Shown here: piece after piece, positions 1-64,000 of the stretch
Layout of the letters: every line of letters starts with the position of its first letter
How positions within the stretch are numbered: position 1 is the stretch's first letter
Origin: Pseudomonas baltica
GTDB taxonomy: Bacteria; Pseudomonadota; Gammaproteobacteria; Pseudomonadales; Pseudomonadaceae
DNA length: 64,000 nucleotides
Reading direction: 5' to 3'
Assembly: GCF_031880315.1 (NCBI RefSeq)
Contig: NZ_CP134771.1
Span: 434,001-498,000 of the forward strand
The notes under the pieces: model-generated
The model's database searches: none
Seen by the model: the letters and a program-made list of their open reading frames with translations, nothing else
What the model was told of the DNA's origin: nothing
Made by a program: the position numbers and the translations under genes

Positions 1-27
1 TCCTCTGGCTATCTGGCGATCCCCCGC

Positions 28-615
28 ATGACTCTGTTGCTCTCGATGGCCGCCTTCGCGCTGGTCTCGTCCATCACCCCTGGCCCCGTCAATCTAGTCG
101 CGCTCGGCAGCGGCGCTCGCCACGGCCTGCGCGCCACACTGGCGCATATCACCGGCGCCACGGCCGGGTTCACCTTGCTCTTGGTACTGATAGGTATGGG
201 GCTGTACGAGGTACTCATCCGCTGGCCATTGTTGACCACCGGCATTCGCCTGGCCGGCGTGCTCTACCTGCTCTACCTGGCCTGGAGACTCGCCACTGAC
301 AACGGCCGGCTGCAGGCGCACGGCACCTCGCCGCGCCCCACCTTGCTCGGCGGCGCAGCCATGCAATGGCTCAACCCCAAGGCCTGGCTGGCCAGCTTGG
401 CGGGCATGGGCGCCTTCGCCGCCGATGGCGACAGTGGTACGGTGAGCCGCTTTGCGTTGATCTACTTTGTGGTGTGCTTTGTCTCGATCGCCTGCTGGGC
501 GGTGGCCGGCACCTACCTGCAGCGTCACCTCGACAAGGCGGCGGGTGTGCGCCTGTTCAATCGGGTGATGGCGGTGCTGCTGACGCTGTGTGCGGCGGGG
601 TTGCTGGTGGAGTAG
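28..615 (+). CDS. LysE/RhtB-family amino-acid exporter
   Basis: A 195-residue inner-membrane protein of the LysE/RhtB family, which exports amino acids or small metabolites. The N-terminal hydrophobic segment carries the family signature SSITPGPVN, followed by further hydrophobic segments and the loop AMQWLNPKAWLA (family form QWxNPKAW). The length is normal for the family. The start is uncertain: the frame is open back to base 1 of the window and no good ribosome-binding site precedes the ATG, so the true start could lie just outside. It converges on the AraC-type gene downstream, a common pairing for such exporters. The substrate cannot be told from sequence. Confidence 0.85.
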   Translation: MTLLLSMAAFALVSSITPGPVNLVALGSGARHGLRATLAHITGATAGFTLLLVLIGMGLYEVLIRWPLLTTGIRLAGVLYLLYLAWRLATDNGRLQAHGTSPRPTLLGGAAMQWLNPKAWLASLAGMGAFAADGDSGTVSRFALIYFVVCFVSIACWAVAGTYLQRHLDKAAGVRLFNRVMAVLLTLCAAGLLVE

Positions 616-674
616 CAAGCGTTCAGTGACAGTGTCGCTGGGTTTCATGGTCTGTTCACCGCCACCATCGTCCC

Positions 675-1520
675 TCACCGTCCCTGCCGATAATGCCCAG
701 GTGTTGTCGCCAGGCTGCGCTTGAATAGCCGCTGCAAGTGCGCCTGGTCGGCAAACCCCGCAGCCTGCGCCGCGTCGGCAATCGCCACGCCATCGCGCAA
801 CTGCCGGCGCGCGTGCTGCAGGCGTGCATCGTTGAGCCAGGCATGGGGCGTCATGCCGTAGCGTTGCTTGAAGGCGCGAATCAGGTACGACGGCGACAGC
901 CCCGCCACCTCGCTCATCTGCTCCAGGGTCAATGCCTCGGTGCACCGCGCGCGAATCAAGTCGACTACTCGCTGCAACCGCACACTACCGTCTTGCATCG
1001 TGTCATCCACCACGGCAAGCGTGCGCAGCATGACGGTAAAGAATTCCACCGCCATGCGCTCCTTCTCGGCATGGCTGCAGCCGGCGTCGACCAGGCAGGC
1101 GTACAGGTCGACTACCCCATCGAACAAAGCCCGATCGCTGGACAGCAATGGCGCCAGCGGCACCCAGTGCGTGCCGTCGCCTATGCCCATGCGCCCCTGC
1201 AATGCCGCCAGCCAAGGGGTATCGACGTAGAGCATGTGATACGCCCAGGGCTGGTCGTCGAGCGGATTACAGGCATGCGCGGCGCCGGGGTTCATCAACA
1301 CCACGGTGCCCGCCTGGATGTCGCAGCGCAGGTCGCCATTGAGATAGGTGCTCTGCCCGGCTGTGACCGCGCCAATCGAGAAACTCTCGTGGGCATGCAG
1401 GGCATGGCTGATCCAGCGGCCGTCGCTGACGTCCCGCGCCTCGATAAACGGCAGCGCCGGGTCACGCCAGAAACGCGAAACAGCCTCGGCTTTCAGCGAG
1501 GCAGGCACGAACACGGACAT
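675..1520 (-). CDS. AraC-family transcriptional regulator
   Basis: A 281-residue regulator. The N-terminal half is a cupin-like effector domain (GTVVLMNPGAAHACNP). The last ~100 residues form the double helix-turn-helix AraC DNA-binding domain (LTLEQMSEVAGLSPSYLIRAFKQ with the second helix pair around AIADAAQAAGFADQAHLQRLFK). GGAA lies a few bases before the ATG. It converges on the LysE-type exporter, which it may control; this is inference from proximity only. Length and domain order are typical. Confidence 0.88.
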   Translation of the reverse strand: MSVFVPASLKAEAVSRFWRDPALPFIEARDVSDGRWISHALHAHESFSIGAVTAGQSTYLNGDLRCDIQAGTVVLMNPGAAHACNPLDDQPWAYHMLYVDTPWLAALQGRMGIGDGTHWVPLAPLLSSDRALFDGVVDLYACLVDAGCSHAEKERMAVEFFTVMLRTLAVVDDTMQDGSVRLQRVVDLIRARCTEALTLEQMSEVAGLSPSYLIRAFKQRYGMTPHAWLNDARLQHARRQLRDGVAIADAAQAAGFADQAHLQRLFKRSLATTPGHYRQGR

Positions 1521-1568
1521 GGCAGTTCCATCCCTAGGACACAGTGCCCAAAGCTTACCCCATCGCCG

Positions 1569-2987
1569 TCACGGTGACACCGGCGGCACGTAGGCCAACG
1601 TCGACCCCAGCGCCCACAGCAGGAACAGCACCAGCGGCGCGTGCACCAGCAGCTGGACGAACGAAAAACCGATCAAGTCCCGCGCCTTGAGCCCCAGCAC
1701 ACCCAGCAGCGGCAGCATATAGAACGGGTTGATCAGATTGGGCAATGCCTCCGCGGCGTTGTAGATCTGCACCGCCCAGCCCAGGTGATATTGCAGATCC
1801 TTGGCCACTTGCATCACATAGGGCGCCTCGATGATCCATTTGCCGCCACCGGAGGGGATGAAAAAGCCCAGCACCGCGGAGTAGATGCCCATCAGCAAGG
1901 CGTAAGTATCGTGGGAGGCGATCTGTACGAAAAAGCTCGAAATGTGATGCGCCAAGGTCTGCCCGTCGCCGCCCTTGACCGTGGTCATGATCGCCGCGAT
2001 CGAGCCGTACAACGGAAACTGGATCAACACCCCGGTGGTGGTCGGCACCGCACGCGCTACCGCATCGAGGAAGCTGCGCGGCCGCCAATGCAACAACGCC
2101 CCCAGCATGATGAACAGAAAGTTGTAGGTGTTGAGGCCCGAGATCGCGGTGATTGCCGGTTTGCTCGAGAACTCGTGGTAGAGCCATCCCGCCGCCAGCA
2201 GCACCAGCAACAGGGTCAGCAGCGGGCTGTATTCCAGCCATTCGCCAGGGCGTGTGCGCGGCGTGATCGAGGCCACACTCACACCGGGATCGATACCGCA
2301 GGCCTTGGCGTCACGGGCACTCTGCGGCCCAGGTGCGGTGGCATAGGCGACCACCAGCGAAACCACCATCAGCACCAGCAGCATGGCCGCCGATTGCCAG
2401 AGGAAGATGGTCTGGGTGAACGGGATGACGCCGGTGATCGACAGGATCGACGGCGGCAAGCTCGCCGGGTTGGCCTGCAGCTGCGCGGCCGAAGACGACA
2501 GCCCCAGCGCCCAGACTGCGCCCAACCCCAGATAGGCTGCTGCACCGGCGGCGCGATAGTCCATTTTCAAATCGGTGCGGCGAGCCAGCGCCCGCACCAG
2601 CAAGCCGCCGAACACCAGCGACAGGCCCCAGTTGAGCAAGGAGGCGACCATCGAAATCACCGCCACCCACGCCACTGCCGAGCGGCCGTTGCGCGGCAGA
2701 CGCGCGAGCTTGTCGATCAACCGCGCGGCGGGTGGTGAGCTGGCCACCACATAACCGCCAATTACCACAAAGGCCATCTGCAGGGTGAAGATGATCAGGC
2801 TCCAGTAGCCGTCACCAAAGGCCGTGGCCGTGGCGGTCGGCGTGCCACCGATGGCCAGGGCGCTGATGGCTACCACCAGCACCGCGACGGCGGCGAAGAT
2901 ATAGGAATCGGGAAACCAGCGTTCCGCCCAGTTGGAACAACGCAGGGCGAACAGGGCGTAACGGCTTTCCTGCAATGAAGCGGCCAT
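1569..2987 (-). CDS. atoE: Short-chain fatty acid transporter, AtoE family
   Basis: A 472-residue polytopic membrane protein resembling the AtoE short-chain fatty acid carrier. Many hydrophobic segments are visible from residue ~30 to the C-terminus, with FFIPSGGGKWIIEAPYV and NLINPFYMLPLLG near the end as in the family. It is the last gene of a minus-strand run in the order CoA-transferase A, CoA-transferase B, carrier, which matches E. coli atoDAE. Its likely job is uptake of short-chain acids such as acetoacetate or butyrate for activation by the neighbouring CoA-transferase. No thiolase gene follows in this window. Confidence 0.85.
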   Translation of the reverse strand: MAASLQESRYALFALRCSNWAERWFPDSYIFAAVAVLVVAISALAIGGTPTATATAFGDGYWSLIIFTLQMAFVVIGGYVVASSPPAARLIDKLARLPRNGRSAVAWVAVISMVASLLNWGLSLVFGGLLVRALARRTDLKMDYRAAGAAAYLGLGAVWALGLSSSAAQLQANPASLPPSILSITGVIPFTQTIFLWQSAAMLLVLMVVSLVVAYATAPGPQSARDAKACGIDPGVSVASITPRTRPGEWLEYSPLLTLLLVLLAAGWLYHEFSSKPAITAISGLNTYNFLFIMLGALLHWRPRSFLDAVARAVPTTTGVLIQFPLYGSIAAIMTTVKGGDGQTLAHHISSFFVQIASHDTYALLMGIYSAVLGFFIPSGGGKWIIEAPYVMQVAKDLQYHLGWAVQIYNAAEALPNLINPFYMLPLLGVLGLKARDLIGFSFVQLLVHAPLVLFLLWALGSTLAYVPPVSP

Positions 2988-3047
2988 CGGGTCATACCTT
3001 CGTTGGAATTATTATGGGTACAGCGAGCAGAGCCAGACAGCGTCACG

Positions 3048-3704
3048 CTAAAACGTCATTTCCGGCACATGCTCCGGCACGATCAGCTTGCCGGCAGTCT
3101 TGGCGACTATCTCCTCGACACTGACCCCCGGCGCCCGCTCGCGCAGAATGAACGCACCGTCTTCGATCTCCAGATAGGCCAGGTCGGTCAGCACCTTGCG
3201 AATGCACCCGGCGCCCGTCAGCGGCAGGCTGCATCGGCTGAGCAACTTGGACTCGCCGTCCTTGGAGGCATGGGTCATGGTGACGATGATGTTATCGGCA
3301 CCGGCTACCAGATCCATGGCGCCGCCCATGCCCTTGATCAGCTTGCCGGGGATCATCCAGGACGCGATATTGCCCTGCACGTCCACCTCGAAGGCGCCGA
3401 GCACGGTCAGGTCGACATGGCCGCCCCTGATCATCGCGAATGACTGCGCCGAATCGAAGATCGATGCGCCTTTGCGCGCGGTGACCGTCTGCTTGCCGGC
3501 ATTGATCATGTCGGCGTCAATGGTCTGCTCGGTCGGGAACTCGCCCATGCCCAGCAGGCCGTTTTCCGACTGCAGCATGACGTCGATGCCCTCGGGCACA
3601 TAGTTGGCCACCAGGGTCGGAATACCGATGCCCAGGTTCACGTAATAACCGTCCTTGAGCTCGCGCGCCACACGCTGAGCCATCTGTTCGCGGGACAATG
3701 CCAT
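3048..3704 (-). CDS. 3-oxoacid CoA-transferase, subunit B (AtoA/DhcB-like)
   Basis: A 218-residue beta subunit of a class I CoA-transferase. LQSENGLLGMGEFP contains the SENG motif whose glutamate forms the covalent acyl/CoA intermediate. VNLGIGIPTLVANYVPEG near the N-terminus is also typical. AGAGG sits 7 bases before the ATG. It lies 30 bp after the A subunit on the minus strand, so the two are co-transcribed. Substrate candidates are acetoacetate (AtoDA) or 3-dehydrocarnitine (DhcAB). The divergent LysR neighbour resembles the arrangement I recall for dhcR-dhcAB in Pseudomonas, while the AtoE-type carrier favours short-chain acids. I cannot decide between them. Confidence 0.9.
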   Translation of the reverse strand: MALSREQMAQRVARELKDGYYVNLGIGIPTLVANYVPEGIDVMLQSENGLLGMGEFPTEQTIDADMINAGKQTVTARKGASIFDSAQSFAMIRGGHVDLTVLGAFEVDVQGNIASWMIPGKLIKGMGGAMDLVAGADNIIVTMTHASKDGESKLLSRCSLPLTGAGCIRKVLTDLAYLEIEDGAFILRERAPGVSVEEIVAKTAGKLIVPEHVPEMTF

Positions 3705-3734
3705 GCTGAAACCTCTTGTTGTCGTAGGCGGCGA

Positions 3735-4433
3735 TCAGGCCTTGAGAGTACGTTTTTCGATGCGCTTCTCGAAGGTGCCGAGGATCACCCGATCGACGAA
3801 GATGCCTGGCGTATGGATCTGACTGGGCTCGAGCTCGCCGGGCTCGACGATCTCTTCGACTTCCACCACGGTGATCCGACCCGCGCTGGCCGCCAGCGGA
3901 TTGAAATTCTGCGCGGTGTGGCGGTACACCACGTTGCCGAAATGGTCGGCCTTCCAGCCCTTGACGATGGCAAAGTCGCCGATGATGGCTTCTTCGAGAA
4001 TGTAGTGGCGACCGTTGAACTCGCGTACTTCCTTGCCCTCGGCCACCGGTGTGCCGTAGCCGGTGGCGGTGAAGAAGGCCGGGATACCGGCACCGCCGGC
4101 GCGCATCTTTTCCGCAAGGGTGCCTTGGGGGGTCAGCTCGACTTCCAGCTCGCCGTCGAGCAGCTGGCGCTCGAACAGCGCGTTCTCGCCTACATAGGAG
4201 GCAATCATCTTGCGGATCTGCCGGTCTTCCAGCAACACGCCAAGGCCGAAGCCGTCGACGCCGCAGTTGTTGGAGACCACGGTCAGGCCGCGCACGCCCT
4301 TGCGCTTGATCTCGGCGATGAGGTTTTCCGGGATGCCGCACAGGCCGAAGCCGCCGGACAGCACCGTCATGTTGTCGGTCAGGCCTTCCAGGGCTTGTTC
4401 GAGGGTTGCGACACGTTTGTCGAGTCCCGCCAT
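3735..4433 (-). CDS. 3-oxoacid CoA-transferase, subunit A (AtoD/DhcA-like)
   Basis: A 232-residue alpha subunit of a two-subunit CoA-transferase. [15 protein letters not shown] is the family signature for subunit A, and [19 protein letters not shown] is the conserved CoA-binding region. AAGGCGG precedes the ATG by about 7 bases. It is the first gene of the minus-strand operon A-B-AtoE and is divergent from the LysR gene across a 160 bp AT-rich gap. Function: transfer of CoA between acyl-CoA and a 3-oxo or related acid. Confidence 0.9.
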
Positions 4434-4529
4434 GCTAAATCCGCCTTTTTGTCGTTATAGAGTCGGCCGCAGGTCGTCGGGGACCCGCGTCATAGAGCGT
4501 AGGGCTATATTCCCCTGCGCGCAGTCATT

Positions 4530-4573
4530 TGATAATTTTGTTTTTCTGATAAATTCATTTAAATCCCTTATCA
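4530..4573. promoter_or_regulatory. Candidate LysR-type operator between divergent genes
   Basis: In the AT-rich gap between the CoA-transferase operon and the LysR gene, TGATAA occurs at 4530-4535 and 4547-4552, and its inverse TTATCA at 4568-4573. Repeated half-sites with roughly 17-21 bp spacing upstream of a LysR gene are typical of LysR-type binding sites. That this regulator binds here is inference. Confidence 0.4.
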
Positions 4574-4593
4574 ATAATCCATCGAGGCGACCC

Positions 4594-5478
4594 GTGAACC
4601 TCAAGCAATTGCGCGCCTTTCTGGCCGTGGCCCAGCACCTCAGCTTCGTGCAAGCCGGCGAACGCCTGCATTTGTCGCAGCCGGCCCTGAGCCTGGCGAT
4701 CAAGAGCCTGGAGGATGATCTCGGCGGCGCGCTGCTGACCCGCACCACCCGTAGCGTCGCCCTCACCCCCGAGGGAGAAACCCTGCTGCCCTTGGCGCGG
4801 CAACTGCTGGCCGACTGGGACAACACCGAGGAACTGCTGCGCCAGCATTTCACCTTGCAGCTGGGCAAGGTGTCGATCGCGGCCATGCCCTCCTTTGCCG
4901 GCAACCGCCTGCCCGAGGCACTCAAGCGATTTCGCGACCGTCACCCCAAGGTCAATGTCGCCGTGCACGATGTGATCAATGAACAGGTGCTGGAAATGGT
5001 CCGTCACCGCCGGGTAGAACTGGGCATCGGTTTCGAACCTGAATCCACCCAGTCGCTGGTGTTCATACCCTTCTATACCGACCGCTTCGTCGCGGTAGTA
5101 CCGGCGGATTCGGCGCTGAGCGAGCGGCCACAGGTGACCTGGGGAGAACTGCTCGCGCACGATTTCATCACCCTGCAGCGACCATCGGCGGTACGCTTGC
5201 TGCTGGAGGCCGACCTGCACGAGCAACATGGCAAGCTGGCGGTCGCCTTTGAAAGCCATCAACTGAGCACGGTCGGGCGTATGGTCGCCTGTGGCCTGGG
5301 GGTCAGCGCCGTGCCCTCGCTGTGCATCGAGCAGATGCAGGAACTCGGCGCCCGCTGCGTACCCCTTGAAGCCCCGCGCATCGAACGCCGCATCGGCCTG
5401 ATGCACCTGGCCGATCACAAACTGTCCGCCGCCGCCCAAGCGCTGCAAGAGGTGCTGATCGCTTGCGCATCGGGCTGA
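4594..5478 (+). CDS. LysR-family transcriptional regulator
   Basis: A 294-residue regulator beginning at GTG, chosen because GAGG lies 6 bases upstream and the protein then starts MNLKQLRAFLAVAQHLSF as the family does; upstream in-frame ATGs would add an unrelated extension. Helix-turn-helix: residues ~18-40 (AGERLHLSQPALSLAIKSLE). The substrate-binding domain fills the remainder. It is divergent from the CoA-transferase/carrier operon and probably controls it; a DhcR-like role is possible. Confidence 0.9.
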   Translation: MNLKQLRAFLAVAQHLSFVQAGERLHLSQPALSLAIKSLEDDLGGALLTRTTRSVALTPEGETLLPLARQLLADWDNTEELLRQHFTLQLGKVSIAAMPSFAGNRLPEALKRFRDRHPKVNVAVHDVINEQVLEMVRHRRVELGIGFEPESTQSLVFIPFYTDRFVAVVPADSALSERPQVTWGELLAHDFITLQRPSAVRLLLEADLHEQHGKLAVAFESHQLSTVGRMVACGLGVSAVPSLCIEQMQELGARCVPLEAPRIERRIGLMHLADHKLSAAAQALQEVLIACASG

Positions 5479-5554
5479 ACCCGCCCACGCTGCGGCTGCC
5501 CAATACAGGAACATTCAATTCGCCACTCATTTGCCAAACGGCAGGAGAACACTG

Positions 5555-6376
5555 ATGAGAACCCTGCAACTCGCCGGCCAATCCGTCCCCGTCATCGGCC
5601 AGGGCACCTGGCGCATGGGAGAAGACCCCAGCCAGCGCGCCCAGGAAGTCCGTGCACTGCAACAAGGCCTGGAGCACGGTCTGAGCCTGATCGACACCGC
5701 TGAAATGTACGGCGAAGGCGGCGCCGAAGAAGTGGTCGGCCAGGCCATTCGCGGTCAGCGCGACAAGGTGTTTCTGGTCAGCAAGGTGTACCCCCACAAC
5801 GCCAGCCGCCGAGGCGTGCGCGACGCTTGCGAGCGCAGCCTCAAGCGCCTGGGCACCGAGCACATCGACCTGTATCTGCTGCATTGGCCCGGCAGTGAAC
5901 CGCTGGAAGAAACGGTCGCAGGCTTCGAATCACTGATGGCCGACGGCAAGATCGGTCGTTGGGGGGTTTCGAACTTCGACGTTGCCGATATGGAGGAACT
6001 GGCCGACACCCGCTGCGCCACCAATCAGGTGCTTTACAACCCGCAAGCCCGCGGCATCGAGTTCGACCTGCTGCCTTGGGCGCAAAAGGCGCAACTGCCG
6101 ATCATGGCCTACTGCCCGATCGCGCAGGGCGGCGGCGTGTTGCAGCATCCGGCCCTACGCCAGGTCGCCGAGCGCCACCGCATCACCCCGGCCCAGGCGT
6201 GCCTGGCCTGGGTGTTACGCCATCCCGGGATGATCGCGATTCCCAAGGCCAGCAGCAGCGCCCATATCACCGAAAACGCCGCTGCAGCGGATCTGCGTCT
6301 AGACGCCGAAGACTTCGCCTTGATCGACGCGGCGTTCGCGGCGCCCAAGCGCAAGCAGCGCCTATCGATGGTGTAG
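5555..6376 (+). CDS. Aldo/keto reductase (YeaE-like)
   Basis: A 273-residue NADPH-dependent aldo/keto reductase. The catalytic tetrad is visible: Asp and Tyr in IDTAEMYGEG, Lys in LVSKVYPHN and His in YLLHWPGS. IPKASSSAHITENAAA is the NADPH-binding segment. The start at 5555 follows CAGGAG; an upstream in-frame ATG at 5531 would add eight unrelated residues. The pattern resembles the YeaE/methylglyoxal reductase branch, but the physiological substrate is unknown. It follows the LysR gene by 76 bp on the same strand. Confidence 0.88.
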   Translation: MRTLQLAGQSVPVIGQGTWRMGEDPSQRAQEVRALQQGLEHGLSLIDTAEMYGEGGAEEVVGQAIRGQRDKVFLVSKVYPHNASRRGVRDACERSLKRLGTEHIDLYLLHWPGSEPLEETVAGFESLMADGKIGRWGVSNFDVADMEELADTRCATNQVLYNPQARGIEFDLLPWAQKAQLPIMAYCPIAQGGGVLQHPALRQVAERHRITPAQACLAWVLRHPGMIAIPKASSSAHITENAAAADLRLDAEDFALIDAAFAAPKRKQRLSMV

Positions 6377-6390
6377 AACCACGCCCCAGC

Positions 6391-6996
6391 CTACTTCAAC
6401 AGCGGATACAACGACGCCACCAGCAGCGCCGCCATCAGGCCATTGAACAGCATCAGCCAGCGGCGCTCCTGCAACACTCGGCGCAAAGCGGTGCCGCAGC
6501 CCACCCAGACGCACACGCTGGGCAGGTTGACGACCGCGAACACCAGCGCCACTACAAAGACATTAGCGATGTAACCATCGGCCGGCGTGTAGGTGGTAAT
6601 GGCGCCGATCGCCATGACCCAGGCCTTGGGATTGACCCACTGGAAGGCCGCAGCCGCCAAAAAGCTCATGGGCTGGCGCTCGCCGGTGCTACCGTCCGTG
6701 CTAATGGGCCCCGACGTGGCGATCCGGTAGGCCAGATACAACAAATACGCGGCCCCGGCGTAGCGCAATACTGTGTACGCCACGGGCACCGCCTTGAAGA
6801 CTGCCCCCAGACCCAGCCCCACCGCGAGTACCATCACCATGAAACCGATGCTCACCCCGAGGGCGTGGGGGATGCTGCGGCGAAAACCAAAGTTGACCCC
6901 CGATGCCAGCAGCAGGGTGTTGTTCGGGCCCGGCGTGATCGAAGAAACGAACGCGAAAAGAGTAAAGGCAGCCAGCAGATCCACGGTAAACGACAT
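6391..6996 (-). CDS. LysE/RhtB-family amino-acid exporter
   Basis: A 201-residue inner-membrane exporter with the signature SSITPGPNNTLLLASGVNFG near the N-terminus and FQWVNPKAWVMAIGAI mid-protein. I chose the ATG at 6996 (MSFTVDLLAAF) over 7032 because the extra 12 residues are not family-like; neither has a strong ribosome-binding site. It converges on the aldo/keto reductase with a 14 bp gap. Substrate unknown. Confidence 0.85.
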   Translation of the reverse strand: MSFTVDLLAAFTLFAFVSSITPGPNNTLLLASGVNFGFRRSIPHALGVSIGFMVMVLAVGLGLGAVFKAVPVAYTVLRYAGAAYLLYLAYRIATSGPISTDGSTGERQPMSFLAAAAFQWVNPKAWVMAIGAITTYTPADGYIANVFVVALVFAVVNLPSVCVWVGCGTALRRVLQERRWLMLFNGLMAALLVASLYPLLK

Positions 6997-7315
6997 CGCT
7001 ACACATCCATGCTCAGGTTTCTGGTTATGCACTCACGGTAGCCATTCCGAGGCGCCAGAAACCCATACAGTCGAAACAAATTGTTACATCACACTTCGCT
7101 GTACTGGCACACGCGCAATCCATCCTCGCGCAGCGGCGCGATCAGCCCGTAGCGTCTATGCTGCAACGCAACAGCAGTTCTCTTCGTCGGTGCACCTTGG
7201 GTGCCCCTACAGAAGCAACTTCCGGGGCCGATAGGATCGGTACCGCTTGAGGCTTTCGCCGCCGCCGGGAAAGTAGAGCCAATAAGACCATTTGTCGTAC
7301 AGGGAAGCCGTAGAC
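6997..7315. promoter_or_regulatory. Divergent intergenic region
   Basis: This 319 bp gap separates a LysE-type gene (minus) from the polyamine-type binding protein (plus) and should hold both promoters. I see no coding sequence and no strong repeat or palindrome in it. Confidence 0.4.
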
Positions 7316-8365
7316 ATGAAAAAAGCCAGCAGTCGCTTTGCCCGTCTTTCTCTTGCAATGCTGATGAGCGCCCCCCTCGCTCACGCCGCCGACCTGGTAG
7401 TTTCCAACTGGGATGGTTACATGGCCCCGGAGACCACCGACAACTTCGAAAAACTCACCGGTGCCAAGGTCATTACCGATATCCATGCCACCAACGAGGA
7501 AATCCTCACCAAGGTACTGGCTAACGGCGGTGAAGGCTTCGACGTACTCTTCGTCTCCTCGCCCGCCGCGGAGATCCTGCACAAAAAAGGCCTGCTGGCT
7601 GAGATCGACCCCACCAAGGTACCCAACCTCAAGAATCTCTACCCCGAGGCCACACGCCTCGAGTATGACCCTGGCAATCACTTCTCTGTGCCCTACGCTT
7701 GGGGCACCACCGGCATCTGCTACCGCGCCGACAAAGTGTCACCCGCGCCCGACAGCTGGAAACAACTGCTCAATCCCAGCGACGCACTCAAGGGCAAGGT
7801 GACCTTGCTGAGTACCGAGCGCTGGCTGATGGCGGCGGGTTTTCTGGCTAACGGGTGGGATGTGAACGACAGCAATCCGGCGCATATCAAAGCGGTGCGC
7901 GATCAATTGCTGAAAGCGCGCAAACGCATCCTGGGCTTCGATGACACCACCTTTCACGCCAAACTGGTGTCCGGCGAAACCTACATGGCCCATGCGTTCG
8001 ATGGCTGGTGCAACTACGGCACGGCGGAAAACCCCGACGTCAAGTTTGCAGTGCCCAAAGAGGGTTCCGACCTGTGGGTCGACACCATGGTGATTTTGAA
8101 GAAGTCGAAGAATATCGATAACGCCCAAGCCTTCGTCAATTTCATCCTGACGCCGAAAAATCACGTCTGGGTGGTCGAGAATGTCGACTACAAGATCCCC
8201 AACAGGGTAGCGATGGACGGTGTCGATCCGGCGTTGCTGGCCAAGTTTCCCAACTTGACCACAACACCGGCAGAACTCTTGAAGATGCATTTGCTACGCG
8301 ATGTCAGCGATGCGACGCACCAGGCTTATACCGCAGCGGTGCGGGACGTGGTGACCGCGCCCTGA
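7316..8365 (+). CDS. Periplasmic polyamine-type ABC substrate-binding protein (PotD/PotF-like)
   Basis: A 349-residue secreted binding protein. A Sec signal peptide (MKKASSRFARLSLAMLMSA, cleavage near AHA-AD) is followed by LVVSNWDGYMAPETTDNFEK, the typical start of spermidine/putrescine-binding proteins; the family sequence VPYAWGTTGICYRADKV is also present. The start at 7316 is preferred to 7292 because it gives a clean signal peptide. No permease or ATPase genes are adjacent, so it is an orphan receptor or serves a transporter elsewhere. Its stop abuts the stop of the convergent receiver gene. Confidence 0.88.
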   Translation: MKKASSRFARLSLAMLMSAPLAHAADLVVSNWDGYMAPETTDNFEKLTGAKVITDIHATNEEILTKVLANGGEGFDVLFVSSPAAEILHKKGLLAEIDPTKVPNLKNLYPEATRLEYDPGNHFSVPYAWGTTGICYRADKVSPAPDSWKQLLNPSDALKGKVTLLSTERWLMAAGFLANGWDVNDSNPAHIKAVRDQLLKARKRILGFDDTTFHAKLVSGETYMAHAFDGWCNYGTAENPDVKFAVPKEGSDLWVDTMVILKKSKNIDNAQAFVNFILTPKNHVWVVENVDYKIPNRVAMDGVDPALLAKFPNLTTTPAELLKMHLLRDVSDATHQAYTAAVRDVVTAP

Positions 8366-8773
8366 TCAACTGGGATGCTGAATGCCAAGCGCCTTGTCGA
8401 CTCCGTCGAGCATTTGCCCGATGGTCCAGGGTTTGCGCAGGAAAGTCACCGGATGCACGACCCCGGAGCTTTCCGGCGTTTCATGGCCGGACATCACCAG
8501 AATCGGCAACTCGGGCCATTTGTCGTGGCTGACATTGGCGAGCCCGGCACCATCGATGCTGCCCGGCATGCGTATGTCGGTCAGCAGCAAGTCGAACTCT
8601 GCAGAACGTCTATTCAGTTCCTCGAGCGCCAAGTCTGCATTTTCCACCGCAAAGGTAGAAAACTTCTCCAACTCCAGCATCTCGCACACGAAGTCCCGAA
8701 TGATCGGCTCGTCTTCAACGACCAATACCAATCCCCGGTGTTCGGGGGAGCGTTCCTTCAAGATTGCATTCAC
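8366..8773 (-). CDS. Single-domain response regulator (receiver only)
   Basis: A 135-residue stand-alone receiver domain beginning at GTG. The acidic pair is in VVEDEPIIRDF, the phosphoacceptor Asp in LLLTDIRMPG, the conserved Ser in LVMSGHE and the Lys in FLRKPWT. There is no output domain. Its kinase is not evident; no gene within the next 130 bp is a kinase. Such lone receivers relay phosphoryl groups or bind partner proteins. Confidence 0.88.
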   Translation of the reverse strand: MNAILKERSPEHRGLVLVVEDEPIIRDFVCEMLELEKFSTFAVENADLALEELNRRSAEFDLLLTDIRMPGSIDGAGLANVSHDKWPELPILVMSGHETPESSGVVHPVTFLRKPWTIGQMLDGVDKALGIQHPS

Positions 8774-8904
8774 GTTCAGTTACCCGTAGTCAGTGGCGCC
8801 ATCGAGCATTTTCAACAGCCTGTGCAAGATGTGAGCGACTAAGAGCGACAAGATTCACTTTTGATACAACCGATTGTCTATTTGGCGATGGAAAAACTTG
8901 ATTT

Positions 8905-9576
8905 TCAGGCTTTGCACAGGACGTAGACGCGCCACAAGGCGTAAAGCGGGAAGGCATCCAGACGTTCCTGCACGCGAAAACCGGCCTGGCGGAACTCGTC
9001 TTCGACCGTGGCACGGGGGATCACGAAACGGTGATGCTCGTCACGCTGCGGACCCAGCAAGTGTCGGCGCTGCTCCAGACGCTTGCGTTTCCAGGACTTG
9101 AAGTTGCCATCGATCCACAGCGACACGATGAGCGTTTCGCGGGTCACACGGTGGAATTCCTTGAGCATTTTCAGGCGTTGTGCGGCATCGCCAACACGAT
9201 GCAGCATGCGCATGCTGAAGATGCTGTCGACGGCGTTGTCCGGCAGGTCGATGGCAAACGCCGAGGTCTGCAATGGCCGAATGCGCGCTGCCAGTTCGGC
9301 GGGCTGCAGGGCGCTGGCGGCCTCGATGCTGGCCGCCGAGCTGCCGGCAGCGATGATCACGCGGTTGGGTTTTTCGCCGAGCATGGGCCAGAAACGGCCA
9401 TTACCGCAGGGCAGATCGAGGATCAGCCCCGGATCGCCCGCTCGCGACAGCGCTTTGCGGGCCAGTTGTTCGTCGCGGTGCTGCGACAGTCTGCGTGAGA
9501 GCGTTGCCTGATCTTTCATAAAATCGCGCGAGGCATGTTCCTGATCGTTTTGACGAGGTGTGATCGGGCCGCTCAT
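8905..9576 (-). CDS. Class I SAM-dependent methyltransferase
   Basis: A 223-residue protein with the SAM-binding motif I at LILDLPCGNGRFWPML and a later motif at AVDSIFSMRMLHRVGD, typical of class I methyltransferases. GGAGAG lies just before the ATG. The substrate is unknown. It stands alone between the lone receiver and a histidine kinase on the same strand, with gaps of over 100 bp on both sides. Confidence 0.82.
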   Translation of the reverse strand: MSGPITPRQNDQEHASRDFMKDQATLSRRLSQHRDEQLARKALSRAGDPGLILDLPCGNGRFWPMLGEKPNRVIIAAGSSAASIEAASALQPAELAARIRPLQTSAFAIDLPDNAVDSIFSMRMLHRVGDAAQRLKMLKEFHRVTRETLIVSLWIDGNFKSWKRKRLEQRRHLLGPQRDEHHRFVIPRATVEDEFRQAGFRVQERLDAFPLYALWRVYVLCKA

Positions 9577-9683
9577 GGCGCTCTCCGGTTATGCATGAGC
9601 GATAGATTACCGCGTAAGTTGGCGCAGCATGGCCAACCATTTGTGAAAAAACTGTCATGTTTTCTGGGGCTTGGGCGCTCGGA

Positions 9684-10982
9684 TCAGCCTTTTGCCAATG
9701 CCGGCAGATGAACGGCGCCCCATTCCACGCTAAAGCGACAGCCATGGGGCTCACGGCTGGTGAGCGTCACATGCCAGCCCTGGCTGTTACAGATCCGCTG
9801 CACCAGGGACAAGCCCAGGCCCAGGCCCTCGCCGCGCCGCTCGTCGCCGCGCACGAAAGGCTGGAACATGGCATTGCGTTTTTCCTCGGGGATGCCGATG
9901 CCGCTGTCCTCGACCATAAAGCCATGGGGCTGCAGCGTCAGGCGCACGAAGCCTTGGTCAGTGTAGTGCCAGGCGTTGCGCAACAGGTTGCCCATCACCG
10001 AATACAGACAGGTGTGGTTGAACAGCGTGGGGCTGTCGACTTCGCACTCGTAGGAAAACTCCAGGCCCTTTTCGTTGATCTGCCGTCCCCAGATTTCCAC
10101 CAGATCGTCGGCCACCTGATGCAGGGTCGCTTGCTGGCCGGAGCCGGCGGCAGGGTCGCTGGCGCGGGCCAATAGTAAAAAGGTTTCGATCAACTGATGC
10201 ATTTCGGCACTGGCGCGGGCGATACGTACCACCTGGCGCTGGGCACGAGGATCGATGTCAGGGTTGTCGAGCAACGAGGTGCAGGCGTGCTGCAGGCCTT
10301 GCAGCGGGGTGCGCAATTCGTGGCTGACGTCGGCGGTGAACTGCTGCTCGCGGCCCAGAGCGGCGCGTAGTTTGCCCAGCGTCTGATCGAAGGCCACCGC
10401 CAGCTCGCCCACTTCATCGGCGGCGTAGTCGGTCGACAGCGGCGACGCCAACGCAATGGTTTCGTCGCGCTGACGGATCTGCCGCGCCAGCAGGATCACC
10501 GGCGCCATGACGCGCCGGGCGAGCAAACGGCCGAGGACCATCGCCAGCACCACGCTCAGGGCAAAACCGCCGACCACCACGGCAATCAGCAACTGCTCGC
10601 GATGCTCGACGCTCTGGCGATCGCGCAACAGCACGTATTTGCGCCCGTCGACCTCGCCGACCATGGCGAAATATGGGTCCTGATTGAACACCGCGTCCTG
10701 AAAACCGATCGGCAGCGCGCGCAATTCGTCAGTCAGGGCCAGGTCCCGCGGACCGTTGTCGGCGAAGAACAGCTCGTCCTTCTCCGGGCGATGCACCCAG
10801 TCCTGCGCGTTGTCGACCTTGAGCAGGCGATTGAGGTTGCCGCCCATGCTGGCATCGGTCAGGCGGCGCTCGACCACGTGCACGGCGGCCACGATCCCGA
10901 TAGCGAAAATACCCGCCACCACGGTGCTCATCAGCGCGAAGACAATGACAATGCGCTGCGCCAGGCTTTGTTTGAAATCCAT
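9684..10982 (-). CDS. Sensor histidine kinase
   Basis: A 432-residue membrane kinase. One transmembrane segment lies near residues 8-32, a periplasmic sensor region follows, and a second transmembrane segment (LLIAVVVGGFALSVVLAMVL) lies near 130-155. Then come HAMP, HisKA (ADVSHELRTPLQGLQ, phosphorylated His), and HATPase with the N box (NLLRNAWHYT), G1 (EDSGIGIPEE) and G2 (GLGLGLSLVQ). The ATG at 10982 (MDFKQSLAQR) is preferred to 11018, which adds a non-family extension. It is downstream of and co-directional with the OmpR-type regulator, 104 bp apart, forming a two-component pair. Confidence 0.9.
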   Translation of the reverse strand: MDFKQSLAQRIVIVFALMSTVVAGIFAIGIVAAVHVVERRLTDASMGGNLNRLLKVDNAQDWVHRPEKDELFFADNGPRDLALTDELRALPIGFQDAVFNQDPYFAMVGEVDGRKYVLLRDRQSVEHREQLLIAVVVGGFALSVVLAMVLGRLLARRVMAPVILLARQIRQRDETIALASPLSTDYAADEVGELAVAFDQTLGKLRAALGREQQFTADVSHELRTPLQGLQHACTSLLDNPDIDPRAQRQVVRIARASAEMHQLIETFLLLARASDPAAGSGQQATLHQVADDLVEIWGRQINEKGLEFSYECEVDSPTLFNHTCLYSVMGNLLRNAWHYTDQGFVRLTLQPHGFMVEDSGIGIPEEKRNAMFQPFVRGDERRGEGLGLGLSLVQRICNSQGWHVTLTSREPHGCRFSVEWGAVHLPALAKG

Positions 10983-11086
10983 GGTGATTCGGTGTTCCTT
11001 ATGACAGACCAGAGGCAAAGCGTTGCAGAAGATAACCAGTTGTAGCGTGCAAGTCTTGCGACACGTACAGAAAGTCTCGCACCTCG

Positions 11087-11788
11087 CTACGGGGTTGTTG
11101 ATTTTCCGCCGTCGAAGCAGTAACCCGCGCCCGCTATGGTGCGGATCAACGAATACTCGAAGCCTTCGTCAAGTTTGCGCCGCAAACGGTGGATGTGCTT
11201 GTCGATGACGTTGTCATTCGGGTCGAAGGCATAGTTCCACGCGCTGTCGAGCAGCATATCGCGCGTCACCACCTGGCCGCTGTGGCGCATGAGTTTCTCC
11301 AACAGCAGGGTCTCGCGATGCTGCAGGGTGATGACTCGGCCCTGACGCGTGGCCATCCGCGTGGCGCAATCCAGGCTTAACTCGCCCACCGTCAGGCGCC
11401 GGGGCTGATCCAGCGACTGGCCCTGCTGCTGGCGCCCCCGACACAACGCATCCAGGCGTGCCAGCACCTCGGCGAAGGCATACGGCTTGGCCAGGTAATC
11501 GTCGCAGCCGGCCCGCAAGCCCTCGACGCGGTCCTGGGTCGAGCCTTGAGCACTGAGCATCAACACCGGCGTCGCCACCCCCTGCTCACGCAACCGCGCG
11601 ATCACCTGCAGACCGTCGAGCCCCGGCAAGCGCCGATCCACCACCAGCACGTCGTGGATCGCCTCCAGCGCCATGGCCAGCCCGCCGTGGCCATCCACGG
11701 CGACATCCACCACATGGCCACCTTCAGTCAACCCGCGCAACAGGTAATGGGCTGTCGGACCATCGTCTTCTATCACCAGCACGCGCAA
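11087..11788 (-). CDS. OmpR-family response regulator (TTG start)
   Basis: A 233-residue regulator. The receiver has VLVIEDDGP, Asp in LVVDRRLPGLDG and Lys in YLAKPYAFAE. The C-terminal winged helix includes LTVGELSLDCATR and HRLRRKLDEGFE. There is no ATG at the family start. A TTG at 11788 gives LRVLVIEDD and is preceded by a full GGAGGTG six bases away, so TTG is the likely start; the longer open frame to 11956 would add 56 unrelated residues. It pairs with the kinase directly downstream. Confidence 0.88.
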   Translation of the reverse strand: MRVLVIEDDGPTAHYLLRGLTEGGHVVDVAVDGHGGLAMALEAIHDVLVVDRRLPGLDGLQVIARLREQGVATPVLMLSAQGSTQDRVEGLRAGCDDYLAKPYAFAEVLARLDALCRGRQQQGQSLDQPRRLTVGELSLDCATRMATRQGRVITLQHRETLLLEKLMRHSGQVVTRDMLLDSAWNYAFDPNDNVIDKHIHRLRRKLDEGFEYSLIRTIAGAGYCFDGGKSTTP

Positions 11789-11792
11789 CCCG

Positions 11793-11799
11793 CACCTCC
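11793..11799 (-). promoter_or_regulatory. Ribosome-binding site that fixes a TTG start
   Basis: GGAGGTG on the minus strand lies 4-6 bases before the TTG at 11788. It decides the start of the OmpR-type regulator. Confidence 0.7.
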
Positions 11800-11918
11800 G
11801 CCACCGCGTGGCTAAACTTTTGTTTAGGCGACGACGACATCTGCCACCCCCACCCCGTGGCACACTATGCCATGCAACTTCATTGTTAAAGCGCATCGTC
11901 AAGGAGGGGTGCACCGCC

Positions 11919-12611
11919 ATGACCCACGTTCTGGTCGTCGAAGATGACTTCACCACCGCCCGCGAAATCGAGGCCGCCCTGCAGGATCACGGTTTCAGTG
12001 TCAGCCAGGTCGACAACGGCCGCGACGCGCTGGTCAGGGCTCTGAGCGAAAGTTTCGACCTCATCGTCCTTGATCGCATGCTCCACGGCGCCCTCGATGG
12101 CCTGGCCGTGCTCACCGCCCTGCGCGCTGCCGGGGTAGCCACCCCGGTGCTGATCCTCAGTGCCCTCAGCGCGCTGGACGAACGCGTGCGCGGTCTGCGT
12201 GCCGGCGGCGACGACTACCTGACCAAGCCGTTCGAGTTCATCGAGCTCACTGCGCGGTTGGACGCCCTCAACCGCCGCCGCATCGGCCCGCTGGCAACGC
12301 ACAGTGAAAGCCGCCTGAAAGTCGGCCCGTTGGAGGTCGACCTGCTCAAGCGCAGCGTGCGCCGCGGCGAGCGAGTCATCGAACTGGTCCCGCGCGAGTA
12401 CGCCCTGCTCGAACACCTGATGCGCAACCCGGACCAGGTGGTGACCCGCACCATGCTGTTCGAAGCGGTGTGGAATTACAGCTACGACGAACGCACCAAC
12501 GTCATCGAGGTGCACATCGGCCGCCTGCGCCGCAAGATCGATGCCGAGCAAGAGCCGCCCATGCTGCACACGGTCAGGGGAGCCGGCTATGTACTCCGTG
12601 CGCCTGAGTGA
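11919..12611 (+). CDS. OmpR-family response regulator
   Basis: A 230-residue regulator: receiver with VLVVEDDFT, Asp in LIVLDRMLHG and Lys in YLTKPFEFIE, then a winged-helix DNA-binding domain ending IGRLRRKIDAEQ. The start at 11919 follows AAGGAGG; the longer open frame upstream is not family-like. It overlaps the following kinase gene by 23 bp, so the two are translationally linked. It is divergent from the other regulator, with 130 bp shared between the two starts. Confidence 0.92.
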   Translation: MTHVLVVEDDFTTAREIEAALQDHGFSVSQVDNGRDALVRALSESFDLIVLDRMLHGALDGLAVLTALRAAGVATPVLILSALSALDERVRGLRAGGDDYLTKPFEFIELTARLDALNRRRIGPLATHSESRLKVGPLEVDLLKRSVRRGERVIELVPREYALLEHLMRNPDQVVTRTMLFEAVWNYSYDERTNVIEVHIGRLRRKIDAEQEPPMLHTVRGAGYVLRAPE

Positions 12612-13956
12612 TATCCCGCGCACCATCAGTTTCCGCACTGGGTTGATGTTCCTGGGCCTGTTCCTGTTCTCCTTTCTGGCGCTGTTCGGCTACATCTACT
12701 GGCAGACCACCGTGTACCTGCGCGCCGAAGCCGACGCCGCGCTGCATCGCCAGGCTGACAACCGCAGCCGCCTGAGCAGCGTCGACCGCCTGCAGGAAAT
12801 CCTCGTGCACAACCGCCAGGACGCCGATCAACGCACCCCGCACTCGCTGTTCGATGCCGAAGGCAACCACCTGGCGGGGGCCGTCAAACAGCTGCCCGAC
12901 ACCAAGGTCTTCGATCGCCCCTCTGACTACAACTGGCACAAGGCCGACGACCGCCACCGCCCGCTGCGCTTCATGCTGCACCGCCTCGACGACGGCAACA
13001 TCCTCATGGTCGCCCAGGATGCCCACGACATTCATGAATTCAACGAGCTGCTGGTGCGCGCGATGATTTCCGGCGGTGTGCTGTTGCTGCTGGTCGGCCT
13101 GGTGGGGTCGATCGCCTTGGGCTATTTCGCCCGTCGCCGCCTCGATTCACTCAGCCACTCGATCAGCGAAATCGTCAAAGGCGACCTGTCACGCCGGCTG
13201 CCCACCCGCGGCAACAACGATGACGTCGACCGTATCGCCATGGTGGTCAACGGCATGCTCGACGAGCTCGAACGCCTGATGAGCGAAGTCAAAGGCGTGT
13301 GCGACGACATCGCCCACGATCTGCGCACGCCCTTGACCCGGCTGATGGCCGGCCTCGAGCGCGCCCAGCGCCGCGGGGTGACGGCCGACGACTATGCGCG
13401 CACCATCGATGCGGCGCTGAGCGAGGCCGGCGCGCTGCTGTCGACCTTCCGCGCACTGCTGCGCATATCCGAGATAGAGGACAGCGCCCGCCGCAGCCAC
13501 TTCGCACCGGTGGACCTTAATCTTGTCGCTGCGGACGCCGCCGAGTTGTTCGAGCCCCTGGCCGAGGAGCGCGGCATCAGCCTCACCTATGCACCCTCGC
13601 CCAACACGCCGATGATCTCCGGCGACGTCCAGCTGTTGTTCGATGCGACCTGCAACCTGCTGGACAACGCCATCAAGTTCTCCCCGGACCAGGGTGCAGT
13701 GCACTTGAGCATCAGCGACGGCCCCGAGGGCGTCAGCCTGCACGTCAGCGATAACGGCCCGGGCATTGCCGAGGCCGAGCGCGAGGCAGTGCTGCGCCGC
13801 CTGTACCGCGCCGAAGCCAGCCGACACACCCCTGGCAATGGCCTGGGCTTGAGCATGGTCGCGGCGGTGGCGCGCCTGCATGACATGAGTCTGTGCATCG
13901 GCGACGCGCAACCCGGCTGCCTGGTCGAATTGCGGCTCAGGCCTGCACGCGCCTGA
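12589..13956 (+). CDS. Sensor histidine kinase
   Basis: A 455-residue membrane kinase partnered with the preceding regulator. The first transmembrane segment is TGLMFLGLFLFSFLALFGYI (residues ~15-40) and the second lies near 160-180 (GGVLLLLVGLVGSIALG). HAMP follows (IVKGDLSRRLPTRG), then HisKA with DDIAHDLRTPLTRLM and HATPase with NLLDNAIKFS, DNGPGIAEAE and GNGLGLSMV. The ATG at 12589 follows GGGGAG and lies inside the end of the regulator gene. The sensed signal is unknown. Confidence 0.9.
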   Translation: MYSVRLSDIPRTISFRTGLMFLGLFLFSFLALFGYIYWQTTVYLRAEADAALHRQADNRSRLSSVDRLQEILVHNRQDADQRTPHSLFDAEGNHLAGAVKQLPDTKVFDRPSDYNWHKADDRHRPLRFMLHRLDDGNILMVAQDAHDIHEFNELLVRAMISGGVLLLLVGLVGSIALGYFARRRLDSLSHSISEIVKGDLSRRLPTRGNNDDVDRIAMVVNGMLDELERLMSEVKGVCDDIAHDLRTPLTRLMAGLERAQRRGVTADDYARTIDAALSEAGALLSTFRALLRISEIEDSARRSHFAPVDLNLVAADAAELFEPLAEERGISLTYAPSPNTPMISGDVQLLFDATCNLLDNAIKFSPDQGAVHLSISDGPEGVSLHVSDNGPGIAEAEREAVLRRLYRAEASRHTPGNGLGLSMVAAVARLHDMSLCIGDAQPGCLVELRLRPARA

Positions 13957-14247
13957 TCAGCGGCCCCCATCGTCTTGTTGATGGCGCATCAACAGGGTGC
14001 AGAACGACCACAACCGGTGCAGCGCCTCGTCGGCCACCGGTCATTGAGCGCGATTACATTGAACGAATCGCCGCCAACCCCTCTCAACCACCTGAATATC
14101 GCCGACCGTCACGCTGAAATGAGCGCCTTTTGCCCTATCGAAAGCGCCTGACCGGCCGATCTAGAGTTATGACGGGGGCAATGACAAGTTTGGCTTGCGC
14201 CTTGCATATGACAGATTGATGAAGGTTTTATTACAGCAGGTGCACCT
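13957..14247. other. Intergenic region, no convincing gene
   Basis: A 291 bp gap between the kinase and the Nudix gene. The only coding-like trace is a 26-codon minus-strand frame (13957-14037, GTG start) whose stop abuts the kinase stop; it lacks a convincing ribosome-binding site and I do not call it a gene. AT content rises toward 14200-14240, where the Nudix promoter is expected. Confidence 0.35.
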
Positions 14248-14604
14248 ATGAAGCAGCGCGCCACTATTCTCTGCAAGCGCGATCAGGAAATCCTCTTTGT
14301 GCGCAAGCCCAAGGCCAAGTGGAACCTGCCCGGCGGCAAGGTCGAAGACGGCGAAACCCCCTTCGAAGCCGCATTGCGCGAACTCGCCGAAGAAACCGGC
14401 GTGCTGGCGCCCAATCTCGACTTCATCGCCCTCTACGAAGGCAACAAGGTGTTGCATCACGTCTTCGCCATCGACGTGCCGAAATCCACCAAGGCCTCGG
14501 CGCAGAACGAAATTGCCAACTGCAAATGGCTCACCTGGAAAGAGCTAAACGACCGCGACCTCAATCCGTCGATCAAGGGCCTGGTGAAAGCGCTCGGGCG
14601 CTGA
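14248..14604 (+). CDS. Nudix hydrolase
   Basis: A 118-residue hydrolase carrying the full Nudix box GX5EX7REUXEEXGU in GGKVEDGETPFEAALRELAE followed by ETGV. Such enzymes cleave nucleoside diphosphates linked to other moieties. Length and composition fit a small MutT-like enzyme; the substrate is unknown. AGGTG precedes the ATG. It is a single gene between the two-component block and the convergent EthD-like gene. Confidence 0.9.
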   Translation: MKQRATILCKRDQEILFVRKPKAKWNLPGGKVEDGETPFEAALRELAEETGVLAPNLDFIALYEGNKVLHHVFAIDVPKSTKASAQNEIANCKWLTWKELNDRDLNPSIKGLVKALGR

Positions 14605-14665
14605 CCAAGACGCCCTCCTGGCTGACGACCCAGCCAGCCCGAGTGAACCGGCCCTGACGAGCCCC

Positions 14666-14980
14666 CTACGCCACCACCACCTCACTGATCTGAATCAACG
14701 GCACCAGGTCGGTATAGTTCTTGATATCGCCATTGACGATATCGGAGTGTGGCCCCATGCCCGCCTGGAACGATTCCACCGAATCGCAATACAGATGGCA
14801 GGCCGCGATGTAGATCGGCGGCTCGCCGGCAATGCCGTTACCCAAGCCCTTCTCGATGCTGTAGCGCAGCAGGCTGGCGCCCATGTACTGCTTGACCAGC
14901 GGCAAGTGGCTGTCTCGGTAATAGTCGTGGTCGAAACGGGCATCGGCCTGGTAGGGGTACAGCACGCTGACTTTGATCAC
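14666..14980 (-). CDS. EthD-family protein
   Basis: A 104-residue ferredoxin-fold (dimeric alpha/beta barrel) protein starting at GTG, with GAGG nine bases upstream. MIKVSVLYPY, FDHDYYRDSHLPLVKQYMG and the C-terminal DIKNYTDLVPLIQISEV are the EthD family pattern. Members are small and of mostly unknown biochemical role. It converges on the Nudix gene, and its promoter side faces the adhesin promoter region. Confidence 0.85.
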   Translation of the reverse strand: MIKVSVLYPYQADARFDHDYYRDSHLPLVKQYMGASLLRYSIEKGLGNGIAGEPPIYIAACHLYCDSVESFQAGMGPHSDIVNGDIKNYTDLVPLIQISEVVVA

Positions 14981-15055
14981 GAAGCGGGTCCTCGACGTTT
15001 AAATTAGCGGCCAGTATGCAGCGACGCCATGCAGCACGCCAACTCCCTCCCCCAT

Positions 15056-15094
15056 ATAGCCAATACATAGACCTGACCATAGCCAAATAGCCAA
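15056..15094. repeat. Three copies of ATAGCCAA upstream of the adhesin
   Basis: ATAGCCAA occurs exactly at 15056-15063, 15079-15086 and 15087-15094, the last two directly adjacent. Repeated octamers in a promoter region suggest a regulator-binding array. No regulator is assigned. Confidence 0.5.
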
Positions 15095-15102
15095 TCAGTC
15101 TT

Positions 15103-15117
15103 GCTGCACCGTGCAGC
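15103..15117. promoter_or_regulatory. Palindrome GCTGCAC-C-GTGCAGC
   Basis: Perfect 7 bp inverted arms with a single central base, immediately after the ATAGCCAA array. The short spacing suits a dimeric DNA-binding protein better than an RNA terminator. Confidence 0.45.
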
Positions 15118-15157
15118 TCATCCCCGCTGCCTTGACGCGTCACAGTGCCACTACTAG

Positions 15158-15182
15158 ATTTGACGTCAACAAACAGTCAAAT
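15158..15182. promoter_or_regulatory. Inverted repeat ATTTGAC-N11-GTCAAAT
   Basis: Perfect 7 bp arms at 15158-15164 and 15176-15182; the left arm also forms the self-complementary TTGACGTCAA (15160-15169). A candidate operator or -35 region for the adhesin gene. It does not fit the FleQ box spacing I know. Confidence 0.4.
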
Positions 15183-15187
15183 AACGC

Positions 15188-15216
15188 TGTTTCGTCGGGC
15201 GCCAATGTTTCGTCGG
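15188..15216. repeat. Direct repeat TGTTTCGTCGG
   Basis: Two exact 11 bp copies at 15188-15198 and 15206-15216, 18 bp apart, in the adhesin leader. Possible activator sites; function unknown. Confidence 0.45.
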
Positions 15217-15341
15217 ACGGGCGGCGTCATCTTCCCGTTGTCATTGCCGATGGATAAGCAATGCCCTGGATAAAGTGCGTGAGAGCACGCGCACCCAGAG
15301 GCGGGGAATATCAAGTCGTACGGCCGGAGGCCTGCCCGCAC

Positions 15342-18300
15342 ATGAACAAACGTCATTCGCATAGTTCTTCCATCCGCATCGCACTGGAAACCCGAATGAT
15401 GTTCGACGGCGCGGCCGTCGTCACCGCGGATGCCGCTGCCCACGCCCCTGCCGCCGCCGTGGCTGCTGCGGCGGCCGCACCGGCGGTGGACGCCCACGCC
15501 ACCGCACCGACGGACGCGCATACCACGGCACCCAGCGACGCGACCCACAGCGATCCGACGCTGGCCGCTACCGGCAGCCAATCCGCCGTGCACAGCAGCG
15601 ACGCGCCTGCGGCCGCCGACACCAGCCATGCCACCGCTGACGCAGATCAGCACCACGCCAGCGCCACCGATGCCCTGCACGATGCGCTGACAGCCACCGC
15701 GCCCGTGGATCTGGCGCCGGCCCGGCAAGAGATATTCTTCGTCGACTCCAGCCTGCCAGACCTCAACACTCTGGTCGCCAACCTCCCGGCCCACGCCGAT
15801 ATCGTCTACCTCGACAGCCACAGCGACGGCCTGACGCAAATCGCCGCTGCCCTGCAAGGCCGGGAAAACGTCGATGCGATCCATATCATCACCCACGCCA
15901 CCGAAGGCGCCGTGATCATCGGCGACAGCATCGTCGATACCGCCACCATCGAAGGCCAGTACCACGCGTTGCTGGCCGAGATCGGCTCGCACATGAGCAA
16001 GACCGGCGATGTGCTGATCTACGGCTGCGATTTCGCCGCCGGCTCCGATGGCGCCGCCACAGTCGTCGCGCTGGCCAGTGCCCTGAATGCCGACGTCGCG
16101 GCCTCCTCCAACACCACCGGGGTGGATGGCGACTGGGTGCTGGAAGACCACGTCGGCAACATCGAGACCACCGCCATCCAGGCCACCGACTGGCATCACG
16201 ATCTGCTGCTGGCCACCAACGATACGGCCACGGTCTATTACGGCACCGGCAACGTCATCAACATATTGGCCAACGATACCCTCGGCGGTTTGCTGCAAGG
16301 CGTGACCATTACCACTGCCCCGTCCCACGGCACCGTGGTGATCAACGCCGACAATACCGTGACCTACACGCCGACGGCTGGCGCCAGCACCGCCGACAGC
16401 TTCGGCTACAAGCTCACCTTGCTGGGCGGTCTGGTGACCTCCACCGCCACCGTATCGCTGACCCTCGATCACCCCCCCACCGTCACCGCGCCCAGCGTGG
16501 TCAATGGCACCGAAGACACCTCGATCGTGCTGTCCGGCGCTGGCAAGCTGATCACCATCGCCGACACCGACAACAGCACCACCACCGTCACCCTCAGCGT
16601 GCCGACCGGCACCCTGGCGCTGTCCACCGCCACCGGCCTGACCTTTACCCAAGGCAGCGCCAGCGGCACCTCGACAGTCACGTTCAGCGGCACCGTCGCC
16701 GCCGTCAATACCGCACTCAACGGCCTCGTCTACACACCGGTCGCCGATGCCAACAGCACCGCCGCCGCGCCGATCAACCTCAGCGTCACCGCTGTCGACT
16801 CGCTGGGCGGCACCGCCACGTCCACCGTCGGCCTGGTACTGGCGCCGGTGGCCGACGTGGTCGCCGATACGGTGACCACCAAACAAAGCACCCCGGCGAG
16901 CTTCAACGTGCTGAGCAATGACACCTTCTCCAACGCCGGTCGGGTAGTGTCCAGTTTCACCAACCCTGCCCATGGCGTGGTCACCATCGACGCCCAGGGC
17001 AATGCGGTCTACACCCCGACCGCCGGCTATGCCGGCACCGACACCTTCACCTATACCGTGACCTCCGGCGGCAAGAGCGAAACCGGTACCGTCACCGTCA
17101 CCACCCTCCTCAACTACGCGCCGACCATCACCGTGCCGGCCGCCACCCAGACGTTCAACGAAGACACCAGCCGGGTGTTTTCCAGCACCAACAGCAACGC
17201 CATCACCGTGGCCGACGCCAACAACGACATCCTCACCGTCACCCTCGCCTCGACCCACGGCACCCTGACCTTGTCGCAAACCACCGGCCTGACCTTTACC
17301 AGCGGTGACGGCACTGCCGACAGCAGCATGGTGGTGCGCGGCACGGCAGCGGCGATCAACGCCGCCCTCAATGGCCTGCAGTTCATCCCGGTCGCCGACT
17401 ACAACGGCACGGCGAATATTTCGGTGCAAGCCAGCGACGGCATCGCCGCGGTGCAGAGCGCCAGCGTGGCGTTGAGCCTGACCCCGGTCGCCGATGGCGT
17501 CACCGACAACGTCAGTACCTCAATTCTGACCGGAGTGACCTTCACGCCCCTAACCAACGACACCTTCGCGGCAGGAGCCAGCATCACCTCCATCAGTTCG
17601 CCGTCCCATGGTGTGGCGCTGCTGCTAGGCAACAGCGTCACCTACACCCCGGCGATCGGCTATTCCGGCACCGACACCTTCAGCTACACCGTCACCTCGG
17701 GCGGCGTCACCGAAACCATCCCGATTACCGTCACGGTCGGTGATACCGCGCCCACAGCACCCGCCACCCTGGGCACCCTGGCGACAGTCGACAAAGGCTT
17801 GGTGCTGGTCCTCGCCGGCGCGGGATTCCGTGACGCCGACCTGCTCGACGTCTTGCACTACACCGCCACCGGTCTGCCTGCCGGGCTGACCATCGATCCG
17901 CTGCTCGGCACCATCAGCGGGATTGTCGACGGCCACGCCTCGGTCAATGGCGTGAACGGCACCGGTACCTACAACGTGGTGGTCACCGCCACTGACCTGG
18001 CGGGCCAAAGCGCCAGCTCGACTGGCACCATCACCGTCACCAACCCTGCGCCTGTTCCGTTGCTGGGGCTGCAGGTCGGCGGTACCGAAAACGCCCTGCT
18101 CGGTATTGGCGTCAGCGCGCTGGCGATCGTCGATCCCGATGGCGACGCCTTCAGCATCACCAGCGCCACCGCCGCGCACGGCACCGTGACCATCAACAAC
18201 GACGGCTCGCTGAGCTATCAGCCCAACGCCAACTACTACGGCCTCGACTCCATCACCTACACCGTCAAGGACGTCGACGGTGGTCAGGCCACCGGCTATG

Positions 18301-21300
18301 TCGCCGTGGTCCTGGCGGCGATACCGCACATTCCGGTGCTGAGCCTGCCATCGATTCCGCTGTTGCTCGAAGACACCCCGCTGATCTTCGCCAACCTGCT
18401 CGGCCAGCAACTGAGCGTCGGCAATATCGACGGCGATGCCGTGGCCATCAACCTCGATCTGCCCGTGGGCATCGGTGCGTTGAGCATCGCCAACCTTACC
18501 AACCACACCGCCGTATCGCTGACCCAGACCAGCGACACCCTCGGCACACACCTGCGCATCTCAGGGTTGTCGGCCGACGTCAACGCCGCGCTCAACGACC
18601 TGGTCTATACCCCGGCCGCCGACTACAACGGCCCGCTGAACATCACCATCGGCCTGGGCAAGTTGCTGGGCGGCATCATCAGCGTCAACGCCACTTTGCC
18701 GATCAGCATCGCGCCGGTGGCCGACATCGTCGACGACAACGTCACCGCCACGCTCGATACGCCCGCATCCTTCAATGTCCTGGCCAACGACACCTTCGAA
18801 AATTCCGGCCGCGTAGTCGACAGCTACACCACGCCGTTGCACGGCACCGTGACCATCGATGCCCAAGGCAACGCCATCTACACCCCCACGACCGGCTATA
18901 CAGGCAGCGACAGCTTCACCTACACCGTCAAATCCAATGGCACGTACGAGACGGCTACCGTCCACATCAATGCCATCTTGCCCAACTACGCGCCGACCAT
19001 CAGCGCTCCGGCTTCGCTGACCTTCAATGAGGACATCTCCCAGGTATTCTCGAGCGCCAACGGCAATGCCGTGACGGTGGCCGATCAGAACAACGACATT
19101 CTGACCGTCACCCTCAGCACCAACCACGGCGCCCTGACGCTGCACCAGACCACCGGCCTGACCTTCACCAGCGGCGACGGCAACGCCGATGGCAGCATGA
19201 CCTTCTCCGGCAGTTCCGCCGCGATCAACGCCGCACTCAATGGCATGAGTTTCGTGCCCACTGCCGATTACAACGGCAGCGCTACCATCAGCGTGCAGGC
19301 CAGCGACGGTATCGCCGCGGTGCAAAGCTCGAGCATCGCCCTGACCATCAATCCGGTGGCCGACGGCGTTGCCGACACCATTACCACAGGCCCATTGGCG
19401 CCCGTGACGTTCTTCCCGCTGGCCAACGATACGTTCTCCGGCACTCCGGTGATCACCGGCATCAGCCAGGGCGCTCACGGCCTGGTGGTGCTGGGTCTCA
19501 ATGGCGCGGTCACCTACACCCCGGCGTTGGGCTACCTGGGCGCGGACACGTTCACCTATACCGTAACTTCCGGCGGCGTCACCGAGACCGTCGCGGTCAA
19601 TGTCAGCGTCGGCGACCATGCACCCACGTCCAATGGCAACCTCGGCACCGTGCCGCTGCTCGACGGCCAACTGACCGTCGCGCTGTCCACCGCCCAGGCC
19701 TTCACCGATGTCGATCCGCTGGATGTGCTGCACTACACGGCGACCAACTTGCCTGCCGGTCTGACCATCAATTCCTTGACCGGGTTGATCAGCGGCCAGG
19801 TCGACGGCCACGCCTCTGTCAATGGCCTCAATGGCACCGGCACTTACAATGTCGTGGTCACCGCCACCGATCTGGCGGGCGCCAGCGCCACCAGCAACCT
19901 GGTGATTCAGGTCACCAACCCAGCCCCGATCCCCCTGATCGGGCTGCAAGTGACCGGCAACGAAGACACGCCCATCGACATCACCGCCGCAGCGCTGGGC
20001 GTGGTCGACCCCGATGGCGATACCATCACCGTGACGGGCGCCACCGCGCTGCACGGCACCGTGACCATCAACAACGACGGCTCGCTGCGCTACACCCCGA
20101 CCGCCAACTACAACGGCATCGACACCATCACTTACCAGGTCAAGGACGCCGATGGCGCTACAGCCACTGGTTACGCTGCGGTGGTGGTGGTGCCGGTGAT
20201 CGATCTACCAACCATCCAGGTGCCGTCGATTCCGCTGCTGGCTGAAGACACCCCCCTGATATTCGCCAATATCGTCGGCCAGCACCTGACGGTCGGCAAC
20301 GTCGATGGCGACATTCTGGACCTGCGCATCAGCGTGCCGCTGGGGCAGTTGAGCCTCACCAACACCACCGGCATTTCGTTGTCCGAGGGCAGCAGCACAG
20401 GGTCTTCGGTGTTGCATTTTTCCGGCACCACGGCGGCCATCAATGCCGCGCTCAACAGCCTGGTCTACACCCCCGGCGCCGATTACAACGGCCCGCTCAA
20501 TATCACCCTGGCGCTCGGTCATCTGACAGGCGGCATTCTCAACGTCAATGTCGACCTGCCGATCACCATCACCCCGGTTGCCGACATCGTCCCGGACTAC
20601 GCTACCACCACGACCAACAACCCGGTGACCTTCAACGTCCTGGCCAACGACACGTTCGAGAACGCTGGCCGCGTGATCGAAAGCCACACCAACCCCACCA
20701 ACGGCACCGTCACCATCGATGCCCAGGGCAACACCACGTACACCCCCGCGACCGGTTTCACAGGCACCGACACCTTCACCTACACGGTGCTGTCCAACGG
20801 CACTCGCGAGACCTCCACGGTCACCATCACCGTCAATGCCGCTGCGGACATCGCGCCCGTGGGCACCGCCATCGCCAATCAGACCGGCACCGACGGCCAG
20901 CCGGTCAGCATCAATGTCAGCGGTCATTTCAGCGATGCCGACAACGATCCGCTGACCTACAGCGCCACCGGCCTGCCTGCCGGCGTGACCATCAACGCCA
21001 CCACCGGGTTGATTACCGGCACCCTCGGCGGCCATGCATCGACGGCGGTGACCAGTGGCGCCTACGCCATCGTGGTCACCGCCAACGATGGCCGAGGCGG
21101 CCTGGTCAGCGAGAGCTTCGTGCTCATAGTCAGCAACCCCGCCCCGATTGGCAACCCTGACACCTTCAACGGCACTGAAGGCACTGCCATCACGGGCAAT
21201 GTGAAGACTAACGATACCGACCCCGATGGCGACACGCTGCAGATCAGCACCACGCCGGTACAAGGTCCGGCCAACGGGACTCTGGTGCTCAACAGCGACG

Positions 21301-24300
21301 GCAGCTTCGTCTACACCCCCAACGCGCGCTTCCACGGCACGGACACCTTTCAGTATCAGGTCGTCGATGCCGACGGCGGCACCGCCACGGCCACCGTTAC
21401 CCTCAACATCGCCGCCGTCAACGAAGCGCCGGTGACCACCGGTGCAATCGGCAACCAGACCGCCAACGACAGCGCCACCGTCACCCTCAATGTCGCCGGG
21501 CAGTTCAGCGACCCGGATGGCGACGCCCTGACCTACACCGCCACCGGTCTGCCCGCCGGCCTGGGCATCAGCGCCAACGGCCTGATCACCGGCACGCTGG
21601 GCGGCAGCGCTTCCCAGGGCGGCAATCAGGGCGCCTACACGGTGGTCGTCACCGCCACTGACGGCAGCGGTGCCTCGGTCAACCAGACCTTCACCTTCAA
21701 CGTCATCAACCCGGTGCCGACCACCGCCGACAGCACCAACACCACGCCTGAAGACACTGCCGTCACCGGCACCCTGGCGGCCAACGACGTCGACCTCGAC
21801 ACCCTGACCTTCAGCGCCACCACGCAACCCGCCCACGGCACGCTGGCACTCGACAGCGCTACCGGGGTGTACACCTACACCCCGGCTGCCAATTTCAATG
21901 GCACCGACAGCTTCACCTACAAGGTGGTCGACGCCGATGGCGGTGTCGTCACCGCCACCGTGACCCTCACCGTGACACCGGTCAACGACGCTCCCGCCGC
22001 CGTAGGCAGCATCGGCGCGCAAACCGGTATCGATGCCGCACCGTTCAGCCTCAGCGTCGCCAACCGCTTCAGCGATGTCGACGGCGATACCCTCAGCTAC
22101 AGCGCCAGCGGCCTGCCGACGGGTCTGAGCATCGATGCCAACGGCTTGATCAGCGGCAACCTCGCCAGCAGTGCATCGCAAGGCGGCAACCATGGCCTCT
22201 ACAGCGTCGCCATCACCGCCGATGACGGCCATGGCGGCACCGTGGTGCAAAACTTCACCCTGAACGTCAGCAACCCCGTACCGGTGACTGCCAACAGCGC
22301 TGTCACCACTGCCGAAGACACAGCGGTGTCCGCCACGCTGGTGGCCACCGACGATGACACCGTCACCTTCGCTCCGGCCACCGGCCCGAGCCACGGCACC
22401 CTGGTGCTCAACGCCACCACGGGCGTGTACACCTATACCCCGGCCGCCAACTTCAACGGCACCGACAGTTTCACCTACACCGTGACCGACGCCGACGGCG
22501 CCAGCACCACAGCCACCGTGACCCTCACAGTCACCCCGGTCAATGACGCGCCCAGCACCACGCCGGGCTCGATCGGCACCCAGACCGGCGTCGACAGCAC
22601 GGCGTTCAACCTCAACATCGCCAACAAATTCAGCGATGTCGACGGCGACACCCTGAGCTTCAGCGCCACCGGTCTGCCCAGTGGCCTGAGCGTCGATCCG
22701 GCCACCGGCCTGATCACCGGCACGCTGGGCAGCAGCGCCTCCACCGGCGGCCTCAACGGCACCGGCGCCTACAGCATCACCGTCACCGCCAACGACGGCC
22801 AAGGCGCCACCGCCGCTCAGACCTTCACCCTCAATGTCAGCAACCCAGCGCCCACGGCGGCCAACAGCACCTTGGTCATCAACGAGGACAACGTCGCCAC
22901 CGGCAACCTGCTGACCGACGCCAACGCCAGCGATCCGGACGGCGATGCGCTGCACATCGACACCACCCCGGTGACCGGCCCTGCCCATGGCGTGCTCACG
23001 CTCAACGCCAACGGCACCTACATCTACACGCCTGCCGCCAACTACAACGGCAGCGACAGCTTCAGCTACCGTGTGGTCGACGCCGATGGCGGTTCCGTCA
23101 CCGCGACCGTCGCCATTACCATCAACCCGGTCAACGACGCACCGGTCACCAACGGCACCATCAGCGCCCAGGCCGCCAACGACGGCAGTGCGTTCAGCCT
23201 CAACGTCGCCAACAATTTCACCGATGTCGACAGCACCCTGACCTACACCGCCACCGGCCTGCCGCCAGGCCTGAACCTCGATCCGGCCACTGGGCTGATA
23301 AGCGGCACCTTGGGCACCAGCGCCTCGCAAGCCGGCAGCAACGGTACCGGCGGCGTCGGCGGTGTCTTCAGCGTGGTGATCACCGCCAGCGACGGCAGCG
23401 CCAGCGCATCTCTAGCCTTCACCTTCACGGTCAACAACCCGGCGCCTGCGGCCAACAACAGCACCCTGACCATCAACGAAGACAGCGTCGCCACCGGCAA
23501 TGTGCTGGTCAACGCCAGCGATCCGGACGGCGATGCCCTGCATGTCGACACCACACCCGTGACCGCACCACAACACGGGGTCTTGAGCCTCAATGCCAAC
23601 GGCACCTATACCTATACGCCGACGGCCAACTTCAATGGCACCGACAGCTTCAGCTACCGGGTTATCGACGCTGACGGCGCCAGCACCACCGCGACGCTGA
23701 CGTTCAATATCACCCCGGTCTACGATGCCCCGGTTGCCAGTGGCACGATCCAGGCGGTCACGGCCAACGACCACACCAGCGTCAACGTCAATGCCGCCGC
23801 GGCCTTCACCGATGCCGACAACACCGCCCTGAGCTACAGCGCGACCGGTCTGCCCATCGGCTTGAGCATCGATGCCAACACCGGCCTGATCACCGGCACC
23901 CTGAACAGCAGCGCCTCCACCGAAGGCCCTGGCGGCCATGGCGTGTACACCGTGCAGGTCAGCGCCAGCGACGGCCTGGGTGGCATTGCCACGCAAACCT
24001 TCACCCTGACCGCCGTCAACACCGTACCGACCGCCAGCAACGCTACCATCACGCTGGCTGAAGACACCTCGGCCAGCGGCACCTTGCTGAGCAACGCCAG
24101 TGACGCCGACCAGGATACCCTGACCTTCGCGGCCACCAGCCAGCCCACCCACGGCACCTTGGTGCTCAATGCCAACGGCAGCTACACCTACACTCCGGCG
24201 GCCAACTACAACGGCAGCGACAGCTTCAACTACCGGGTCACCGATGCCGACGGCGCCAGCACCACCGCGACCCTCACGTTCAGTGTCACGCCGGTCTACG

Positions 24301-27300
24301 ATGCGCCCACCGTCGGCGCACCGGTGGCCAACGTCACCGCCAACGATCACACCTCGGTCAACCTCAACCTGGCCGGCAACTTCAACAACCCCGACAACGC
24401 CACCCTGACCTACAGCGCCACCGGCTTGCCCAATGGCCTGAGCATCAACGCCGGCACCGGCGTGATCACCGGCACGTTGGACAGCAGCGCCTCCACCGAA
24501 GGCAGCAACGGCGCAGGTGGCCCTGGCGGCAATTACACCGTCAACGTCAGCGTCAGCGACGGCCTGGGCGGCACCGCTACCCAGACCTTCATCTTCACCG
24601 CCGTCAACACGGTGCCCGTGGCCAGCAATGCCACCGTGACCCTGGCCGAAGACACTCCGGCTACCGGCACCCTGCTCAGCAACGCCAGCGACGCCGACCA
24701 GGACGCCCTCACCTTCGTCGCCACCAGCCAGCCCGTTCATGGCACCCTGGCGCTGAACGCCAACGGCACCTACACCTATACCCCGGCCGCCAACTTCAAC
24801 GGCAGCGACAGCTTCAACTACCAGGTGACCGACGCCGACGGCGCCACCAGCACCGCGACCCTCACCTTCAACGTCACCCCGGTGTACGACGCGCCTACCG
24901 CCGGCACGCCCGTTGCCACCCAGACCGCGTTCGATCACAGCAGCGTCAGCCTCAACGTGGCCGGCAACTTCAACAACCCCGACAACGCCACCCTGACCTA
25001 CAGCGCCACCGGCCTGCCCAACGGCCTGAGCATCAACGCCTCCACCGGCCTGATCACCGGCACCCTCGACAGCAGCGCCTCCACCGAGGGCAGTAATGGT
25101 GCGGGCGGAGCAGGCGGCAATTACACGGTCAACGTCAGCGTCGCCGATGGCCTGGGCGGCACCGCCACCCAGACGTTCACCTTCACGGCGGTCAACACCC
25201 TTCCGGTGGCCGGCAATGCCACCGTGACCCTGGCCGAAGACACCTCGGCGCCGATCAACCTCAACACCACCGCCACCGATGCCGACGGCGATGCCCTGAC
25301 CTTCGCCATCACCACCGGGCCGGCCCACGGCACCTTGACCGTCGCTGCCAACGGTCAATACACCTACACCCCGGCCGCCAACTACAATGGCGCCGACAGT
25401 TTCACCTACTCGGTGACCGACGCCGATGGCGCGGTGAGCAGCGCGGTCATCACCCTCAACGTCACTCCGGTGTATGACGCGCCAGTGGCCGGTGCGCCCA
25501 TCGGCACCCAGAGTGCCAACGACAGCAGCACCGTCAGCCTCAACGTGGCCGGCAATTTCAGCGATGCCGACAACCACGCCCTGACCTACAGTGCCACCGG
25601 CCTGCCGAATGGCCTGAACATCGACGCCAACACTGGCCTGATCACCGGCACTCTCAACAGCAGCGCCTCGACCCAGGGCAGCAATGGCGCGGGGGGCCCC
25701 GGCGGCAACTACACCGTGGTCGTGACCGCTACCGACGGCACCACTCCAGTCACTCAGACCTTCACCTTTACCGCCGTCAACACCCTTCCCGTGGCCAGCA
25801 ACGCCACCGTGACCCTGGCCGAAGACACCTCGGCGCCGATCAACCTCAACACCAGCGCCACCGATGCCGACGGCGATGCCCTGACCTTCGCCATCACCAC
25901 GGGCCCTACCCACGGCACCTTGACCCTCGCCGCCAACGGCCAGTACACCTACACCCCGGCCGCCAACTACAATGGCGCCGACAGCTTCAGCTACTCGGTC
26001 ACCGATGCCGATGGCGCGGTCAGCACGGCCGTGATCAGCCTCAACGTCACCCCGGTGTACGACGCCCCGGCCAGCAACGGCAGCTTGCCGGCGCTGACCG
26101 CCAACGACAGCAGCACGGTCAACCTCAACGTCACCGGCAGCTTCACCGACGCCGACAACCGCGCCCTGACCTACACCGCCACCGGTCTGCCTGCCGGCCT
26201 GAGCATCGACGCCAACACCGGCCTGCTCAGCGGCACGCTCAGCAGCAGCGCCTCGACCCAGGGCAGCAATGGCGCCGGCGGCCCTGGCGGTCTGTACAGC
26301 GTGGTCATCACCGCCAGCGATGGCCTGGGCGGCAGCGCTGCCCAGAGCTTCACCCTGACCGCGGTCAACACCTTGCCAGTGGCGGGCGGCACCAGCCTCA
26401 CCCTGGCCGAGGACACCCCGACACCGATCAACCTCAACGCTTTGGCCAGCGATGCCGACGTTGACGCGCTGACCTTCAGCATCACCCAGGGCCCTGCCAA
26501 CGGCACCCTGCAGCTCAACAGCAACGGCAACTACACCTACGTCCCCAACGCCAACTTCAATGGCAGCGACAGCTTCACCTATCAGGTCACCGACGCCGAC
26601 GGTGCCACCAGCACCGCGACCATCGCCCTGACCATTACTCCGGTCTACGATGCGCCGACCACCATCGGCCAGATCCCGACGCAACAGGCCAGCGACGCCA
26701 GCGCCGTCAACCTCGCCGTGGCCAACAACTTCACCGACGCCGATGGCGCGCACCTGACCTTCAGCGCCACCGGCCTGCCAGCAGGGGTGACCATCGATGC
26801 CAACAGCGGCCTGATCACCGGCATCCTCAACAGCAGCGCCTCGACCCAGGGCAGCAATGGCAGCGGCGGCCCCGGTGGCAACTACAACGTGGTCGTCACC
26901 GCCACCGACGGCACCACGGCGGTGACCCAGAGCTTCACCCTGACCGCCGTCAATACGGTTCCGACCGCCGCCAGCGCAACCATCTCGCTGACCGAAGATG
27001 GCAGCACCAGTGGCAGCCTCGCCAACTACGCCAGCGATGCCGACCACGACGCGCTCACCTATGCGATCACCACCCAGCCCACCCACGGCACCCTGACGCT
27101 CAGCGCCAACGGCACATTCATCTACACCCCGACCGCCGGCTTCGTCGGCAGTGACAGCCTCACCTACAGCGTCAGCGACCCGGATGGCGGCGCCACCACG
27201 GCGGTGCTCAACTTCAACGTGCTGGCCGACACGGGCGGCCCGGTGGCGGCCGGCACCATCAACACCCAGGTGGCCAACGACCACACCCCTCTCAACTTCA

Positions 27301-30300
27301 ACGTGGCTGGCAACTTCAGCGACAGCACCCCAGGGGCGACACTCAGTTACAGCGCCACCGGCCTGCCCGCCGGCATCGCCATCGACCCCGCCACCGGCCT
27401 GATTTTCGGCACCTTGAACAGCAGCGCCTCGGTGCAGGGCAGCGATGGCAATGGCGGCCCTGGGGGCAACTATACGGTGGTGATCACCGCCAGCGATGGC
27501 GTGGGCGGCACCGCTACCCAGACCTTCACCATCACTGCGGTCAACACCATTCCTGTGGCCAACAGCGCGACCCTCAACCTCAACGAGGACGGCGTCGCCA
27601 CAGGCGATCTGCACACCTACGCCAGCGATGCCGACGGCGATGCCCTGACCTTCAGCGTGGCCCAGGCGCCTGCGCACGGCACCTTGCTACTCAATGCCAA
27701 CGGCACCTACTCCTACACGCCGAACGCCAACTTCAACGGCACCGACAGCTTCATCTACCAGGTCAGCGATCCGGATGGCGGCAACAGCCGCTCGACACTG
27801 GTCACCATCATCGCGCCGGTGTACGACGGCCCGGTGGCGGTCGGCACCCTGCCGACCCTCACCGCCAACGATCACACCAGCGTGACCCTCAACGCCGCCA
27901 ACGCCTTCAGCGATGCCGACGGGACCCCATTGACCTACAACGTCACCGGCCTGCCAAACGGGCTGACGTTCAACACCAGTACCGGCCTGATCACGGGCAC
28001 CCTGGACAGCAGCGCCTCGACCCAGGGCAGCAATGGCGCTGGCGGCGCAGGCGGCCTGTACACCGTGGTCGTCACCGCCAGCGATGGCCTGGGCGGCACC
28101 GCCACTCAGACCTTCACCCTGACCGCCGTCAACACCCTGCCGGTAGCCAGCAACGCCACCGTGACGATTGCCGAAGACACCGTCGCCACCGGCGACTTGC
28201 ACAACAGCGCCAGCGATGCCGACCTGGACGCCTTGACCTTCGCCGTCACCACCCAGCCAAGCCATGGCAGCCTGGTCTTCAACGCCGCAGCGGGCACCTA
28301 CACCTACACGCCGAACGCCAACTTCAACGGTGCCGACAGCTTCAGCTACAGCGTCACCGACGCCGATGGCGCAGTCAGCAATGCAGTGATCAGCTTCAAC
28401 GTCACGCCGGTCTACGACGCACCGGTGCCCACGGCGTCGATCAACACCGTCACCGCCAACGACCACAGCAGCGTCAGCCTCAATGTCACCGGCAACTTCA
28501 GCAGCCCCGACAACCTGCCGCTGACCTACAGCGCCACCGGTCTGCCCAACGGCCTGACCCTCGACCCGAACACCGGCCTGCTCAGCGGCACCCTCGACAG
28601 CCGCGCCTCCACCGAGGGCCTCAATGGCGGCGGCAGCTACACGATTCGCGTCACCGCCAACGATGGCACCACCAGCGTGTTCCAGGACTTCACCCTGACG
28701 GCGGTCAACACCGTACCGGTAGCCAGCAGCGCCACCGTGACGCTCGCCGAGGACAGCAGCCACAGCGGCGACCTGCACACCACCGCCAGCGACGCCGACC
28801 AGGACACCCTGAGCTTTGCGGTCACCACGCCGCCCGCCCACGGCACCTTGACCCTCGACTCCGCAACTGGCGTCTACACCTACACGCCCACCGCCAACTT
28901 CAATGGCGCCGACAGCTTCAGCTATCGGGTCAGCGACCTGGATGGCGGCAACAGCACCACCGCCACCATCACCTTCAACGTCACCCCGGTGTATGACGCG
29001 CCCACCGCCAACGGCACCATCGCCGCGCAGTCGGCCAACGATGGCGCCGCCGTCAACGTCAACGTCGCGGGCAATTTCGGCGATGTCGACAACACCGCAC
29101 TGACCTACAGCGCCAGCGGCCTGCCGACCGGCGTCAGCATCGACCCGGCCACCGGTCTGATCACCGGCACCTTGGGCAGCAGCGCCTCGCTAGGCAGCAG
29201 CAACGGCGGCGCCGCCGGCCAGTACAACATCGTCGTCAGCGCCACCGATGGCACCAGCATCGTGACCCAGGCCTTCACCCTGACCGCTGTCAACACCGTG
29301 CCGACTGCCGCCAGCGCGATTGTCAACCTGGCCGAAGACAGCGTCACCAACGGCAACCTCAACACCCTTGCCGGCGATACCGACGGCGATGCGCTGACCT
29401 TCAGCGCCAGTACCCAACCGCTGCACGGCGTGCTGGCACTCAACGCCAATGGCACCTACAGCTACACCCCGGTGGCCAACTTCAACGGCACCGACAGCTT
29501 CAACTACACCGTCACCGATGCCGACGGCGCCAGCCGCAGCGCCACGCTGACCTTCAACGTCACACCGGTGTACGACGCGCCCACCGCCACAGCGCCGATC
29601 AACAACCTGACGGCCAACGATCACACCAGCGTCAACCTCAACGTCACTGGCAACTTCACCAGCGTCGACAACCTGCCCCTGACCTTCACCGCCACTGGTT
29701 TGCCCAACGGCATCACTCTGGACCCAGGCACCGGCCTGCTCAGCGGCACCCTCGACAGCAGCGCCTCCCACCAAGGCCCCAATGCCGCCGGCGTCTACAC
29801 CATTCGGGTGACCGCCAGCGATGGCACCAGCAGTGCGTTCCAGGACTTCACCCTGACCGCCGTCAACACGCAGCCGGTCGCCAGCAACGCCACCCTGACC
29901 TTGAACGAGGACAGCAGCACCCCGGTCGACCTGCGCGCCTACGCCAGCGACGCCGACGCAGATGCCCTGACCTTCACCGCCACCACCCAACCGGCCCACG
30001 GCACCCTGACTCAACTCGCCAACGGCCAGTACACCTACACCCCGGCCGCCAACTTCAATGGCACCGACAGCTTCACCTACACCGTCACCGACGCCGATGG
30101 CGCCGTCACCAGCGCCACCCTGACCTTCAGCGTCGCGCCGCAGTACGACGCACCGAGCGCCGCAGCGCCGATCGCCACGGTTACCGCCAATGACCACAGC
30201 AGTGTCAACGTCAACGTGGCTGGCAACTTCAACAACGTCGACAACGCCACCCTCACCTACACCGCCACGGGCCTGCCTGCTGGCCTGAGCATCGATCCAA

Positions 30301-33300
30301 GCACCGGCCTGATCAGCGGCACCTTGAACAGCAGCGCCTCGAGCCAGGGCAGCAATGGCAGCGGCGGCCCCGTCGGCTCCGGTGGCAACTACACCGTGAC
30401 CGTCAGTGCCAGCGACGGCCAGGGCGGGGTCGCCGACCAGACCTTCACCCTGACGGCGGTCAACACCGTGCCGACTGCCAGCAACGCGACGATCACCTTG
30501 CCAACGGGCAGCAACGTCAGCGCCAGCCTGCTCAACTACGCTCAGGACGCCGACGGTGACGTGCTGACCTTCGCGGCCACCACCGCGCCGACCCACGGCA
30601 CCTTGGTACTCGGTGCGAACGGCGCCTTCACCTACACGCCTGACGCCGGCTACAACGGCACCGACACCCTGACCTACCAGGTGACCGACGCCGACGGCGG
30701 TACCACCAGCGCGACCCTGACCTTCAATATCGCCGCCAACTACCAGTCACCGGCCGCCACGGGCAGCATCACGCCGCTGAGCGCCAACGACCACACCACG
30801 GTCAACCTCAACGTCGCGGGCAACTTCACCGACAGCAACAACATCCCGTTGACCTACACCGCCACCGGTCTGCCTGCCGGCGTCACCCTGGACCCGACCT
30901 CCGGGTTGATCAGCGGCCTGCTGGGCACCAGCGCCTCCACTCAGGGCATCGGCGGCAGCGGCACCTACACCGTAGTCATCACCGCCAGCGACGGCGTGGG
31001 CGGCACCGCCACCCAGAGCTTCACCCTCACGGCAGTCAACACCGTGCCGGTGGCCAACGGCGCCACGGTCAACACCAGCGAAGACAGCCCCGTCAGCGGT
31101 GATCTGCACGCCAACGCCAGCGACACCGATGGTGACGCCCTGAGTTTTACCGCTGTCACCCAACCGGCCCACGGCACCTTGACACTCGCCGCCAACGGCC
31201 AGTACACCTACACCCCGGCCGCCAACTTCAATGGCGCCGACAGCTTTACCTATCAGGTCACCGATGCCGATGGCGGCGCCAGCACCGCCACCCTCGTGAT
31301 CAACGTGGCACCGGCGTACGACGCGCCTAGCGTCACCACGCCGATCGCCACAGTCACCGCCAATGACCACAGCGCTGTCAATGTCAACGTCGCTGGCAAC
31401 TTCACCAGCGTCGACAACCTGCCACTGACCTACAGCGCTACCGGTCTGCCCGCCGGCCTGACGCTGGACCCGACCACCGGCCTGCTCAGCGGCACCTTGA
31501 ACAGCAGCGCCTCGACCCAGGGCAGCAATGGCAGCGGCGGCCCTGGCGGCAACTACAGCGTGACCGTCAGTGCCAACGACGGTACCTCGAGCGTCAGCCA
31601 GACCTTCACCCTGACCGCCGTCAACACCCTGCCGAGCGCGAGCAACGTCAGCGTCACCGTACAACAAGGCACCGCGTTGAACGGCACCTTGGCAAACTAC
31701 GCCAGCGATGCCGACGGCGATGCGCTGACCTTCAGTGCCGCCAGCCAACCCGGCAACGGCCTGGTCACGGTAGGCGCCAATGGCAGCTACACCTACACCC
31801 CGGCCAGCGGTTTCGTCGGCCAGGACAGCTTCACTTATCAGGTGCGCGATGCCGACGGTGGCGTGACCGTGGCGACCATCACCTTCAACGTCTCGACCCA
31901 ACCGGATCAGGCTCCGATCGTCACCACCCCGGTGCCGGCCCAGACGGCCACCGATGGCGGCGCCTTCAATCTCAATGTCGCGGGCTCGTTCAGCGATCCG
32001 GATGGCGACACGCTCACTTACAGCGTCAGCGGCCTGCCCGCAGGCCTGACCTTGAACCCGCAGACAGGCGAAATCACCGGCACCCTGTCCAACAACGCGT
32101 CCAGCCAAGGCAGCAATGGCAGCGGCGGCGCGGGGGGCCTCTACACCCTCACCCTCACGGCCAGCGATGGTACCGACTCGGTCAGCCAGCAGATCCAGTT
32201 GGTGGTCAGCAACCCAGCGCCGGTGACCACCGGTGCCGCCTACACCCTGCCCGAGGACAGCTCGATCAGCGGCGTGCTGGTGGCCACCGATCCGGATGGC
32301 GACGCCATCAGCTTCGGCATCGCCCAGGGCCCAAGCCACGGCAGCCTGACGCTCAACGCCAACGGCAGCTTCACCTACGTGCCCAACCCCGATTTCAATG
32401 GAGCCGACAGCTTCACCTACCAGGTCCGCGACAGTGACGGCGGCACCACCAACGCGGTGGTGACCTTTACCGTGACGCCGGTCAACGATGCACCTGTCGC
32501 CACCCCCGGCACGGTCACGGTAGTGACGGGTGCGCCGAGCGTGATCGATGTGCTGGGCAATGTCAGCGATGCCGATGGCGATCCACTGAGCGTCACTGGC
32601 GCCGGCGCCGATCACGGCACCGTGGTGGTCAACCCCAACGGCACCGTCACTTACACGCCAACTTCTGGCTACACCGGCAGCGACACCCTGACCTACACCG
32701 TCAGCGATGGTGCCGGCGGCTCGGTCACCTCGACCATCGCCGTGACAGTCAGCACCAATGCCGGTACCGGCAATGGCGGTGGAACGGGAACCGGCACGGG
32801 GACTGGTACGGGCACAGGTAATGGAACAGGCACAGGCACAGGCACCGGTAATGGAACGGGCACTGGCGACGGGACCGGGACAGGTACAGTTACCACGACA
32901 CCGGACGGCTTCGTCGGCGTCACCAGCACCCAGCGCATCACTGATGGTCTGGTCGGCATTCCGCCCAGCTACAACTCACCGCAGTCGAGTACCTACACCC
33001 GGATCACGCATTACGATCCGGTGCTGCTCGACGCGGTCAACGGCGTCAAGCGCCTGGACGGCCTGACCCAGCTCAGCGAAGACCGCCCCATGCAAGAAGT
33101 CGCCACCGGCATGGCGCCGCTGGCCACCACCACCGAGATCAGCAACAACGCGGCGCCGGTAGCCCAGGCCACTGGCGACCTGCAAGAGCAGAATCGCCAG
33201 CAACTGGATGTCGACGCGCTGCGTCCAGGCGCCCCCGGGACCACTCAGGAAGCGCCCACTCAGGCGCCACCTGCCGCTACTGAACCGGCCACCGCGCCTG

Positions 33301-33470
33301 GCGCGGCAACCCCCGAGGCAGCACCGCAACAGGCCCCCGGCACCGGCGACGGCAATCCACAGGCCAGCAATGTGACGCCGCTGCCGTTGACCCTCAACGA
33401 GCAGCTGCAAGCCGCCAGCCAGGCACGCCTGGCCGAACGCGATGCGCTGGCACGGCTGTTGGCCAGCTGA
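15342..33470 (+). CDS. Giant Ig-like repeat surface protein (DUF4347, putative adhesin)
   Basis: An uninterrupted 18.1 kb frame encoding about 6,042 residues. The start at 15342 (MNKRHSHSSS) follows GGAGG. Residues 13-24 hold the motif IALETRMMFDGA, found near the N-terminus of many giant exported proteins. An Ala/Thr/His-rich stretch leads to a DUF4347 domain (~127-287: EIFFVDSSLPDLNTLV, IHIITHATEGAV, LIYGCDFAAGSDG). Residues ~290-1830 are Ig/cadherin-like modules with a ~620-residue super-repeat. Residues ~1837-5710 are about 20 alternating He_PIG-like (YSATGLPAGLSID) and Big_9/cadherin-like (TYTPAANFNGTDSFTY) units of ~195 residues. A Gly-Thr linker (~5807-5850) and a Pro/Ala-rich tail ending in a charged helix complete it. 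There is no classical Sec signal and no RTX GGxGxDxLx repeat. Four export genes follow on the same strand. Inferred role: surface attachment or biofilm. Family known only by repeat pattern. Confidence 0.92.
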   Translation: MNKRHSHSSSIRIALETRMMFDGAAVVTADAAAHAPAAAVAAAAAAPAVDAHATAPTDAHTTAPSDATHSDPTLAATGSQSAVHSSDAPAAADTSHATADADQHHASATDALHDALTATAPVDLAPARQEIFFVDSSLPDLNTLVANLPAHADIVYLDSHSDGLTQIAAALQGRENVDAIHIITHATEGAVIIGDSIVDTATIEGQYHALLAEIGSHMSKTGDVLIYGCDFAAGSDGAATVVALASALNADVAASSNTTGVDGDWVLEDHVGNIETTAIQATDWHHDLLLATNDTATVYYGTGNVINILANDTLGGLLQGVTITTAPSHGTVVINADNTVTYTPTAGASTADSFGYKLTLLGGLVTSTATVSLTLDHPPTVTAPSVVNGTEDTSIVLSGAGKLITIADTDNSTTTVTLSVPTGTLALSTATGLTFTQGSASGTSTVTFSGTVAAVNTALNGLVYTPVADANSTAAAPINLSVTAVDSLGGTATSTVGLVLAPVADVVADTVTTKQSTPASFNVLSNDTFSNAGRVVSSFTNPAHGVVTIDAQGNAVYTPTAGYAGTDTFTYTVTSGGKSETGTVTVTTLLNYAPTITVPAATQTFNEDTSRVFSSTNSNAITVADANNDILTVTLASTHGTLTLSQTTGLTFTSGDGTADSSMVVRGTAAAINAALNGLQFIPVADYNGTANISVQASDGIAAVQSASVALSLTPVADGVTDNVSTSILTGVTFTPLTNDTFAAGASITSISSPSHGVALLLGNSVTYTPAIGYSGTDTFSYTVTSGGVTETIPITVTVGDTAPTAPATLGTLATVDKGLVLVLAGAGFRDADLLDVLHYTATGLPAGLTIDPLLGTISGIVDGHASVNGVNGTGTYNVVVTATDLAGQSASSTGTITVTNPAPVPLLGLQVGGTENALLGIGVSALAIVDPDGDAFSITSATAAHGTVTINNDGSLSYQPNANYYGLDSITYTVKDVDGGQATGYVAVVLAAIPHIPVLSLPSIPLLLEDTPLIFANLLGQQLSVGNIDGDAVAINLDLPVGIGALSIANLTNHTAVSLTQTSDTLGTHLRISGLSADVNAALNDLVYTPAADYNGPLNITIGLGKLLGGIISVNATLPISIAPVADIVDDNVTATLDTPASFNVLANDTFENSGRVVDSYTTPLHGTVTIDAQGNAIYTPTTGYTGSDSFTYTVKSNGTYETATVHINAILPNYAPTISAPASLTFNEDISQVFSSANGNAVTVADQNNDILTVTLSTNHGALTLHQTTGLTFTSGDGNADGSMTFSGSSAAINAALNGMSFVPTADYNGSATISVQASDGIAAVQSSSIALTINPVADGVADTITTGPLAPVTFFPLANDTFSGTPVITGISQGAHGLVVLGLNGAVTYTPALGYLGADTFTYTVTSGGVTETVAVNVSVGDHAPTSNGNLGTVPLLDGQLTVALSTAQAFTDVDPLDVLHYTATNLPAGLTINSLTGLISGQVDGHASVNGLNGTGTYNVVVTATDLAGASATSNLVIQVTNPAPIPLIGLQVTGNEDTPIDITAAALGVVDPDGDTITVTGATALHGTVTINNDGSLRYTPTANYNGIDTITYQVKDADGATATGYAAVVVVPVIDLPTIQVPSIPLLAEDTPLIFANIVGQHLTVGNVDGDILDLRISVPLGQLSLTNTTGISLSEGSSTGSSVLHFSGTTAAINAALNSLVYTPGADYNGPLNITLALGHLTGGILNVNVDLPITITPVADIVPDYATTTTNNPVTFNVLANDTFENAGRVIESHTNPTNGTVTIDAQGNTTYTPATGFTGTDTFTYTVLSNGTRETSTVTITVNAAADIAPVGTAIANQTGTDGQPVSINVSGHFSDADNDPLTYSATGLPAGVTINATTGLITGTLGGHASTAVTSGAYAIVVTANDGRGGLVSESFVLIVSNPAPIGNPDTFNGTEGTAITGNVKTNDTDPDGDTLQISTTPVQGPANGTLVLNSDGSFVYTPNARFHGTDTFQYQVVDADGGTATATVTLNIAAVNEAPVTTGAIGNQTANDSATVTLNVAGQFSDPDGDALTYTATGLPAGLGISANGLITGTLGGSASQGGNQGAYTVVVTATDGSGASVNQTFTFNVINPVPTTADSTNTTPEDTAVTGTLAANDVDLDTLTFSATTQPAHGTLALDSATGVYTYTPAANFNGTDSFTYKVVDADGGVVTATVTLTVTPVNDAPAAVGSIGAQTGIDAAPFSLSVANRFSDVDGDTLSYSASGLPTGLSIDANGLISGNLASSASQGGNHGLYSVAITADDGHGGTVVQNFTLNVSNPVPVTANSAVTTAEDTAVSATLVATDDDTVTFAPATGPSHGTLVLNATTGVYTYTPAANFNGTDSFTYTVTDADGASTTATVTLTVTPVNDAPSTTPGSIGTQTGVDSTAFNLNIANKFSDVDGDTLSFSATGLPSGLSVDPATGLITGTLGSSASTGGLNGTGAYSITVTANDGQGATAAQTFTLNVSNPAPTAANSTLVINEDNVATGNLLTDANASDPDGDALHIDTTPVTGPAHGVLTLNANGTYIYTPAANYNGSDSFSYRVVDADGGSVTATVAITINPVNDAPVTNGTISAQAANDGSAFSLNVANNFTDVDSTLTYTATGLPPGLNLDPATGLISGTLGTSASQAGSNGTGGVGGVFSVVITASDGSASASLAFTFTVNNPAPAANNSTLTINEDSVATGNVLVNASDPDGDALHVDTTPVTAPQHGVLSLNANGTYTYTPTANFNGTDSFSYRVIDADGASTTATLTFNITPVYDAPVASGTIQAVTANDHTSVNVNAAAAFTDADNTALSYSATGLPIGLSIDANTGLITGTLNSSASTEGPGGHGVYTVQVSASDGLGGIATQTFTLTAVNTVPTASNATITLAEDTSASGTLLSNASDADQDTLTFAATSQPTHGTLVLNANGSYTYTPAANYNGSDSFNYRVTDADGASTTATLTFSVTPVYDAPTVGAPVANVTANDHTSVNLNLAGNFNNPDNATLTYSATGLPNGLSINAGTGVITGTLDSSASTEGSNGAGGPGGNYTVNVSVSDGLGGTATQTFIFTAVNTVPVASNATVTLAEDTPATGTLLSNASDADQDALTFVATSQPVHGTLALNANGTYTYTPAANFNGSDSFNYQVTDADGATSTATLTFNVTPVYDAPTAGTPVATQTAFDHSSVSLNVAGNFNNPDNATLTYSATGLPNGLSINASTGLITGTLDSSASTEGSNGAGGAGGNYTVNVSVADGLGGTATQTFTFTAVNTLPVAGNATVTLAEDTSAPINLNTTATDADGDALTFAITTGPAHGTLTVAANGQYTYTPAANYNGADSFTYSVTDADGAVSSAVITLNVTPVYDAPVAGAPIGTQSANDSSTVSLNVAGNFSDADNHALTYSATGLPNGLNIDANTGLITGTLNSSASTQGSNGAGGPGGNYTVVVTATDGTTPVTQTFTFTAVNTLPVASNATVTLAEDTSAPINLNTSATDADGDALTFAITTGPTHGTLTLAANGQYTYTPAANYNGADSFSYSVTDADGAVSTAVISLNVTPVYDAPASNGSLPALTANDSSTVNLNVTGSFTDADNRALTYTATGLPAGLSIDANTGLLSGTLSSSASTQGSNGAGGPGGLYSVVITASDGLGGSAAQSFTLTAVNTLPVAGGTSLTLAEDTPTPINLNALASDADVDALTFSITQGPANGTLQLNSNGNYTYVPNANFNGSDSFTYQVTDADGATSTATIALTITPVYDAPTTIGQIPTQQASDASAVNLAVANNFTDADGAHLTFSATGLPAGVTIDANSGLITGILNSSASTQGSNGSGGPGGNYNVVVTATDGTTAVTQSFTLTAVNTVPTAASATISLTEDGSTSGSLANYASDADHDALTYAITTQPTHGTLTLSANGTFIYTPTAGFVGSDSLTYSVSDPDGGATTAVLNFNVLADTGGPVAAGTINTQVANDHTPLNFNVAGNFSDSTPGATLSYSATGLPAGIAIDPATGLIFGTLNSSASVQGSDGNGGPGGNYTVVITASDGVGGTATQTFTITAVNTIPVANSATLNLNEDGVATGDLHTYASDADGDALTFSVAQAPAHGTLLLNANGTYSYTPNANFNGTDSFIYQVSDPDGGNSRSTLVTIIAPVYDGPVAVGTLPTLTANDHTSVTLNAANAFSDADGTPLTYNVTGLPNGLTFNTSTGLITGTLDSSASTQGSNGAGGAGGLYTVVVTASDGLGGTATQTFTLTAVNTLPVASNATVTIAEDTVATGDLHNSASDADLDALTFAVTTQPSHGSLVFNAAAGTYTYTPNANFNGADSFSYSVTDADGAVSNAVISFNVTPVYDAPVPTASINTVTANDHSSVSLNVTGNFSSPDNLPLTYSATGLPNGLTLDPNTGLLSGTLDSRASTEGLNGGGSYTIRVTANDGTTSVFQDFTLTAVNTVPVASSATVTLAEDSSHSGDLHTTASDADQDTLSFAVTTPPAHGTLTLDSATGVYTYTPTANFNGADSFSYRVSDLDGGNSTTATITFNVTPVYDAPTANGTIAAQSANDGAAVNVNVAGNFGDVDNTALTYSASGLPTGVSIDPATGLITGTLGSSASLGSSNGGAAGQYNIVVSATDGTSIVTQAFTLTAVNTVPTAASAIVNLAEDSVTNGNLNTLAGDTDGDALTFSASTQPLHGVLALNANGTYSYTPVANFNGTDSFNYTVTDADGASRSATLTFNVTPVYDAPTATAPINNLTANDHTSVNLNVTGNFTSVDNLPLTFTATGLPNGITLDPGTGLLSGTLDSSASHQGPNAAGVYTIRVTASDGTSSAFQDFTLTAVNTQPVASNATLTLNEDSSTPVDLRAYASDADADALTFTATTQPAHGTLTQLANGQYTYTPAANFNGTDSFTYTVTDADGAVTSATLTFSVAPQYDAPSAAAPIATVTANDHSSVNVNVAGNFNNVDNATLTYTATGLPAGLSIDPSTGLISGTLNSSASSQGSNGSGGPVGSGGNYTVTVSASDGQGGVADQTFTLTAVNTVPTASNATITLPTGSNVSASLLNYAQDADGDVLTFAATTAPTHGTLVLGANGAFTYTPDAGYNGTDTLTYQVTDADGGTTSATLTFNIAANYQSPAATGSITPLSANDHTTVNLNVAGNFTDSNNIPLTYTATGLPAGVTLDPTSGLISGLLGTSASTQGIGGSGTYTVVITASDGVGGTATQSFTLTAVNTVPVANGATVNTSEDSPVSGDLHANASDTDGDALSFTAVTQPAHGTLTLAANGQYTYTPAANFNGADSFTYQVTDADGGASTATLVINVAPAYDAPSVTTPIATVTANDHSAVNVNVAGNFTSVDNLPLTYSATGLPAGLTLDPTTGLLSGTLNSSASTQGSNGSGGPGGNYSVTVSANDGTSSVSQTFTLTAVNTLPSASNVSVTVQQGTALNGTLANYASDADGDALTFSAASQPGNGLVTVGANGSYTYTPASGFVGQDSFTYQVRDADGGVTVATITFNVSTQPDQAPIVTTPVPAQTATDGGAFNLNVAGSFSDPDGDTLTYSVSGLPAGLTLNPQTGEITGTLSNNASSQGSNGSGGAGGLYTLTLTASDGTDSVSQQIQLVVSNPAPVTTGAAYTLPEDSSISGVLVATDPDGDAISFGIAQGPSHGSLTLNANGSFTYVPNPDFNGADSFTYQVRDSDGGTTNAVVTFTVTPVNDAPVATPGTVTVVTGAPSVIDVLGNVSDADGDPLSVTGAGADHGTVVVNPNGTVTYTPTSGYTGSDTLTYTVSDGAGGSVTSTIAVTVSTNAGTGNGGGTGTGTGTGTGTGNGTGTGTGTGNGTGTGDGTGTGTVTTTPDGFVGVTSTQRITDGLVGIPPSYNSPQSSTYTRITHYDPVLLDAVNGVKRLDGLTQLSEDRPMQEVATGMAPLATTTEISNNAAPVAQATGDLQEQNRQQLDVDALRPGAPGTTQEAPTQAPPAATEPATAPGAATPEAAPQQAPGTGDGNPQASNVTPLPLTLNEQLQAASQARLAERDALARLLAS
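16842..20830 (+). repeat. Super-repeat of ~1.86 kb inside the adhesin gene
   Basis: The block starting PVADxVxDxxT recurs at about 16842, 18712 and 20573, a period of 1861-1870 bp (~620 residues). Two full copies and the first module of a third are present. Each copy carries DAQGNAxYTP and, in full copies, TTGLTFTSGDG further on. Copies are clearly homologous but diverged. Confidence 0.8.
20850..32470 (+). repeat. About 20 tandem ~585 bp composite Ig-like repeats
   Basis: Two modules alternate: a He_PIG-like one (SATGLPxGLxIDxxTGLITG) and a Big_9/cadherin-like one (YTYTPAANFNGxDSFxYxVT). I counted about 20 pairs by eye. Some neighbours are nearly identical at the DNA level, for example 24371 onward against 24959 onward (588 bp offset) and 25221 onward against 25806 onward (585 bp offset), which points to recent duplication or gene conversion. 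Confidence 0.8.
32761..32890 (+). repeat. Degenerate hexanucleotide repeat coding a Gly-Thr linker
   Basis: Runs of the pattern GGNACN encode alternating Gly-Thr with occasional Asn/Asp. It joins the last Ig-like module to the C-terminal tail. Changes in multiples of six bases would alter linker length without breaking the frame. Confidence 0.75.
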
Positions 33471-33660
33471 GGTCGGTGACGCGCTGCTACAGAGATACGA
33501 ACAGCGTCATAAGCGGCGTGGCGCACATATATTCGCGCCATTGCATTGCTTAATCGCCGGAGACTGCTTCACTGAGGAAAGAAGTTCCTGATTCACCCCG
33601 GATACCGCAACTGTTCCGGGGGCAAGGTTTCACCTGTACCACCCCAACGCGTCATCATTC

Positions 33661-33684
33661 GTCGGCCAGGCCCTCCCTGCCGAC
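33661..33684 (+). other. RNA hairpin candidate
   Basis: GTCGGCCAGG and CCTGCCGAC pair over 9 bp with one bulged C and a five-base loop. It lies 38 bp before a possible leader ORF and 200 bp before the TolC-family gene. Attenuation or transcript stabilisation is possible. Confidence 0.35.
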
Positions 33685-33721
33685 AGGACGCCGGTCCAGC
33701 CGACACAGACAGGAGTCGATC

Positions 33722-33805
33722 GTGAGTCATACCACCGCAATCCATACGTTGACCTTTCGGACAGAATGCCTGCAGCGATGCCTGCCGGTGCCGATGGCAG
33801 GGTAA
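33722..33805 (+). CDS. Possible 27-residue leader ORF
   Basis: A GTG-started frame of 27 codons preceded by AGGAG at six bases' spacing. The product (VSHTTAIHTLTFRTECLQRC then seven residues) matches nothing I know. It precedes the exporter genes and follows an RNA hairpin, so a leader-peptide role is conceivable, but the frame could be chance. Confidence 0.2.
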   Translation: MSHTTAIHTLTFRTECLQRCLPVPMAG

Positions 33806-33884
33806 TGAAAATAAGGGTCGCATCCCGGCGCTCGTGCTACGCCAGGGTCGCAAGCCACATCACGGTCATTGACGCAGAGAACTT

Positions 33885-35468
33885 ATGGACAAGCCAATTC
33901 CCATTGCGCTGGGATCAGCAGTACGCCAATGCCTGTTGGTGATGGTGGGCTGCCTGTATCTGTCGGCCTGCACCATCGTTCCACAACCCATCGACGTCGA
34001 TCAGCAGGCCCTCGATCAGAAAGCCAAGATCGATGCCACGATCGCCGCCGAAGAGCCGGTCACCCACCCGTTAAGTCTCTATGAGGCCATGGCCCGCGCG
34101 CTCAAGTACAACCTCGATCAAAAAATCGAAGTGCTTGACGAAGCCCTGCGCCAGAAGCAACTGGAGCTCAACCGCACCGGCATGCTGCCTGAATTGTCCC
34201 TGGGTGGCGGCATCGCCAATCGCAGCAACGAGGCCGGTTCCAGCAGCCGCTCGTTGCTGTCCGGCAACCAGTCATTGGAGCCCTCGACCTCCAGCGAGCG
34301 CACCACCGAAAACGCCAACCTTACCGCCAGCTGGGACATCCTCGATTTCGGCCTGTCGTACGTGCGCGGCCTGCAGGACGCCGACGAACAGCTGATTTCC
34401 GCAGAGCGCCGGCGCAAGGTAGTCAACCGTATCCAGGAGGACGTGCGCACCGCCTACTGGCGCGCGGTGAGTGCCGACCGCACCTACAAGAAGCTGGTCG
34501 ACCTCGAAGCCCTCGCGCAAAAGGCCCTGCTGCAAACCCAGCAACTCGAATCCCGGCGCCTGGTGCCACCGCTCACTGTGCTCGACTACCAGCGCAACCT
34601 GCTGCAGGTGCAAGGCGACGTGCAAAAACTGCAACGCGAACTGTCGCTGGCCAAGAACCAGCTCGCGGCGCTGATCAACCTCAAGCCCGATACGCGCTTC
34701 ACGCTGGAACTGCCTGACCGCACCGACGTAGTGCCCGAGCTGCCCGGCTCGGCCGATGAAATGGTCATGGTCGGCCTGCGCTTTCGCTCCGAACTGCGCG
34801 AAGGCAGCTACCGCGCGCGCATCAACAAGAGCGAAATGAACGCAGCGCTTATCCGTGCTCTTCCCAGCCTCAAAGGCGTGATCGGCCTCAACTACGACTC
34901 CAACAGCTACCTGTACAACCAAAGCTGGGCCAACGCCGGCGCGCAGATGACCTGGAACCTGATGAACGTGTTCCGCTATCCGGCGCAAAAACGCGCACTG
35001 GTGGCCGAAGGCGCAGTGATCGATCAACGCCAGCTCGCACTGACGCTCGCGGTGATGACCCAGATCCACGTCTCGCGGGTGCGCTTCATTCGTTTCTCGC
35101 AAGAACTGGGCACCATCCGCAGCTCCGAAGAAGTCCAGCAGCGCATCCTCGCGCTGTCCCGCGGCGGCTTCCAGGCGCACACCGTCAGCCAGCAGGACCT
35201 GGTGCGCGAAGAGATGAACTCGGTACTCGCCGAGATCAAATACGACGCCGCCTACGCCGACGTGCAGAACGCCTACGCCAACCTCTATGCGTCGATGGGC
35301 CTGGACAACTTCGACATCGACATCCAGCCCGATACGCCCATCGCCGAGATCGCCGGCAAGTTGCAGCAACACTGGACCGAACGCGCCAGCAGCCTGCCGC
35401 CGATGCCCGAGCCTCCGGCCGCTGATGATACGTCCAATACCGCGACGCAAGGGAGCACGCCACAATGA
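33885..35468 (+). CDS. TolC-family outer-membrane efflux lipoprotein
   Basis: A 527-residue TolC-like channel. The N-terminus has a hydrophobic segment ending in a lipobox (YLSAC-T), so the mature protein is probably lipid-anchored. Two long outer-membrane-efflux repeats follow: SLYEAMARALKYNLDQKIEV with LTASWDILDFGLSYV, and later AGAQMTWNLMNVFRYPAQKR. Coiled-coil regions around residues 170-265 and 370-450 match the TolC tunnel. The C-terminus is Pro-rich. It is the first of four tightly packed genes (4 bp overlap with the next). Inferred role: outer-membrane exit duct for the giant protein encoded just upstream. Confidence 0.88.
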   Translation: MDKPIPIALGSAVRQCLLVMVGCLYLSACTIVPQPIDVDQQALDQKAKIDATIAAEEPVTHPLSLYEAMARALKYNLDQKIEVLDEALRQKQLELNRTGMLPELSLGGGIANRSNEAGSSSRSLLSGNQSLEPSTSSERTTENANLTASWDILDFGLSYVRGLQDADEQLISAERRRKVVNRIQEDVRTAYWRAVSADRTYKKLVDLEALAQKALLQTQQLESRRLVPPLTVLDYQRNLLQVQGDVQKLQRELSLAKNQLAALINLKPDTRFTLELPDRTDVVPELPGSADEMVMVGLRFRSELREGSYRARINKSEMNAALIRALPSLKGVIGLNYDSNSYLYNQSWANAGAQMTWNLMNVFRYPAQKRALVAEGAVIDQRQLALTLAVMTQIHVSRVRFIRFSQELGTIRSSEEVQQRILALSRGGFQAHTVSQQDLVREEMNSVLAEIKYDAAYADVQNAYANLYASMGLDNFDIDIQPDTPIAEIAGKLQQHWTERASSLPPMPEPPAADDTSNTATQGSTPQ

Positions 35469-36439
35469 GCCGCAAGTCACTAGGCTTGATCATGCTGTCC
35501 GGGACGGGCTTGCTGATCGCCGCGATGTATCACGCCAACCCGTCCACCACCACTGCCACCGCGCCTGCGCCGCCGATGATGCTGATCGGCAGCGCCCAGG
35601 CCGCCGAAGGCCCGGCCGTGGCCAAACCGTTGGTGGCATTGCCCCCGGCAGCACCGGGTACACCCGCCACTGCCTCGCCGCTGGTCTCGCCCCTGCCCGC
35701 CGCCATGAACGGCCCCGGCCCCGCTGACCTGCAAAAGCCCCCTTCCGACCCCAACTCCCAGGCCGACGCCAACGGCGGCAAGGCCCGCGGCGTGGTGCGT
35801 GCCGTCAATGAGGCGACCCTGTCATCGTCGATGGTGGCGCAGATCACCCAGATGAATTTCAGCGAAGGCACCGCCTTCAAGAAGGGTGACCTGCTGGTGG
35901 CGTTCAACTGTGATCGGGCCCAGGCCGACTTGCGCGCGGCCCAGGCCGGGTTGCAGGTGGAACAGAAAACCGTCGAGACCAACCAGGAGCTCGAACACTT
36001 CAACTCGGTGGGCAAGTTCGACGTGCTGATCTCGCAATCCAAGCGCAACAAGGCCAAGGCCGAAGTCGAAGCGCTGCAGGCGCAGATCAAGGAATGCAAG
36101 GTCTACGCGCCCTTCGATGGCCGGGTGATCGAGCGCATGAAGCATGTCCACGAATCGGTGGCGGTGAGCGAGGCCATGCTCAAGATCGTCGACACCAGCA
36201 AGCTGGAGCTGGACCTGATCGTGCCGTCCAAATGGCTGCAGTGGCTCAAGCCCGGCTCGCCCTTCACCTTCGCCGTCGACGAGACGGGCAAGAGCAGCGG
36301 TGCGGTGGTCGATCGCCTGTTGCCCGAGGTCGATCCGGTCAGCAAGACCCTGAAGATCATTGGCCGCTTCAACTCCAGCGACAACGGTCAGACCATCCCC
36401 GGCATGAGCGGCACCGCCACCTTCAAGGCGGGGGGCTGA
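35465..36439 (+). CDS. Periplasmic adaptor (RND/HlyD-type membrane fusion protein)
   Basis: A 324-residue adaptor whose ATG overlaps the TolC-family stop (ATGA). An N-terminal hydrophobic segment (residues ~6-22) anchors or exports it, followed by a Pro/Ala-rich stretch to ~95. The core shows the lipoyl halves (MNFSEGTAFKKGDLLVAFNC and KVYAPFDGRVIERM) flanking a short helical hairpin (~140-195), then a beta-barrel with VDPVSKTLKIIGRF and IPGMSGTATF near the end, as in RND adaptors. It should link the TolC-like duct to the inner-membrane proteins encoded next. Confidence 0.88.
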   Translation: MSRKSLGLIMLSGTGLLIAAMYHANPSTTTATAPAPPMMLIGSAQAAEGPAVAKPLVALPPAAPGTPATASPLVSPLPAAMNGPGPADLQKPPSDPNSQADANGGKARGVVRAVNEATLSSSMVAQITQMNFSEGTAFKKGDLLVAFNCDRAQADLRAAQAGLQVEQKTVETNQELEHFNSVGKFDVLISQSKRNKAKAEVEALQAQIKECKVYAPFDGRVIERMKHVHESVAVSEAMLKIVDTSKLELDLIVPSKWLQWLKPGSPFTFAVDETGKSSGAVVDRLLPEVDPVSKTLKIIGRFNSSDNGQTIPGMSGTATFKAGG

Positions 36440-36446
36440 CCGCGCC

Positions 36447-37826
36447 ATGAGCATCAACATCCAGCTGCCGCCGCAGCCGCCGACGGATGACAGCAAGGCG
36501 CACATGGCGGCGCTGCACCTGCTCACCCTGGAAGCCGAGATCCGCCGCCAGCCGTCGCGCCAGGACGTGCTGTTCCATCTGGTCAACGCCGTGCAGGACA
36601 TGGTCCCTTACGGCCAGGCCATGGCCTGGCGGCGCACCCACAAGGGCGGCAAGTTCCAGCTGAAGATGGTCTCGGGCATCCCGGTGGCCGACCGTCACAC
36701 GCCCCTGGCCGAAGCGCTGCAAGGGGTGCTGAGCGAACACGATAAAGCCGGCTTCCTCACCGCTCAGGTGGCCTTCGAATTGCGTGCACCCGCAGGCGCC
36801 GCGGCAGTGCGCTCGCCCCTCGCCGACTTCGCCCTGAGCCATGCGTTGTGGGTCCCCCTGCGCGACTACGACGGCGCGGTGAACACCGGCGCGCTGCTGC
36901 TGCGCGACACGCCGTTCAGCCCGCGCGAACAGACCTTGATGCAGCGCCTGGGGGAAACCTACGCACACTCGCTGCAGGTGTTCGGTCGTCAGCGCCGGCT
37001 GATCGACCGCCTGCCGCTGAACAAGCGTGCCCTGGGCATCGGCGTGGCTATCGTGGTCGCGGCGGCGTTCATTCCGGTGCGTTTGAGCGTCATGGCGCCG
37101 GTCGAGGTGATCGCCGATCAACCCTACATCCTGACTGCACCTATCAATGGCGTGATCCGCAACATCCTCGTCGCGCCCAATACCCAAGTGGCAGTCAATC
37201 AGGCGCTGGTGCAGTTCGAAGACATCCAGCCGCGCAACGAAATGGTCCTCGCCCAGCAGCAACTGGCCGTGGCCCAGGCCAAGGACAGCCGCACCTCGGC
37301 AGCCGCGTTCAACGACGCCGAGGCGGCGCACGAACTGGCCATCGCCGCCGCCGAGCATGATCTGGCGCGGGTCAATTACGAGTACACGATGGAAGTCCTG
37401 CAGCGCACCCTGATCCATACCCCGATCGCCGGCCTGGCGGTGTACAGCGACCGGCGCGACTGGGAAGGCCGCTCGGTACAGGTGGGTGAAGAAATCATGC
37501 AGGTCGCCGACCCGCAGCGCATCGCCTATCGCATCGACCTGTCGACCGGCAACGCCATCGAACTCAAGCCTGGCAACCCGGTGGGGATCTATCTGGAGAG
37601 CTCGCCACTGGGCGGCATCGATGCCGATCTCAAGTCGGTCAGCTACACGCCCAAGACCACCGGCGGCAACCTCACCAGCTACACCGCCATCGCCATGCCG
37701 GCGGGTGATCAACGCCCGCGTATCGGTTCGCGCGGCACCGCGCGGGTCTACGGTGAATACGCGCCGTTGGCGATCCAGTTGTTGCGTCGGCCGATCGCCG
37801 CCGTGCGCCAGTTCCTGGGGGTATAG
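36447..37826 (+). CDS. GAF-like/HlyD membrane adaptor
   Basis: A 459-residue protein. Residues ~20-175 resemble a GAF domain (VLFHLVNAVQDMVPYGQAMA, later WVPLRDYDGAVNTGALLL and FSPREQTLMQRLGETYAHSL). One transmembrane segment lies at ~191-212 (ALGIGVAIVVAAAFIPV). The periplasmic part is an HlyD-type adaptor: lipoyl half ILTAPINGVIRNILVAPNTQ, a helical hairpin (~265-310), then LIHTPIAGLAVYSDRRDWEG. The topology places the GAF-like domain in the cytoplasm, where it could sense a ligand or dock cargo. The gene sits 7 bp after the first adaptor and 2 bp before the M50 gene. Confidence 0.85.
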   Translation: MSINIQLPPQPPTDDSKAHMAALHLLTLEAEIRRQPSRQDVLFHLVNAVQDMVPYGQAMAWRRTHKGGKFQLKMVSGIPVADRHTPLAEALQGVLSEHDKAGFLTAQVAFELRAPAGAAAVRSPLADFALSHALWVPLRDYDGAVNTGALLLRDTPFSPREQTLMQRLGETYAHSLQVFGRQRRLIDRLPLNKRALGIGVAIVVAAAFIPVRLSVMAPVEVIADQPYILTAPINGVIRNILVAPNTQVAVNQALVQFEDIQPRNEMVLAQQQLAVAQAKDSRTSAAAFNDAEAAHELAIAAAEHDLARVNYEYTMEVLQRTLIHTPIAGLAVYSDRRDWEGRSVQVGEEIMQVADPQRIAYRIDLSTGNAIELKPGNPVGIYLESSPLGGIDADLKSVSYTPKTTGGNLTSYTAIAMPAGDQRPRIGSRGTARVYGEYAPLAIQLLRRPIAAVRQFLGV

Positions 37827-37828
37827 AC

Positions 37829-40021
37829 ATGGCGGTTGCAGGATTGGCAGCGGCAGGCAACGTCCGGGCGGGCGGGTTGTTGGCCGATGACGTCGGCCTC
37901 CCGCCATTGCGCCAGGAGCTGCGCCTGGAGCAGGCAGCGCCGAGCCCGGAAGGCATCCCGCGCTGGCGCCTGTACGACCCCCTGCAGCACCGCTTCTTCA
38001 TGATCGGCGAAGACGATGTCAGGCTGCTCGCGCTGTGGTCGTGCGGCAGCGTCGGCAACTTGCGCAAGGCTTTGGCTCAGCAGGCCCGCGCCTTGGATGA
38101 CGAACGCTTCGAAGACGGCATGCTGGACGAAGAATCGCTGGAGGGGCTGTTGCGTTTTCTTAACACCCATCATCTGCTGCAGACCTCAGGCAAGCAGGCC
38201 TATCAGCTGCTCGCCGACCAGGCCAAGCGCATGCGCGGCCACGGCCTGCGCGGGCTGATCAACCGGGTGTTGGCCATGCGCCTGCCGGTGTGGAGCCCCC
38301 ACGCGTTTATCGAGTATTTCATCCCTACCGTCAAAGCCATCGGTCATCGCTCGGTGCTGACGGTGTGGTGCGTACTGACCCTGCTGGGGATCTACCTGAC
38401 GACCCGCCAATGGGACCAGTTCATCGGCACTTTCAGCGACTTCTTTTCGCCCTCCGGCATGCTCGCCTACGGCGTCGCGCTGGCCGGCCTGAAGATCGTC
38501 CACGAGCTGGGCCACGCCTATATGGCGACCATTCGCGGTGTACGGGTGGGCAACATGGGCGTGTCGATCTTCATGGGCATGCCCATGCTCTATACCGAAC
38601 TCGGTGACGTCGCGAGGCTCAACAATCCGCGCCAGCGCATGTGGATCGCCGCCGGCGGCGTGCTCGCGGAAAGCTTCGTCGCGGGCCTGGCGACCCTGGC
38701 CTGGGCGGTGCTGCCAGAAGGCAGCCTGCGCAGCGTGGCCTTCGTGATCGCCACTACCAGCTGGCTGACCAGCCTGCTGGTCAACCTCAACCCGCTGTCG
38801 CGCTTCGACGGCTACTATTTTCTCGCCGACGCCCTGCGCCTCGACAATCTGCAACCACGCGCGCTGGCCTACAACCAATGGCTGATCGGGCGGATGCTGC
38901 TGGGGCCGGTGGAGCCAGCGCCAGAACCGGTATCGCGCCGCCGGGCGGCGTTATTCGTGACCTATGGGACGCTGTCCTGGTGTTACCAGATCACGCTCAG
39001 CTGCGGCATCGCCTGGCTGGCCTACAAGACCCTGTTCAAGACCGCCGGGGTGATGCTGCTGGCCTATGCGCTGTGGCAGTTCGTCGGCTTGCGCATCCTG
39101 CGTTCGGTGCAACACTGGTGGAGCCTGCGCGATCGCGTGGGCAACCGTCGAAGGCTGGGCCTGGCTATCTTTGGCGGTGTGTTGCTGCTGTTGTTCGTGC
39201 TGCCCCTGGACCGCCGCGTAGAGATTCCAGCCATGGTCGGCTGGCAATTCGTGACGCCGATCCAGGCCCCGGAAAACGCCCGCATCGAGGAGCTGCCGAT
39301 GCGCCCGGACAGCCAGGTAAAAAAAGGCGACCTGCTGGTGCGCTTCTACTCGCCAGAGCTCGACAGCAAACGCGCCACCGCGCAGCTCAACCTGACCATC
39401 GCCAGCGAGCGTCTCGATCGCATCGGCGGCGACGACCGCGACCGCGCCGAAACCATGGTCCTGCATCAGCAACAGTTGCAGGCCCAGGCCGACCTCGCCG
39501 GCCTGGCCGACCGTGCGCGTATGCTCGAATGGCGCGCACCGCAAGATGGCTTGCTGGTGGATGTGCCGGCCAACCTGCAGGTCGGCCAATGGGTCAAACC
39601 CAGCGCTACCCTTGGCCGCCTGCTGCACGGCGATGCGCTGGACGCCATCGGCTTCGTCAATGAAAAGGAACTGGCCCGCCTGCATACCGGCGCCACCGGC
39701 GTGTTCGTCGCCGACGAACCGAGCCTGCCGCGCCATCGGGTCAGCCTCAAGGCCATCGACAACAGCGCCAGCGAATTCATCAGCCCCGACAGCCTTAGTT
39801 CCCGCTACGGTGGCCCCATCGCCACGCAGCCCAACGATCAAGGCAAATCGGTTCCGGTGGTGGGCCAGCACCGGGTCAATTTCGATGTCAATGAAGGCAA
39901 TCCCCTGGGCTTGCCGTTACGCGTGCGCGGCGAGATCCAGCTCGCCGCCACCCCGCAAAGCCTTGCCGAACAAACCATCCGCCGGGTCTGGCAGTTGTTG
40001 ATTGCAGAGCTACGGGATTGA
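37829..40021 (+). CDS. PqqD-like / M50 site-2 protease / HlyD fusion protein
   Basis: A 730-residue inner-membrane protein with three parts. Residues ~45-120 resemble a PqqD-like domain (WRLYDPLQHRFFMIGEDDVR). Residues ~165-430 are a polytopic M50 (site-2 protease) domain with the zinc motif HELGH at 225-229 and the second motif NPLSRFDG with Asp327, so the usual catalytic residues are all present. After further membrane segments, residues ~465-725 form an HlyD-like periplasmic part (ARIEELPMRPDSQVKKGDLL, WRAPQDGLLVDVPANLQVGQ). It ends the export operon. It may recognise and/or cleave the giant protein or drive export without an ABC ATPase; this is inference. I recall similar M50-HlyD fusions near other giant proteins but know of no firm mechanism. 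Confidence 0.87.
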   Translation: MAVAGLAAAGNVRAGGLLADDVGLPPLRQELRLEQAAPSPEGIPRWRLYDPLQHRFFMIGEDDVRLLALWSCGSVGNLRKALAQQARALDDERFEDGMLDEESLEGLLRFLNTHHLLQTSGKQAYQLLADQAKRMRGHGLRGLINRVLAMRLPVWSPHAFIEYFIPTVKAIGHRSVLTVWCVLTLLGIYLTTRQWDQFIGTFSDFFSPSGMLAYGVALAGLKIVHELGHAYMATIRGVRVGNMGVSIFMGMPMLYTELGDVARLNNPRQRMWIAAGGVLAESFVAGLATLAWAVLPEGSLRSVAFVIATTSWLTSLLVNLNPLSRFDGYYFLADALRLDNLQPRALAYNQWLIGRMLLGPVEPAPEPVSRRRAALFVTYGTLSWCYQITLSCGIAWLAYKTLFKTAGVMLLAYALWQFVGLRILRSVQHWWSLRDRVGNRRRLGLAIFGGVLLLLFVLPLDRRVEIPAMVGWQFVTPIQAPENARIEELPMRPDSQVKKGDLLVRFYSPELDSKRATAQLNLTIASERLDRIGGDDRDRAETMVLHQQQLQAQADLAGLADRARMLEWRAPQDGLLVDVPANLQVGQWVKPSATLGRLLHGDALDAIGFVNEKELARLHTGATGVFVADEPSLPRHRVSLKAIDNSASEFISPDSLSSRYGGPIATQPNDQGKSVPVVGQHRVNFDVNEGNPLGLPLRVRGEIQLAATPQSLAEQTIRRVWQLLIAELRD

Positions 40022-40081
40022 GCGCTCTACACGTCGTTGCGTGAAGGATTATTCGAGCAGTTTCATGCATGAGTATCGAAC

Positions 40082-41062
40082 ATGATCAAACGTAGAACAT
40101 TCATCAAGGGCGCCGCTTCGATGGCGGCCAGCGGCCTGTTGCGTACTCCCTGGGCCCAGGCTGCCAGCGGGGGGAGTCTGCTGTACGGCTACCCACTAGG
40201 TGCGGTTGGCGATCAACTGGCCAACGCCGTGTTGCCGCTGCTGGCTGCGGGAGGCGGCCCCCATTACAACCTGCAGATCGTCGAAGGACGCAATACACGC
40301 CTGGCGGCGTTGCAAGCCAAGGCCGCCCCCGCCGACGGCTCGACCCTGCTGCAGGTGCTGTCGTCCTCCTTCACCCTGCAACCGCATATCTACAACAGGC
40401 TTGACTTCGATCCACGCAAGGATTTCGAGCCCATCGCCACGTGGGGCGACGTCACCTACGCCCTGACACTTGGCCCTGCAGTGCCGACAACGGTGAACTC
40501 GGTGCCGAGCTTTTTCGCCTGGCTGCGAGACAATCCCGAATACCGCAATATCGGCGTGTCGATCTACGGCACCTTGGGTCATCTGGCGTTGCGTATCCTC
40601 ACCCGCAAAAGCGACGTGCCACTGCGCGGCCAGCCCTACAAAGGTACTGCGGCCATGCTCGGCGATCTCAACAACCAGAGCCTCGCCGCCGCCTTCAGCG
40701 TGGCCAGCAACTTCAGCGACAAGAACGCCCACAAGAACTTGCGCCCGATCGCCATTACCAGTCGCGAACGCCTCAAGTACTGGCCCGATGTGCCGACTTT
40801 ATATGAACAAGGATTCAGCGATCTGGACATCACCGGCTGGTTCGGTTGGTTCGCTGCGACGGGTACGCCGACTGCGGTCACCGGACCGCTGCGCGAACGC
40901 ATCAAGGGCCTGCAGGCCAGTGTGCCGTTCGCCGCAGTGCAGGAGCGGTTGCTGATGGTGCAGGGCTCGACGGATCCGGTGCAGATCGCAACGCGTATTC
41001 GCGACGAAAGCGCCCGCTACGCAAGACTGCTGGAAACCTACTCGCTGGGCAAGATCGACTGA
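40082..41062 (+). CDS. Bug/TctC-like periplasmic binding protein 1 (Tat signal)
   Basis: A 326-residue protein with a twin-arginine-type signal (KRRTFIKGAASMAASGLL, cleavage near AQA-AS). The mature part follows the tripartite tricarboxylate receptor (Bug/TctC) pattern: DFDPRKDFEPIA, SIYGTLGHLALRIL, PYKGTAAMLGDL and YWPDVPTLYEQGF. First of four tandem paralogues, 60 bp after the M50-HlyD gene on the same strand. No TctA or TctB membrane genes occur in the window. Ligand unknown. Confidence 0.82.
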   Translation: MIKRRTFIKGAASMAASGLLRTPWAQAASGGSLLYGYPLGAVGDQLANAVLPLLAAGGGPHYNLQIVEGRNTRLAALQAKAAPADGSTLLQVLSSSFTLQPHIYNRLDFDPRKDFEPIATWGDVTYALTLGPAVPTTVNSVPSFFAWLRDNPEYRNIGVSIYGTLGHLALRILTRKSDVPLRGQPYKGTAAMLGDLNNQSLAAAFSVASNFSDKNAHKNLRPIAITSRERLKYWPDVPTLYEQGFSDLDITGWFGWFAATGTPTAVTGPLRERIKGLQASVPFAAVQERLLMVQGSTDPVQIATRIRDESARYARLLETYSLGKID

Positions 41063-41166
41063 CACGCCGACAGCAAGCGACCAGCAAGCGTCGTACAACA
41101 ACAATATCAATCCATCGGCGACAAGGGTCGCTGCAAGCGAGGCCATTACCTCGCAGGGAGTCGAAG

Positions 41167-42156
41167 ATGATCAATCGCAGACGTTTTCTGGCCAGCTCCG
41201 GCGTTTTGCTGGCCGGTGCCTCGATTGGCGCGCGCAGCAGCTGGGCGCAAGATACCGGCGAGCGGCGCATGCTGTTCGGCTATCCGCCAGGCGCCCTGGG
41301 CACCGTAGTGGGTACCAGGATGTTGGAGCTGCTGGCCAGCAGCGGTGGCCCCAGCTACCGGCTGGACAACGTCGAAGGCCGCAACACCCGTGTCGCCTGC
41401 GAAACAGCCAAAGTCGCACCGGGCGACGGCATGACGCTCTTGCAGGCGCAGTCGACTACCATGTGCCTGCTGCCCAACGTCTACAAGACCGCAAGCTACG
41501 ACCCGCTCAAGGACTTCATCCCCCTAACCACCGTCGGCGAGATGACGTTGTCGCTGACCGTCGGGCCTGCGGTGCCGAAATCCGTCGTCACCCTGGCGCA
41601 CTATTTCGACTGGGTATCGAGCAACCCTGAATTCAACAACGTCGGTTTTTCGATCTATGGTTCCGATGGACACCTGGCGACCTTGATCCTGGCGCGCACC
41701 AAAGGCGTGAACATCAAAGCGCAGCCCTACAAAGGCTCATTGATGATGATCAAGGACCTGCTCGGCGGCCAGCTCGCGGCAATCGTCACCGCCGCTGGCA
41801 ACGGCCCGCCCGAGAACTGGGCCAGCGGCAAAATGCGCTCGCTGGGCGTGACCACCGCCGAACGCCTGAGCTATTGGCCCTCTATACCGAGCCTGGCCGA
41901 GCAGGGTGTCAGCGACATGGACCTCAGAGCCTGGTATGGCTGGTTCGCACCGAGCTCGACACCGGCATCGGTGACGGGGCCGTTGATGGAGAAGATCGCC
42001 ATCATGCAAGCCGCGCCTGCCTATACCGAGCTGCAAAAACAGCTGCTGCTCGGCCAGAGGAAACTCACGCCCGACGGCATCCGTGAGCGCATTCGCACCG
42101 AAACCGCTCGCTACGCAGGGCTGGTAGAAAAGTACGGATTGGCCCAAATCGATTAA
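41167..42156 (+). CDS. Bug/TctC-like periplasmic binding protein 2 (Tat signal)
   Basis: A 329-residue paralogue of the preceding gene. The start at 41167 follows AGGGAG; the upstream open frame is the shifted tail of gene 1. Twin-arginine signal NRRRFLASSGVLLAG, cleavage near SWAQ. Shared landmarks: YDPLKDFIPLTTVG, SIYGSDGHLATLIL, PYKGSLMMIKDLLGGQ, YWPSIPSLAEQGVSD and the ending YGLAQID (LGKID in gene 1). Confidence 0.82.
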   Translation: MINRRRFLASSGVLLAGASIGARSSWAQDTGERRMLFGYPPGALGTVVGTRMLELLASSGGPSYRLDNVEGRNTRVACETAKVAPGDGMTLLQAQSTTMCLLPNVYKTASYDPLKDFIPLTTVGEMTLSLTVGPAVPKSVVTLAHYFDWVSSNPEFNNVGFSIYGSDGHLATLILARTKGVNIKAQPYKGSLMMIKDLLGGQLAAIVTAAGNGPPENWASGKMRSLGVTTAERLSYWPSIPSLAEQGVSDMDLRAWYGWFAPSSTPASVTGPLMEKIAIMQAAPAYTELQKQLLLGQRKLTPDGIRERIRTETARYAGLVEKYGLAQID

Positions 42157-42175
42157 TAGCTATATGCCAGTCGTC

Positions 42176-42201
42176 GGCCTGCACGCTGCCGATGGCAGGC
42201 C
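42176..42201 (+). terminator. Possible weak terminator hairpin
   Basis: GGCCTGC and GCAGGCC pair over 7 bp with a 12-base loop, 20 bp after binding-protein gene 2. There is no T-run, so a transcript-end or stability hairpin is only possible. Confidence 0.3.
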
Positions 42202-42252
42202 TTACGGAAAGTAGTCAAGCGCTGGCTATACTGTTATTACCGTTCACTTGAG

Positions 42253-42278
42253 CAGGCCGGCGCGACTAAGCCGGCCTG
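42253..42278 (+). other. Strong 9 bp stem before binding-protein gene 3
   Basis: CAGGCCGGC and GCCGGCCTG are perfect 9 bp arms around an 8-base loop in the 252 bp gap between genes 2 and 3. It is not followed by a T-run. It may protect or separate mRNA segments. Confidence 0.45.
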
Positions 42279-42408
42279 GTTGGAATCAGGCGAATCGGGA
42301 GGGCCCCGCCACTGCGCATGCGCGAACACGTGGCGCCTCGCCAGGACATCAAGACGTATTCAACGGTGACGGATTACCAAGGTCTTCGAGCCTTGAAGGA
42401 GTCAGAAA

Positions 42409-43389
42409 ATGATCAGCCGTAGAAGCTTTCTCGGTAGCGCCAGCCTGTTGGCGATCGCTGCTTCACTGCCCGCAATCGTGCGTGCCAATGACACCGCCAA
42501 AGGCCGTCTGGTATTCGGGATCGCCCCGGGTGCCGTCGGCAACCAACTGGCCGGGACGACTCTGGACATCCTGGCCAAGCAATTCAATACCGACTACCGC
42601 CTCGACATCCTCGATGCCCGCAACACTTTGCAGGCTTCGGAGACGGTGAAGCTCGCGCCCGCCGACGGCTCCACGCTGCTGCAAACCCAGTCCAGCTCGA
42701 TGGTGCTGTTCCCCAGCCTCTATCGCAGCCTGGCCTACGACCCGATGAAGGATTTCACCCCACTGGCCTTGATGGGCGACTATTCGTTCGCCCTCACCGT
42801 CGGCCCGGTAGTACCGGCCAGCGTCACCACCGTCGACCAGTACCTGGCATGGGTCAAGGAGAACCCTGATTTTCGCGATATCGGTTTCTCGGTCTACGGC
42901 TCTCAGAGCCATCTGATCAGCATGGTGCTGGGTCGCAGCAAGGAAATTGCCATCCGCCCTCAATCGTACAAATCGATTCCGGCCATGCTGGGTGACTTGC
43001 AGGGGCAAACGATCGCGGCGGCGATCACCGTCGCGGGCAATACCGCCCTGACCAACGCCAAGGGGCTACGCCCTCTGGCCGTCACCGGTCGCGAGCGCCT
43101 GCAAGGTTGGCCGAACGTGCCGACCTTCGCCGAGTCCGGGGTCAAGGACATGGAGATCCAGGGCTGGTACGCGTGGTTCGCACCCGCCAATCTGCCCGCC
43201 ACCACGGCCCAGCAGTGGCGTGAAAGATTGACCGCCGTGCAGGCCACCCCGGCCTACGCCACGCTGCAGCAGCGGCTGCTGCTCAAGCAAGTGTCGATGT
43301 CGCCCGAGCAGATCCACGCGCGCATGCGCACCGAAATGGCCAGCTACGCCAAGTTGGTCGAAAGCTACAGCTTGAGTCAGATCACCTGA
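42409..43389 (+). CDS. Bug/TctC-like periplasmic binding protein 3 (Tat signal)
   Basis: A 326-residue paralogue with the best twin-arginine motif of the set (SRRSFLGSASLLAIAASLPA). AAGGAG lies a few bases before the ATG. Landmarks: YDPMKDFTPLALMGDYSFAL, FSVYGSQSHLISMVLG, LRPLAVTGRERLQGWPNVPT and the ending YSLSQIT. It is closest to gene 4 in wording (QTQSSSMVLFPSLYRSL against QVQSGSMVLFPAMYKSL), which suggests the most recent duplication of the set. Confidence 0.82.
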   Translation: MISRRSFLGSASLLAIAASLPAIVRANDTAKGRLVFGIAPGAVGNQLAGTTLDILAKQFNTDYRLDILDARNTLQASETVKLAPADGSTLLQTQSSSMVLFPSLYRSLAYDPMKDFTPLALMGDYSFALTVGPVVPASVTTVDQYLAWVKENPDFRDIGFSVYGSQSHLISMVLGRSKEIAIRPQSYKSIPAMLGDLQGQTIAAAITVAGNTALTNAKGLRPLAVTGRERLQGWPNVPTFAESGVKDMEIQGWYAWFAPANLPATTAQQWRERLTAVQATPAYATLQQRLLLKQVSMSPEQIHARMRTEMASYAKLVESYSLSQIT

Positions 43390-43442
43390 CGGTCAGTCAG
43401 GCGCAACGTGCTTATTTGCGAGACCACTAAAAGGAGCTTCAA

Positions 43443-44432
43443 GTGATCGATCGCAGAACATTCTTGTCCAGCAGCGCCCTGTTGCTGCTGGGTGCGGCGT
43501 TGCCGCAGAGCAGTATTGCCGCGGCTGCTGGCGGGCGCCTGGTTTGGGGCGTGGCCTCCGGCAACCAGGGCAGCAGCATCGGCACACGGCTAGCCGTTGG
43601 GGTGCTGGATCTACTCACCACGCAATTCAACCTGCGCTATCAGTTGGATATCCTTGCCGCTCGCGACACCCAACAAGCCAGCGAAGCCGTCAAGCTCGCG
43701 CCTCCCGACGGTGCCACTTTGCTGCAGGTGCAGTCGGGTTCGATGGTGCTGTTCCCGGCCATGTACAAGTCCCTGAAGTACGACCCGCAGAAGGACTTCA
43801 CCCCCGTGGCCTCGCTGGGCGATTTCGGCTATGCGTTCAGCGTCGGGCCGGTCGTACCGGCGAGCGTCACCAACATCAATCAATACCTGGCGTGGGTCAA
43901 AGACAACCCGGACCTGCGCGACATCGGTTTTTCGGTGTATGGCTCTCACAATCACCTGATCGCCTTGATGCTGGCGCGGGAGAAGGAGGCGGCCCTGCGT
44001 GCGCAGTCATACAACTATCCCGAATCCATCCTCGCTGACATGAAAAACAACCAGCTGGCGGCAGCGGTCACTACGGCCGGTAATGCGCCCTTGCTCAAAG
44101 CCATTGGCGCTCGGGTGCTGGCGGTCAGCAGCAGCTCGCGCCTGGCGGCCTTGCCAGATGTCCCGACCTTCAAGGAGCAAGGGCTCGACAGGATCGTGAT
44201 CGATGCCTGGTACGGTTGGTTTGCGCCCGCGCGCACCCCACCTGCGACCCTCCAGGCGCTGATCGGAACGATCAACGCCATGGTCGCTCTGCCGCAATTT
44301 GCCGAACTGCAGAAAAAGAATTTCCTGACGCCCAACCCCATGACCCCGGCACAGATCACCGATCGCATGAAAAAAGAGATCGTCAGCAATCAGAATCTGG
44401 TCAGCAGCTACAACCTGAGCAAGATCGGCTGA
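43443..44432 (+). CDS. Bug/TctC-like periplasmic binding protein 4 (Tat signal)
   Basis: A 329-residue paralogue starting at GTG (43443) with AAGGAG upstream. Twin-arginine signal DRRTFLSSSALLLLGAALPQ. Landmarks: YDPQKDFTPVASLGDFGYAF, FSVYGSHNHLIALMLA, LPDVPTFKEQGLDR and the ending YNLSKIG. It lies 53 bp after gene 3, so these two are probably co-transcribed. It converges on the chemoreceptor gene. Confidence 0.82.
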   Translation: MIDRRTFLSSSALLLLGAALPQSSIAAAAGGRLVWGVASGNQGSSIGTRLAVGVLDLLTTQFNLRYQLDILAARDTQQASEAVKLAPPDGATLLQVQSGSMVLFPAMYKSLKYDPQKDFTPVASLGDFGYAFSVGPVVPASVTNINQYLAWVKDNPDLRDIGFSVYGSHNHLIALMLAREKEAALRAQSYNYPESILADMKNNQLAAAVTTAGNAPLLKAIGARVLAVSSSSRLAALPDVPTFKEQGLDRIVIDAWYGWFAPARTPPATLQALIGTINAMVALPQFAELQKKNFLTPNPMTPAQITDRMKKEIVSNQNLVSSYNLSKIG

Positions 44433-44475
44433 TCGGTCCTGGCTGCGCCCCCTAGAGTGCAGCCGAGCCCTGAGC

Positions 44476-46464
44476 TCAGACCCCCAGCGTCCCCAGCCGC
44501 CGCGACAACGCCTGCATGCCCTGACTCAACTCGCTCAGCGCCGAGGCATCACGCGCGCCCTCCTCGCTGGCGGCATGGATACGTAACGCCAGCTCGTTGA
44601 TCTCGTGAGTCACATGGCTTTGCTGCTGCGCGGCCACGGCGATCTGTTGCGAGCGCTGCACGATGTCGTCGAAGCCCACCACCGTGCTGCCCAGCGACTG
44701 CGCCAGGAGGTCGGCCTGCTCGACCACCGTGCGTGTACGGCCTTCGCCGGCAACCATGGTGTTCACCGCTACTTCCGACGCCTGGCGCAAGGCACCCATC
44801 ATTTCCTGGATCTTGTCCGCTGAGCTCTGGGTACGCCCCGCCAGGGTACGCACCTCATCCGCCACCACGGCAAAGCCGCGGCCTTGCTCACCGGCGCGGG
44901 CGGCCTCGATCGCGGCGTTGAGCGCCAGCAGGTTGGTCTGCGCTGAAATCGCCTTGATCACCTCGAGCACTTCGCTGACGTTCTCGATGTCCGAACCCAG
45001 GCGGGTAATGGCCTTGGCCACGCTGCCGATATCGCCGGTCAGCGAGTTGATCGCCTGGCTGTTCTGCTCGACGTGGGTCTGGCTCTCACGTGCGGTGGTC
45101 AGCGATTGCTGGGCGGTGCCAGAGCAATCCTGGGTATTTTTCGCGACCTCTTCGGCGCTGGCCGACATCTGCGTCACGGCGGTGGCCAGCAGGGTATTGT
45201 CCTGACTCTGCAACTGCGCCCGCTCGGCCATCAATACCGACAGGCGCGCAACATCGTCGGACTGCTGCTGCAACTGGCGCGATTCGTCGGCGATGATCCG
45301 CAGCATGCCGCGCAGGCTGCCGGCGTAGCGGTTGACGGCATGACGCAAGCCGCCGATCTCGTCTTCGCGGGCGATCTCGAGTTCGGCGCTGCTGCTGCCG
45401 CCCTGCTCGCTGAGCTTGTCGATCTGCGCGGTCGTCTCGTCCAGCTGCTTGAGCAGCACCTTGCCGCCCCACCAGGCCAGGGCGAACATCAGCACCAGCA
45501 CCGGCAGCAGTGTGGTCAGGATATCCACGGTGAGTTTGCTGGCGATGGCTGTCATCTGCGCCTTGGGCGTAACCAGGCCGATCACCCAGCCGGTGCTGTC
45601 GATGCGGGTCAGGCTCACATAGCCGGCGCTGCCGAGGCGGCTGTCGGTATAGAAGGCGAACGTCTGCGCAGCGCCGCTGCCCTTCTGCCGCCATTGCGAG
45701 ACCTGGGCGAACCAGGGTGCCGAAGCTGTCAGGCCGGCTTCGTCTGCAGCGGGTGCGCCGTTGCCGGCCGGGAAATACAAGACCTTGCCCGAGGCATCCA
45801 CCGCGAAGGCATAGCCGCCAGTGACCTTGCCGTTGGCCTTGAGAAAATCGGCCAGGCCCGTGAGTGTCAGGTCGATAGTGGCCACGCCAGCGAACTGGCC
45901 GCCACGCAGGTAGGGAATGGTGCAGGTGGTCATGAGGATCTTGCTGACCGGATCTTCATAGGCATCCGACCAGCCGCAATGGCCGGGCGTGGAGCGCTTG
46001 CCTTGCTGGTACCAGTCCGCGCTCTGATAGGCATCGGCCTTGGGGTCGTTATATTCTTGCGAGAAACTCAAGCCGCCTGGCGTGCGCGCCCAGTAGAAGC
46101 TGCGGCGCTCCACGCCCGGGGTGAACGCGTTGGGCTCGGGCCACAGGCCGCCACCGGCCACGGCGCTGTCGCCCTGGGAGTCGATGATCGGTGCCAGGCT
46201 CGCCTGCACCTGCTCGGGGTCGGCCGGCAGCGTTGCCCCAAGGCTGGCCAGAGCGGCGACCCGACCTTCCACCTCGGCCAGTTTGATCGACAGCTGCCGC
46301 GCAATTGCCGTGGCCGATTGCTCGGCACTCTGGGTGTTGGACTGGATGAGCTTGGGCTCGCCGCTGAGGACCATGACGGTGTAGATCGCCAAGGCGCTGA
46401 CGACCACGATCAAGGCCATCGCCAGGCTGAAACGGGACATGATTTTTACTGGTAGCAGGCGCAC
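44476..46464 (-). CDS. Methyl-accepting chemotaxis protein with dCache-like sensor
   Basis: A 662-residue chemoreceptor. I chose the GTG at 46464 because GAGGGGG lies five bases upstream; the ATG at 46440 has no such site. A transmembrane segment (~17-36) precedes a periplasmic dCache-like domain (~40-300, with [20 protein letters not shown]), a second membrane segment near 315-335, a HAMP region, and the conserved signalling hairpin ([33 protein letters not shown]). It lacks a C-terminal adaptation pentapeptide. The ligand cannot be assigned. Confidence 0.9.
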
Positions 46465-46586
46465 GGCGGCCCCCTCGGTCAGGCAGATGATGCCTGCCTA
46501 TCGACGCCATCACTGAAACCTTTAAGCCACCGGTCGCTTTAGGGCTGGATGATGTCGTTTTCGGCGAGTCAGGCGGCGCTGCCAAT

Positions 46587-46683
46587 GGCCTCTTCGCGAG
46601 CAAGCTTTGCTCCCACAGCGTTCAACCGATGTCGCGTCTTCGACGTGTGGGAGCAGGGTTGCGCGTTCGGTGGCGAAGGGGCC
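46587..46683. repeat. Pair of inverted REP elements (REPIN-like)
   Basis: Two imperfect copies face each other: GGCCTCTTCGCGAGCAAGC running to TGCTCCCACA (46587-46616), and TGTGGGAGCAGGG running to GGCGAAGGGGCC (46647-46683). This is the usual Pseudomonas REP pair placed between genes, here between the chemoreceptor start and the end of the metal-transport operon. Confidence 0.75.
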
Positions 46684-46728
46684 GATAAGAACGCCATGCC
46701 CGCGAGCCGTACTCGGTATCAATCAGAG

Positions 46729-47625
46729 TCAGTGCGAAGCCTTCATCGCCTTGACCAGTTGATCGACGTTGTAACGGAACATCTGCGCATAGCTCGCCGC
46801 CGGGCCGTCCGCCGGTGACAACGCTTCGACATACAGTTCACCACCAGGCTGCGCGCCGCTGGCCGCGGCGATCTGCTTGACCAGGCGCGGGTCGCCGGAG
46901 TTCTCGAAGAAATACGCGCTGACGTGCTCGCGCTTGATCTGAGTGATCAGGCGCGCGACGTCGGCCGCCGAAGGCTCGGCCTCGGTCGAAAAGCCCAGCG
47001 GCGCGAGGAAGGTCACGCCATACGCATCACCGAAGTAGCCAAAGGCGTCGTGAGAGGTGAGTACCTTGCGCTGTGCCTGGGGAACGCTCTGCACCTGAGC
47101 ACGGGCATAGGCATCCAGTGCCTGCAACTGAGTGATATACCGGTCGCCGTTGGCCTGGTACTCGGCGGCACCACTCGGGTCGACACGCTTGAGCGCGGCA
47201 ACGATGTTGCGCACGTAGATCACCGCGTTGGCTGCGCTGTTCCACGCATGCGGATCAGTAACGCGCTCGCCGTCTTCTTCCATGCTGCGGGTCTTGATGC
47301 CGTCGGACAGCACCACCGGTTGCCCTTGATAACCCGAGGCGACGATCAGCCGATCCAGCCAGCCTTCCAGATGCAGCCCGCTGACGAACGCCAGGTCAGC
47401 CTGCTTGAGCGCCTGGGCATCGCTGGGGGTGGGTTCGTAGACATGCGGATCGCCATTGGGGCCGATCAGCGACGTCACATGCACGCGATCGCCACCGACG
47501 TTATGGACCATGTCGGCGATCACCGTAAACGAGGCCACGGCTTCCAGCGGTTTGGCCTGGGCGATGAGAGAAAACGCAGACAATGCAACGGCTGCCATGG
47601 CGCCCAGTAACAGGGATGGTTTCAT
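46729..47625 (-). CDS. Zinc/manganese ABC transporter substrate-binding protein (ZnuA-like)
   Basis: A 298-residue periplasmic metal-binding protein (cluster A-I/cluster 9). The start at 47625 follows GAGGAG and gives a signal peptide (MKPSLLLGAMAAVALSAFSL, cleavage near AQA-KP). Metal ligands appear in GDPHVYEPTPSD, DPHAWNSAAN and TSHDAFGYFG. There is no His-rich loop. It is the last gene of the operon small-ORF/ATPase/permease/binding protein. The Zur-like box upstream of the operon favours zinc. Confidence 0.87.
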   Translation of the reverse strand: MKPSLLLGAMAAVALSAFSLIAQAKPLEAVASFTVIADMVHNVGGDRVHVTSLIGPNGDPHVYEPTPSDAQALKQADLAFVSGLHLEGWLDRLIVASGYQGQPVVLSDGIKTRSMEEDGERVTDPHAWNSAANAVIYVRNIVAALKRVDPSGAAEYQANGDRYITQLQALDAYARAQVQSVPQAQRKVLTSHDAFGYFGDAYGVTFLAPLGFSTEAEPSAADVARLITQIKREHVSAYFFENSGDPRLVKQIAAASGAQPGGELYVEALSPADGPAASYAQMFRYNVDQLVKAMKASH

Positions 47626-47709
47626 GATGCTCCTCGGGGGTGGTGGGTGTTGGATCTGATTTTTTGCGGTGTTCTTTCGGCCCTGCCTACACACATCCTT
47701 CTGCCTGAC

Positions 47710-48579
47710 TCAATGCGCCAAATGCGCCTGGGGAAACAGCTTGCGCAAAATTCCGGTACGCCCGAACAGCACCGACACGCCATAAAAAGCGCTGGCAGTC
47801 AGTACGATCGACGGCCCGGACGCAACACCGGCGTGGTAGGACACGATCAAGCCGATCAACCCCGACAGCGTGGCGATCAACGTCGAGATCAACATCAAGG
47901 CGCTCAGCGAGCTGGCCCAGAAGCGCGCAGCGGTGGCCGGCAGCATCATCATGCCCACGGCCATCAGAGTGCCGAGCGCCTGAAAACCAGCGACCAGATT
48001 GAGCACCACCAACAGCAGAAACAGCACGTGATACAGCGAGCCACGGCCGCCCACCGCGCGCAGGAAGCCGGGGTCGAAACATTCCAGCACCAGCGGCCGG
48101 TAGATCACCGCCAGCAGCAGCAAGGTAAACGAGGCGATGCTGCCGACCATGTACAACGCGTCGTTATCGATGGCCAGAATGGTGCCGAACAACACGTGCA
48201 GCAGATCGACGTTCGAGCCATGCAGCGACACGATCAACACGCCCGCGGCCAGCGACGTCAGATAGAAACTGGCAAAGCTGGCATCCTCGCGCAGGCTGGT
48301 CAGGCGGCTCACCAGCCCGGCCAGCAGCGCTACCAACAACCCAGCGATCAAGCCGCCAAAGCCCATGGCCGGCAGCGACAGGCCGGCGAACAGAAAGCCC
48401 ACCGCCGCCCCCGGCAGCACCGCATGGCTCATGGCATCTCCCACCAGGCTCATGCGCCGCAGCATCAGCAGCACCCCCACCGGCCCCGAGCCGATGCCCA
48501 AGGCCAGGCACGCCACCAACGCGCGCCGCATAAAACCGAATTCTACGAACGGCTGGACCACCGCGGTGTACAGGATCAT
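47710..48579 (-). CDS. Metal ABC transporter permease (ZnuB-like)
   Basis: A 289-residue permease with about eight hydrophobic segments and the family region LRRMSLVGDAMSHAVLPGAA followed by the helix-rich core. MILYTAVVQPF is taken as the start because its ATG overlaps the ATPase stop (ATGA), with GGAGGTC upstream. It forms the membrane channel for Zn/Mn uptake with the neighbouring ATPase and binding protein. Confidence 0.88.
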   Translation of the reverse strand: MILYTAVVQPFVEFGFMRRALVACLALGIGSGPVGVLLMLRRMSLVGDAMSHAVLPGAAVGFLFAGLSLPAMGFGGLIAGLLVALLAGLVSRLTSLREDASFASFYLTSLAAGVLIVSLHGSNVDLLHVLFGTILAIDNDALYMVGSIASFTLLLLAVIYRPLVLECFDPGFLRAVGGRGSLYHVLFLLLVVLNLVAGFQALGTLMAVGMMMLPATAARFWASSLSALMLISTLIATLSGLIGLIVSYHAGVASGPSIVLTASAFYGVSVLFGRTGILRKLFPQAHLAH

Positions 48580-49331
48580 CCCTGACCTCCCATGTCCGTC
48601 GTGCCGCACAGCTCGGCATCGGCGCTCCAGAACTCGCCCATCTGCCGGGCCTTGCGCAAGTTATCGACGCTCAGCGCCGTTGCGGTGTCGCCCCAGGCGA
48701 TCAGCTCGCGAGCCATCAGCAAGGTCTGCGGGAAATGTTCGCGAATCTGCTGCAGGTCGTGCAGCACCGCGATCACCGTGCGCCCCTGACCGTGCCAGAC
48801 CCGCACCAACGCGAGCAAGTCGGCGGTGGTGCGCGCATCGATCGCGGTAAAGGGTTCGTCCAGCAGGATCACCGCCGCGTCCTGCAACAGCAGCCGGGCG
48901 AACAGCACGCGCTGGAACTGCCCCGACGATAACGAGCCGACACCGCGCTGCGCGAAACCTTCCAGCCCCACCGCCCGCAGGGCCTCCTGGGTCTGCTCGG
49001 CGTGGCGCCGGCTCAGCCCGCGAAAGGCGCCGATGCTGCGCCAGGCGCCCATGGCCACGGTGTCGGCGACCGACAACGGGAAACTGCGGTCGATCTCGGC
49101 CGCCTGGGGCAGATAGCCCAACTCGCGAGTCGGCAAGGCGCCACGGTCGACGCGCCCGGCCGCCGGGCGCAAGGTGCCGGCGATGGCCTTGATCAGGGTC
49201 GACTTGCCCGCACCGTTGGGGCCGACGATCGCGGTCAGGCTGCCCGCCTCGAAGCGCCCGCTCAGATGATGCACCGCGGGGCGGCGCTCGTAGGCGACGG
49301 TCAGATCGTCAAGGGCGATAGCGGCGCTCAT
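48576..49331 (-). CDS. Metal ABC transporter ATPase (ZnuC-like)
   Basis: A 251-residue ABC ATPase: Walker A GPNGAGKST, Q-loop YLPQAAEID, signature LSSGQFQRV, Walker B VILLDEPF and switch His in VLHDLQQI. The start at 49331 (MSAAIALDDLT) overlaps the stop of the small membrane ORF by four bases, implying coupled translation. It powers the adjacent permease. Confidence 0.9.
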   Translation of the reverse strand: MSAAIALDDLTVAYERRPAVHHLSGRFEAGSLTAIVGPNGAGKSTLIKAIAGTLRPAAGRVDRGALPTRELGYLPQAAEIDRSFPLSVADTVAMGAWRSIGAFRGLSRRHAEQTQEALRAVGLEGFAQRGVGSLSSGQFQRVLFARLLLQDAAVILLDEPFTAIDARTTADLLALVRVWHGQGRTVIAVLHDLQQIREHFPQTLLMARELIAWGDTATALSVDNLRKARQMGEFWSADAELCGTTDMGGQG

Positions 49332-49459
49332 GGAATGGCCACCGCCCAGACGATGGCCAGCCACAGCACGGCGAGCATGACGATTGCCAGCATCAGCCGC
49401 TGGCTGACCGAACGCGCCAGCGCGCTGGCGGTGATGGAAGGAAGGCGAGGGTTTTTCAA
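49328..49459 (-). CDS. Small single-span membrane protein heading the metal operon
   Basis: A 43-residue ORF if started at TTG (49459). A basic, polar N-terminus (LKNPRLPSITASALARSVSQ) precedes a single hydrophobic helix ending AIVWAVAIP. A longer frame from 49513 would run through the putative Zur box, so the shorter form is preferred. Its stop overlaps the ATPase start (ATGA), which is the main reason to believe it is translated. Function unknown; a regulator or accessory of the transporter is possible. Confidence 0.5.
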   Translation of the reverse strand: MKNPRLPSITASALARSVSQRLMLAIVMLAVLWLAIVWAVAIP

Positions 49460-49477
49460 GGCGGGTTTTCCGGAATC

Positions 49478-49500
49478 AATTTGATACAATATAACATCTC
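49478..49500 (-). promoter_or_regulatory. Zur-like operator of the metal-transport operon
   Basis: On the minus strand the left half reads GAGATGTTATA, 10 of 11 matches to the gamma-proteobacterial Zur half-site; the right half is poorer. It lies 19 bp before the TTG of the small ORF, and TATATT inside it could be a -10 box. Zinc repression is inferred. Confidence 0.5.
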
Positions 49501-49670
49501 TTTTTATAAACACGAGATGAAAATGCAGCCATGTTCCGCCCAGCCCTACGGACCCTGTGGGAATGAGGCTGGCAACACGCGCGCTAACACATCAGCATCA
49601 CCACCGCTTGAAAAACCGAACCATTTGCCCCACGCCGTCCTCGAACAGCAACAACTGTCGAGAAGCTGCC

Positions 49671-50786
49671 ATGCGCATCGGTGTCCTCACCCACCTCAAA
49701 CACCCGGTTCGTCAACCCTTCCCCGGCGGCCTGGAGGCGTTCACCTATGATGCGACGCTAGGCCTGCGCGACCTCGGCCACGACGTCACTCTGTTCGCCA
49801 GCTCCTCCAGCGCCGCAGAACTGCACGCGGTACCGATTCTCGATGACAGCACCTACCAGCACGGCAACCGCCCGCTCGCCAGCGAGTACATCGACGAGCA
49901 CCATGCCTACCTCAAGACCCTGCTGCAGATCGACCGCTACGGTTTCGACGTGATCTTCAACAACAGCCTGCACTACGTGCCCGTGACCATGGCCTCGCTG
50001 ATCCACACGCCCATGCTCACGGTGCTGCACACACCTCCGTTTTTCGAATTGGTCGAGGCCCTGAGCAATACGCGTCGCAGCGGCTGGTTCTGCACCTGTT
50101 CGACTGCCAATGCCCGCGCCTGGCGCGCCCAGGTGCCGGACTGTGAAGTGATCGCCAACGGTATCGACCTGGATTTCTGGTACCCGCGCGGCACGGTCGG
50201 CGAGCATGTGCTGTGGTTCGGCCGACTGATCCCCGATAAAGGCCCACAGCTGGCGATCGCCGCAGCGCTGCAGGCCGGCGTACAACTGCGCCTGGCTGGG
50301 CAGATCACCGATCAGGCATTTTTCGACGAACAGATCGCCCCGCACCTGGGTGAGCAGATCCGCTACCTCGGCCACCTCGATCGCGAGGCGCTGGCCGCCG
50401 AACTGTCCAGCGCCTCGGCGGCGTTGGTCACGCCCTGCTGGGAAGAACCCTTCGGCCTGGTAGTGGCCGAAGCCCTGGCCTGTGGCACTCCAGTCGCCGC
50501 CTTCGCCCGCGGCGCGTTGCCCGAACTGCTCAACGAGGACACCGGTGCCCTGGCCCCGGCCGGTGATGTGCCGGCGCTGGCCGAGGCCCTGCTCGTCGCC
50601 CGCGGCAAATCCCGCGTAGCCTGCCGTGAACGTGCCGAGGCGCAATGGAGCCATGCGCTGATGCTCAAACGTTACGAGAAGCTCCTGTACGAAGTGATGG
50701 CCGCCCATGCCGAACAGCAGCGCGACAATCGATCAACCGCGCCAGCCATGCCGGCCAGAGCGCAGCTGGGTGGCCACAATGGCTGA
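49671..50786 (+). CDS. Glycosyltransferase family 4
   Basis: A 371-residue GT-B enzyme starting MRIGVLTHLKHPVRQPFPGG. The donor-binding half holds PCWEEPFGLVVAEALACGTP, the GT4 signature, after WFGRLIPDKGPQLAI. The start at 49671 fits the family; the upstream open frame is not family-like. It probably transfers a sugar from a nucleotide-sugar donor. It is first of two overlapping plus-strand genes and faces a GT2 gene, making a small carbohydrate-modification cluster. Acceptor unknown. Confidence 0.88.
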   Translation: MRIGVLTHLKHPVRQPFPGGLEAFTYDATLGLRDLGHDVTLFASSSSAAELHAVPILDDSTYQHGNRPLASEYIDEHHAYLKTLLQIDRYGFDVIFNNSLHYVPVTMASLIHTPMLTVLHTPPFFELVEALSNTRRSGWFCTCSTANARAWRAQVPDCEVIANGIDLDFWYPRGTVGEHVLWFGRLIPDKGPQLAIAAALQAGVQLRLAGQITDQAFFDEQIAPHLGEQIRYLGHLDREALAAELSSASAALVTPCWEEPFGLVVAEALACGTPVAAFARGALPELLNEDTGALAPAGDVPALAEALLVARGKSRVACRERAEAQWSHALMLKRYEKLLYEVMAAHAEQQRDNRSTAPAMPARAQLGGHNG

Positions 50787-51882
50787 GGCGCCACTCTCAG
50801 GCGCAGACGCCACCCCTCAGGTCGGTTACTACGTTCACCACCACGGCCATGGCCATTGGCGCCGCGCCCAGGCCATCGCCGAACACCTCCAGTGTCCGGT
50901 CACGCTGATCGGCAGCCACCTGCCGCCGCTCCCGGCACCGCTCCAACGCCTGGACCTGCCCGCCGACACCGCCCCAGGCATGCAGGTCGAACGCTTCGCC
51001 ACGCTGCACTACGCGCCCTTGGCCGTCGACGGCCTGCGCGAGCGCATGGCGCTGCTGACAAACTGGATGAACCGCCACTGGCCGTGCCTGCTGGTGGTCG
51101 ATGTTTCGGTCGAGGTGGCCCTGCTCGCGCGCCTGCTGGGCGTTCCGACGGTGTACATCCGCCAGCACGGTCAGCGCGACGACCCTGCCCACCTGCAGGC
51201 CTATGCCTGTGCCTCGGCCCTGTTGGCGCCGTGGCCGGCCTTGATGGAAAGCCTCGATGCCGAGCGCCCAGGCACCCCCGCCATCGTGCGCCACACCCGC
51301 TACAGCGGCTGGCTGTCGCGTTACCCTCAAGGCCGCAACGCCGCCGCTGAAACCGGCCGGGTACTGGTGATCATCGGCCAGGGCGGCACCGCCATCGGCA
51401 CTTGCGAGTTGCTCGCCTTGGCCCAGGCTTGCCCAAGCTATCAATTCAGAGTCATCGGCCTGGCGCCCGACCACGGCCGGCTATGCGCCGCCAACTTGGT
51501 CGATCTGGGCCAGGTGCCTGAGCCCTTCGACGAACTGTGCCGCGCCGAAATCGTCATCGGCAGCGCCGGCGATGGCGTGGTCTCCGAAGCCGCCAGCCTG
51601 GGCTGTCGCTATGTGGCCATTGCCGAATCGCGACCGTTCGATGAACAGCTGCACCAGGCCCGTCGCTTGCAGGCTTTAGGCCTGGCCATCGGCCTGGATG
51701 CCTGGCCTGCTGCCGAGCACTGGCCGCAACTGCTGCAACAGGCCCGCGCCCTCGACCCTGGGCAATGGCAACGCGGCGGCCCAATGGCTGATTCGCCCGC
51801 GCACGCGGCGCGGATCATTGAAGACACCCTGCGCGAACACTTCGTCAGTAGCCCCGCGCCGTTCAGTAGCCCCGCGTCGTAA
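50779..51882 (+). CDS. Glycosyltransferase-like protein (MurG-like GT-B fold)
   Basis: A 367-residue protein. VGYYVHHHGHGHWRRAQAIA near the start and VLVIIGQGGTAIG with VIGSAGDGVVSEAASLGCRY later follow the pattern of MurG-like/GT28-related transferases. The start at 50779 overlaps the previous gene by 8 bp; an alternative at 50707 would overlap by 80 bp. Its stop lies inside the 3' end of the convergent GT2 gene (20 bp overlap). Substrate unknown. Confidence 0.75.
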   Translation: MAEAPLSGADATPQVGYYVHHHGHGHWRRAQAIAEHLQCPVTLIGSHLPPLPAPLQRLDLPADTAPGMQVERFATLHYAPLAVDGLRERMALLTNWMNRHWPCLLVVDVSVEVALLARLLGVPTVYIRQHGQRDDPAHLQAYACASALLAPWPALMESLDAERPGTPAIVRHTRYSGWLSRYPQGRNAAAETGRVLVIIGQGGTAIGTCELLALAQACPSYQFRVIGLAPDHGRLCAANLVDLGQVPEPFDELCRAEIVIGSAGDGVVSEAASLGCRYVAIAESRPFDEQLHQARRLQALGLAIGLDAWPAAEHWPQLLQQARALDPGQWQRGGPMADSPAHAARIIEDTLREHFVSSPAPFSSPAS

Positions 51883-52696
51883 GGCAAGCGTCGATCTGCG
51901 CCTGACTCGGCAGGCGCAGCACTTCAAGCTCGCTCGCCGTCCAGCGCACCAGCCCGCGCTCCACGAAGCCCTGCAGCCAGCCCTCCATCGGCCAGCGTTG
52001 CCATTGCCGATAAAACCGCTGGGCGTTGGCGACGATGGCTTCAAGGTGATTGAGCGGGGGATCGTACATCGGGTGGTATTGATGAAAGGCCAAGGCCGCG
52101 GCGCTCAACAGCGTCACCCCTTGCGCCTGCGCCCGAAACGCAAAGTCGGTGTCCTCACCGCCATAGCCTGCGTACCCCTCATCGAAGCCGCCGATGCGCG
52201 CGAAGGTCGCGGCGCTGCACGCGAAGTTCAGCGACCAGAACAGCGCGTAAGGCATGGCTGTGCCCGGCGCCGTCCGATGCACCGCCAACGGATGCGCCAC
52301 CGCGTCACGCAGCAACGACGCCGCGCTCCACTGCGCAGTGCTGGCAGCCTCGGGCAGATAGCGCACCTCGCCCAGATGCAGGGCCTGCGGGTGTGCATGG
52401 AGCGCCTGGGTATAGGTGGCGATCAAGTCGGCCGCCGGGATGCAATCGACATCGAGGAACACCCACTCTGCGCCCTGGCCAGTCACAGCGTTGCGCGCTC
52501 GCGCCAAGGGCAAGCGTCCATCAGGCTCGTCAATGCGCAACGCATGGATCGGGAAGTGCGGGCTGTGCAGTGCCAGCGGCGGCTGATTCATGAACACCAC
52601 CCACAGCCCGGCGATCGGCTGGGTCGAACGTTCGAGGCCGAGAATCAGATTGCGCAGTTGCCGCTCGCGGCCGTGGACCAGGGTGATGACGTTCAT
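51863..52696 (-). CDS. Glycosyltransferase family 2
   Basis: A 277-residue GT-A enzyme. MNVITLVHGRERQLRNLI starts the nucleotide-binding fold, WVFLDVDCIPA carries the DxD metal motif, and FARIGGFDEGYAGYGGEDTD is typical of chondroitin/galactosyltransferase-like GT2 proteins. The start at 52696 fits the family; the open frame further up does not. It overlaps the convergent MurG-like gene at its 3' end, where a 13 bp direct repeat (CAGTAGCCCCGCG) is present. Confidence 0.85.
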   Translation of the reverse strand: MNVITLVHGRERQLRNLILGLERSTQPIAGLWVVFMNQPPLALHSPHFPIHALRIDEPDGRLPLARARNAVTGQGAEWVFLDVDCIPAADLIATYTQALHAHPQALHLGEVRYLPEAASTAQWSAASLLRDAVAHPLAVHRTAPGTAMPYALFWSLNFACSAATFARIGGFDEGYAGYGGEDTDFAFRAQAQGVTLLSAAALAFHQYHPMYDPPLNHLEAIVANAQRFYRQWQRWPMEGWLQGFVERGLVRWTASELEVLRLPSQAQIDACLTTRGY

Positions 52697-52836
52697 GCAG
52701 CGCTCCGAAGGATCAGTCAGCAATGGACCCTGCCCGCACAGAGATGATTCCCACCCGTCACCGCTGCGCCGGCCCAACGCACCAATGGCCGCAGCGCTGG
52801 TCTAAACAGACTACCCGTTGCAGGAGCGCTACGCAT

Positions 52837-52983
52837 ATGACTCTTCCCCGCCCACCGGATCCCGTCCCCGATCCCGCCGATCCCGATGACGAAGACCTGA
52901 TCAACGATCCGGGCAATGAAGACCCGGGGTCCATCGAAAAGGACGCGCTGGTGCCTCTGATCGAGGACGACGACGCGCCCTGA
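52837..52983 (+). CDS. Small acidic Asp/Pro-rich protein
   Basis: A 48-residue, very acidic protein with Pro-Asp-rich repeats (PRPPDPVPDPADPDDEDLIN) and an acidic tail (PLIEDDDAP). CAGGAG lies ten bases before the ATG. It is too biased for a fold prediction and is probably disordered. It is divergent from the GT2 gene and precedes the hybrid kinase by about 165 bp. Function unknown. Confidence 0.6.
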   Translation: MTLPRPPDPVPDPADPDDEDLINDPGNEDPGSIEKDALVPLIEDDDAP

Positions 52984-53148
52984 TCGCGTCCGCAAGCGCT
53001 CCAAGGGGCGGTAATCGGCAGGCCAGTCCCGCTGCCAGCGGCTCCGGCGCGCACTGCTTTTCGCAAATCCGCCCCGCGCGCTATATGCTGGCGGATGTTT
53101 TCCATTGCGAGCAGCGCGCACCCTCGCCTGCCAACCCAAGGCCTGCCA

Positions 53149-56100
53149 ATGACAACGACGTCCTCCAGCGCTGTGCAGCGTGATCACCGCCCTTCCAGCA
53201 GCCTGGCGTTCCCGGTGGTCGGCATCGGCGCCTCGGCCGGCGGCCTGCAGGCCATCAAGGAATTCTTCGAGTACGCCCCGCGCGATACCGGCATGGCCTT
53301 CGTGGTCATTTTGCACCTGTCCCCCGATCACCAGAGCGTCGCAGGCAAGATCATCCAGGACTCCACGCGCATGCCAGTGCTGCAAGTCAGCGAAGGCGTG
53401 CCCATCGAAGCCAACCACGTCTATGTGATCTCCCCGGCGCAAACACTGAGCATGGACAATGGCTGGCTGCGCATCGAGCCGCCGCAACCGCGCAACGGCA
53501 TGCATGTGGCGATCGATCTTTTCTTCCGCGCGCTGGCCGACGTGCATCAGGAGCGAGCCTTTTGCATCGTGCTTTCGGGCACCGGCTCCGACGGCGCCGT
53601 GGGCCTGACACGCATCAAGGAACAGGGCGGCGTGACCATGGCCCAGGCGTTGGACGATGCCGAGTTCGACGCCATGCCGCGCGCCGCCATCGCCACGCAG
53701 ATGGTCGACCTGGTGCTGCCCGTGGCACAGATGCCGGCCAAACTGGTGGAGCTCTGGCACAACTCGCGCTTCATCCAGCTGCCATTGCCCAGCGAAGACA
53801 CGCTGTTGCGGCCTACCAGCGAGCGCGAGGCCGTGGCCGCCGAACAATTGCTGCAGGACATCCTCGGGCAACTGCGCACCGGCACCGGTCACGACTTCAA
53901 GCACTACAAGCGCGCCACGGTGCTGCGCCGCATCGAGCGCCGCATGCAGGTCACCGCCCAGCCCGACCTGCGCGCCTACTATCTGTACCTGCAGGACCGC
54001 CCTGAAGAGACCCGCGCGCTGCTCGACGACATGCTCATCGGCGTCACCAACTTCTTCCGCGACCACGAAGCCTTCGACGCCCTGGAGCGCGATGTGCTGC
54101 CCCTGGTGGTCAATGGCGGCGACGGACCCCGGCCGGAAAAGGACGAGATCCGCGTATGGTCGGCGGGTTGTTCGACCGGCGAAGAAGCCTACAGCCTGGC
54201 CATGGCGTTCGGCGACCGCATGCTCGCCGACGACAGCCAGGCCAAGCTGCAGGTATTCGCCACCGACATCGACGAGCGCGCCATCAGCCATGGCCGCCTG
54301 GGCCTCTACAACCAGGCGATCATCACCGACGTGCCAGCCGCGCGCCTGCGTCAGTACTTCCTCAAGGAAGAAGACCACTTTCGCATCCGCAAGGAAGTCC
54401 GCGAGCGGGTGTTGTTCGCCAAGCACAGCCTGCTCTCGGACCCACCCTTCTCGCAGATCGACCTCATCACCTGCCGTAACCTGCTGATCTACCTCGACCG
54501 CGAGGTGCAGCGCGAAATCCTGCAGATGTTCCACTTCGCTCTGCGACCGGGCGGCTACCTGTTCCTCGGCTCGTCAGAATCGGCCGATGCCTGCCCTGAT
54601 CTGTTCGCGCCCCTGGACAAACGCAACCGCATCTTCCGCGCCAAGACCGGCACCGCCACCAGCCGCCGCACCCCGACCATGCCGCGCGGCGGCTACGTGC
54701 GCAGTCAGCCCACTATCAAGCCGGATCAGGCACTGGCACCGCGCAAGCTGTCGGTGGCCGACATCCACCTGCGCGCCATCGAAAAAAGCGCACCGCCCAG
54801 CCTGATCGTCGACGCCAACGCCGACATCCTGCACATGACTGAAAGCGTCGGCCGCTATCTGCGCATGGTCGGCGGCGAACTGAGCCGCAATCTGCTGACC
54901 CTGATCCACCCCGACCTGCGCCTGGAAATCCGTACCGCGCTGTTTCAGATGCACCAGAGCGGCGCAGCGGTACGCTCGCGCCAGGTCCAGGTCGAACGCG
55001 AGGGGCGCTCCTACCTGATCGAGCTGACCGCCCAGCCTTACAAGGATGCCGAAGTCGAAGGCGAGTTCGCCCTGGTGCTGATCGCTGAAACCGAGCTCGA
55101 TGCCGCCGAACAGCACGTACGGGCCGCAGTGCAAACCGACAACCAGGTGCTCTCCAACCTCGAGCGCGAGTTGCAGCGCACCAAGCTGCACCTGCAGGAC
55201 ACCATCGAACAGGCCGAGGTCTCCAGCGAAGAACTCAAGGCCTCAAACGAAGAAATGCAGGCCATCAACGAAGAGCTGCGCTCGGCCACCGAAGAGCTCG
55301 AAACCAGCAAGGAAGAGCTGCAGTCGATCAATGAAGAACTGCTCACGGTCAACTACGAGCTGAAGACCAAGGTTGAAGAAACCGACAAGATCAACGATTA
55401 CCTGACCAATCTCATCGCCTCCACCGACATCGCCACGGTGTTCGTCGACCGCAGCATGCGCATCAAATGGTTCACCCCGCGCGCCACCGAGATCTTCAGC
55501 ATGCTGCCGGTCGACACTGGCCGTTCGCTGCTCGATATCACCCATCGCCTGGATTACGTCGACCTGGCCGGCGACGCCGCCAGCGTGTTCGAGACCCTGA
55601 CCTTGATCGAGCGCGAGGTCAGCAGCACCGATCAGCGCTGGTACATCGTGCGCCTGCTGCCTTATCGCTCCAGCGAAGACCACATCGACGGCACCGTGCT
55701 GACCTTCATCGATATCACTCAGCGGCGCCTGGCCGAAGAGGAACTGCGCCGCAGCGAAGAGGCCATGCGCCAGGCGGTGAGCCAACGCTCCACCAGCCTC
55801 AAGGACGAGTTTTTCGCGGTCATGTCCCACGAACTCAAGCATCCGCTCAACCTCATCCAGCTCAACGCCGAACTGCTGCGCCGCTTGCCCGACTTCAACA
55901 AGCCGGGCCAGGTGGCCAAGTCGCTGGACACCATCCGCGATGCGGTCAGCAACCAGGCGCGGATCATCGACGACCTGCTCGATGAAGCCCGCGTGCGCAC
56001 CGGCAAGCTCAAGCTGATGCGCGGCCCGCTCGATCTGGTCAGCGTGCTGCGCGGCATTCACAACGTGGTCAATCTCGACGAGCTGGGCCATGAGGTGCAT

Positions 56101-56913
56101 CTGCAAGTGCCCGGCGCCGCAGAGCCGGCACTGATCATTGATGCCGACCCGACGCGCATCGAACAGGTGCTGTGGAATCTGATCAACAACGCCCTGAAGT
56201 TCACCCCGTCGCCAGGCAAGATCTGGATGGTCGCCGAGCGCGACCACGACATGGCGCGGGTGCGCATCATCGACAGCGGCGTCGGCATCAGCGCCGAGCA
56301 CCTGGGCAAGGTCTTCGATCTGTTCGGGCAGGCCGGCGGCGCCCACTCCACCTATCAGCGCGAAGGTCTGGGAATCGGCCTGTCGCTGGTCAAGCAGCTG
56401 ACCGAAGCCCACGGCGGTCGCGTTCAGGTCGAATCCGACGGCATTGGCCGCGGCAGCACTTTCACCCTCTGGCTGCCATTGAACCTGCACGAGTGCGAAC
56501 GCCCGCCGGTGGAGTTCAAGGAACAGGCCGGGCGCCTCAAGGGCTTGACCGTGCTGCTGGTCGACGACGCCCCCGAAGTGCTCGAAACCTTGCAGATGCT
56601 GCTGGAAATGGAAGAAGCCCAGGTCACTGCCTTCAGCGACCCGCTGCTAGCGCTGGAAGCCGCGAGCCGGCAGCTGTTCGACCTGATCGTATCGGACATC
56701 GGCATGCCGAAGATGAACGGTCACGAGCTGATGAGTGCCCTGCGTATGCTGCCCAACACCAAGGACACCCCCAGCCTGGCCCTGACCGGCTATGGCGCCA
56801 ACGACGATGCGCTCAAGGCCCGCAGCGCCGGCTTCACCCGGCACCTGGGCAAGCCGGTGGCCTATGACGACCTGATCGACGCTCTGGAAGAGATCCGTGA
56901 ACCACTGCGCTGA
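53149..56913 (+). CDS. CheB-CheR-PAS-histidine kinase-receiver hybrid
   Basis: A 1,254-residue soluble signalling protein. Order: CheB methylesterase (~12-200; Ser29 in GIGASAGGL, Asp148 in SGTGSDGAVG), CheR methyltransferase (~225-500; VWSAGCSTGEEAYSLAMAF), a PAS domain (~545-650), a coiled coil (~670-745) with repeated EEL motifs, a second PAS (~755-865), HisKA with His894 (FFAVMSHELKHPLN), HATPase (LINNALKFTP, DSGVGISAEH) and a receiver with Asp1183 (LIVSDIGMPKMNG). An alternative start at 53095 would add 18 residues; neither has a strong ribosome-binding site. The CheB part lacks its own receiver. Target unknown. Confidence 0.9.
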   Translation: MTTTSSSAVQRDHRPSSSLAFPVVGIGASAGGLQAIKEFFEYAPRDTGMAFVVILHLSPDHQSVAGKIIQDSTRMPVLQVSEGVPIEANHVYVISPAQTLSMDNGWLRIEPPQPRNGMHVAIDLFFRALADVHQERAFCIVLSGTGSDGAVGLTRIKEQGGVTMAQALDDAEFDAMPRAAIATQMVDLVLPVAQMPAKLVELWHNSRFIQLPLPSEDTLLRPTSEREAVAAEQLLQDILGQLRTGTGHDFKHYKRATVLRRIERRMQVTAQPDLRAYYLYLQDRPEETRALLDDMLIGVTNFFRDHEAFDALERDVLPLVVNGGDGPRPEKDEIRVWSAGCSTGEEAYSLAMAFGDRMLADDSQAKLQVFATDIDERAISHGRLGLYNQAIITDVPAARLRQYFLKEEDHFRIRKEVRERVLFAKHSLLSDPPFSQIDLITCRNLLIYLDREVQREILQMFHFALRPGGYLFLGSSESADACPDLFAPLDKRNRIFRAKTGTATSRRTPTMPRGGYVRSQPTIKPDQALAPRKLSVADIHLRAIEKSAPPSLIVDANADILHMTESVGRYLRMVGGELSRNLLTLIHPDLRLEIRTALFQMHQSGAAVRSRQVQVEREGRSYLIELTAQPYKDAEVEGEFALVLIAETELDAAEQHVRAAVQTDNQVLSNLERELQRTKLHLQDTIEQAEVSSEELKASNEEMQAINEELRSATEELETSKEELQSINEELLTVNYELKTKVEETDKINDYLTNLIASTDIATVFVDRSMRIKWFTPRATEIFSMLPVDTGRSLLDITHRLDYVDLAGDAASVFETLTLIEREVSSTDQRWYIVRLLPYRSSEDHIDGTVLTFIDITQRRLAEEELRRSEEAMRQAVSQRSTSLKDEFFAVMSHELKHPLNLIQLNAELLRRLPDFNKPGQVAKSLDTIRDAVSNQARIIDDLLDEARVRTGKLKLMRGPLDLVSVLRGIHNVVNLDELGHEVHLQVPGAAEPALIIDADPTRIEQVLWNLINNALKFTPSPGKIWMVAERDHDMARVRIIDSGVGISAEHLGKVFDLFGQAGGAHSTYQREGLGIGLSLVKQLTEAHGGRVQVESDGIGRGSTFTLWLPLNLHECERPPVEFKEQAGRLKGLTVLLVDDAPEVLETLQMLLEMEEAQVTAFSDPLLALEAASRQLFDLIVSDIGMPKMNGHELMSALRMLPNTKDTPSLALTGYGANDDALKARSAGFTRHLGKPVAYDDLIDALEEIREPLR

Positions 56914-56924
56914 TAAGGCCCTTG

Positions 56925-56958
56925 GCGTGACCCCAAGGTCCCGTGAACCGGGTCACGC
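56925..56958 (+). terminator. Hairpin after the hybrid kinase gene
   Basis: GCGTGACCC and GGGTCACGC form a perfect 9 bp stem 11 bp after the stop codon, with a 16-base loop. Only a short T-poor tail follows, so termination is probable but not certain. Confidence 0.45.
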
Positions 56959-57154
56959 TTCGGGTCATTGACTGGCCAAAAACTGGACGTTCGTCGGAAA
57001 TCCGCCAAACTTCATTCATCTACCCTGCTACGGGTCCGATACACCGGCTGTAGACAAAAGACTTCAGGGACGTGTCCGGGCCCGCTCGTCGGCCTCATGA
57101 ACACAGTCGTCGGCAATGTCGCCGCGCACAGGCAACACCCACGCCAAGGTATCG

Positions 57155-59404
57155 ATGAGCAAAGGACTTCACTCTCCGTATTCGCGCAAGGACCCTTGGT
57201 GGCGGCGCTACGGCCATTTTCTGCTGCCGGTCTGCGTCTTGCTGATCGGCCTGGCGCTGTCGGTGTTCGTCGGTCTGCTGGACCTGCAACACCGTGGCAG
57301 CGAAGAGCGCGCCGACATCCGCCTGCGCCTGAGCCTGCTCAGCGCCCAGGCACAGACCCAGGTGCGCAACACCTTCAGCCAGACCGAAGGCATCACCCAA
57401 CTGCTGAGCGTCGACGGCGGCATCAGCGCCGCGCATTTTCACGGCATGACCGACGAGGCCAAGGCCGCGGTGCCGGCGTTGCAGCACATCGTCCTGGCCC
57501 CCAAGGACGTGATCAGCGACGTCTGGCCACTGGCAGGCAACGAAATCCTCATCGGCCTGGATTTTCGCAATATCCCCGATCAATACCCCATGGTGCACCT
57601 GTCACGGGCGCTGGGTATTCCCATCCTCACCGGCCCCATCGACCTGATCCAGGGCGGCCGCGCGCTGGTCTACCGGCGCCCGGTGTTCCAGGCTTCCGGC
57701 ACCGGCTCCACGCAGTACTGGGGCATGGTCTCGGTGGCCGTCGACGTCGACGCGCTGATTCGCGCCACCGGCATGAATACCGACGGCCCGCTGGCACTGG
57801 CGTTGCGCGACCGGCAGAACAAACCCGTGTGGGGCGACCAGAGCAGTTTCGACAACGATCCGGTGACCACCGGCGTCGAGATCCCGGGCGGGCGCTGGCA
57901 GCTGGCGGGCGTACCGCGCGGCGGTTGGTCGGCGTTCACCCTCCTCGACTCCACGGTATTCGCCCTGAGCCTGTTCGCCACCGCGATATTCACCGCGTTC
58001 GCACTGCAGATGAGCCGCACCCAGATCCTCATGCGCCGGCGCAACGACGAGCTCAACGGCGAGATCAGCGAACGCCTGCAGGCCGAGCAGCGGCTGGCGC
58101 AACTGGCCCACTACGACTCGATCACGGGCCTGGCCAACCGCGTGCTGTTTCGCCAACGGCTGGTCCAGGCCATCGAATCTGTGGTGGGCCAGCGTTCCTT
58201 TCTGGCGGTGATGATTCTCGACATCGACGGCTTCAAGTCCATCAACGACACCCTGGGCCACGCCATGGGTGACCTGCTGCTGCGCCATGCCACCCAGCGT
58301 TTCGTCGACAGCGTGCACGGTGGCGATACGGTTGCGCGACTGGGCGGCGACGAGTTCGGTTTCATCCTCCAGCACCTGGAGCATCCCGAAGACGCCGTGC
58401 ATGTGGTGGGCCAGTTGTTGCGTTCGCTGGCCCTGCCCTTCGATCTCAATGGTAACGCCGCGCTGGTGACCGCCAGCATCGGCGTTGCAATCTGCCCGCT
58501 GGACGGCAGCAATGCCGAGGACCTGCTGCGCCATGCCGATACGGCGATGTACAGCGCCAAGGAGTCGGGCCGTAACGATTTTCGCTTCTACCAGGCTGCC
58601 ATGACCCAGCAGATCAAACGCCGGGTCGACATGGAGCACGCGTTGCGCCGGGCCTTGGGCCAAGGCGAGTTCGAGGTCTGGTATCAGCCGCGCCTGAACC
58701 TGTCCAACGGCCAACTCGAAGGCGCCGAAGCGCTGCTGCGTTGGCGCGATCCGCAACTGGGGCTGATCATGCCCAGCGATTTCATCCCGCTGGCCGAGCG
58801 GACCGGGCAGATTATCGCCATCGGCGAATGGGTACTCGACCAGGCCTGCCAGCACATCCGCGACTGGCGTGCTCAGGGCTGCCTGATCGACAGGGTCGCA
58901 GTCAATGTCGCGGCGCCGCAGATCGAACGCAGCGATTTCGTCGGTACGGTGCGCGCGGCGCTGTCGCGCCACCAATTGCCCGGCGAAGCGCTGGAAGTGG
59001 AAGTCACTGAAAGCCTGCTGCTCGAAAGTCACGAGGCGGCCAGCGGCGTGTTGCGCGAATTGCAGAGCATGGGCGTGACCACTGCCATCGACGACTTCGG
59101 CACCGGCTACTCGTCGATGGCCTACCTCAAGCGCCTGCCCATCGACCACCTCAAAGTCGATCAGGCGTTTATCCGCGATCTGCCTAACGACCAGGGCGAC
59201 GTGGCGATCGTGCAGGCGATCATCGCCCTCAAGCGCGCGATGAATTTTCGCATGACCGCCGAAGGCATCGAGACCCGTGCCCAGTACGAGTTTCTTCGCG
59301 ACGCGGGCTGCGATGCCGGTCAGGGGTATTTCATCAGTCGGCCGCTGCCGGCGGCGGAGTTCGCCAGCTGGCTGTTGCGTCATGGGGCGTGCGCGGTCGT
59401 GTGA
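57155..59404 (+). CDS. CHASE-GGDEF-EAL cyclic-di-GMP protein
   Basis: A 749-residue membrane protein. The first transmembrane segment (~20-42) precedes a periplasmic CHASE-like sensor (~60-260), and the second segment is near 265-290. GGDEF is intact at 397-401, but the inhibitory-site position reads HGGD instead of RxxD. The EAL domain has Glu525 in GAEALLRW, EVTESLLLES, IDDFGTGYSS, LKVDQAFI and TAEGIET, so phosphodiesterase activity is likely; cyclase activity is also possible. The start at 57155 follows AAGG. The sensed ligand is unknown. Confidence 0.9.
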   Translation: MSKGLHSPYSRKDPWWRRYGHFLLPVCVLLIGLALSVFVGLLDLQHRGSEERADIRLRLSLLSAQAQTQVRNTFSQTEGITQLLSVDGGISAAHFHGMTDEAKAAVPALQHIVLAPKDVISDVWPLAGNEILIGLDFRNIPDQYPMVHLSRALGIPILTGPIDLIQGGRALVYRRPVFQASGTGSTQYWGMVSVAVDVDALIRATGMNTDGPLALALRDRQNKPVWGDQSSFDNDPVTTGVEIPGGRWQLAGVPRGGWSAFTLLDSTVFALSLFATAIFTAFALQMSRTQILMRRRNDELNGEISERLQAEQRLAQLAHYDSITGLANRVLFRQRLVQAIESVVGQRSFLAVMILDIDGFKSINDTLGHAMGDLLLRHATQRFVDSVHGGDTVARLGGDEFGFILQHLEHPEDAVHVVGQLLRSLALPFDLNGNAALVTASIGVAICPLDGSNAEDLLRHADTAMYSAKESGRNDFRFYQAAMTQQIKRRVDMEHALRRALGQGEFEVWYQPRLNLSNGQLEGAEALLRWRDPQLGLIMPSDFIPLAERTGQIIAIGEWVLDQACQHIRDWRAQGCLIDRVAVNVAAPQIERSDFVGTVRAALSRHQLPGEALEVEVTESLLLESHEAASGVLRELQSMGVTTAIDDFGTGYSSMAYLKRLPIDHLKVDQAFIRDLPNDQGDVAIVQAIIALKRAMNFRMTAEGIETRAQYEFLRDAGCDAGQGYFISRPLPAAEFASWLLRHGACAVV

Positions 59405-59669
59405 GGGCCATCGGTGGCCTTGCCATGAGGAGGGATATTCCTTAGTGCATCGGTATCTACGCCCTCCGGCGAGCGGGGCCGTGCAACCCTTATTCCGTTT
59501 CGTCAGCCGAATGGCAGACCGGCTATTTCCGTCCAATGGTCGGATCGATATCGCCGCACGAAGGTCAAATCTTTTGATCGGATCGCGCCAGCGTTCGCGA
59601 CATTTCTCAATTGGCAGAACATTCGTCAAACATGAATGGCTGTCCCCCCGCCTTATCAAGGAATCGACA

Positions 59670-59930
59670 ATGGCCTCAATCGAAGAAGTGCTCGACAGCC
59701 TGGATCCACCACTGAAGCATTCCTGTGAACGACAGGGCAGCAGCTTGCGGCTGGTCCTCACCGACCCCGCGGTGCACCAAAGCGTGGAGCGGCGCCTGAC
59801 GCCCAAGGAGCTGCAAAACTCCTTGGCATTCCAGATGGTGCTGCTGTACGCCGTCAACGAAATACGCGGATTAGGCTCGCACGCCAAACTTGAGGTCTTG
59901 CCGCCGGTGGATCCGATCAATTTGGACTGA
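59670..59930 (+). CDS. Hypothetical small protein
   Basis: An 86-residue protein starting MASIEEVLDSLDPPLKHSCE, with AAGGA eight bases before the ATG. It is soluble, has one Cys, and ends LEVLPPVDPINLD. I do not recognise the family. It lies 127 bp before the FdhF-like gene on the same strand and may share its transcript. Start, ribosome-binding site and composition look real. Confidence 0.65.
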   Translation: MASIEEVLDSLDPPLKHSCERQGSSLRLVLTDPAVHQSVERRLTPKELQNSLAFQMVLLYAVNEIRGLGSHAKLEVLPPVDPINLD

Positions 59931-60057
59931 CAGCCCTGAATCCGCCTTGGCAGCGCAGTCTTCATCTACGAAGTTCGAACCTTTGCTTGCAGCCTCTCGT
60001 CGTAACTGCAGGGCCCGTTCAATCGAGGCCCTGCCCCTAGGTGACGAGGACTGCGAC

Positions 60058-62415
60058 ATGAACATCATCCATCCCCAGGCAGCCCGCTATCGCCCTTACG
60101 CTGACGCCTCCGGAGGCTGGGGCTCGGCGTTTTCGGTGATGAACATTCTCTGGCGCCAACAAGCCCTCGCCCAGGCCCCTTTGGCCTTGTTCAAGCAGAA
60201 CAAGCCTGATGGCTTCGCCTGTGTCAGCTGCGCCTGGGCCAAGCCCGGCAATCCCCACGCGCTGGAGTTCTGCGAAAACGGCGCCAAAGCCACGGCGTGG
60301 GAGTTGACGTCCAAGAAGACCGGTCCGGATTTCTTCGCCCAGCACCCGGTCAGCGAACTGCGCAACTGGAGCGACTACGACCTGGAGCGCCACGGGCGCC
60401 TGACCCATCCGCTGCGCTTCGACGCCGCCAGCGGCCATTACCAGGCTGTCGAATGGGAGCAGGCCTACCGCGAGATCGGTGCGCAGCTGCGCACCCTGGC
60501 GCCCGACAGCGTGGTGTTCTACGCCTCTGGTCGCGCGTCGCTCGAAGCCTCGTTCATGTGGCAGCTGTTCGCCCGTGCGTTCGGCACCAACAACCTGCCC
60601 GACAGCTCCAACATGTGCCACGAGAGCACCTCCGTGGGTTTGCAGGAGAGCATCGGCGTGCCGGTGGGCACGGTGACCCTGGCCGATTTCGAGCACACCG
60701 ACTGCATCTTTTTCTTCGGCCAGAACGTCGGCAGCAACAGCCCGCGCATGCTCCATCCGCTGCAGGAAGCACGCAAGCGCCAAGTGCCGATCATCACCTT
60801 CAACCCGATACGCGAGCGCGGCCTGGAGCGTTTCGTCAATCCACAGTCGCCGACCGAAATGCTTGGCCCGGAATCGACCATCATCAGCACCCAGTACCAT
60901 CAGGTGAAGATCGGCGGCGATACCGCGGCGGTCATGGGCATCATCAAGGCGCTGCTGGCGATGGACCGCGAAGCGTCGGCCCAGGGGCGCGCGGCAGTGC
61001 TCGACCACGCATTCATTGCGCAGCACACCGAAGGTCTCGACAGCGTGGTTGCCGAGGCCGACGGGCACGAGTGGGCGCAACTCGAACGCCGTTCGGGCCT
61101 CGATCGCGGTGCCATGGAAGCCGCCGCCACGGTCTATGCGCGCAGCGACAAGGTGATGATCGTCTACGGCATGGGCATGACCCAGCACCGCCACGGCGTG
61201 CAGAACGTGCAGATGCTGGTCAATCTGTTGCTGCTGCGCGGCAACATCGGCAAGGTCGGCGCCGGGATCTGCCCGGTACGTGGCCATTCCAACGTGCAAG
61301 GCCAGCGCACGGTCGGTATTACCGAAGACCCGGCCAAGGTGCCGAAGGACAAGCTCGAAGCGCTGTTCGGCATCCAGGTGCCGCCCCACAAGGGCCTGGC
61401 CACGGTGGACGCCTGCAAGGGCATTCTCGATGGCAGCGTAAAGGGCTTTATCGGCCTGGGCGGCAACTTCCTGCGGGCCGTGCCGGACACCAGCCGTATG
61501 GAGCCGGCCTGGGAGGGCCTGAGCCTGAACGTGCAAGTGGCCACCAAGCTCAATCGCACCCACCTGTTCCCCGGCAGCAACGGCTGGCTGCTGCCGTGCC
61601 TGGGGCGCATCGAAAGCGACCGTCAGGACGGTGTCGAGCAGGTCTACAGCACCGAAGACAGCACCGGCTGCGTCAGGGCCTGGAAAGGCACCAGCACCCC
61701 GGCCAGCGAGCATCTGCGCGCTGAGGTGGCGATTATCGCCGCCCTCGCCCAGGCCACCCTGAGCGGTGCCGAACGCGTGCCGTGGGAGGCTTGGCGGCGG
61801 GACTATGCCCTGATCCGCGCGGCCATCGCCGAGGTCTACCCGCAGATCTTCCACGACATGGAAACGCGCATGTGGGAGCCCGGCGGTTTCCATCGGCCAC
61901 TGGGCGCCTATGAACGCAAGTGGACCACGCCGTCGGGCAAGGCGCAGTTCGTCGCCCCGCAGGGCCTGGATGAGGACGATGATGTCGCCACCTCGCCAAG
62001 CCGCCGCGACGTGCTGCAACTGATGACGCTACGCAGCAACGATCAGTTCAACACCACTGTGTATGGCTACAACGACCGCTTTCGCGGGGTGCAGGGGACG
62101 CGCACGGTGATTTTCCTCAATCGCAGCGACATCGTCCGTTTCGGCCTGGCGGCGGGAGACTGGGTGACGGTACGCACGGCTATCGAGCCCGAGGTGCTGC
62201 GGGAAGTGGGGCCGCTGCAGATCATCGCCTACGACATCCCGGCTGGCTGCGCGGCGGCCTACTACCCTGAGTGCAACGCCTTGGTGCCGCTGTGGCACCA
62301 CGCCGAACGCAGCAAGGTGCCAGCGGCCAAGTCGGTGCCGGTGACCCTGCGCAAGGTGCAGCCGGGGCCTGCGGATCTTGAGCATGCGCTGCCGACGAAA
62401 GACCAGGTGGCCTGA
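60058..62415 (+). CDS. FdhF/YdeP-family molybdopterin oxidoreductase
   Basis: A 785-residue molybdopterin enzyme of the formate-dehydrogenase-like YdeP branch. Cys55, Cys58 and Cys72 (CVSCAW and LEFCENG) mark a probable iron-sulfur site. SSNMCHESTSVGLQESIGVP, FFFGQNVGSNSPRMLHP and LFPGSNGWLLPCLGR are cofactor-binding regions. The start at 60058 follows GAGGA; the longer open frame is not family-like. No FdhD or electron-transfer subunit is nearby. The physiological substrate is uncertain; related genes are linked to acid or redox stress. Confidence 0.87.
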   Translation: MNIIHPQAARYRPYADASGGWGSAFSVMNILWRQQALAQAPLALFKQNKPDGFACVSCAWAKPGNPHALEFCENGAKATAWELTSKKTGPDFFAQHPVSELRNWSDYDLERHGRLTHPLRFDAASGHYQAVEWEQAYREIGAQLRTLAPDSVVFYASGRASLEASFMWQLFARAFGTNNLPDSSNMCHESTSVGLQESIGVPVGTVTLADFEHTDCIFFFGQNVGSNSPRMLHPLQEARKRQVPIITFNPIRERGLERFVNPQSPTEMLGPESTIISTQYHQVKIGGDTAAVMGIIKALLAMDREASAQGRAAVLDHAFIAQHTEGLDSVVAEADGHEWAQLERRSGLDRGAMEAAATVYARSDKVMIVYGMGMTQHRHGVQNVQMLVNLLLLRGNIGKVGAGICPVRGHSNVQGQRTVGITEDPAKVPKDKLEALFGIQVPPHKGLATVDACKGILDGSVKGFIGLGGNFLRAVPDTSRMEPAWEGLSLNVQVATKLNRTHLFPGSNGWLLPCLGRIESDRQDGVEQVYSTEDSTGCVRAWKGTSTPASEHLRAEVAIIAALAQATLSGAERVPWEAWRRDYALIRAAIAEVYPQIFHDMETRMWEPGGFHRPLGAYERKWTTPSGKAQFVAPQGLDEDDDVATSPSRRDVLQLMTLRSNDQFNTTVYGYNDRFRGVQGTRTVIFLNRSDIVRFGLAAGDWVTVRTAIEPEVLREVGPLQIIAYDIPAGCAAAYYPECNALVPLWHHAERSKVPAAKSVPVTLRKVQPGPADLEHALPTKDQVA

Positions 62416-62436
62416 AAGGGCTGTAACAAGGTTGAT

Positions 62437-62503
62437 GGGCCCTTTTGCCGCCGAACGCGCACCCTATGCAAGCAAGGGTGCGCGTTCGGCGACGACAGGG
62501 CCC
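62437..62503. repeat. REP-like double palindrome between convergent genes
   Basis: The outer arms GGGCCCT/AGGGCCC (62437-62443, 62497-62503) enclose perfect 16 bp arms (62450-62465, GCCGAACGCGCACCCT; 62475-62490). The arms resemble the right half of the REP pair at 46647-46683 (GCGCGTTCGG then GGCC). It sits between the FdhF-like and catalase-related stops and could terminate transcription from both sides. Confidence 0.7.
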
Positions 62504-62532
62504 ATTGGATTCAGCCCATAGCTAGGATCAGC

Positions 62533-63630
62533 CTAACGCGGCTCATGCATCGGGCAACCGTTGTGCGTGGCGCGAAACCCCGACGACATCTCATACGCCG
62601 GCTTGCGCACGCGCATCACTCCCCCCAGCGGCCGATGCTGCGCCAACCCGTGCCAAGGGCTGAACGCCATGCCGTCGTCGATATCCCTGACCCCTTCGCT
62701 GCTCCAGGCCGGCTGCGCCGGGACTTCAATGCGCGCCACCGTCACATAGGGGCTGAGGTCTTCGGGCCAGGTCACCGAGGCGTCTTCGATCGGCATCTTC
62801 TCGGCATCGGTGGCCAGCTGGATGCGCACCTCCCAGATCCCGCCCTGCGTGCTGAAGTACTCGCTCACCGCCTGGCGCAGGCCATCAGGATTGTCGTCCA
62901 GATCCACTGGCTGGTCGGTCAACGCCGTCAGCGACGGCGCGACCGGGACCACCGCCAACTTGGCGTAATACGGCCCGTAAAGGAACGGCACCACGGTGTT
63001 GAAGCTCTCGCCCAGGACATGGGTCTTCGGGTGGCCACCCAGGCTCTTGAGGGTCCCGCTTTCACCGCCCATGGACTCGATGGCCGACTCGACGCCACGC
63101 AACACGGCCGACAACGCCTTTTTCAATCCGGGGCCTTTGTCGGTGGTCTTGGCCAGCAGTTTCAGGGTCTTGAGGAACGCCTTGGGCGTCGGCGCGGTAA
63201 AGGCTTTGGCGTTCTGCATGACGAAGTCCTGAGTCACGTCACCTTCGCTGCCCGGCAACCGCGCGCCCTCTACGCCAATGATCTTCAGCGCCAGTCCGCG
63301 AGGGGTCGAGACTTTGTCGTCGAGTACGTCGCCTGGGTTGGTGGAAAAGCGCAGGACCACCGGCAGTGTGCCCGGCGTGGCGAATGCGCCTTGGGCAAAC
63401 TCCGGCGCCAGATTGTCCAGCACGGTGATATGGCCGCGTAGCAGCCCGTGACCCTTGGCGTGCACGCTGCGGTAGGCGTGACCGTGATCATCGAAGGTGG
63501 TCTGCATGATGCCGCGCAGGGTGTCGGCCAGCTCCTTGGCGGTTTCGGCTTCGTCTTCCGGGATTTGCTCGAAGGACGGCTGAAACGGAATCGGGTGCAC
63601 AGTGGATCGGGTCGCGGGAAGATCGCTCAT
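62533..63630 (-). CDS. Catalase-family (SrpA-like) heme protein
   Basis: A 365-residue catalase-related protein, shorter than true catalases (~480+). YRSVHAKGHGLLRG contains the distal His57, and FSPWHGLAQHRPLGGVMRVR near the C-terminus matches the family. I could not confidently place the proximal Tyr motif RxFxY. No signal peptide is evident. GAGGAAA precedes the ATG. Likely role: peroxide or organic peroxide handling; activity untested. It converges on the FdhF-like gene. Confidence 0.82.
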   Translation of the reverse strand: MSDLPATRSTVHPIPFQPSFEQIPEDEAETAKELADTLRGIMQTTFDDHGHAYRSVHAKGHGLLRGHITVLDNLAPEFAQGAFATPGTLPVVLRFSTNPGDVLDDKVSTPRGLALKIIGVEGARLPGSEGDVTQDFVMQNAKAFTAPTPKAFLKTLKLLAKTTDKGPGLKKALSAVLRGVESAIESMGGESGTLKSLGGHPKTHVLGESFNTVVPFLYGPYYAKLAVVPVAPSLTALTDQPVDLDDNPDGLRQAVSEYFSTQGGIWEVRIQLATDAEKMPIEDASVTWPEDLSPYVTVARIEVPAQPAWSSEGVRDIDDGMAFSPWHGLAQHRPLGGVMRVRKPAYEMSSGFRATHNGCPMHEPR

Positions 63631-63956
63631 CGGTGTTTCCTCAGGGGCTGGTCATCACGAGCAACGGTGCTGAGCACTATGAATGTGCTACTCGCGAGTC
63701 GCCGCACTGCGGATGACTGGCAGGCGCGTGCGGATGTTCAAATGGCTTGCTGATTATGACGACCAGTGGCTCGGCAATGGATTTGCAGGAGGCTGGTAGC
63801 GCTTGCGACAACGCCCCTGATGCTCAGACGCGCATCGACACCGCTGGATGGCCCTCGCACAACGATGCGTTACATCCGTTTGAACGGCCACCGCACGCAC
63901 AATGTCGGTATGGATAACGCCGGCCTGTCCGGCCCAACCCTGCGAACGAGGTAGTT
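63631..63956. promoter_or_regulatory. Divergent intergenic region
   Basis: A 326 bp gap between the catalase-related gene and the SDR gene. It should contain both promoters. I see no gene, strong repeat or terminator in it; several overlapping short frames look random. Confidence 0.35.
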
Positions 63957-64000
63957 ATGGATTTGGCAATCAAGGGGCGCGTGGCGCTCATCACCGGCGC
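63957..64000 (+). CDS. SDR-family dehydrogenase, N-terminal fragment (cut by window end)
   Basis: Only 14 codons are visible: MDLAIKGRVALITG, the start of a Rossmann-fold short-chain dehydrogenase with the first Gly of the TGxxxGxG motif. GAGG lies six bases before the ATG. The gene continues beyond the window, so nothing further can be said. Confidence 0.7.
   Translation, partial: MDLAIKGRVALITG

Follow-up and report, generated by a model that had tools for sequence, protein, structure and literature searches.

A giant repeat protein of Pseudomonas baltica and its probable TolC-type secretion system with an M50 protease as inner-membrane part

We analyzed a 64,000-nt stretch of the Pseudomonas baltica genome (NZ_CP134771.1, 434,001 to 498,000, forward strand; hereafter the window, to which all coordinates refer). 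Judged from their sequences, five of its genes probably constitute a dedicated TolC-type secretion system for a giant repeat protein, operating without an ABC ATPase and with an intramembrane protease as its inner-membrane part. This protease belongs to a single protein, M50-HlyD, in which a PqqD-like domain, an M50 (site-2-protease-type) membrane domain and a HlyD adaptor are joined. As an N-terminal leader of the giant and M50-HlyD nearly always occur together in the sampled genomes, the cluster may represent an undescribed protein secretion system.

Gene content of the cluster

The five co-directional genes proposed in an earlier note were all present as plus-strand open reading frames (Table 1). 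The frame of the giant opens at 15261 (15261-33470) and comprises 6069 aa counted from its first ATG. The same note had claimed that the cluster lacks an ABC transporter and RTX sequences, in agreement with our results: no ABC gene was found among the ORFs and profile matches of the cluster, and the giant has no GGxGxD motif.

Table 1. Positions of the genes, domains and motifs of the cluster in the window
Feature	Position	Strand	Details
Giant repeat protein	15342..33470	+	6042 aa from ATG 15342; Big_9, Cadherin_4/5, He_PIG repeats
N-terminal leader of giant	15342..15455	+	core LETRMMFDGA at 15384-15413
DUF4347, caspase-like (clan CD type) domain	15732..16181	+	directly behind leader in giant
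Putative catalytic dyad of DUF4347	His codon 15894-15896, Cys codon 16026-16028	+
Conserved C-terminal tail of giant	33378..33467	+	PLPLTLNEQL ... LARLLAS
TolC/OEP-family outer membrane protein	33885..35468	+	lipobox LSAC; PF02321 2.5e-31
RND-type periplasmic adaptor	35465..36439	+	TIGR01730 106.9 bits, cut-off 94.9; N-terminal hydrophobic segment 6-24
Membrane adaptor	36447..37826	+	HlyD_3 3.2e-10; one TM 198-216; periplasmic HlyD part
M50-HlyD	37829..40021	+	PqqD-like domain, M50 (site-2-protease-type) membrane domain and HlyD adaptor
PqqD-like N-terminal domain, candidate leader reader	37892..38176	+	residues 22-116
HELGH zinc motif	38501..38515	+	second half NPLSRFDG at 38789-38812

The domain labels of the earlier note fared unevenly. 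The HlyD, TolC and DUF4347 assignments held, whereas 'GAF' and 'PqqD' were weaker than claimed. GAF was matched by Pfam in one of 21 homologues of the membrane adaptor (6.8e-5); the window protein gave no such match, and its N-terminal (GAF-like) domain is predicted to be cytosolic. The predicted structure of the PqqD-like domain has the beta3-alpha3 order. Pfam PqqD gave a weak match in three of 24 homologues (best 0.0085) and none for the window domain, an hhalign comparison with ten Pseudomonas PqqDs gave a probability of 2.2% (unrelated controls 0.4% and 0.1%), and PDB sequences yielded no meaningful match to the domain. The fold search with the whole M50 model barely probed this portion, its list being filled by the HlyD part.

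In the M50 domain, HExxH and NPxxxxDG motifs lie in a membrane domain of the site-2 protease fold, and H225, E226, H229, N319, P322 and D327 are invariant in all 28 M50-HlyD homologues, every one of which includes the HlyD part. The 28 homologues match PF02163 (M50) at E<=0.01, the window protein with 23.8 bits, below the Pfam cut-off of 27.2. The window protein also matches NF041824, the model of the daptide M50 protease, over residues 82-415 (6.3e-35; 121 bits, curated cut-off 300). M50-HlyD is encoded by a single-copy gene in the 6.63 Mb window genome. The cassette combines HlyD-type adaptors with a TolC-type outer membrane protein, as type I systems do.

Matches in the giant comprise DUF4347 (2.3e-39) and long Big_9/Cadherin/He_PIG arrays. 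DUF4347 has a caspase-like fold with the His and Cys of clan CD peptidases behind the central strands. It resembles the T6SS effector Tce1, with an identical His/Cys pair; the His is lost in two of 36 DUF4347 copies.

Leader, tail and their distribution

The core of the leader, LETRMMFDGA in the window giant, reads LEPRx[ML]FD[GA] elsewhere, and its L, E, R and D are the same in all 38 non-redundant leaders. Our leader model matches the window giant with an E of 1.6e-13, the sole match within the window genome. A chance motif was ruled out since positions outside the regular expression are conserved and the coupling to M50-HlyD was reproduced with an independently made NCBI model; E, R and D are invariant although the regular expression allowed alternatives there, and T at +13, outside the expression, is found in 51 of 58 leaders. 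None of the 58 leader regions contains a Sec-like hydrophobic core, the best 14-residue mean hydropathy being 1.69, compared with 2.31 in the signal of the TolC lipoprotein. At the other end of the giants, 21 of 28 C-termini have [LF]xx[QK]L among their final 45 residues, as against 59 of 5600 random 45-residue windows from the same proteins. This conserved tail is non-RTX and occupies the place where type I signals sit. The leader, the tail and the caspase-like nature of DUF4347 go beyond the earlier note, as do the LEPR-XLL sister class and the three type I ABC exporters elsewhere in the genome described below.

Two classes of M50-HlyD were distinguished, class A being the type of the window protein and class B a sister type; the split was set after bimodal scores had been seen (class A scores start at 457 bits, class B scores end at 333.5). 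In a sample of 397 Pseudomonadota genomes, 84 have an M50-HlyD gene of either class and 69 one of class A. The leader model matches 68 of these 69, and the remaining genome shows a leader on inspection. Matches in genomes devoid of a class A M50 were seen in three of the 397 and were weak and chance-like. All 15 genomes with a class B M50 alone have the LEPR-XLL motif. In a second sample, of 199 congeners, the M50 gene occurs in 90, each of which has the leader; leader and M50 copy numbers are equal in 197 congeners, and a cassette deletion scar accounts for one of the remaining two. The co-occurrence of giants with M50-HlyD, which had been proposed beforehand as a test, is near-absolute (leader in 69/69 class A genomes and in 90/90 congeners with the M50 gene), and locus and genome comparisons bore out the gene set as a recurrent dedicated module. 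Cassettes with leader giants were also identified in Nitrospira and SAR11 loci. On some stretches leader giants occur without a cassette, and in 17 of 80 loci neither the leader nor the end of a giant lies within the fetched stretch.

Proposed export route and its alternatives

From gene content, architecture, the near one-to-one coupling of leader and exporter, the conserved catalytic site and the caspase-like fold, we infer export, docking and cleavage as follows. The giant would be synthesized without a Sec signal, and its leader may dock on the PqqD-like domain of M50-HlyD, by analogy with the PqqD-type domains of peptide maturases, which read leaders. M50-HlyD and the GAF-HlyD-type membrane adaptor, assigned by fold and family, would together form an inner-membrane platform, the HlyD parts of which could dock, with the third adaptor, onto the TolC lipoprotein. 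To judge by the gene content, the chain would move through this conduit to the surface with no type I ABC ATPase involved. The conserved M50 site may cut the leader or a nearby segment, and the caspase-like DUF4347 could make a second cut outside, by self-cleavage or for release. The dozens of Ig/cadherin repeats could, by folding outside the cell, pull the chain along.

A type I ABC encoded elsewhere might instead export the giant via its C-terminal tail, the M50-HlyD cassette then only processing or anchoring the N-terminus and sharing TolC-type docking. We regard this as unlikely, even though the tail is conserved. Three type I ABC exporters do lie outside the cluster in the window genome, LapB-type L007 and L010 and PrtD-type L012, but each, judging solely from size and RTX count, adjoins two adaptor/TolC-sized genes and its own large protein, and the cassette supplies its own TolC and three adaptors. 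LapB-type ABCs are above the cut-off in 40 of the 69 class A genomes, and there, as in the window genome, an ABC could act in trans; 15 more class A genomes have intermediate ABC matches. Eight class A genomes, by contrast, have no ABC above any of the three type I cut-offs, at which unusual ABCs could be missed, and one of the eight, G088 (95% complete), has no ABC match at 1e-60. Near-complete LapB-like ABCs close to the cassette, as this reading would favor, were found in two of 80 loci (L063 and L084); the flanks of one further locus contain a fragment and those of 23 contain weak matches (26-144 bits). Five of 34 loci share a cluster of ABC-type proteins. The absence of a type I ABC from the system, as the earlier note had it, was upheld in the loci compared, where none belongs to the conserved core of the module.

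Still less probable is entry of the giant into the periplasm through Sec or some other general route, with the cassette handling outer membrane crossing and trimming only. The TolC lipoprotein and the periplasmic adaptors do form an outer part suited to this, but the leader regions lack the hydrophobic core expected of a Sec signal, and the predicted cytosolic N-terminal domains of two adaptors would be idle. Regulated proteolysis is a common role of M50 proteases, and a two-component system lies upstream of the cluster in the window; a purely signalling M50 protein, sensing the giant's state on the cell surface and taking no part in transport, is nevertheless highly improbable given the HlyD part in all 28 homologues and the absence of a broadly conserved regulator gene among the clustered loci. 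A dedicated export system thus remains our preferred reading. We lean slightly towards classifying it as a separate diderm secretion type, in which the LEPR leader would name the substrates, a PqqD-like/M50/HlyD component would stand in the inner membrane and not an ABC, RND or MFS protein, the substrates would be very large, and two protease steps (M50 and DUF4347) would be part of the route.

Relation to known systems and leader dialects

Export of the largest bacterial surface proteins has mostly been assumed to be type I secretion, as for giant adhesins of the LapA/LapEBC and SiiE type. The window cluster shares with these a giant repeat protein devoid of a Sec signal, a TolC-family protein, HlyD-type adaptors and gene clustering. 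It differs in having no ABC ATPase, a giant with a conserved N-terminal leader and no RTX, and three adaptors, not one, of which one is fused to an M50 protease. M50 proteins similar to that of the window include the RiPP metalloproteases of daptide (NF041824) and YydH/LiaK (NF058609) type, which act on leader-bearing precursors; the window M50 differs from these in its fusion to HlyD and its association with a giant protein, and scores far under the NF041824 cut-off. SpoIVFB and other site-2 proteases (M50) have the fold and the HExxH and NP...DG motifs in common with it. To our knowledge, known site-2 proteases cut membrane-tethered regulators and have no HlyD adaptor. Rhombosortase and exosortase systems likewise pair an intramembrane enzyme with short sorting tags carried by surface proteins, but use C-terminal tags, Sec substrates and other protease families, without TolC/HlyD. 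DUF4347 differs from Tce1 (PA0256; T6SS) and the TcdB cysteine protease domain in its place behind the leader of a giant, and is here a putative protease, just as the activity of Tce1 is termed putative in the paper describing it.

Within the open-access literature, we found no paper describing these genes together as a secretion system. The tag, the likely reader and the protease of the proposed system can now be named. If no ABC motor takes part in the export, the system would represent a new type of secretion serving some of the largest bacterial proteins. It would then lend functional sense to both DUF4347 and the LEPR motif and would raise the question of its energy source.

The NF012209 LEPR-XLL domain has the same N-terminal place and LEPR core as the leader. 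NF012209 is a motif model for very long proteins, the gene-set context not being part of it, and a passage of one of the two open-access papers using the term names no exporter for LEPR-XLL proteins. The window giant is not matched even at E<=0.1, nor is any protein of the window genome (G000). A class B giant exceeds the curated cut-off, as do proteins in 76 of the 397 genomes; in class A genomes the model matches in 49 of 69, weakly or as extra giants. By sequence comparison the leaders fall into two dialects, LEPRxMFDGA and LEPR-XLL, and the exporters into two subfamilies, loosely paired. LEPR-XLL is not strictly tied to class B, as NF012209 also matches class A leaders and LEPR-XLL giants occur in class A genomes that have no class B M50; ten class-A-only genomes (G006, G018, G026, G030, G061, G065, G081, G097, G105 and G250) each contain an additional LEPR-XLL frame, at least 3911 aa long (E<=1e-4). 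LEPR-XLL frames reach 19,427 residues.

The giant gene and its cassette

The five co-directional genes that the earlier note assigned to a giant repeat protein and a putative exporter are all plus-strand open reading frames, located where it had placed them. From its ATG the giant comprises 6042 aa, with the N-terminus MNKRHSHSSSIRIALETRMMFDGA, and matches DUF4347, a caspase-like domain, and dozens of Big_9, Cadherin and He_PIG repeats in Pfam. In the cassette of four genes that follows (see table), the RND-type adaptor scores above the NCBI cut-off of its model, and no ABC gene was found among the cluster genes, as the note had also said. The window genome is a single contig of 6.63 Mb, very probably of a Pseudomonas: where the 120 best matches to its PqqD carry a name, it is Pseudomonas, except for one Pseudomonadales MAG. 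A response regulator and a sensor kinase are encoded 5' of the giant, separated from it by a NUDIX gene, and TctC-type solute receptors lie downstream of the cassette; the P. viridiflava cassette (locus L016) also has similar-sized genes 3', with some DNA similarity to these.

Positions of the features described in the window and in fetched loci (L-numbers)
Feature	Sequence	Position	Strand
Response regulator and sensor kinase	window	11808-13956	
NUDIX gene	window	14248-14604	
Giant, open reading frame	window	start 15261, ATG 15342	+
TolC-family lipoprotein	window		+
RND-type adaptor	window		+
HlyD-type membrane adaptor	window		+
M50-HlyD fusion	window		+
TctC-type solute receptors	window	40082-44432	
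CheB-CheR-PAS-histidine kinase-receiver hybrid, 1272 aa	window	53095-56913	
Leader-DUF4347-M50-HlyD fusion frame, 296 aa (genome G477)	L207	9511-10398	
Leader giant remote from cassette (genome G016)	L172	8175-15326	
Another giant (frame of 3710 aa or longer) opposite a LapB-type exporter (window genome)	L212	1-11130	-

Coupling of leader and M50-HlyD fusion

A 38-residue model (A2) of the leader, the short N-terminal motif of the giant (LETRMMFDGA in the window), and an M50 alignment (A1) were searched in the same 397 Pseudomonadota genomes. The M50 scores were bimodal, with class A (the window type) at 457 bits or more in 69 genomes of 26 families and class B (the sister type) at 333.5 bits or less in 15 genomes alone and in 8 more together with class A. 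The genomic co-occurrence which the earlier note had proposed to look for was found, and leader and exporter are demonstrably coupled. At E<=0.01, the leader model matched 71 genomes: 68 of the 69 with class A, none with class B only, and three without M50 (E 0.0025-0.006), where the frames are of 310-605 aa without DUF4347 or an exporter nearby (Fisher p = 8e-72 for leader and class A, a figure inflated by relatedness). In the sole class A genome missed, G014, a 3332-aa frame with LEPRTLFDGA ends directly 5' of the TolC gene (L169, L205). M50 was present in 90 of 199 genomes of the window's genus, all 90 with the leader, and copy numbers (0 to 3) were equal in 197. The exceptions are G449 (one M50, two leaders) and G477 (none and one), the only congener with a leader and no M50. 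In G477, the leader and part of DUF4347 are fused directly to the last part of M50-HlyD, a natural fusion left as the scar of a block deletion that removed the cassette as a whole.

Ten of the class A genomes are single contigs, and in these a leader gene lies within 23 kb of all 13 M50 genes. Some leader giants are found on stretches without a cassette, comprising whole contigs (L179, L185) or parts of contigs (L176, L182); this suggests that the leader tag also works in trans, although the genomes concerned are fragmented. The remote leader giant of L172 is split by one in-frame stop after frame residue 213.

The leader has the consensus L-E-x-R-x-[MLAV]-[FL]-D-[GA]. L, E, R and D are present in 58/58 rows, the regular expression having fixed L and limited E, R and D; F is present in 55/58, and beyond the expression A at +9 (52/58) and T at +13 (51/58) are conserved. 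A Sec-like hydrophobic core was found in none of the 58 leader regions. A conserved tail is also common to the C-termini of the giants: 21 of 28 carry [LF]xx[QK]L in their final 45 residues, compared with 59 of 5600 windows drawn at random from these proteins.

Cassette architecture and the sister class

The architecture was established on 80 named loci, the best 80 of at least 574 that were confirmed; they belong to Pseudomonas, sphingomonads, Rhizobiales, Nitrospira, SAR11, Halomonas, Pectobacterium and others. Among these best 80, the membrane adaptor adjoins the M50 gene in all, the RND-type adaptor is present in 77 (missing in L067, L073 and L091) and TolC lies inside the fetched flank in 37. 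They hold 57 leader-bearing long frames in 55 loci; eight have only a giant open at the 5' end, and 17 have neither in the fetched stretch, some being short contigs and others having full flanks (e.g. L030, L038). A near-complete type I ABC gene is in the flank of two (L063, L084), an ABC fragment (473 bits) in that of L078, and a further 23 loci gave ABC matches that were weak (26-144 bits). In L063 and L084, from two Pseudomonas genomes, the LapB-type ABC exporter gene is within ~5 kb of the cassette. When the 90-1500-aa ORFs of the window and of 33 representative loci were clustered, adaptors/M50 were recovered in 34/34 and TolC in 25/34. The clusters next in size covered 7 and 5 loci, and the examples listed for one 5-locus cluster mark it as ABC-type. 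The cassette genes seem to travel together: TolC, the two adaptors and M50 of the window give higher scores with L017, a Burkholderiales MAG, than with the set's other Pseudomonas loci except L016, many of the TolC matches being partial. In SAR11-type (Pelagibacteraceae) contigs, the three adaptor genes have giants of 2342-2637 aa directly 5', with the leader visible in L087 and L090 and the giant start beyond the locus in L075 and L094.

Among 15 fetched class B cassettes, the giant start was visible in five (LEPRLLFSA, LEERILLSA, LEPRFLLSA, LEPRIMLDA and LEPRVLLNS), and these correspond to the NCBI LEPR-XLL motif (NF012209), already known as an annotation; the giant with LEPRLLFSA scores 18.4 bits against a cut-off of 17. 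One paper notes the motif in a Vibrio protein of 8000 aa that has RTX domains at its C-terminus. At E<=0.05, the model matched 76 of the 397 genomes (15/15 class-B-only, 49/69 class A and 12 without M50); genomes without M50 fell to one of 48 at E<=0.01 (G226, a 64-aa frame) and none of 42 at E<=0.0023. Ten class-A-only genomes speak against a strict pairing of LEPR-XLL with class B M50: at 1e-40 they lack a class B M50 gene, yet they have an additional LEPR-XLL giant. Either both leader types are served by class A or further M50 classes were missed. These extra giants could belong to a further exporter class or reflect cross-use. In G061, G006 and G014, the open frames with LEPR-XLL reach lengths between 11,649 and 19,427 residues.

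Type I ABC genes and the proposed export route

A LapB-type ABC above cut-off was identified in 40 of the 69 class A genomes. Two further type I models were run on the 14 with the weakest LapB-type matches, the other 15 having intermediate ones; six passed TIGR01842 and none TIGR01846, and therefore no ABC above any of the three cut-offs was found in eight (G004, G023, G064, G082, G088, G182, G244 and G380). In G088 (95% complete, 160 contigs), there was no ABC match at 1e-60. The window genome encodes three type I ABCs, each with two adaptor- or TolC-sized genes and a large protein nearby, as judged by size; of these proteins, the first is an open frame that reaches 3710 aa or more and has one RTX motif, the second has five such motifs, and the third, 1871 aa long, has 21.

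The cassette probably works in the manner of type I secretion, but the ABC transporter, the defining part of type I, is not among its components. The data establish the architecture of the cassette, its coupling to the leader and the conservation of the catalytic sites, whereas docking, passage, cleavage and energy of the proposed export are our inference. In this reading the leader would dock on the PqqD-like domain of M50-HlyD, the giant would pass through a conduit of the two membrane adaptors, the third adaptor and TolC, and its N-terminal region would be cut by M50 and then by DUF4347. We found no description of the gene set as a system in the open-access literature searched, and if export were confirmed the cassette would count as a new secretion type.
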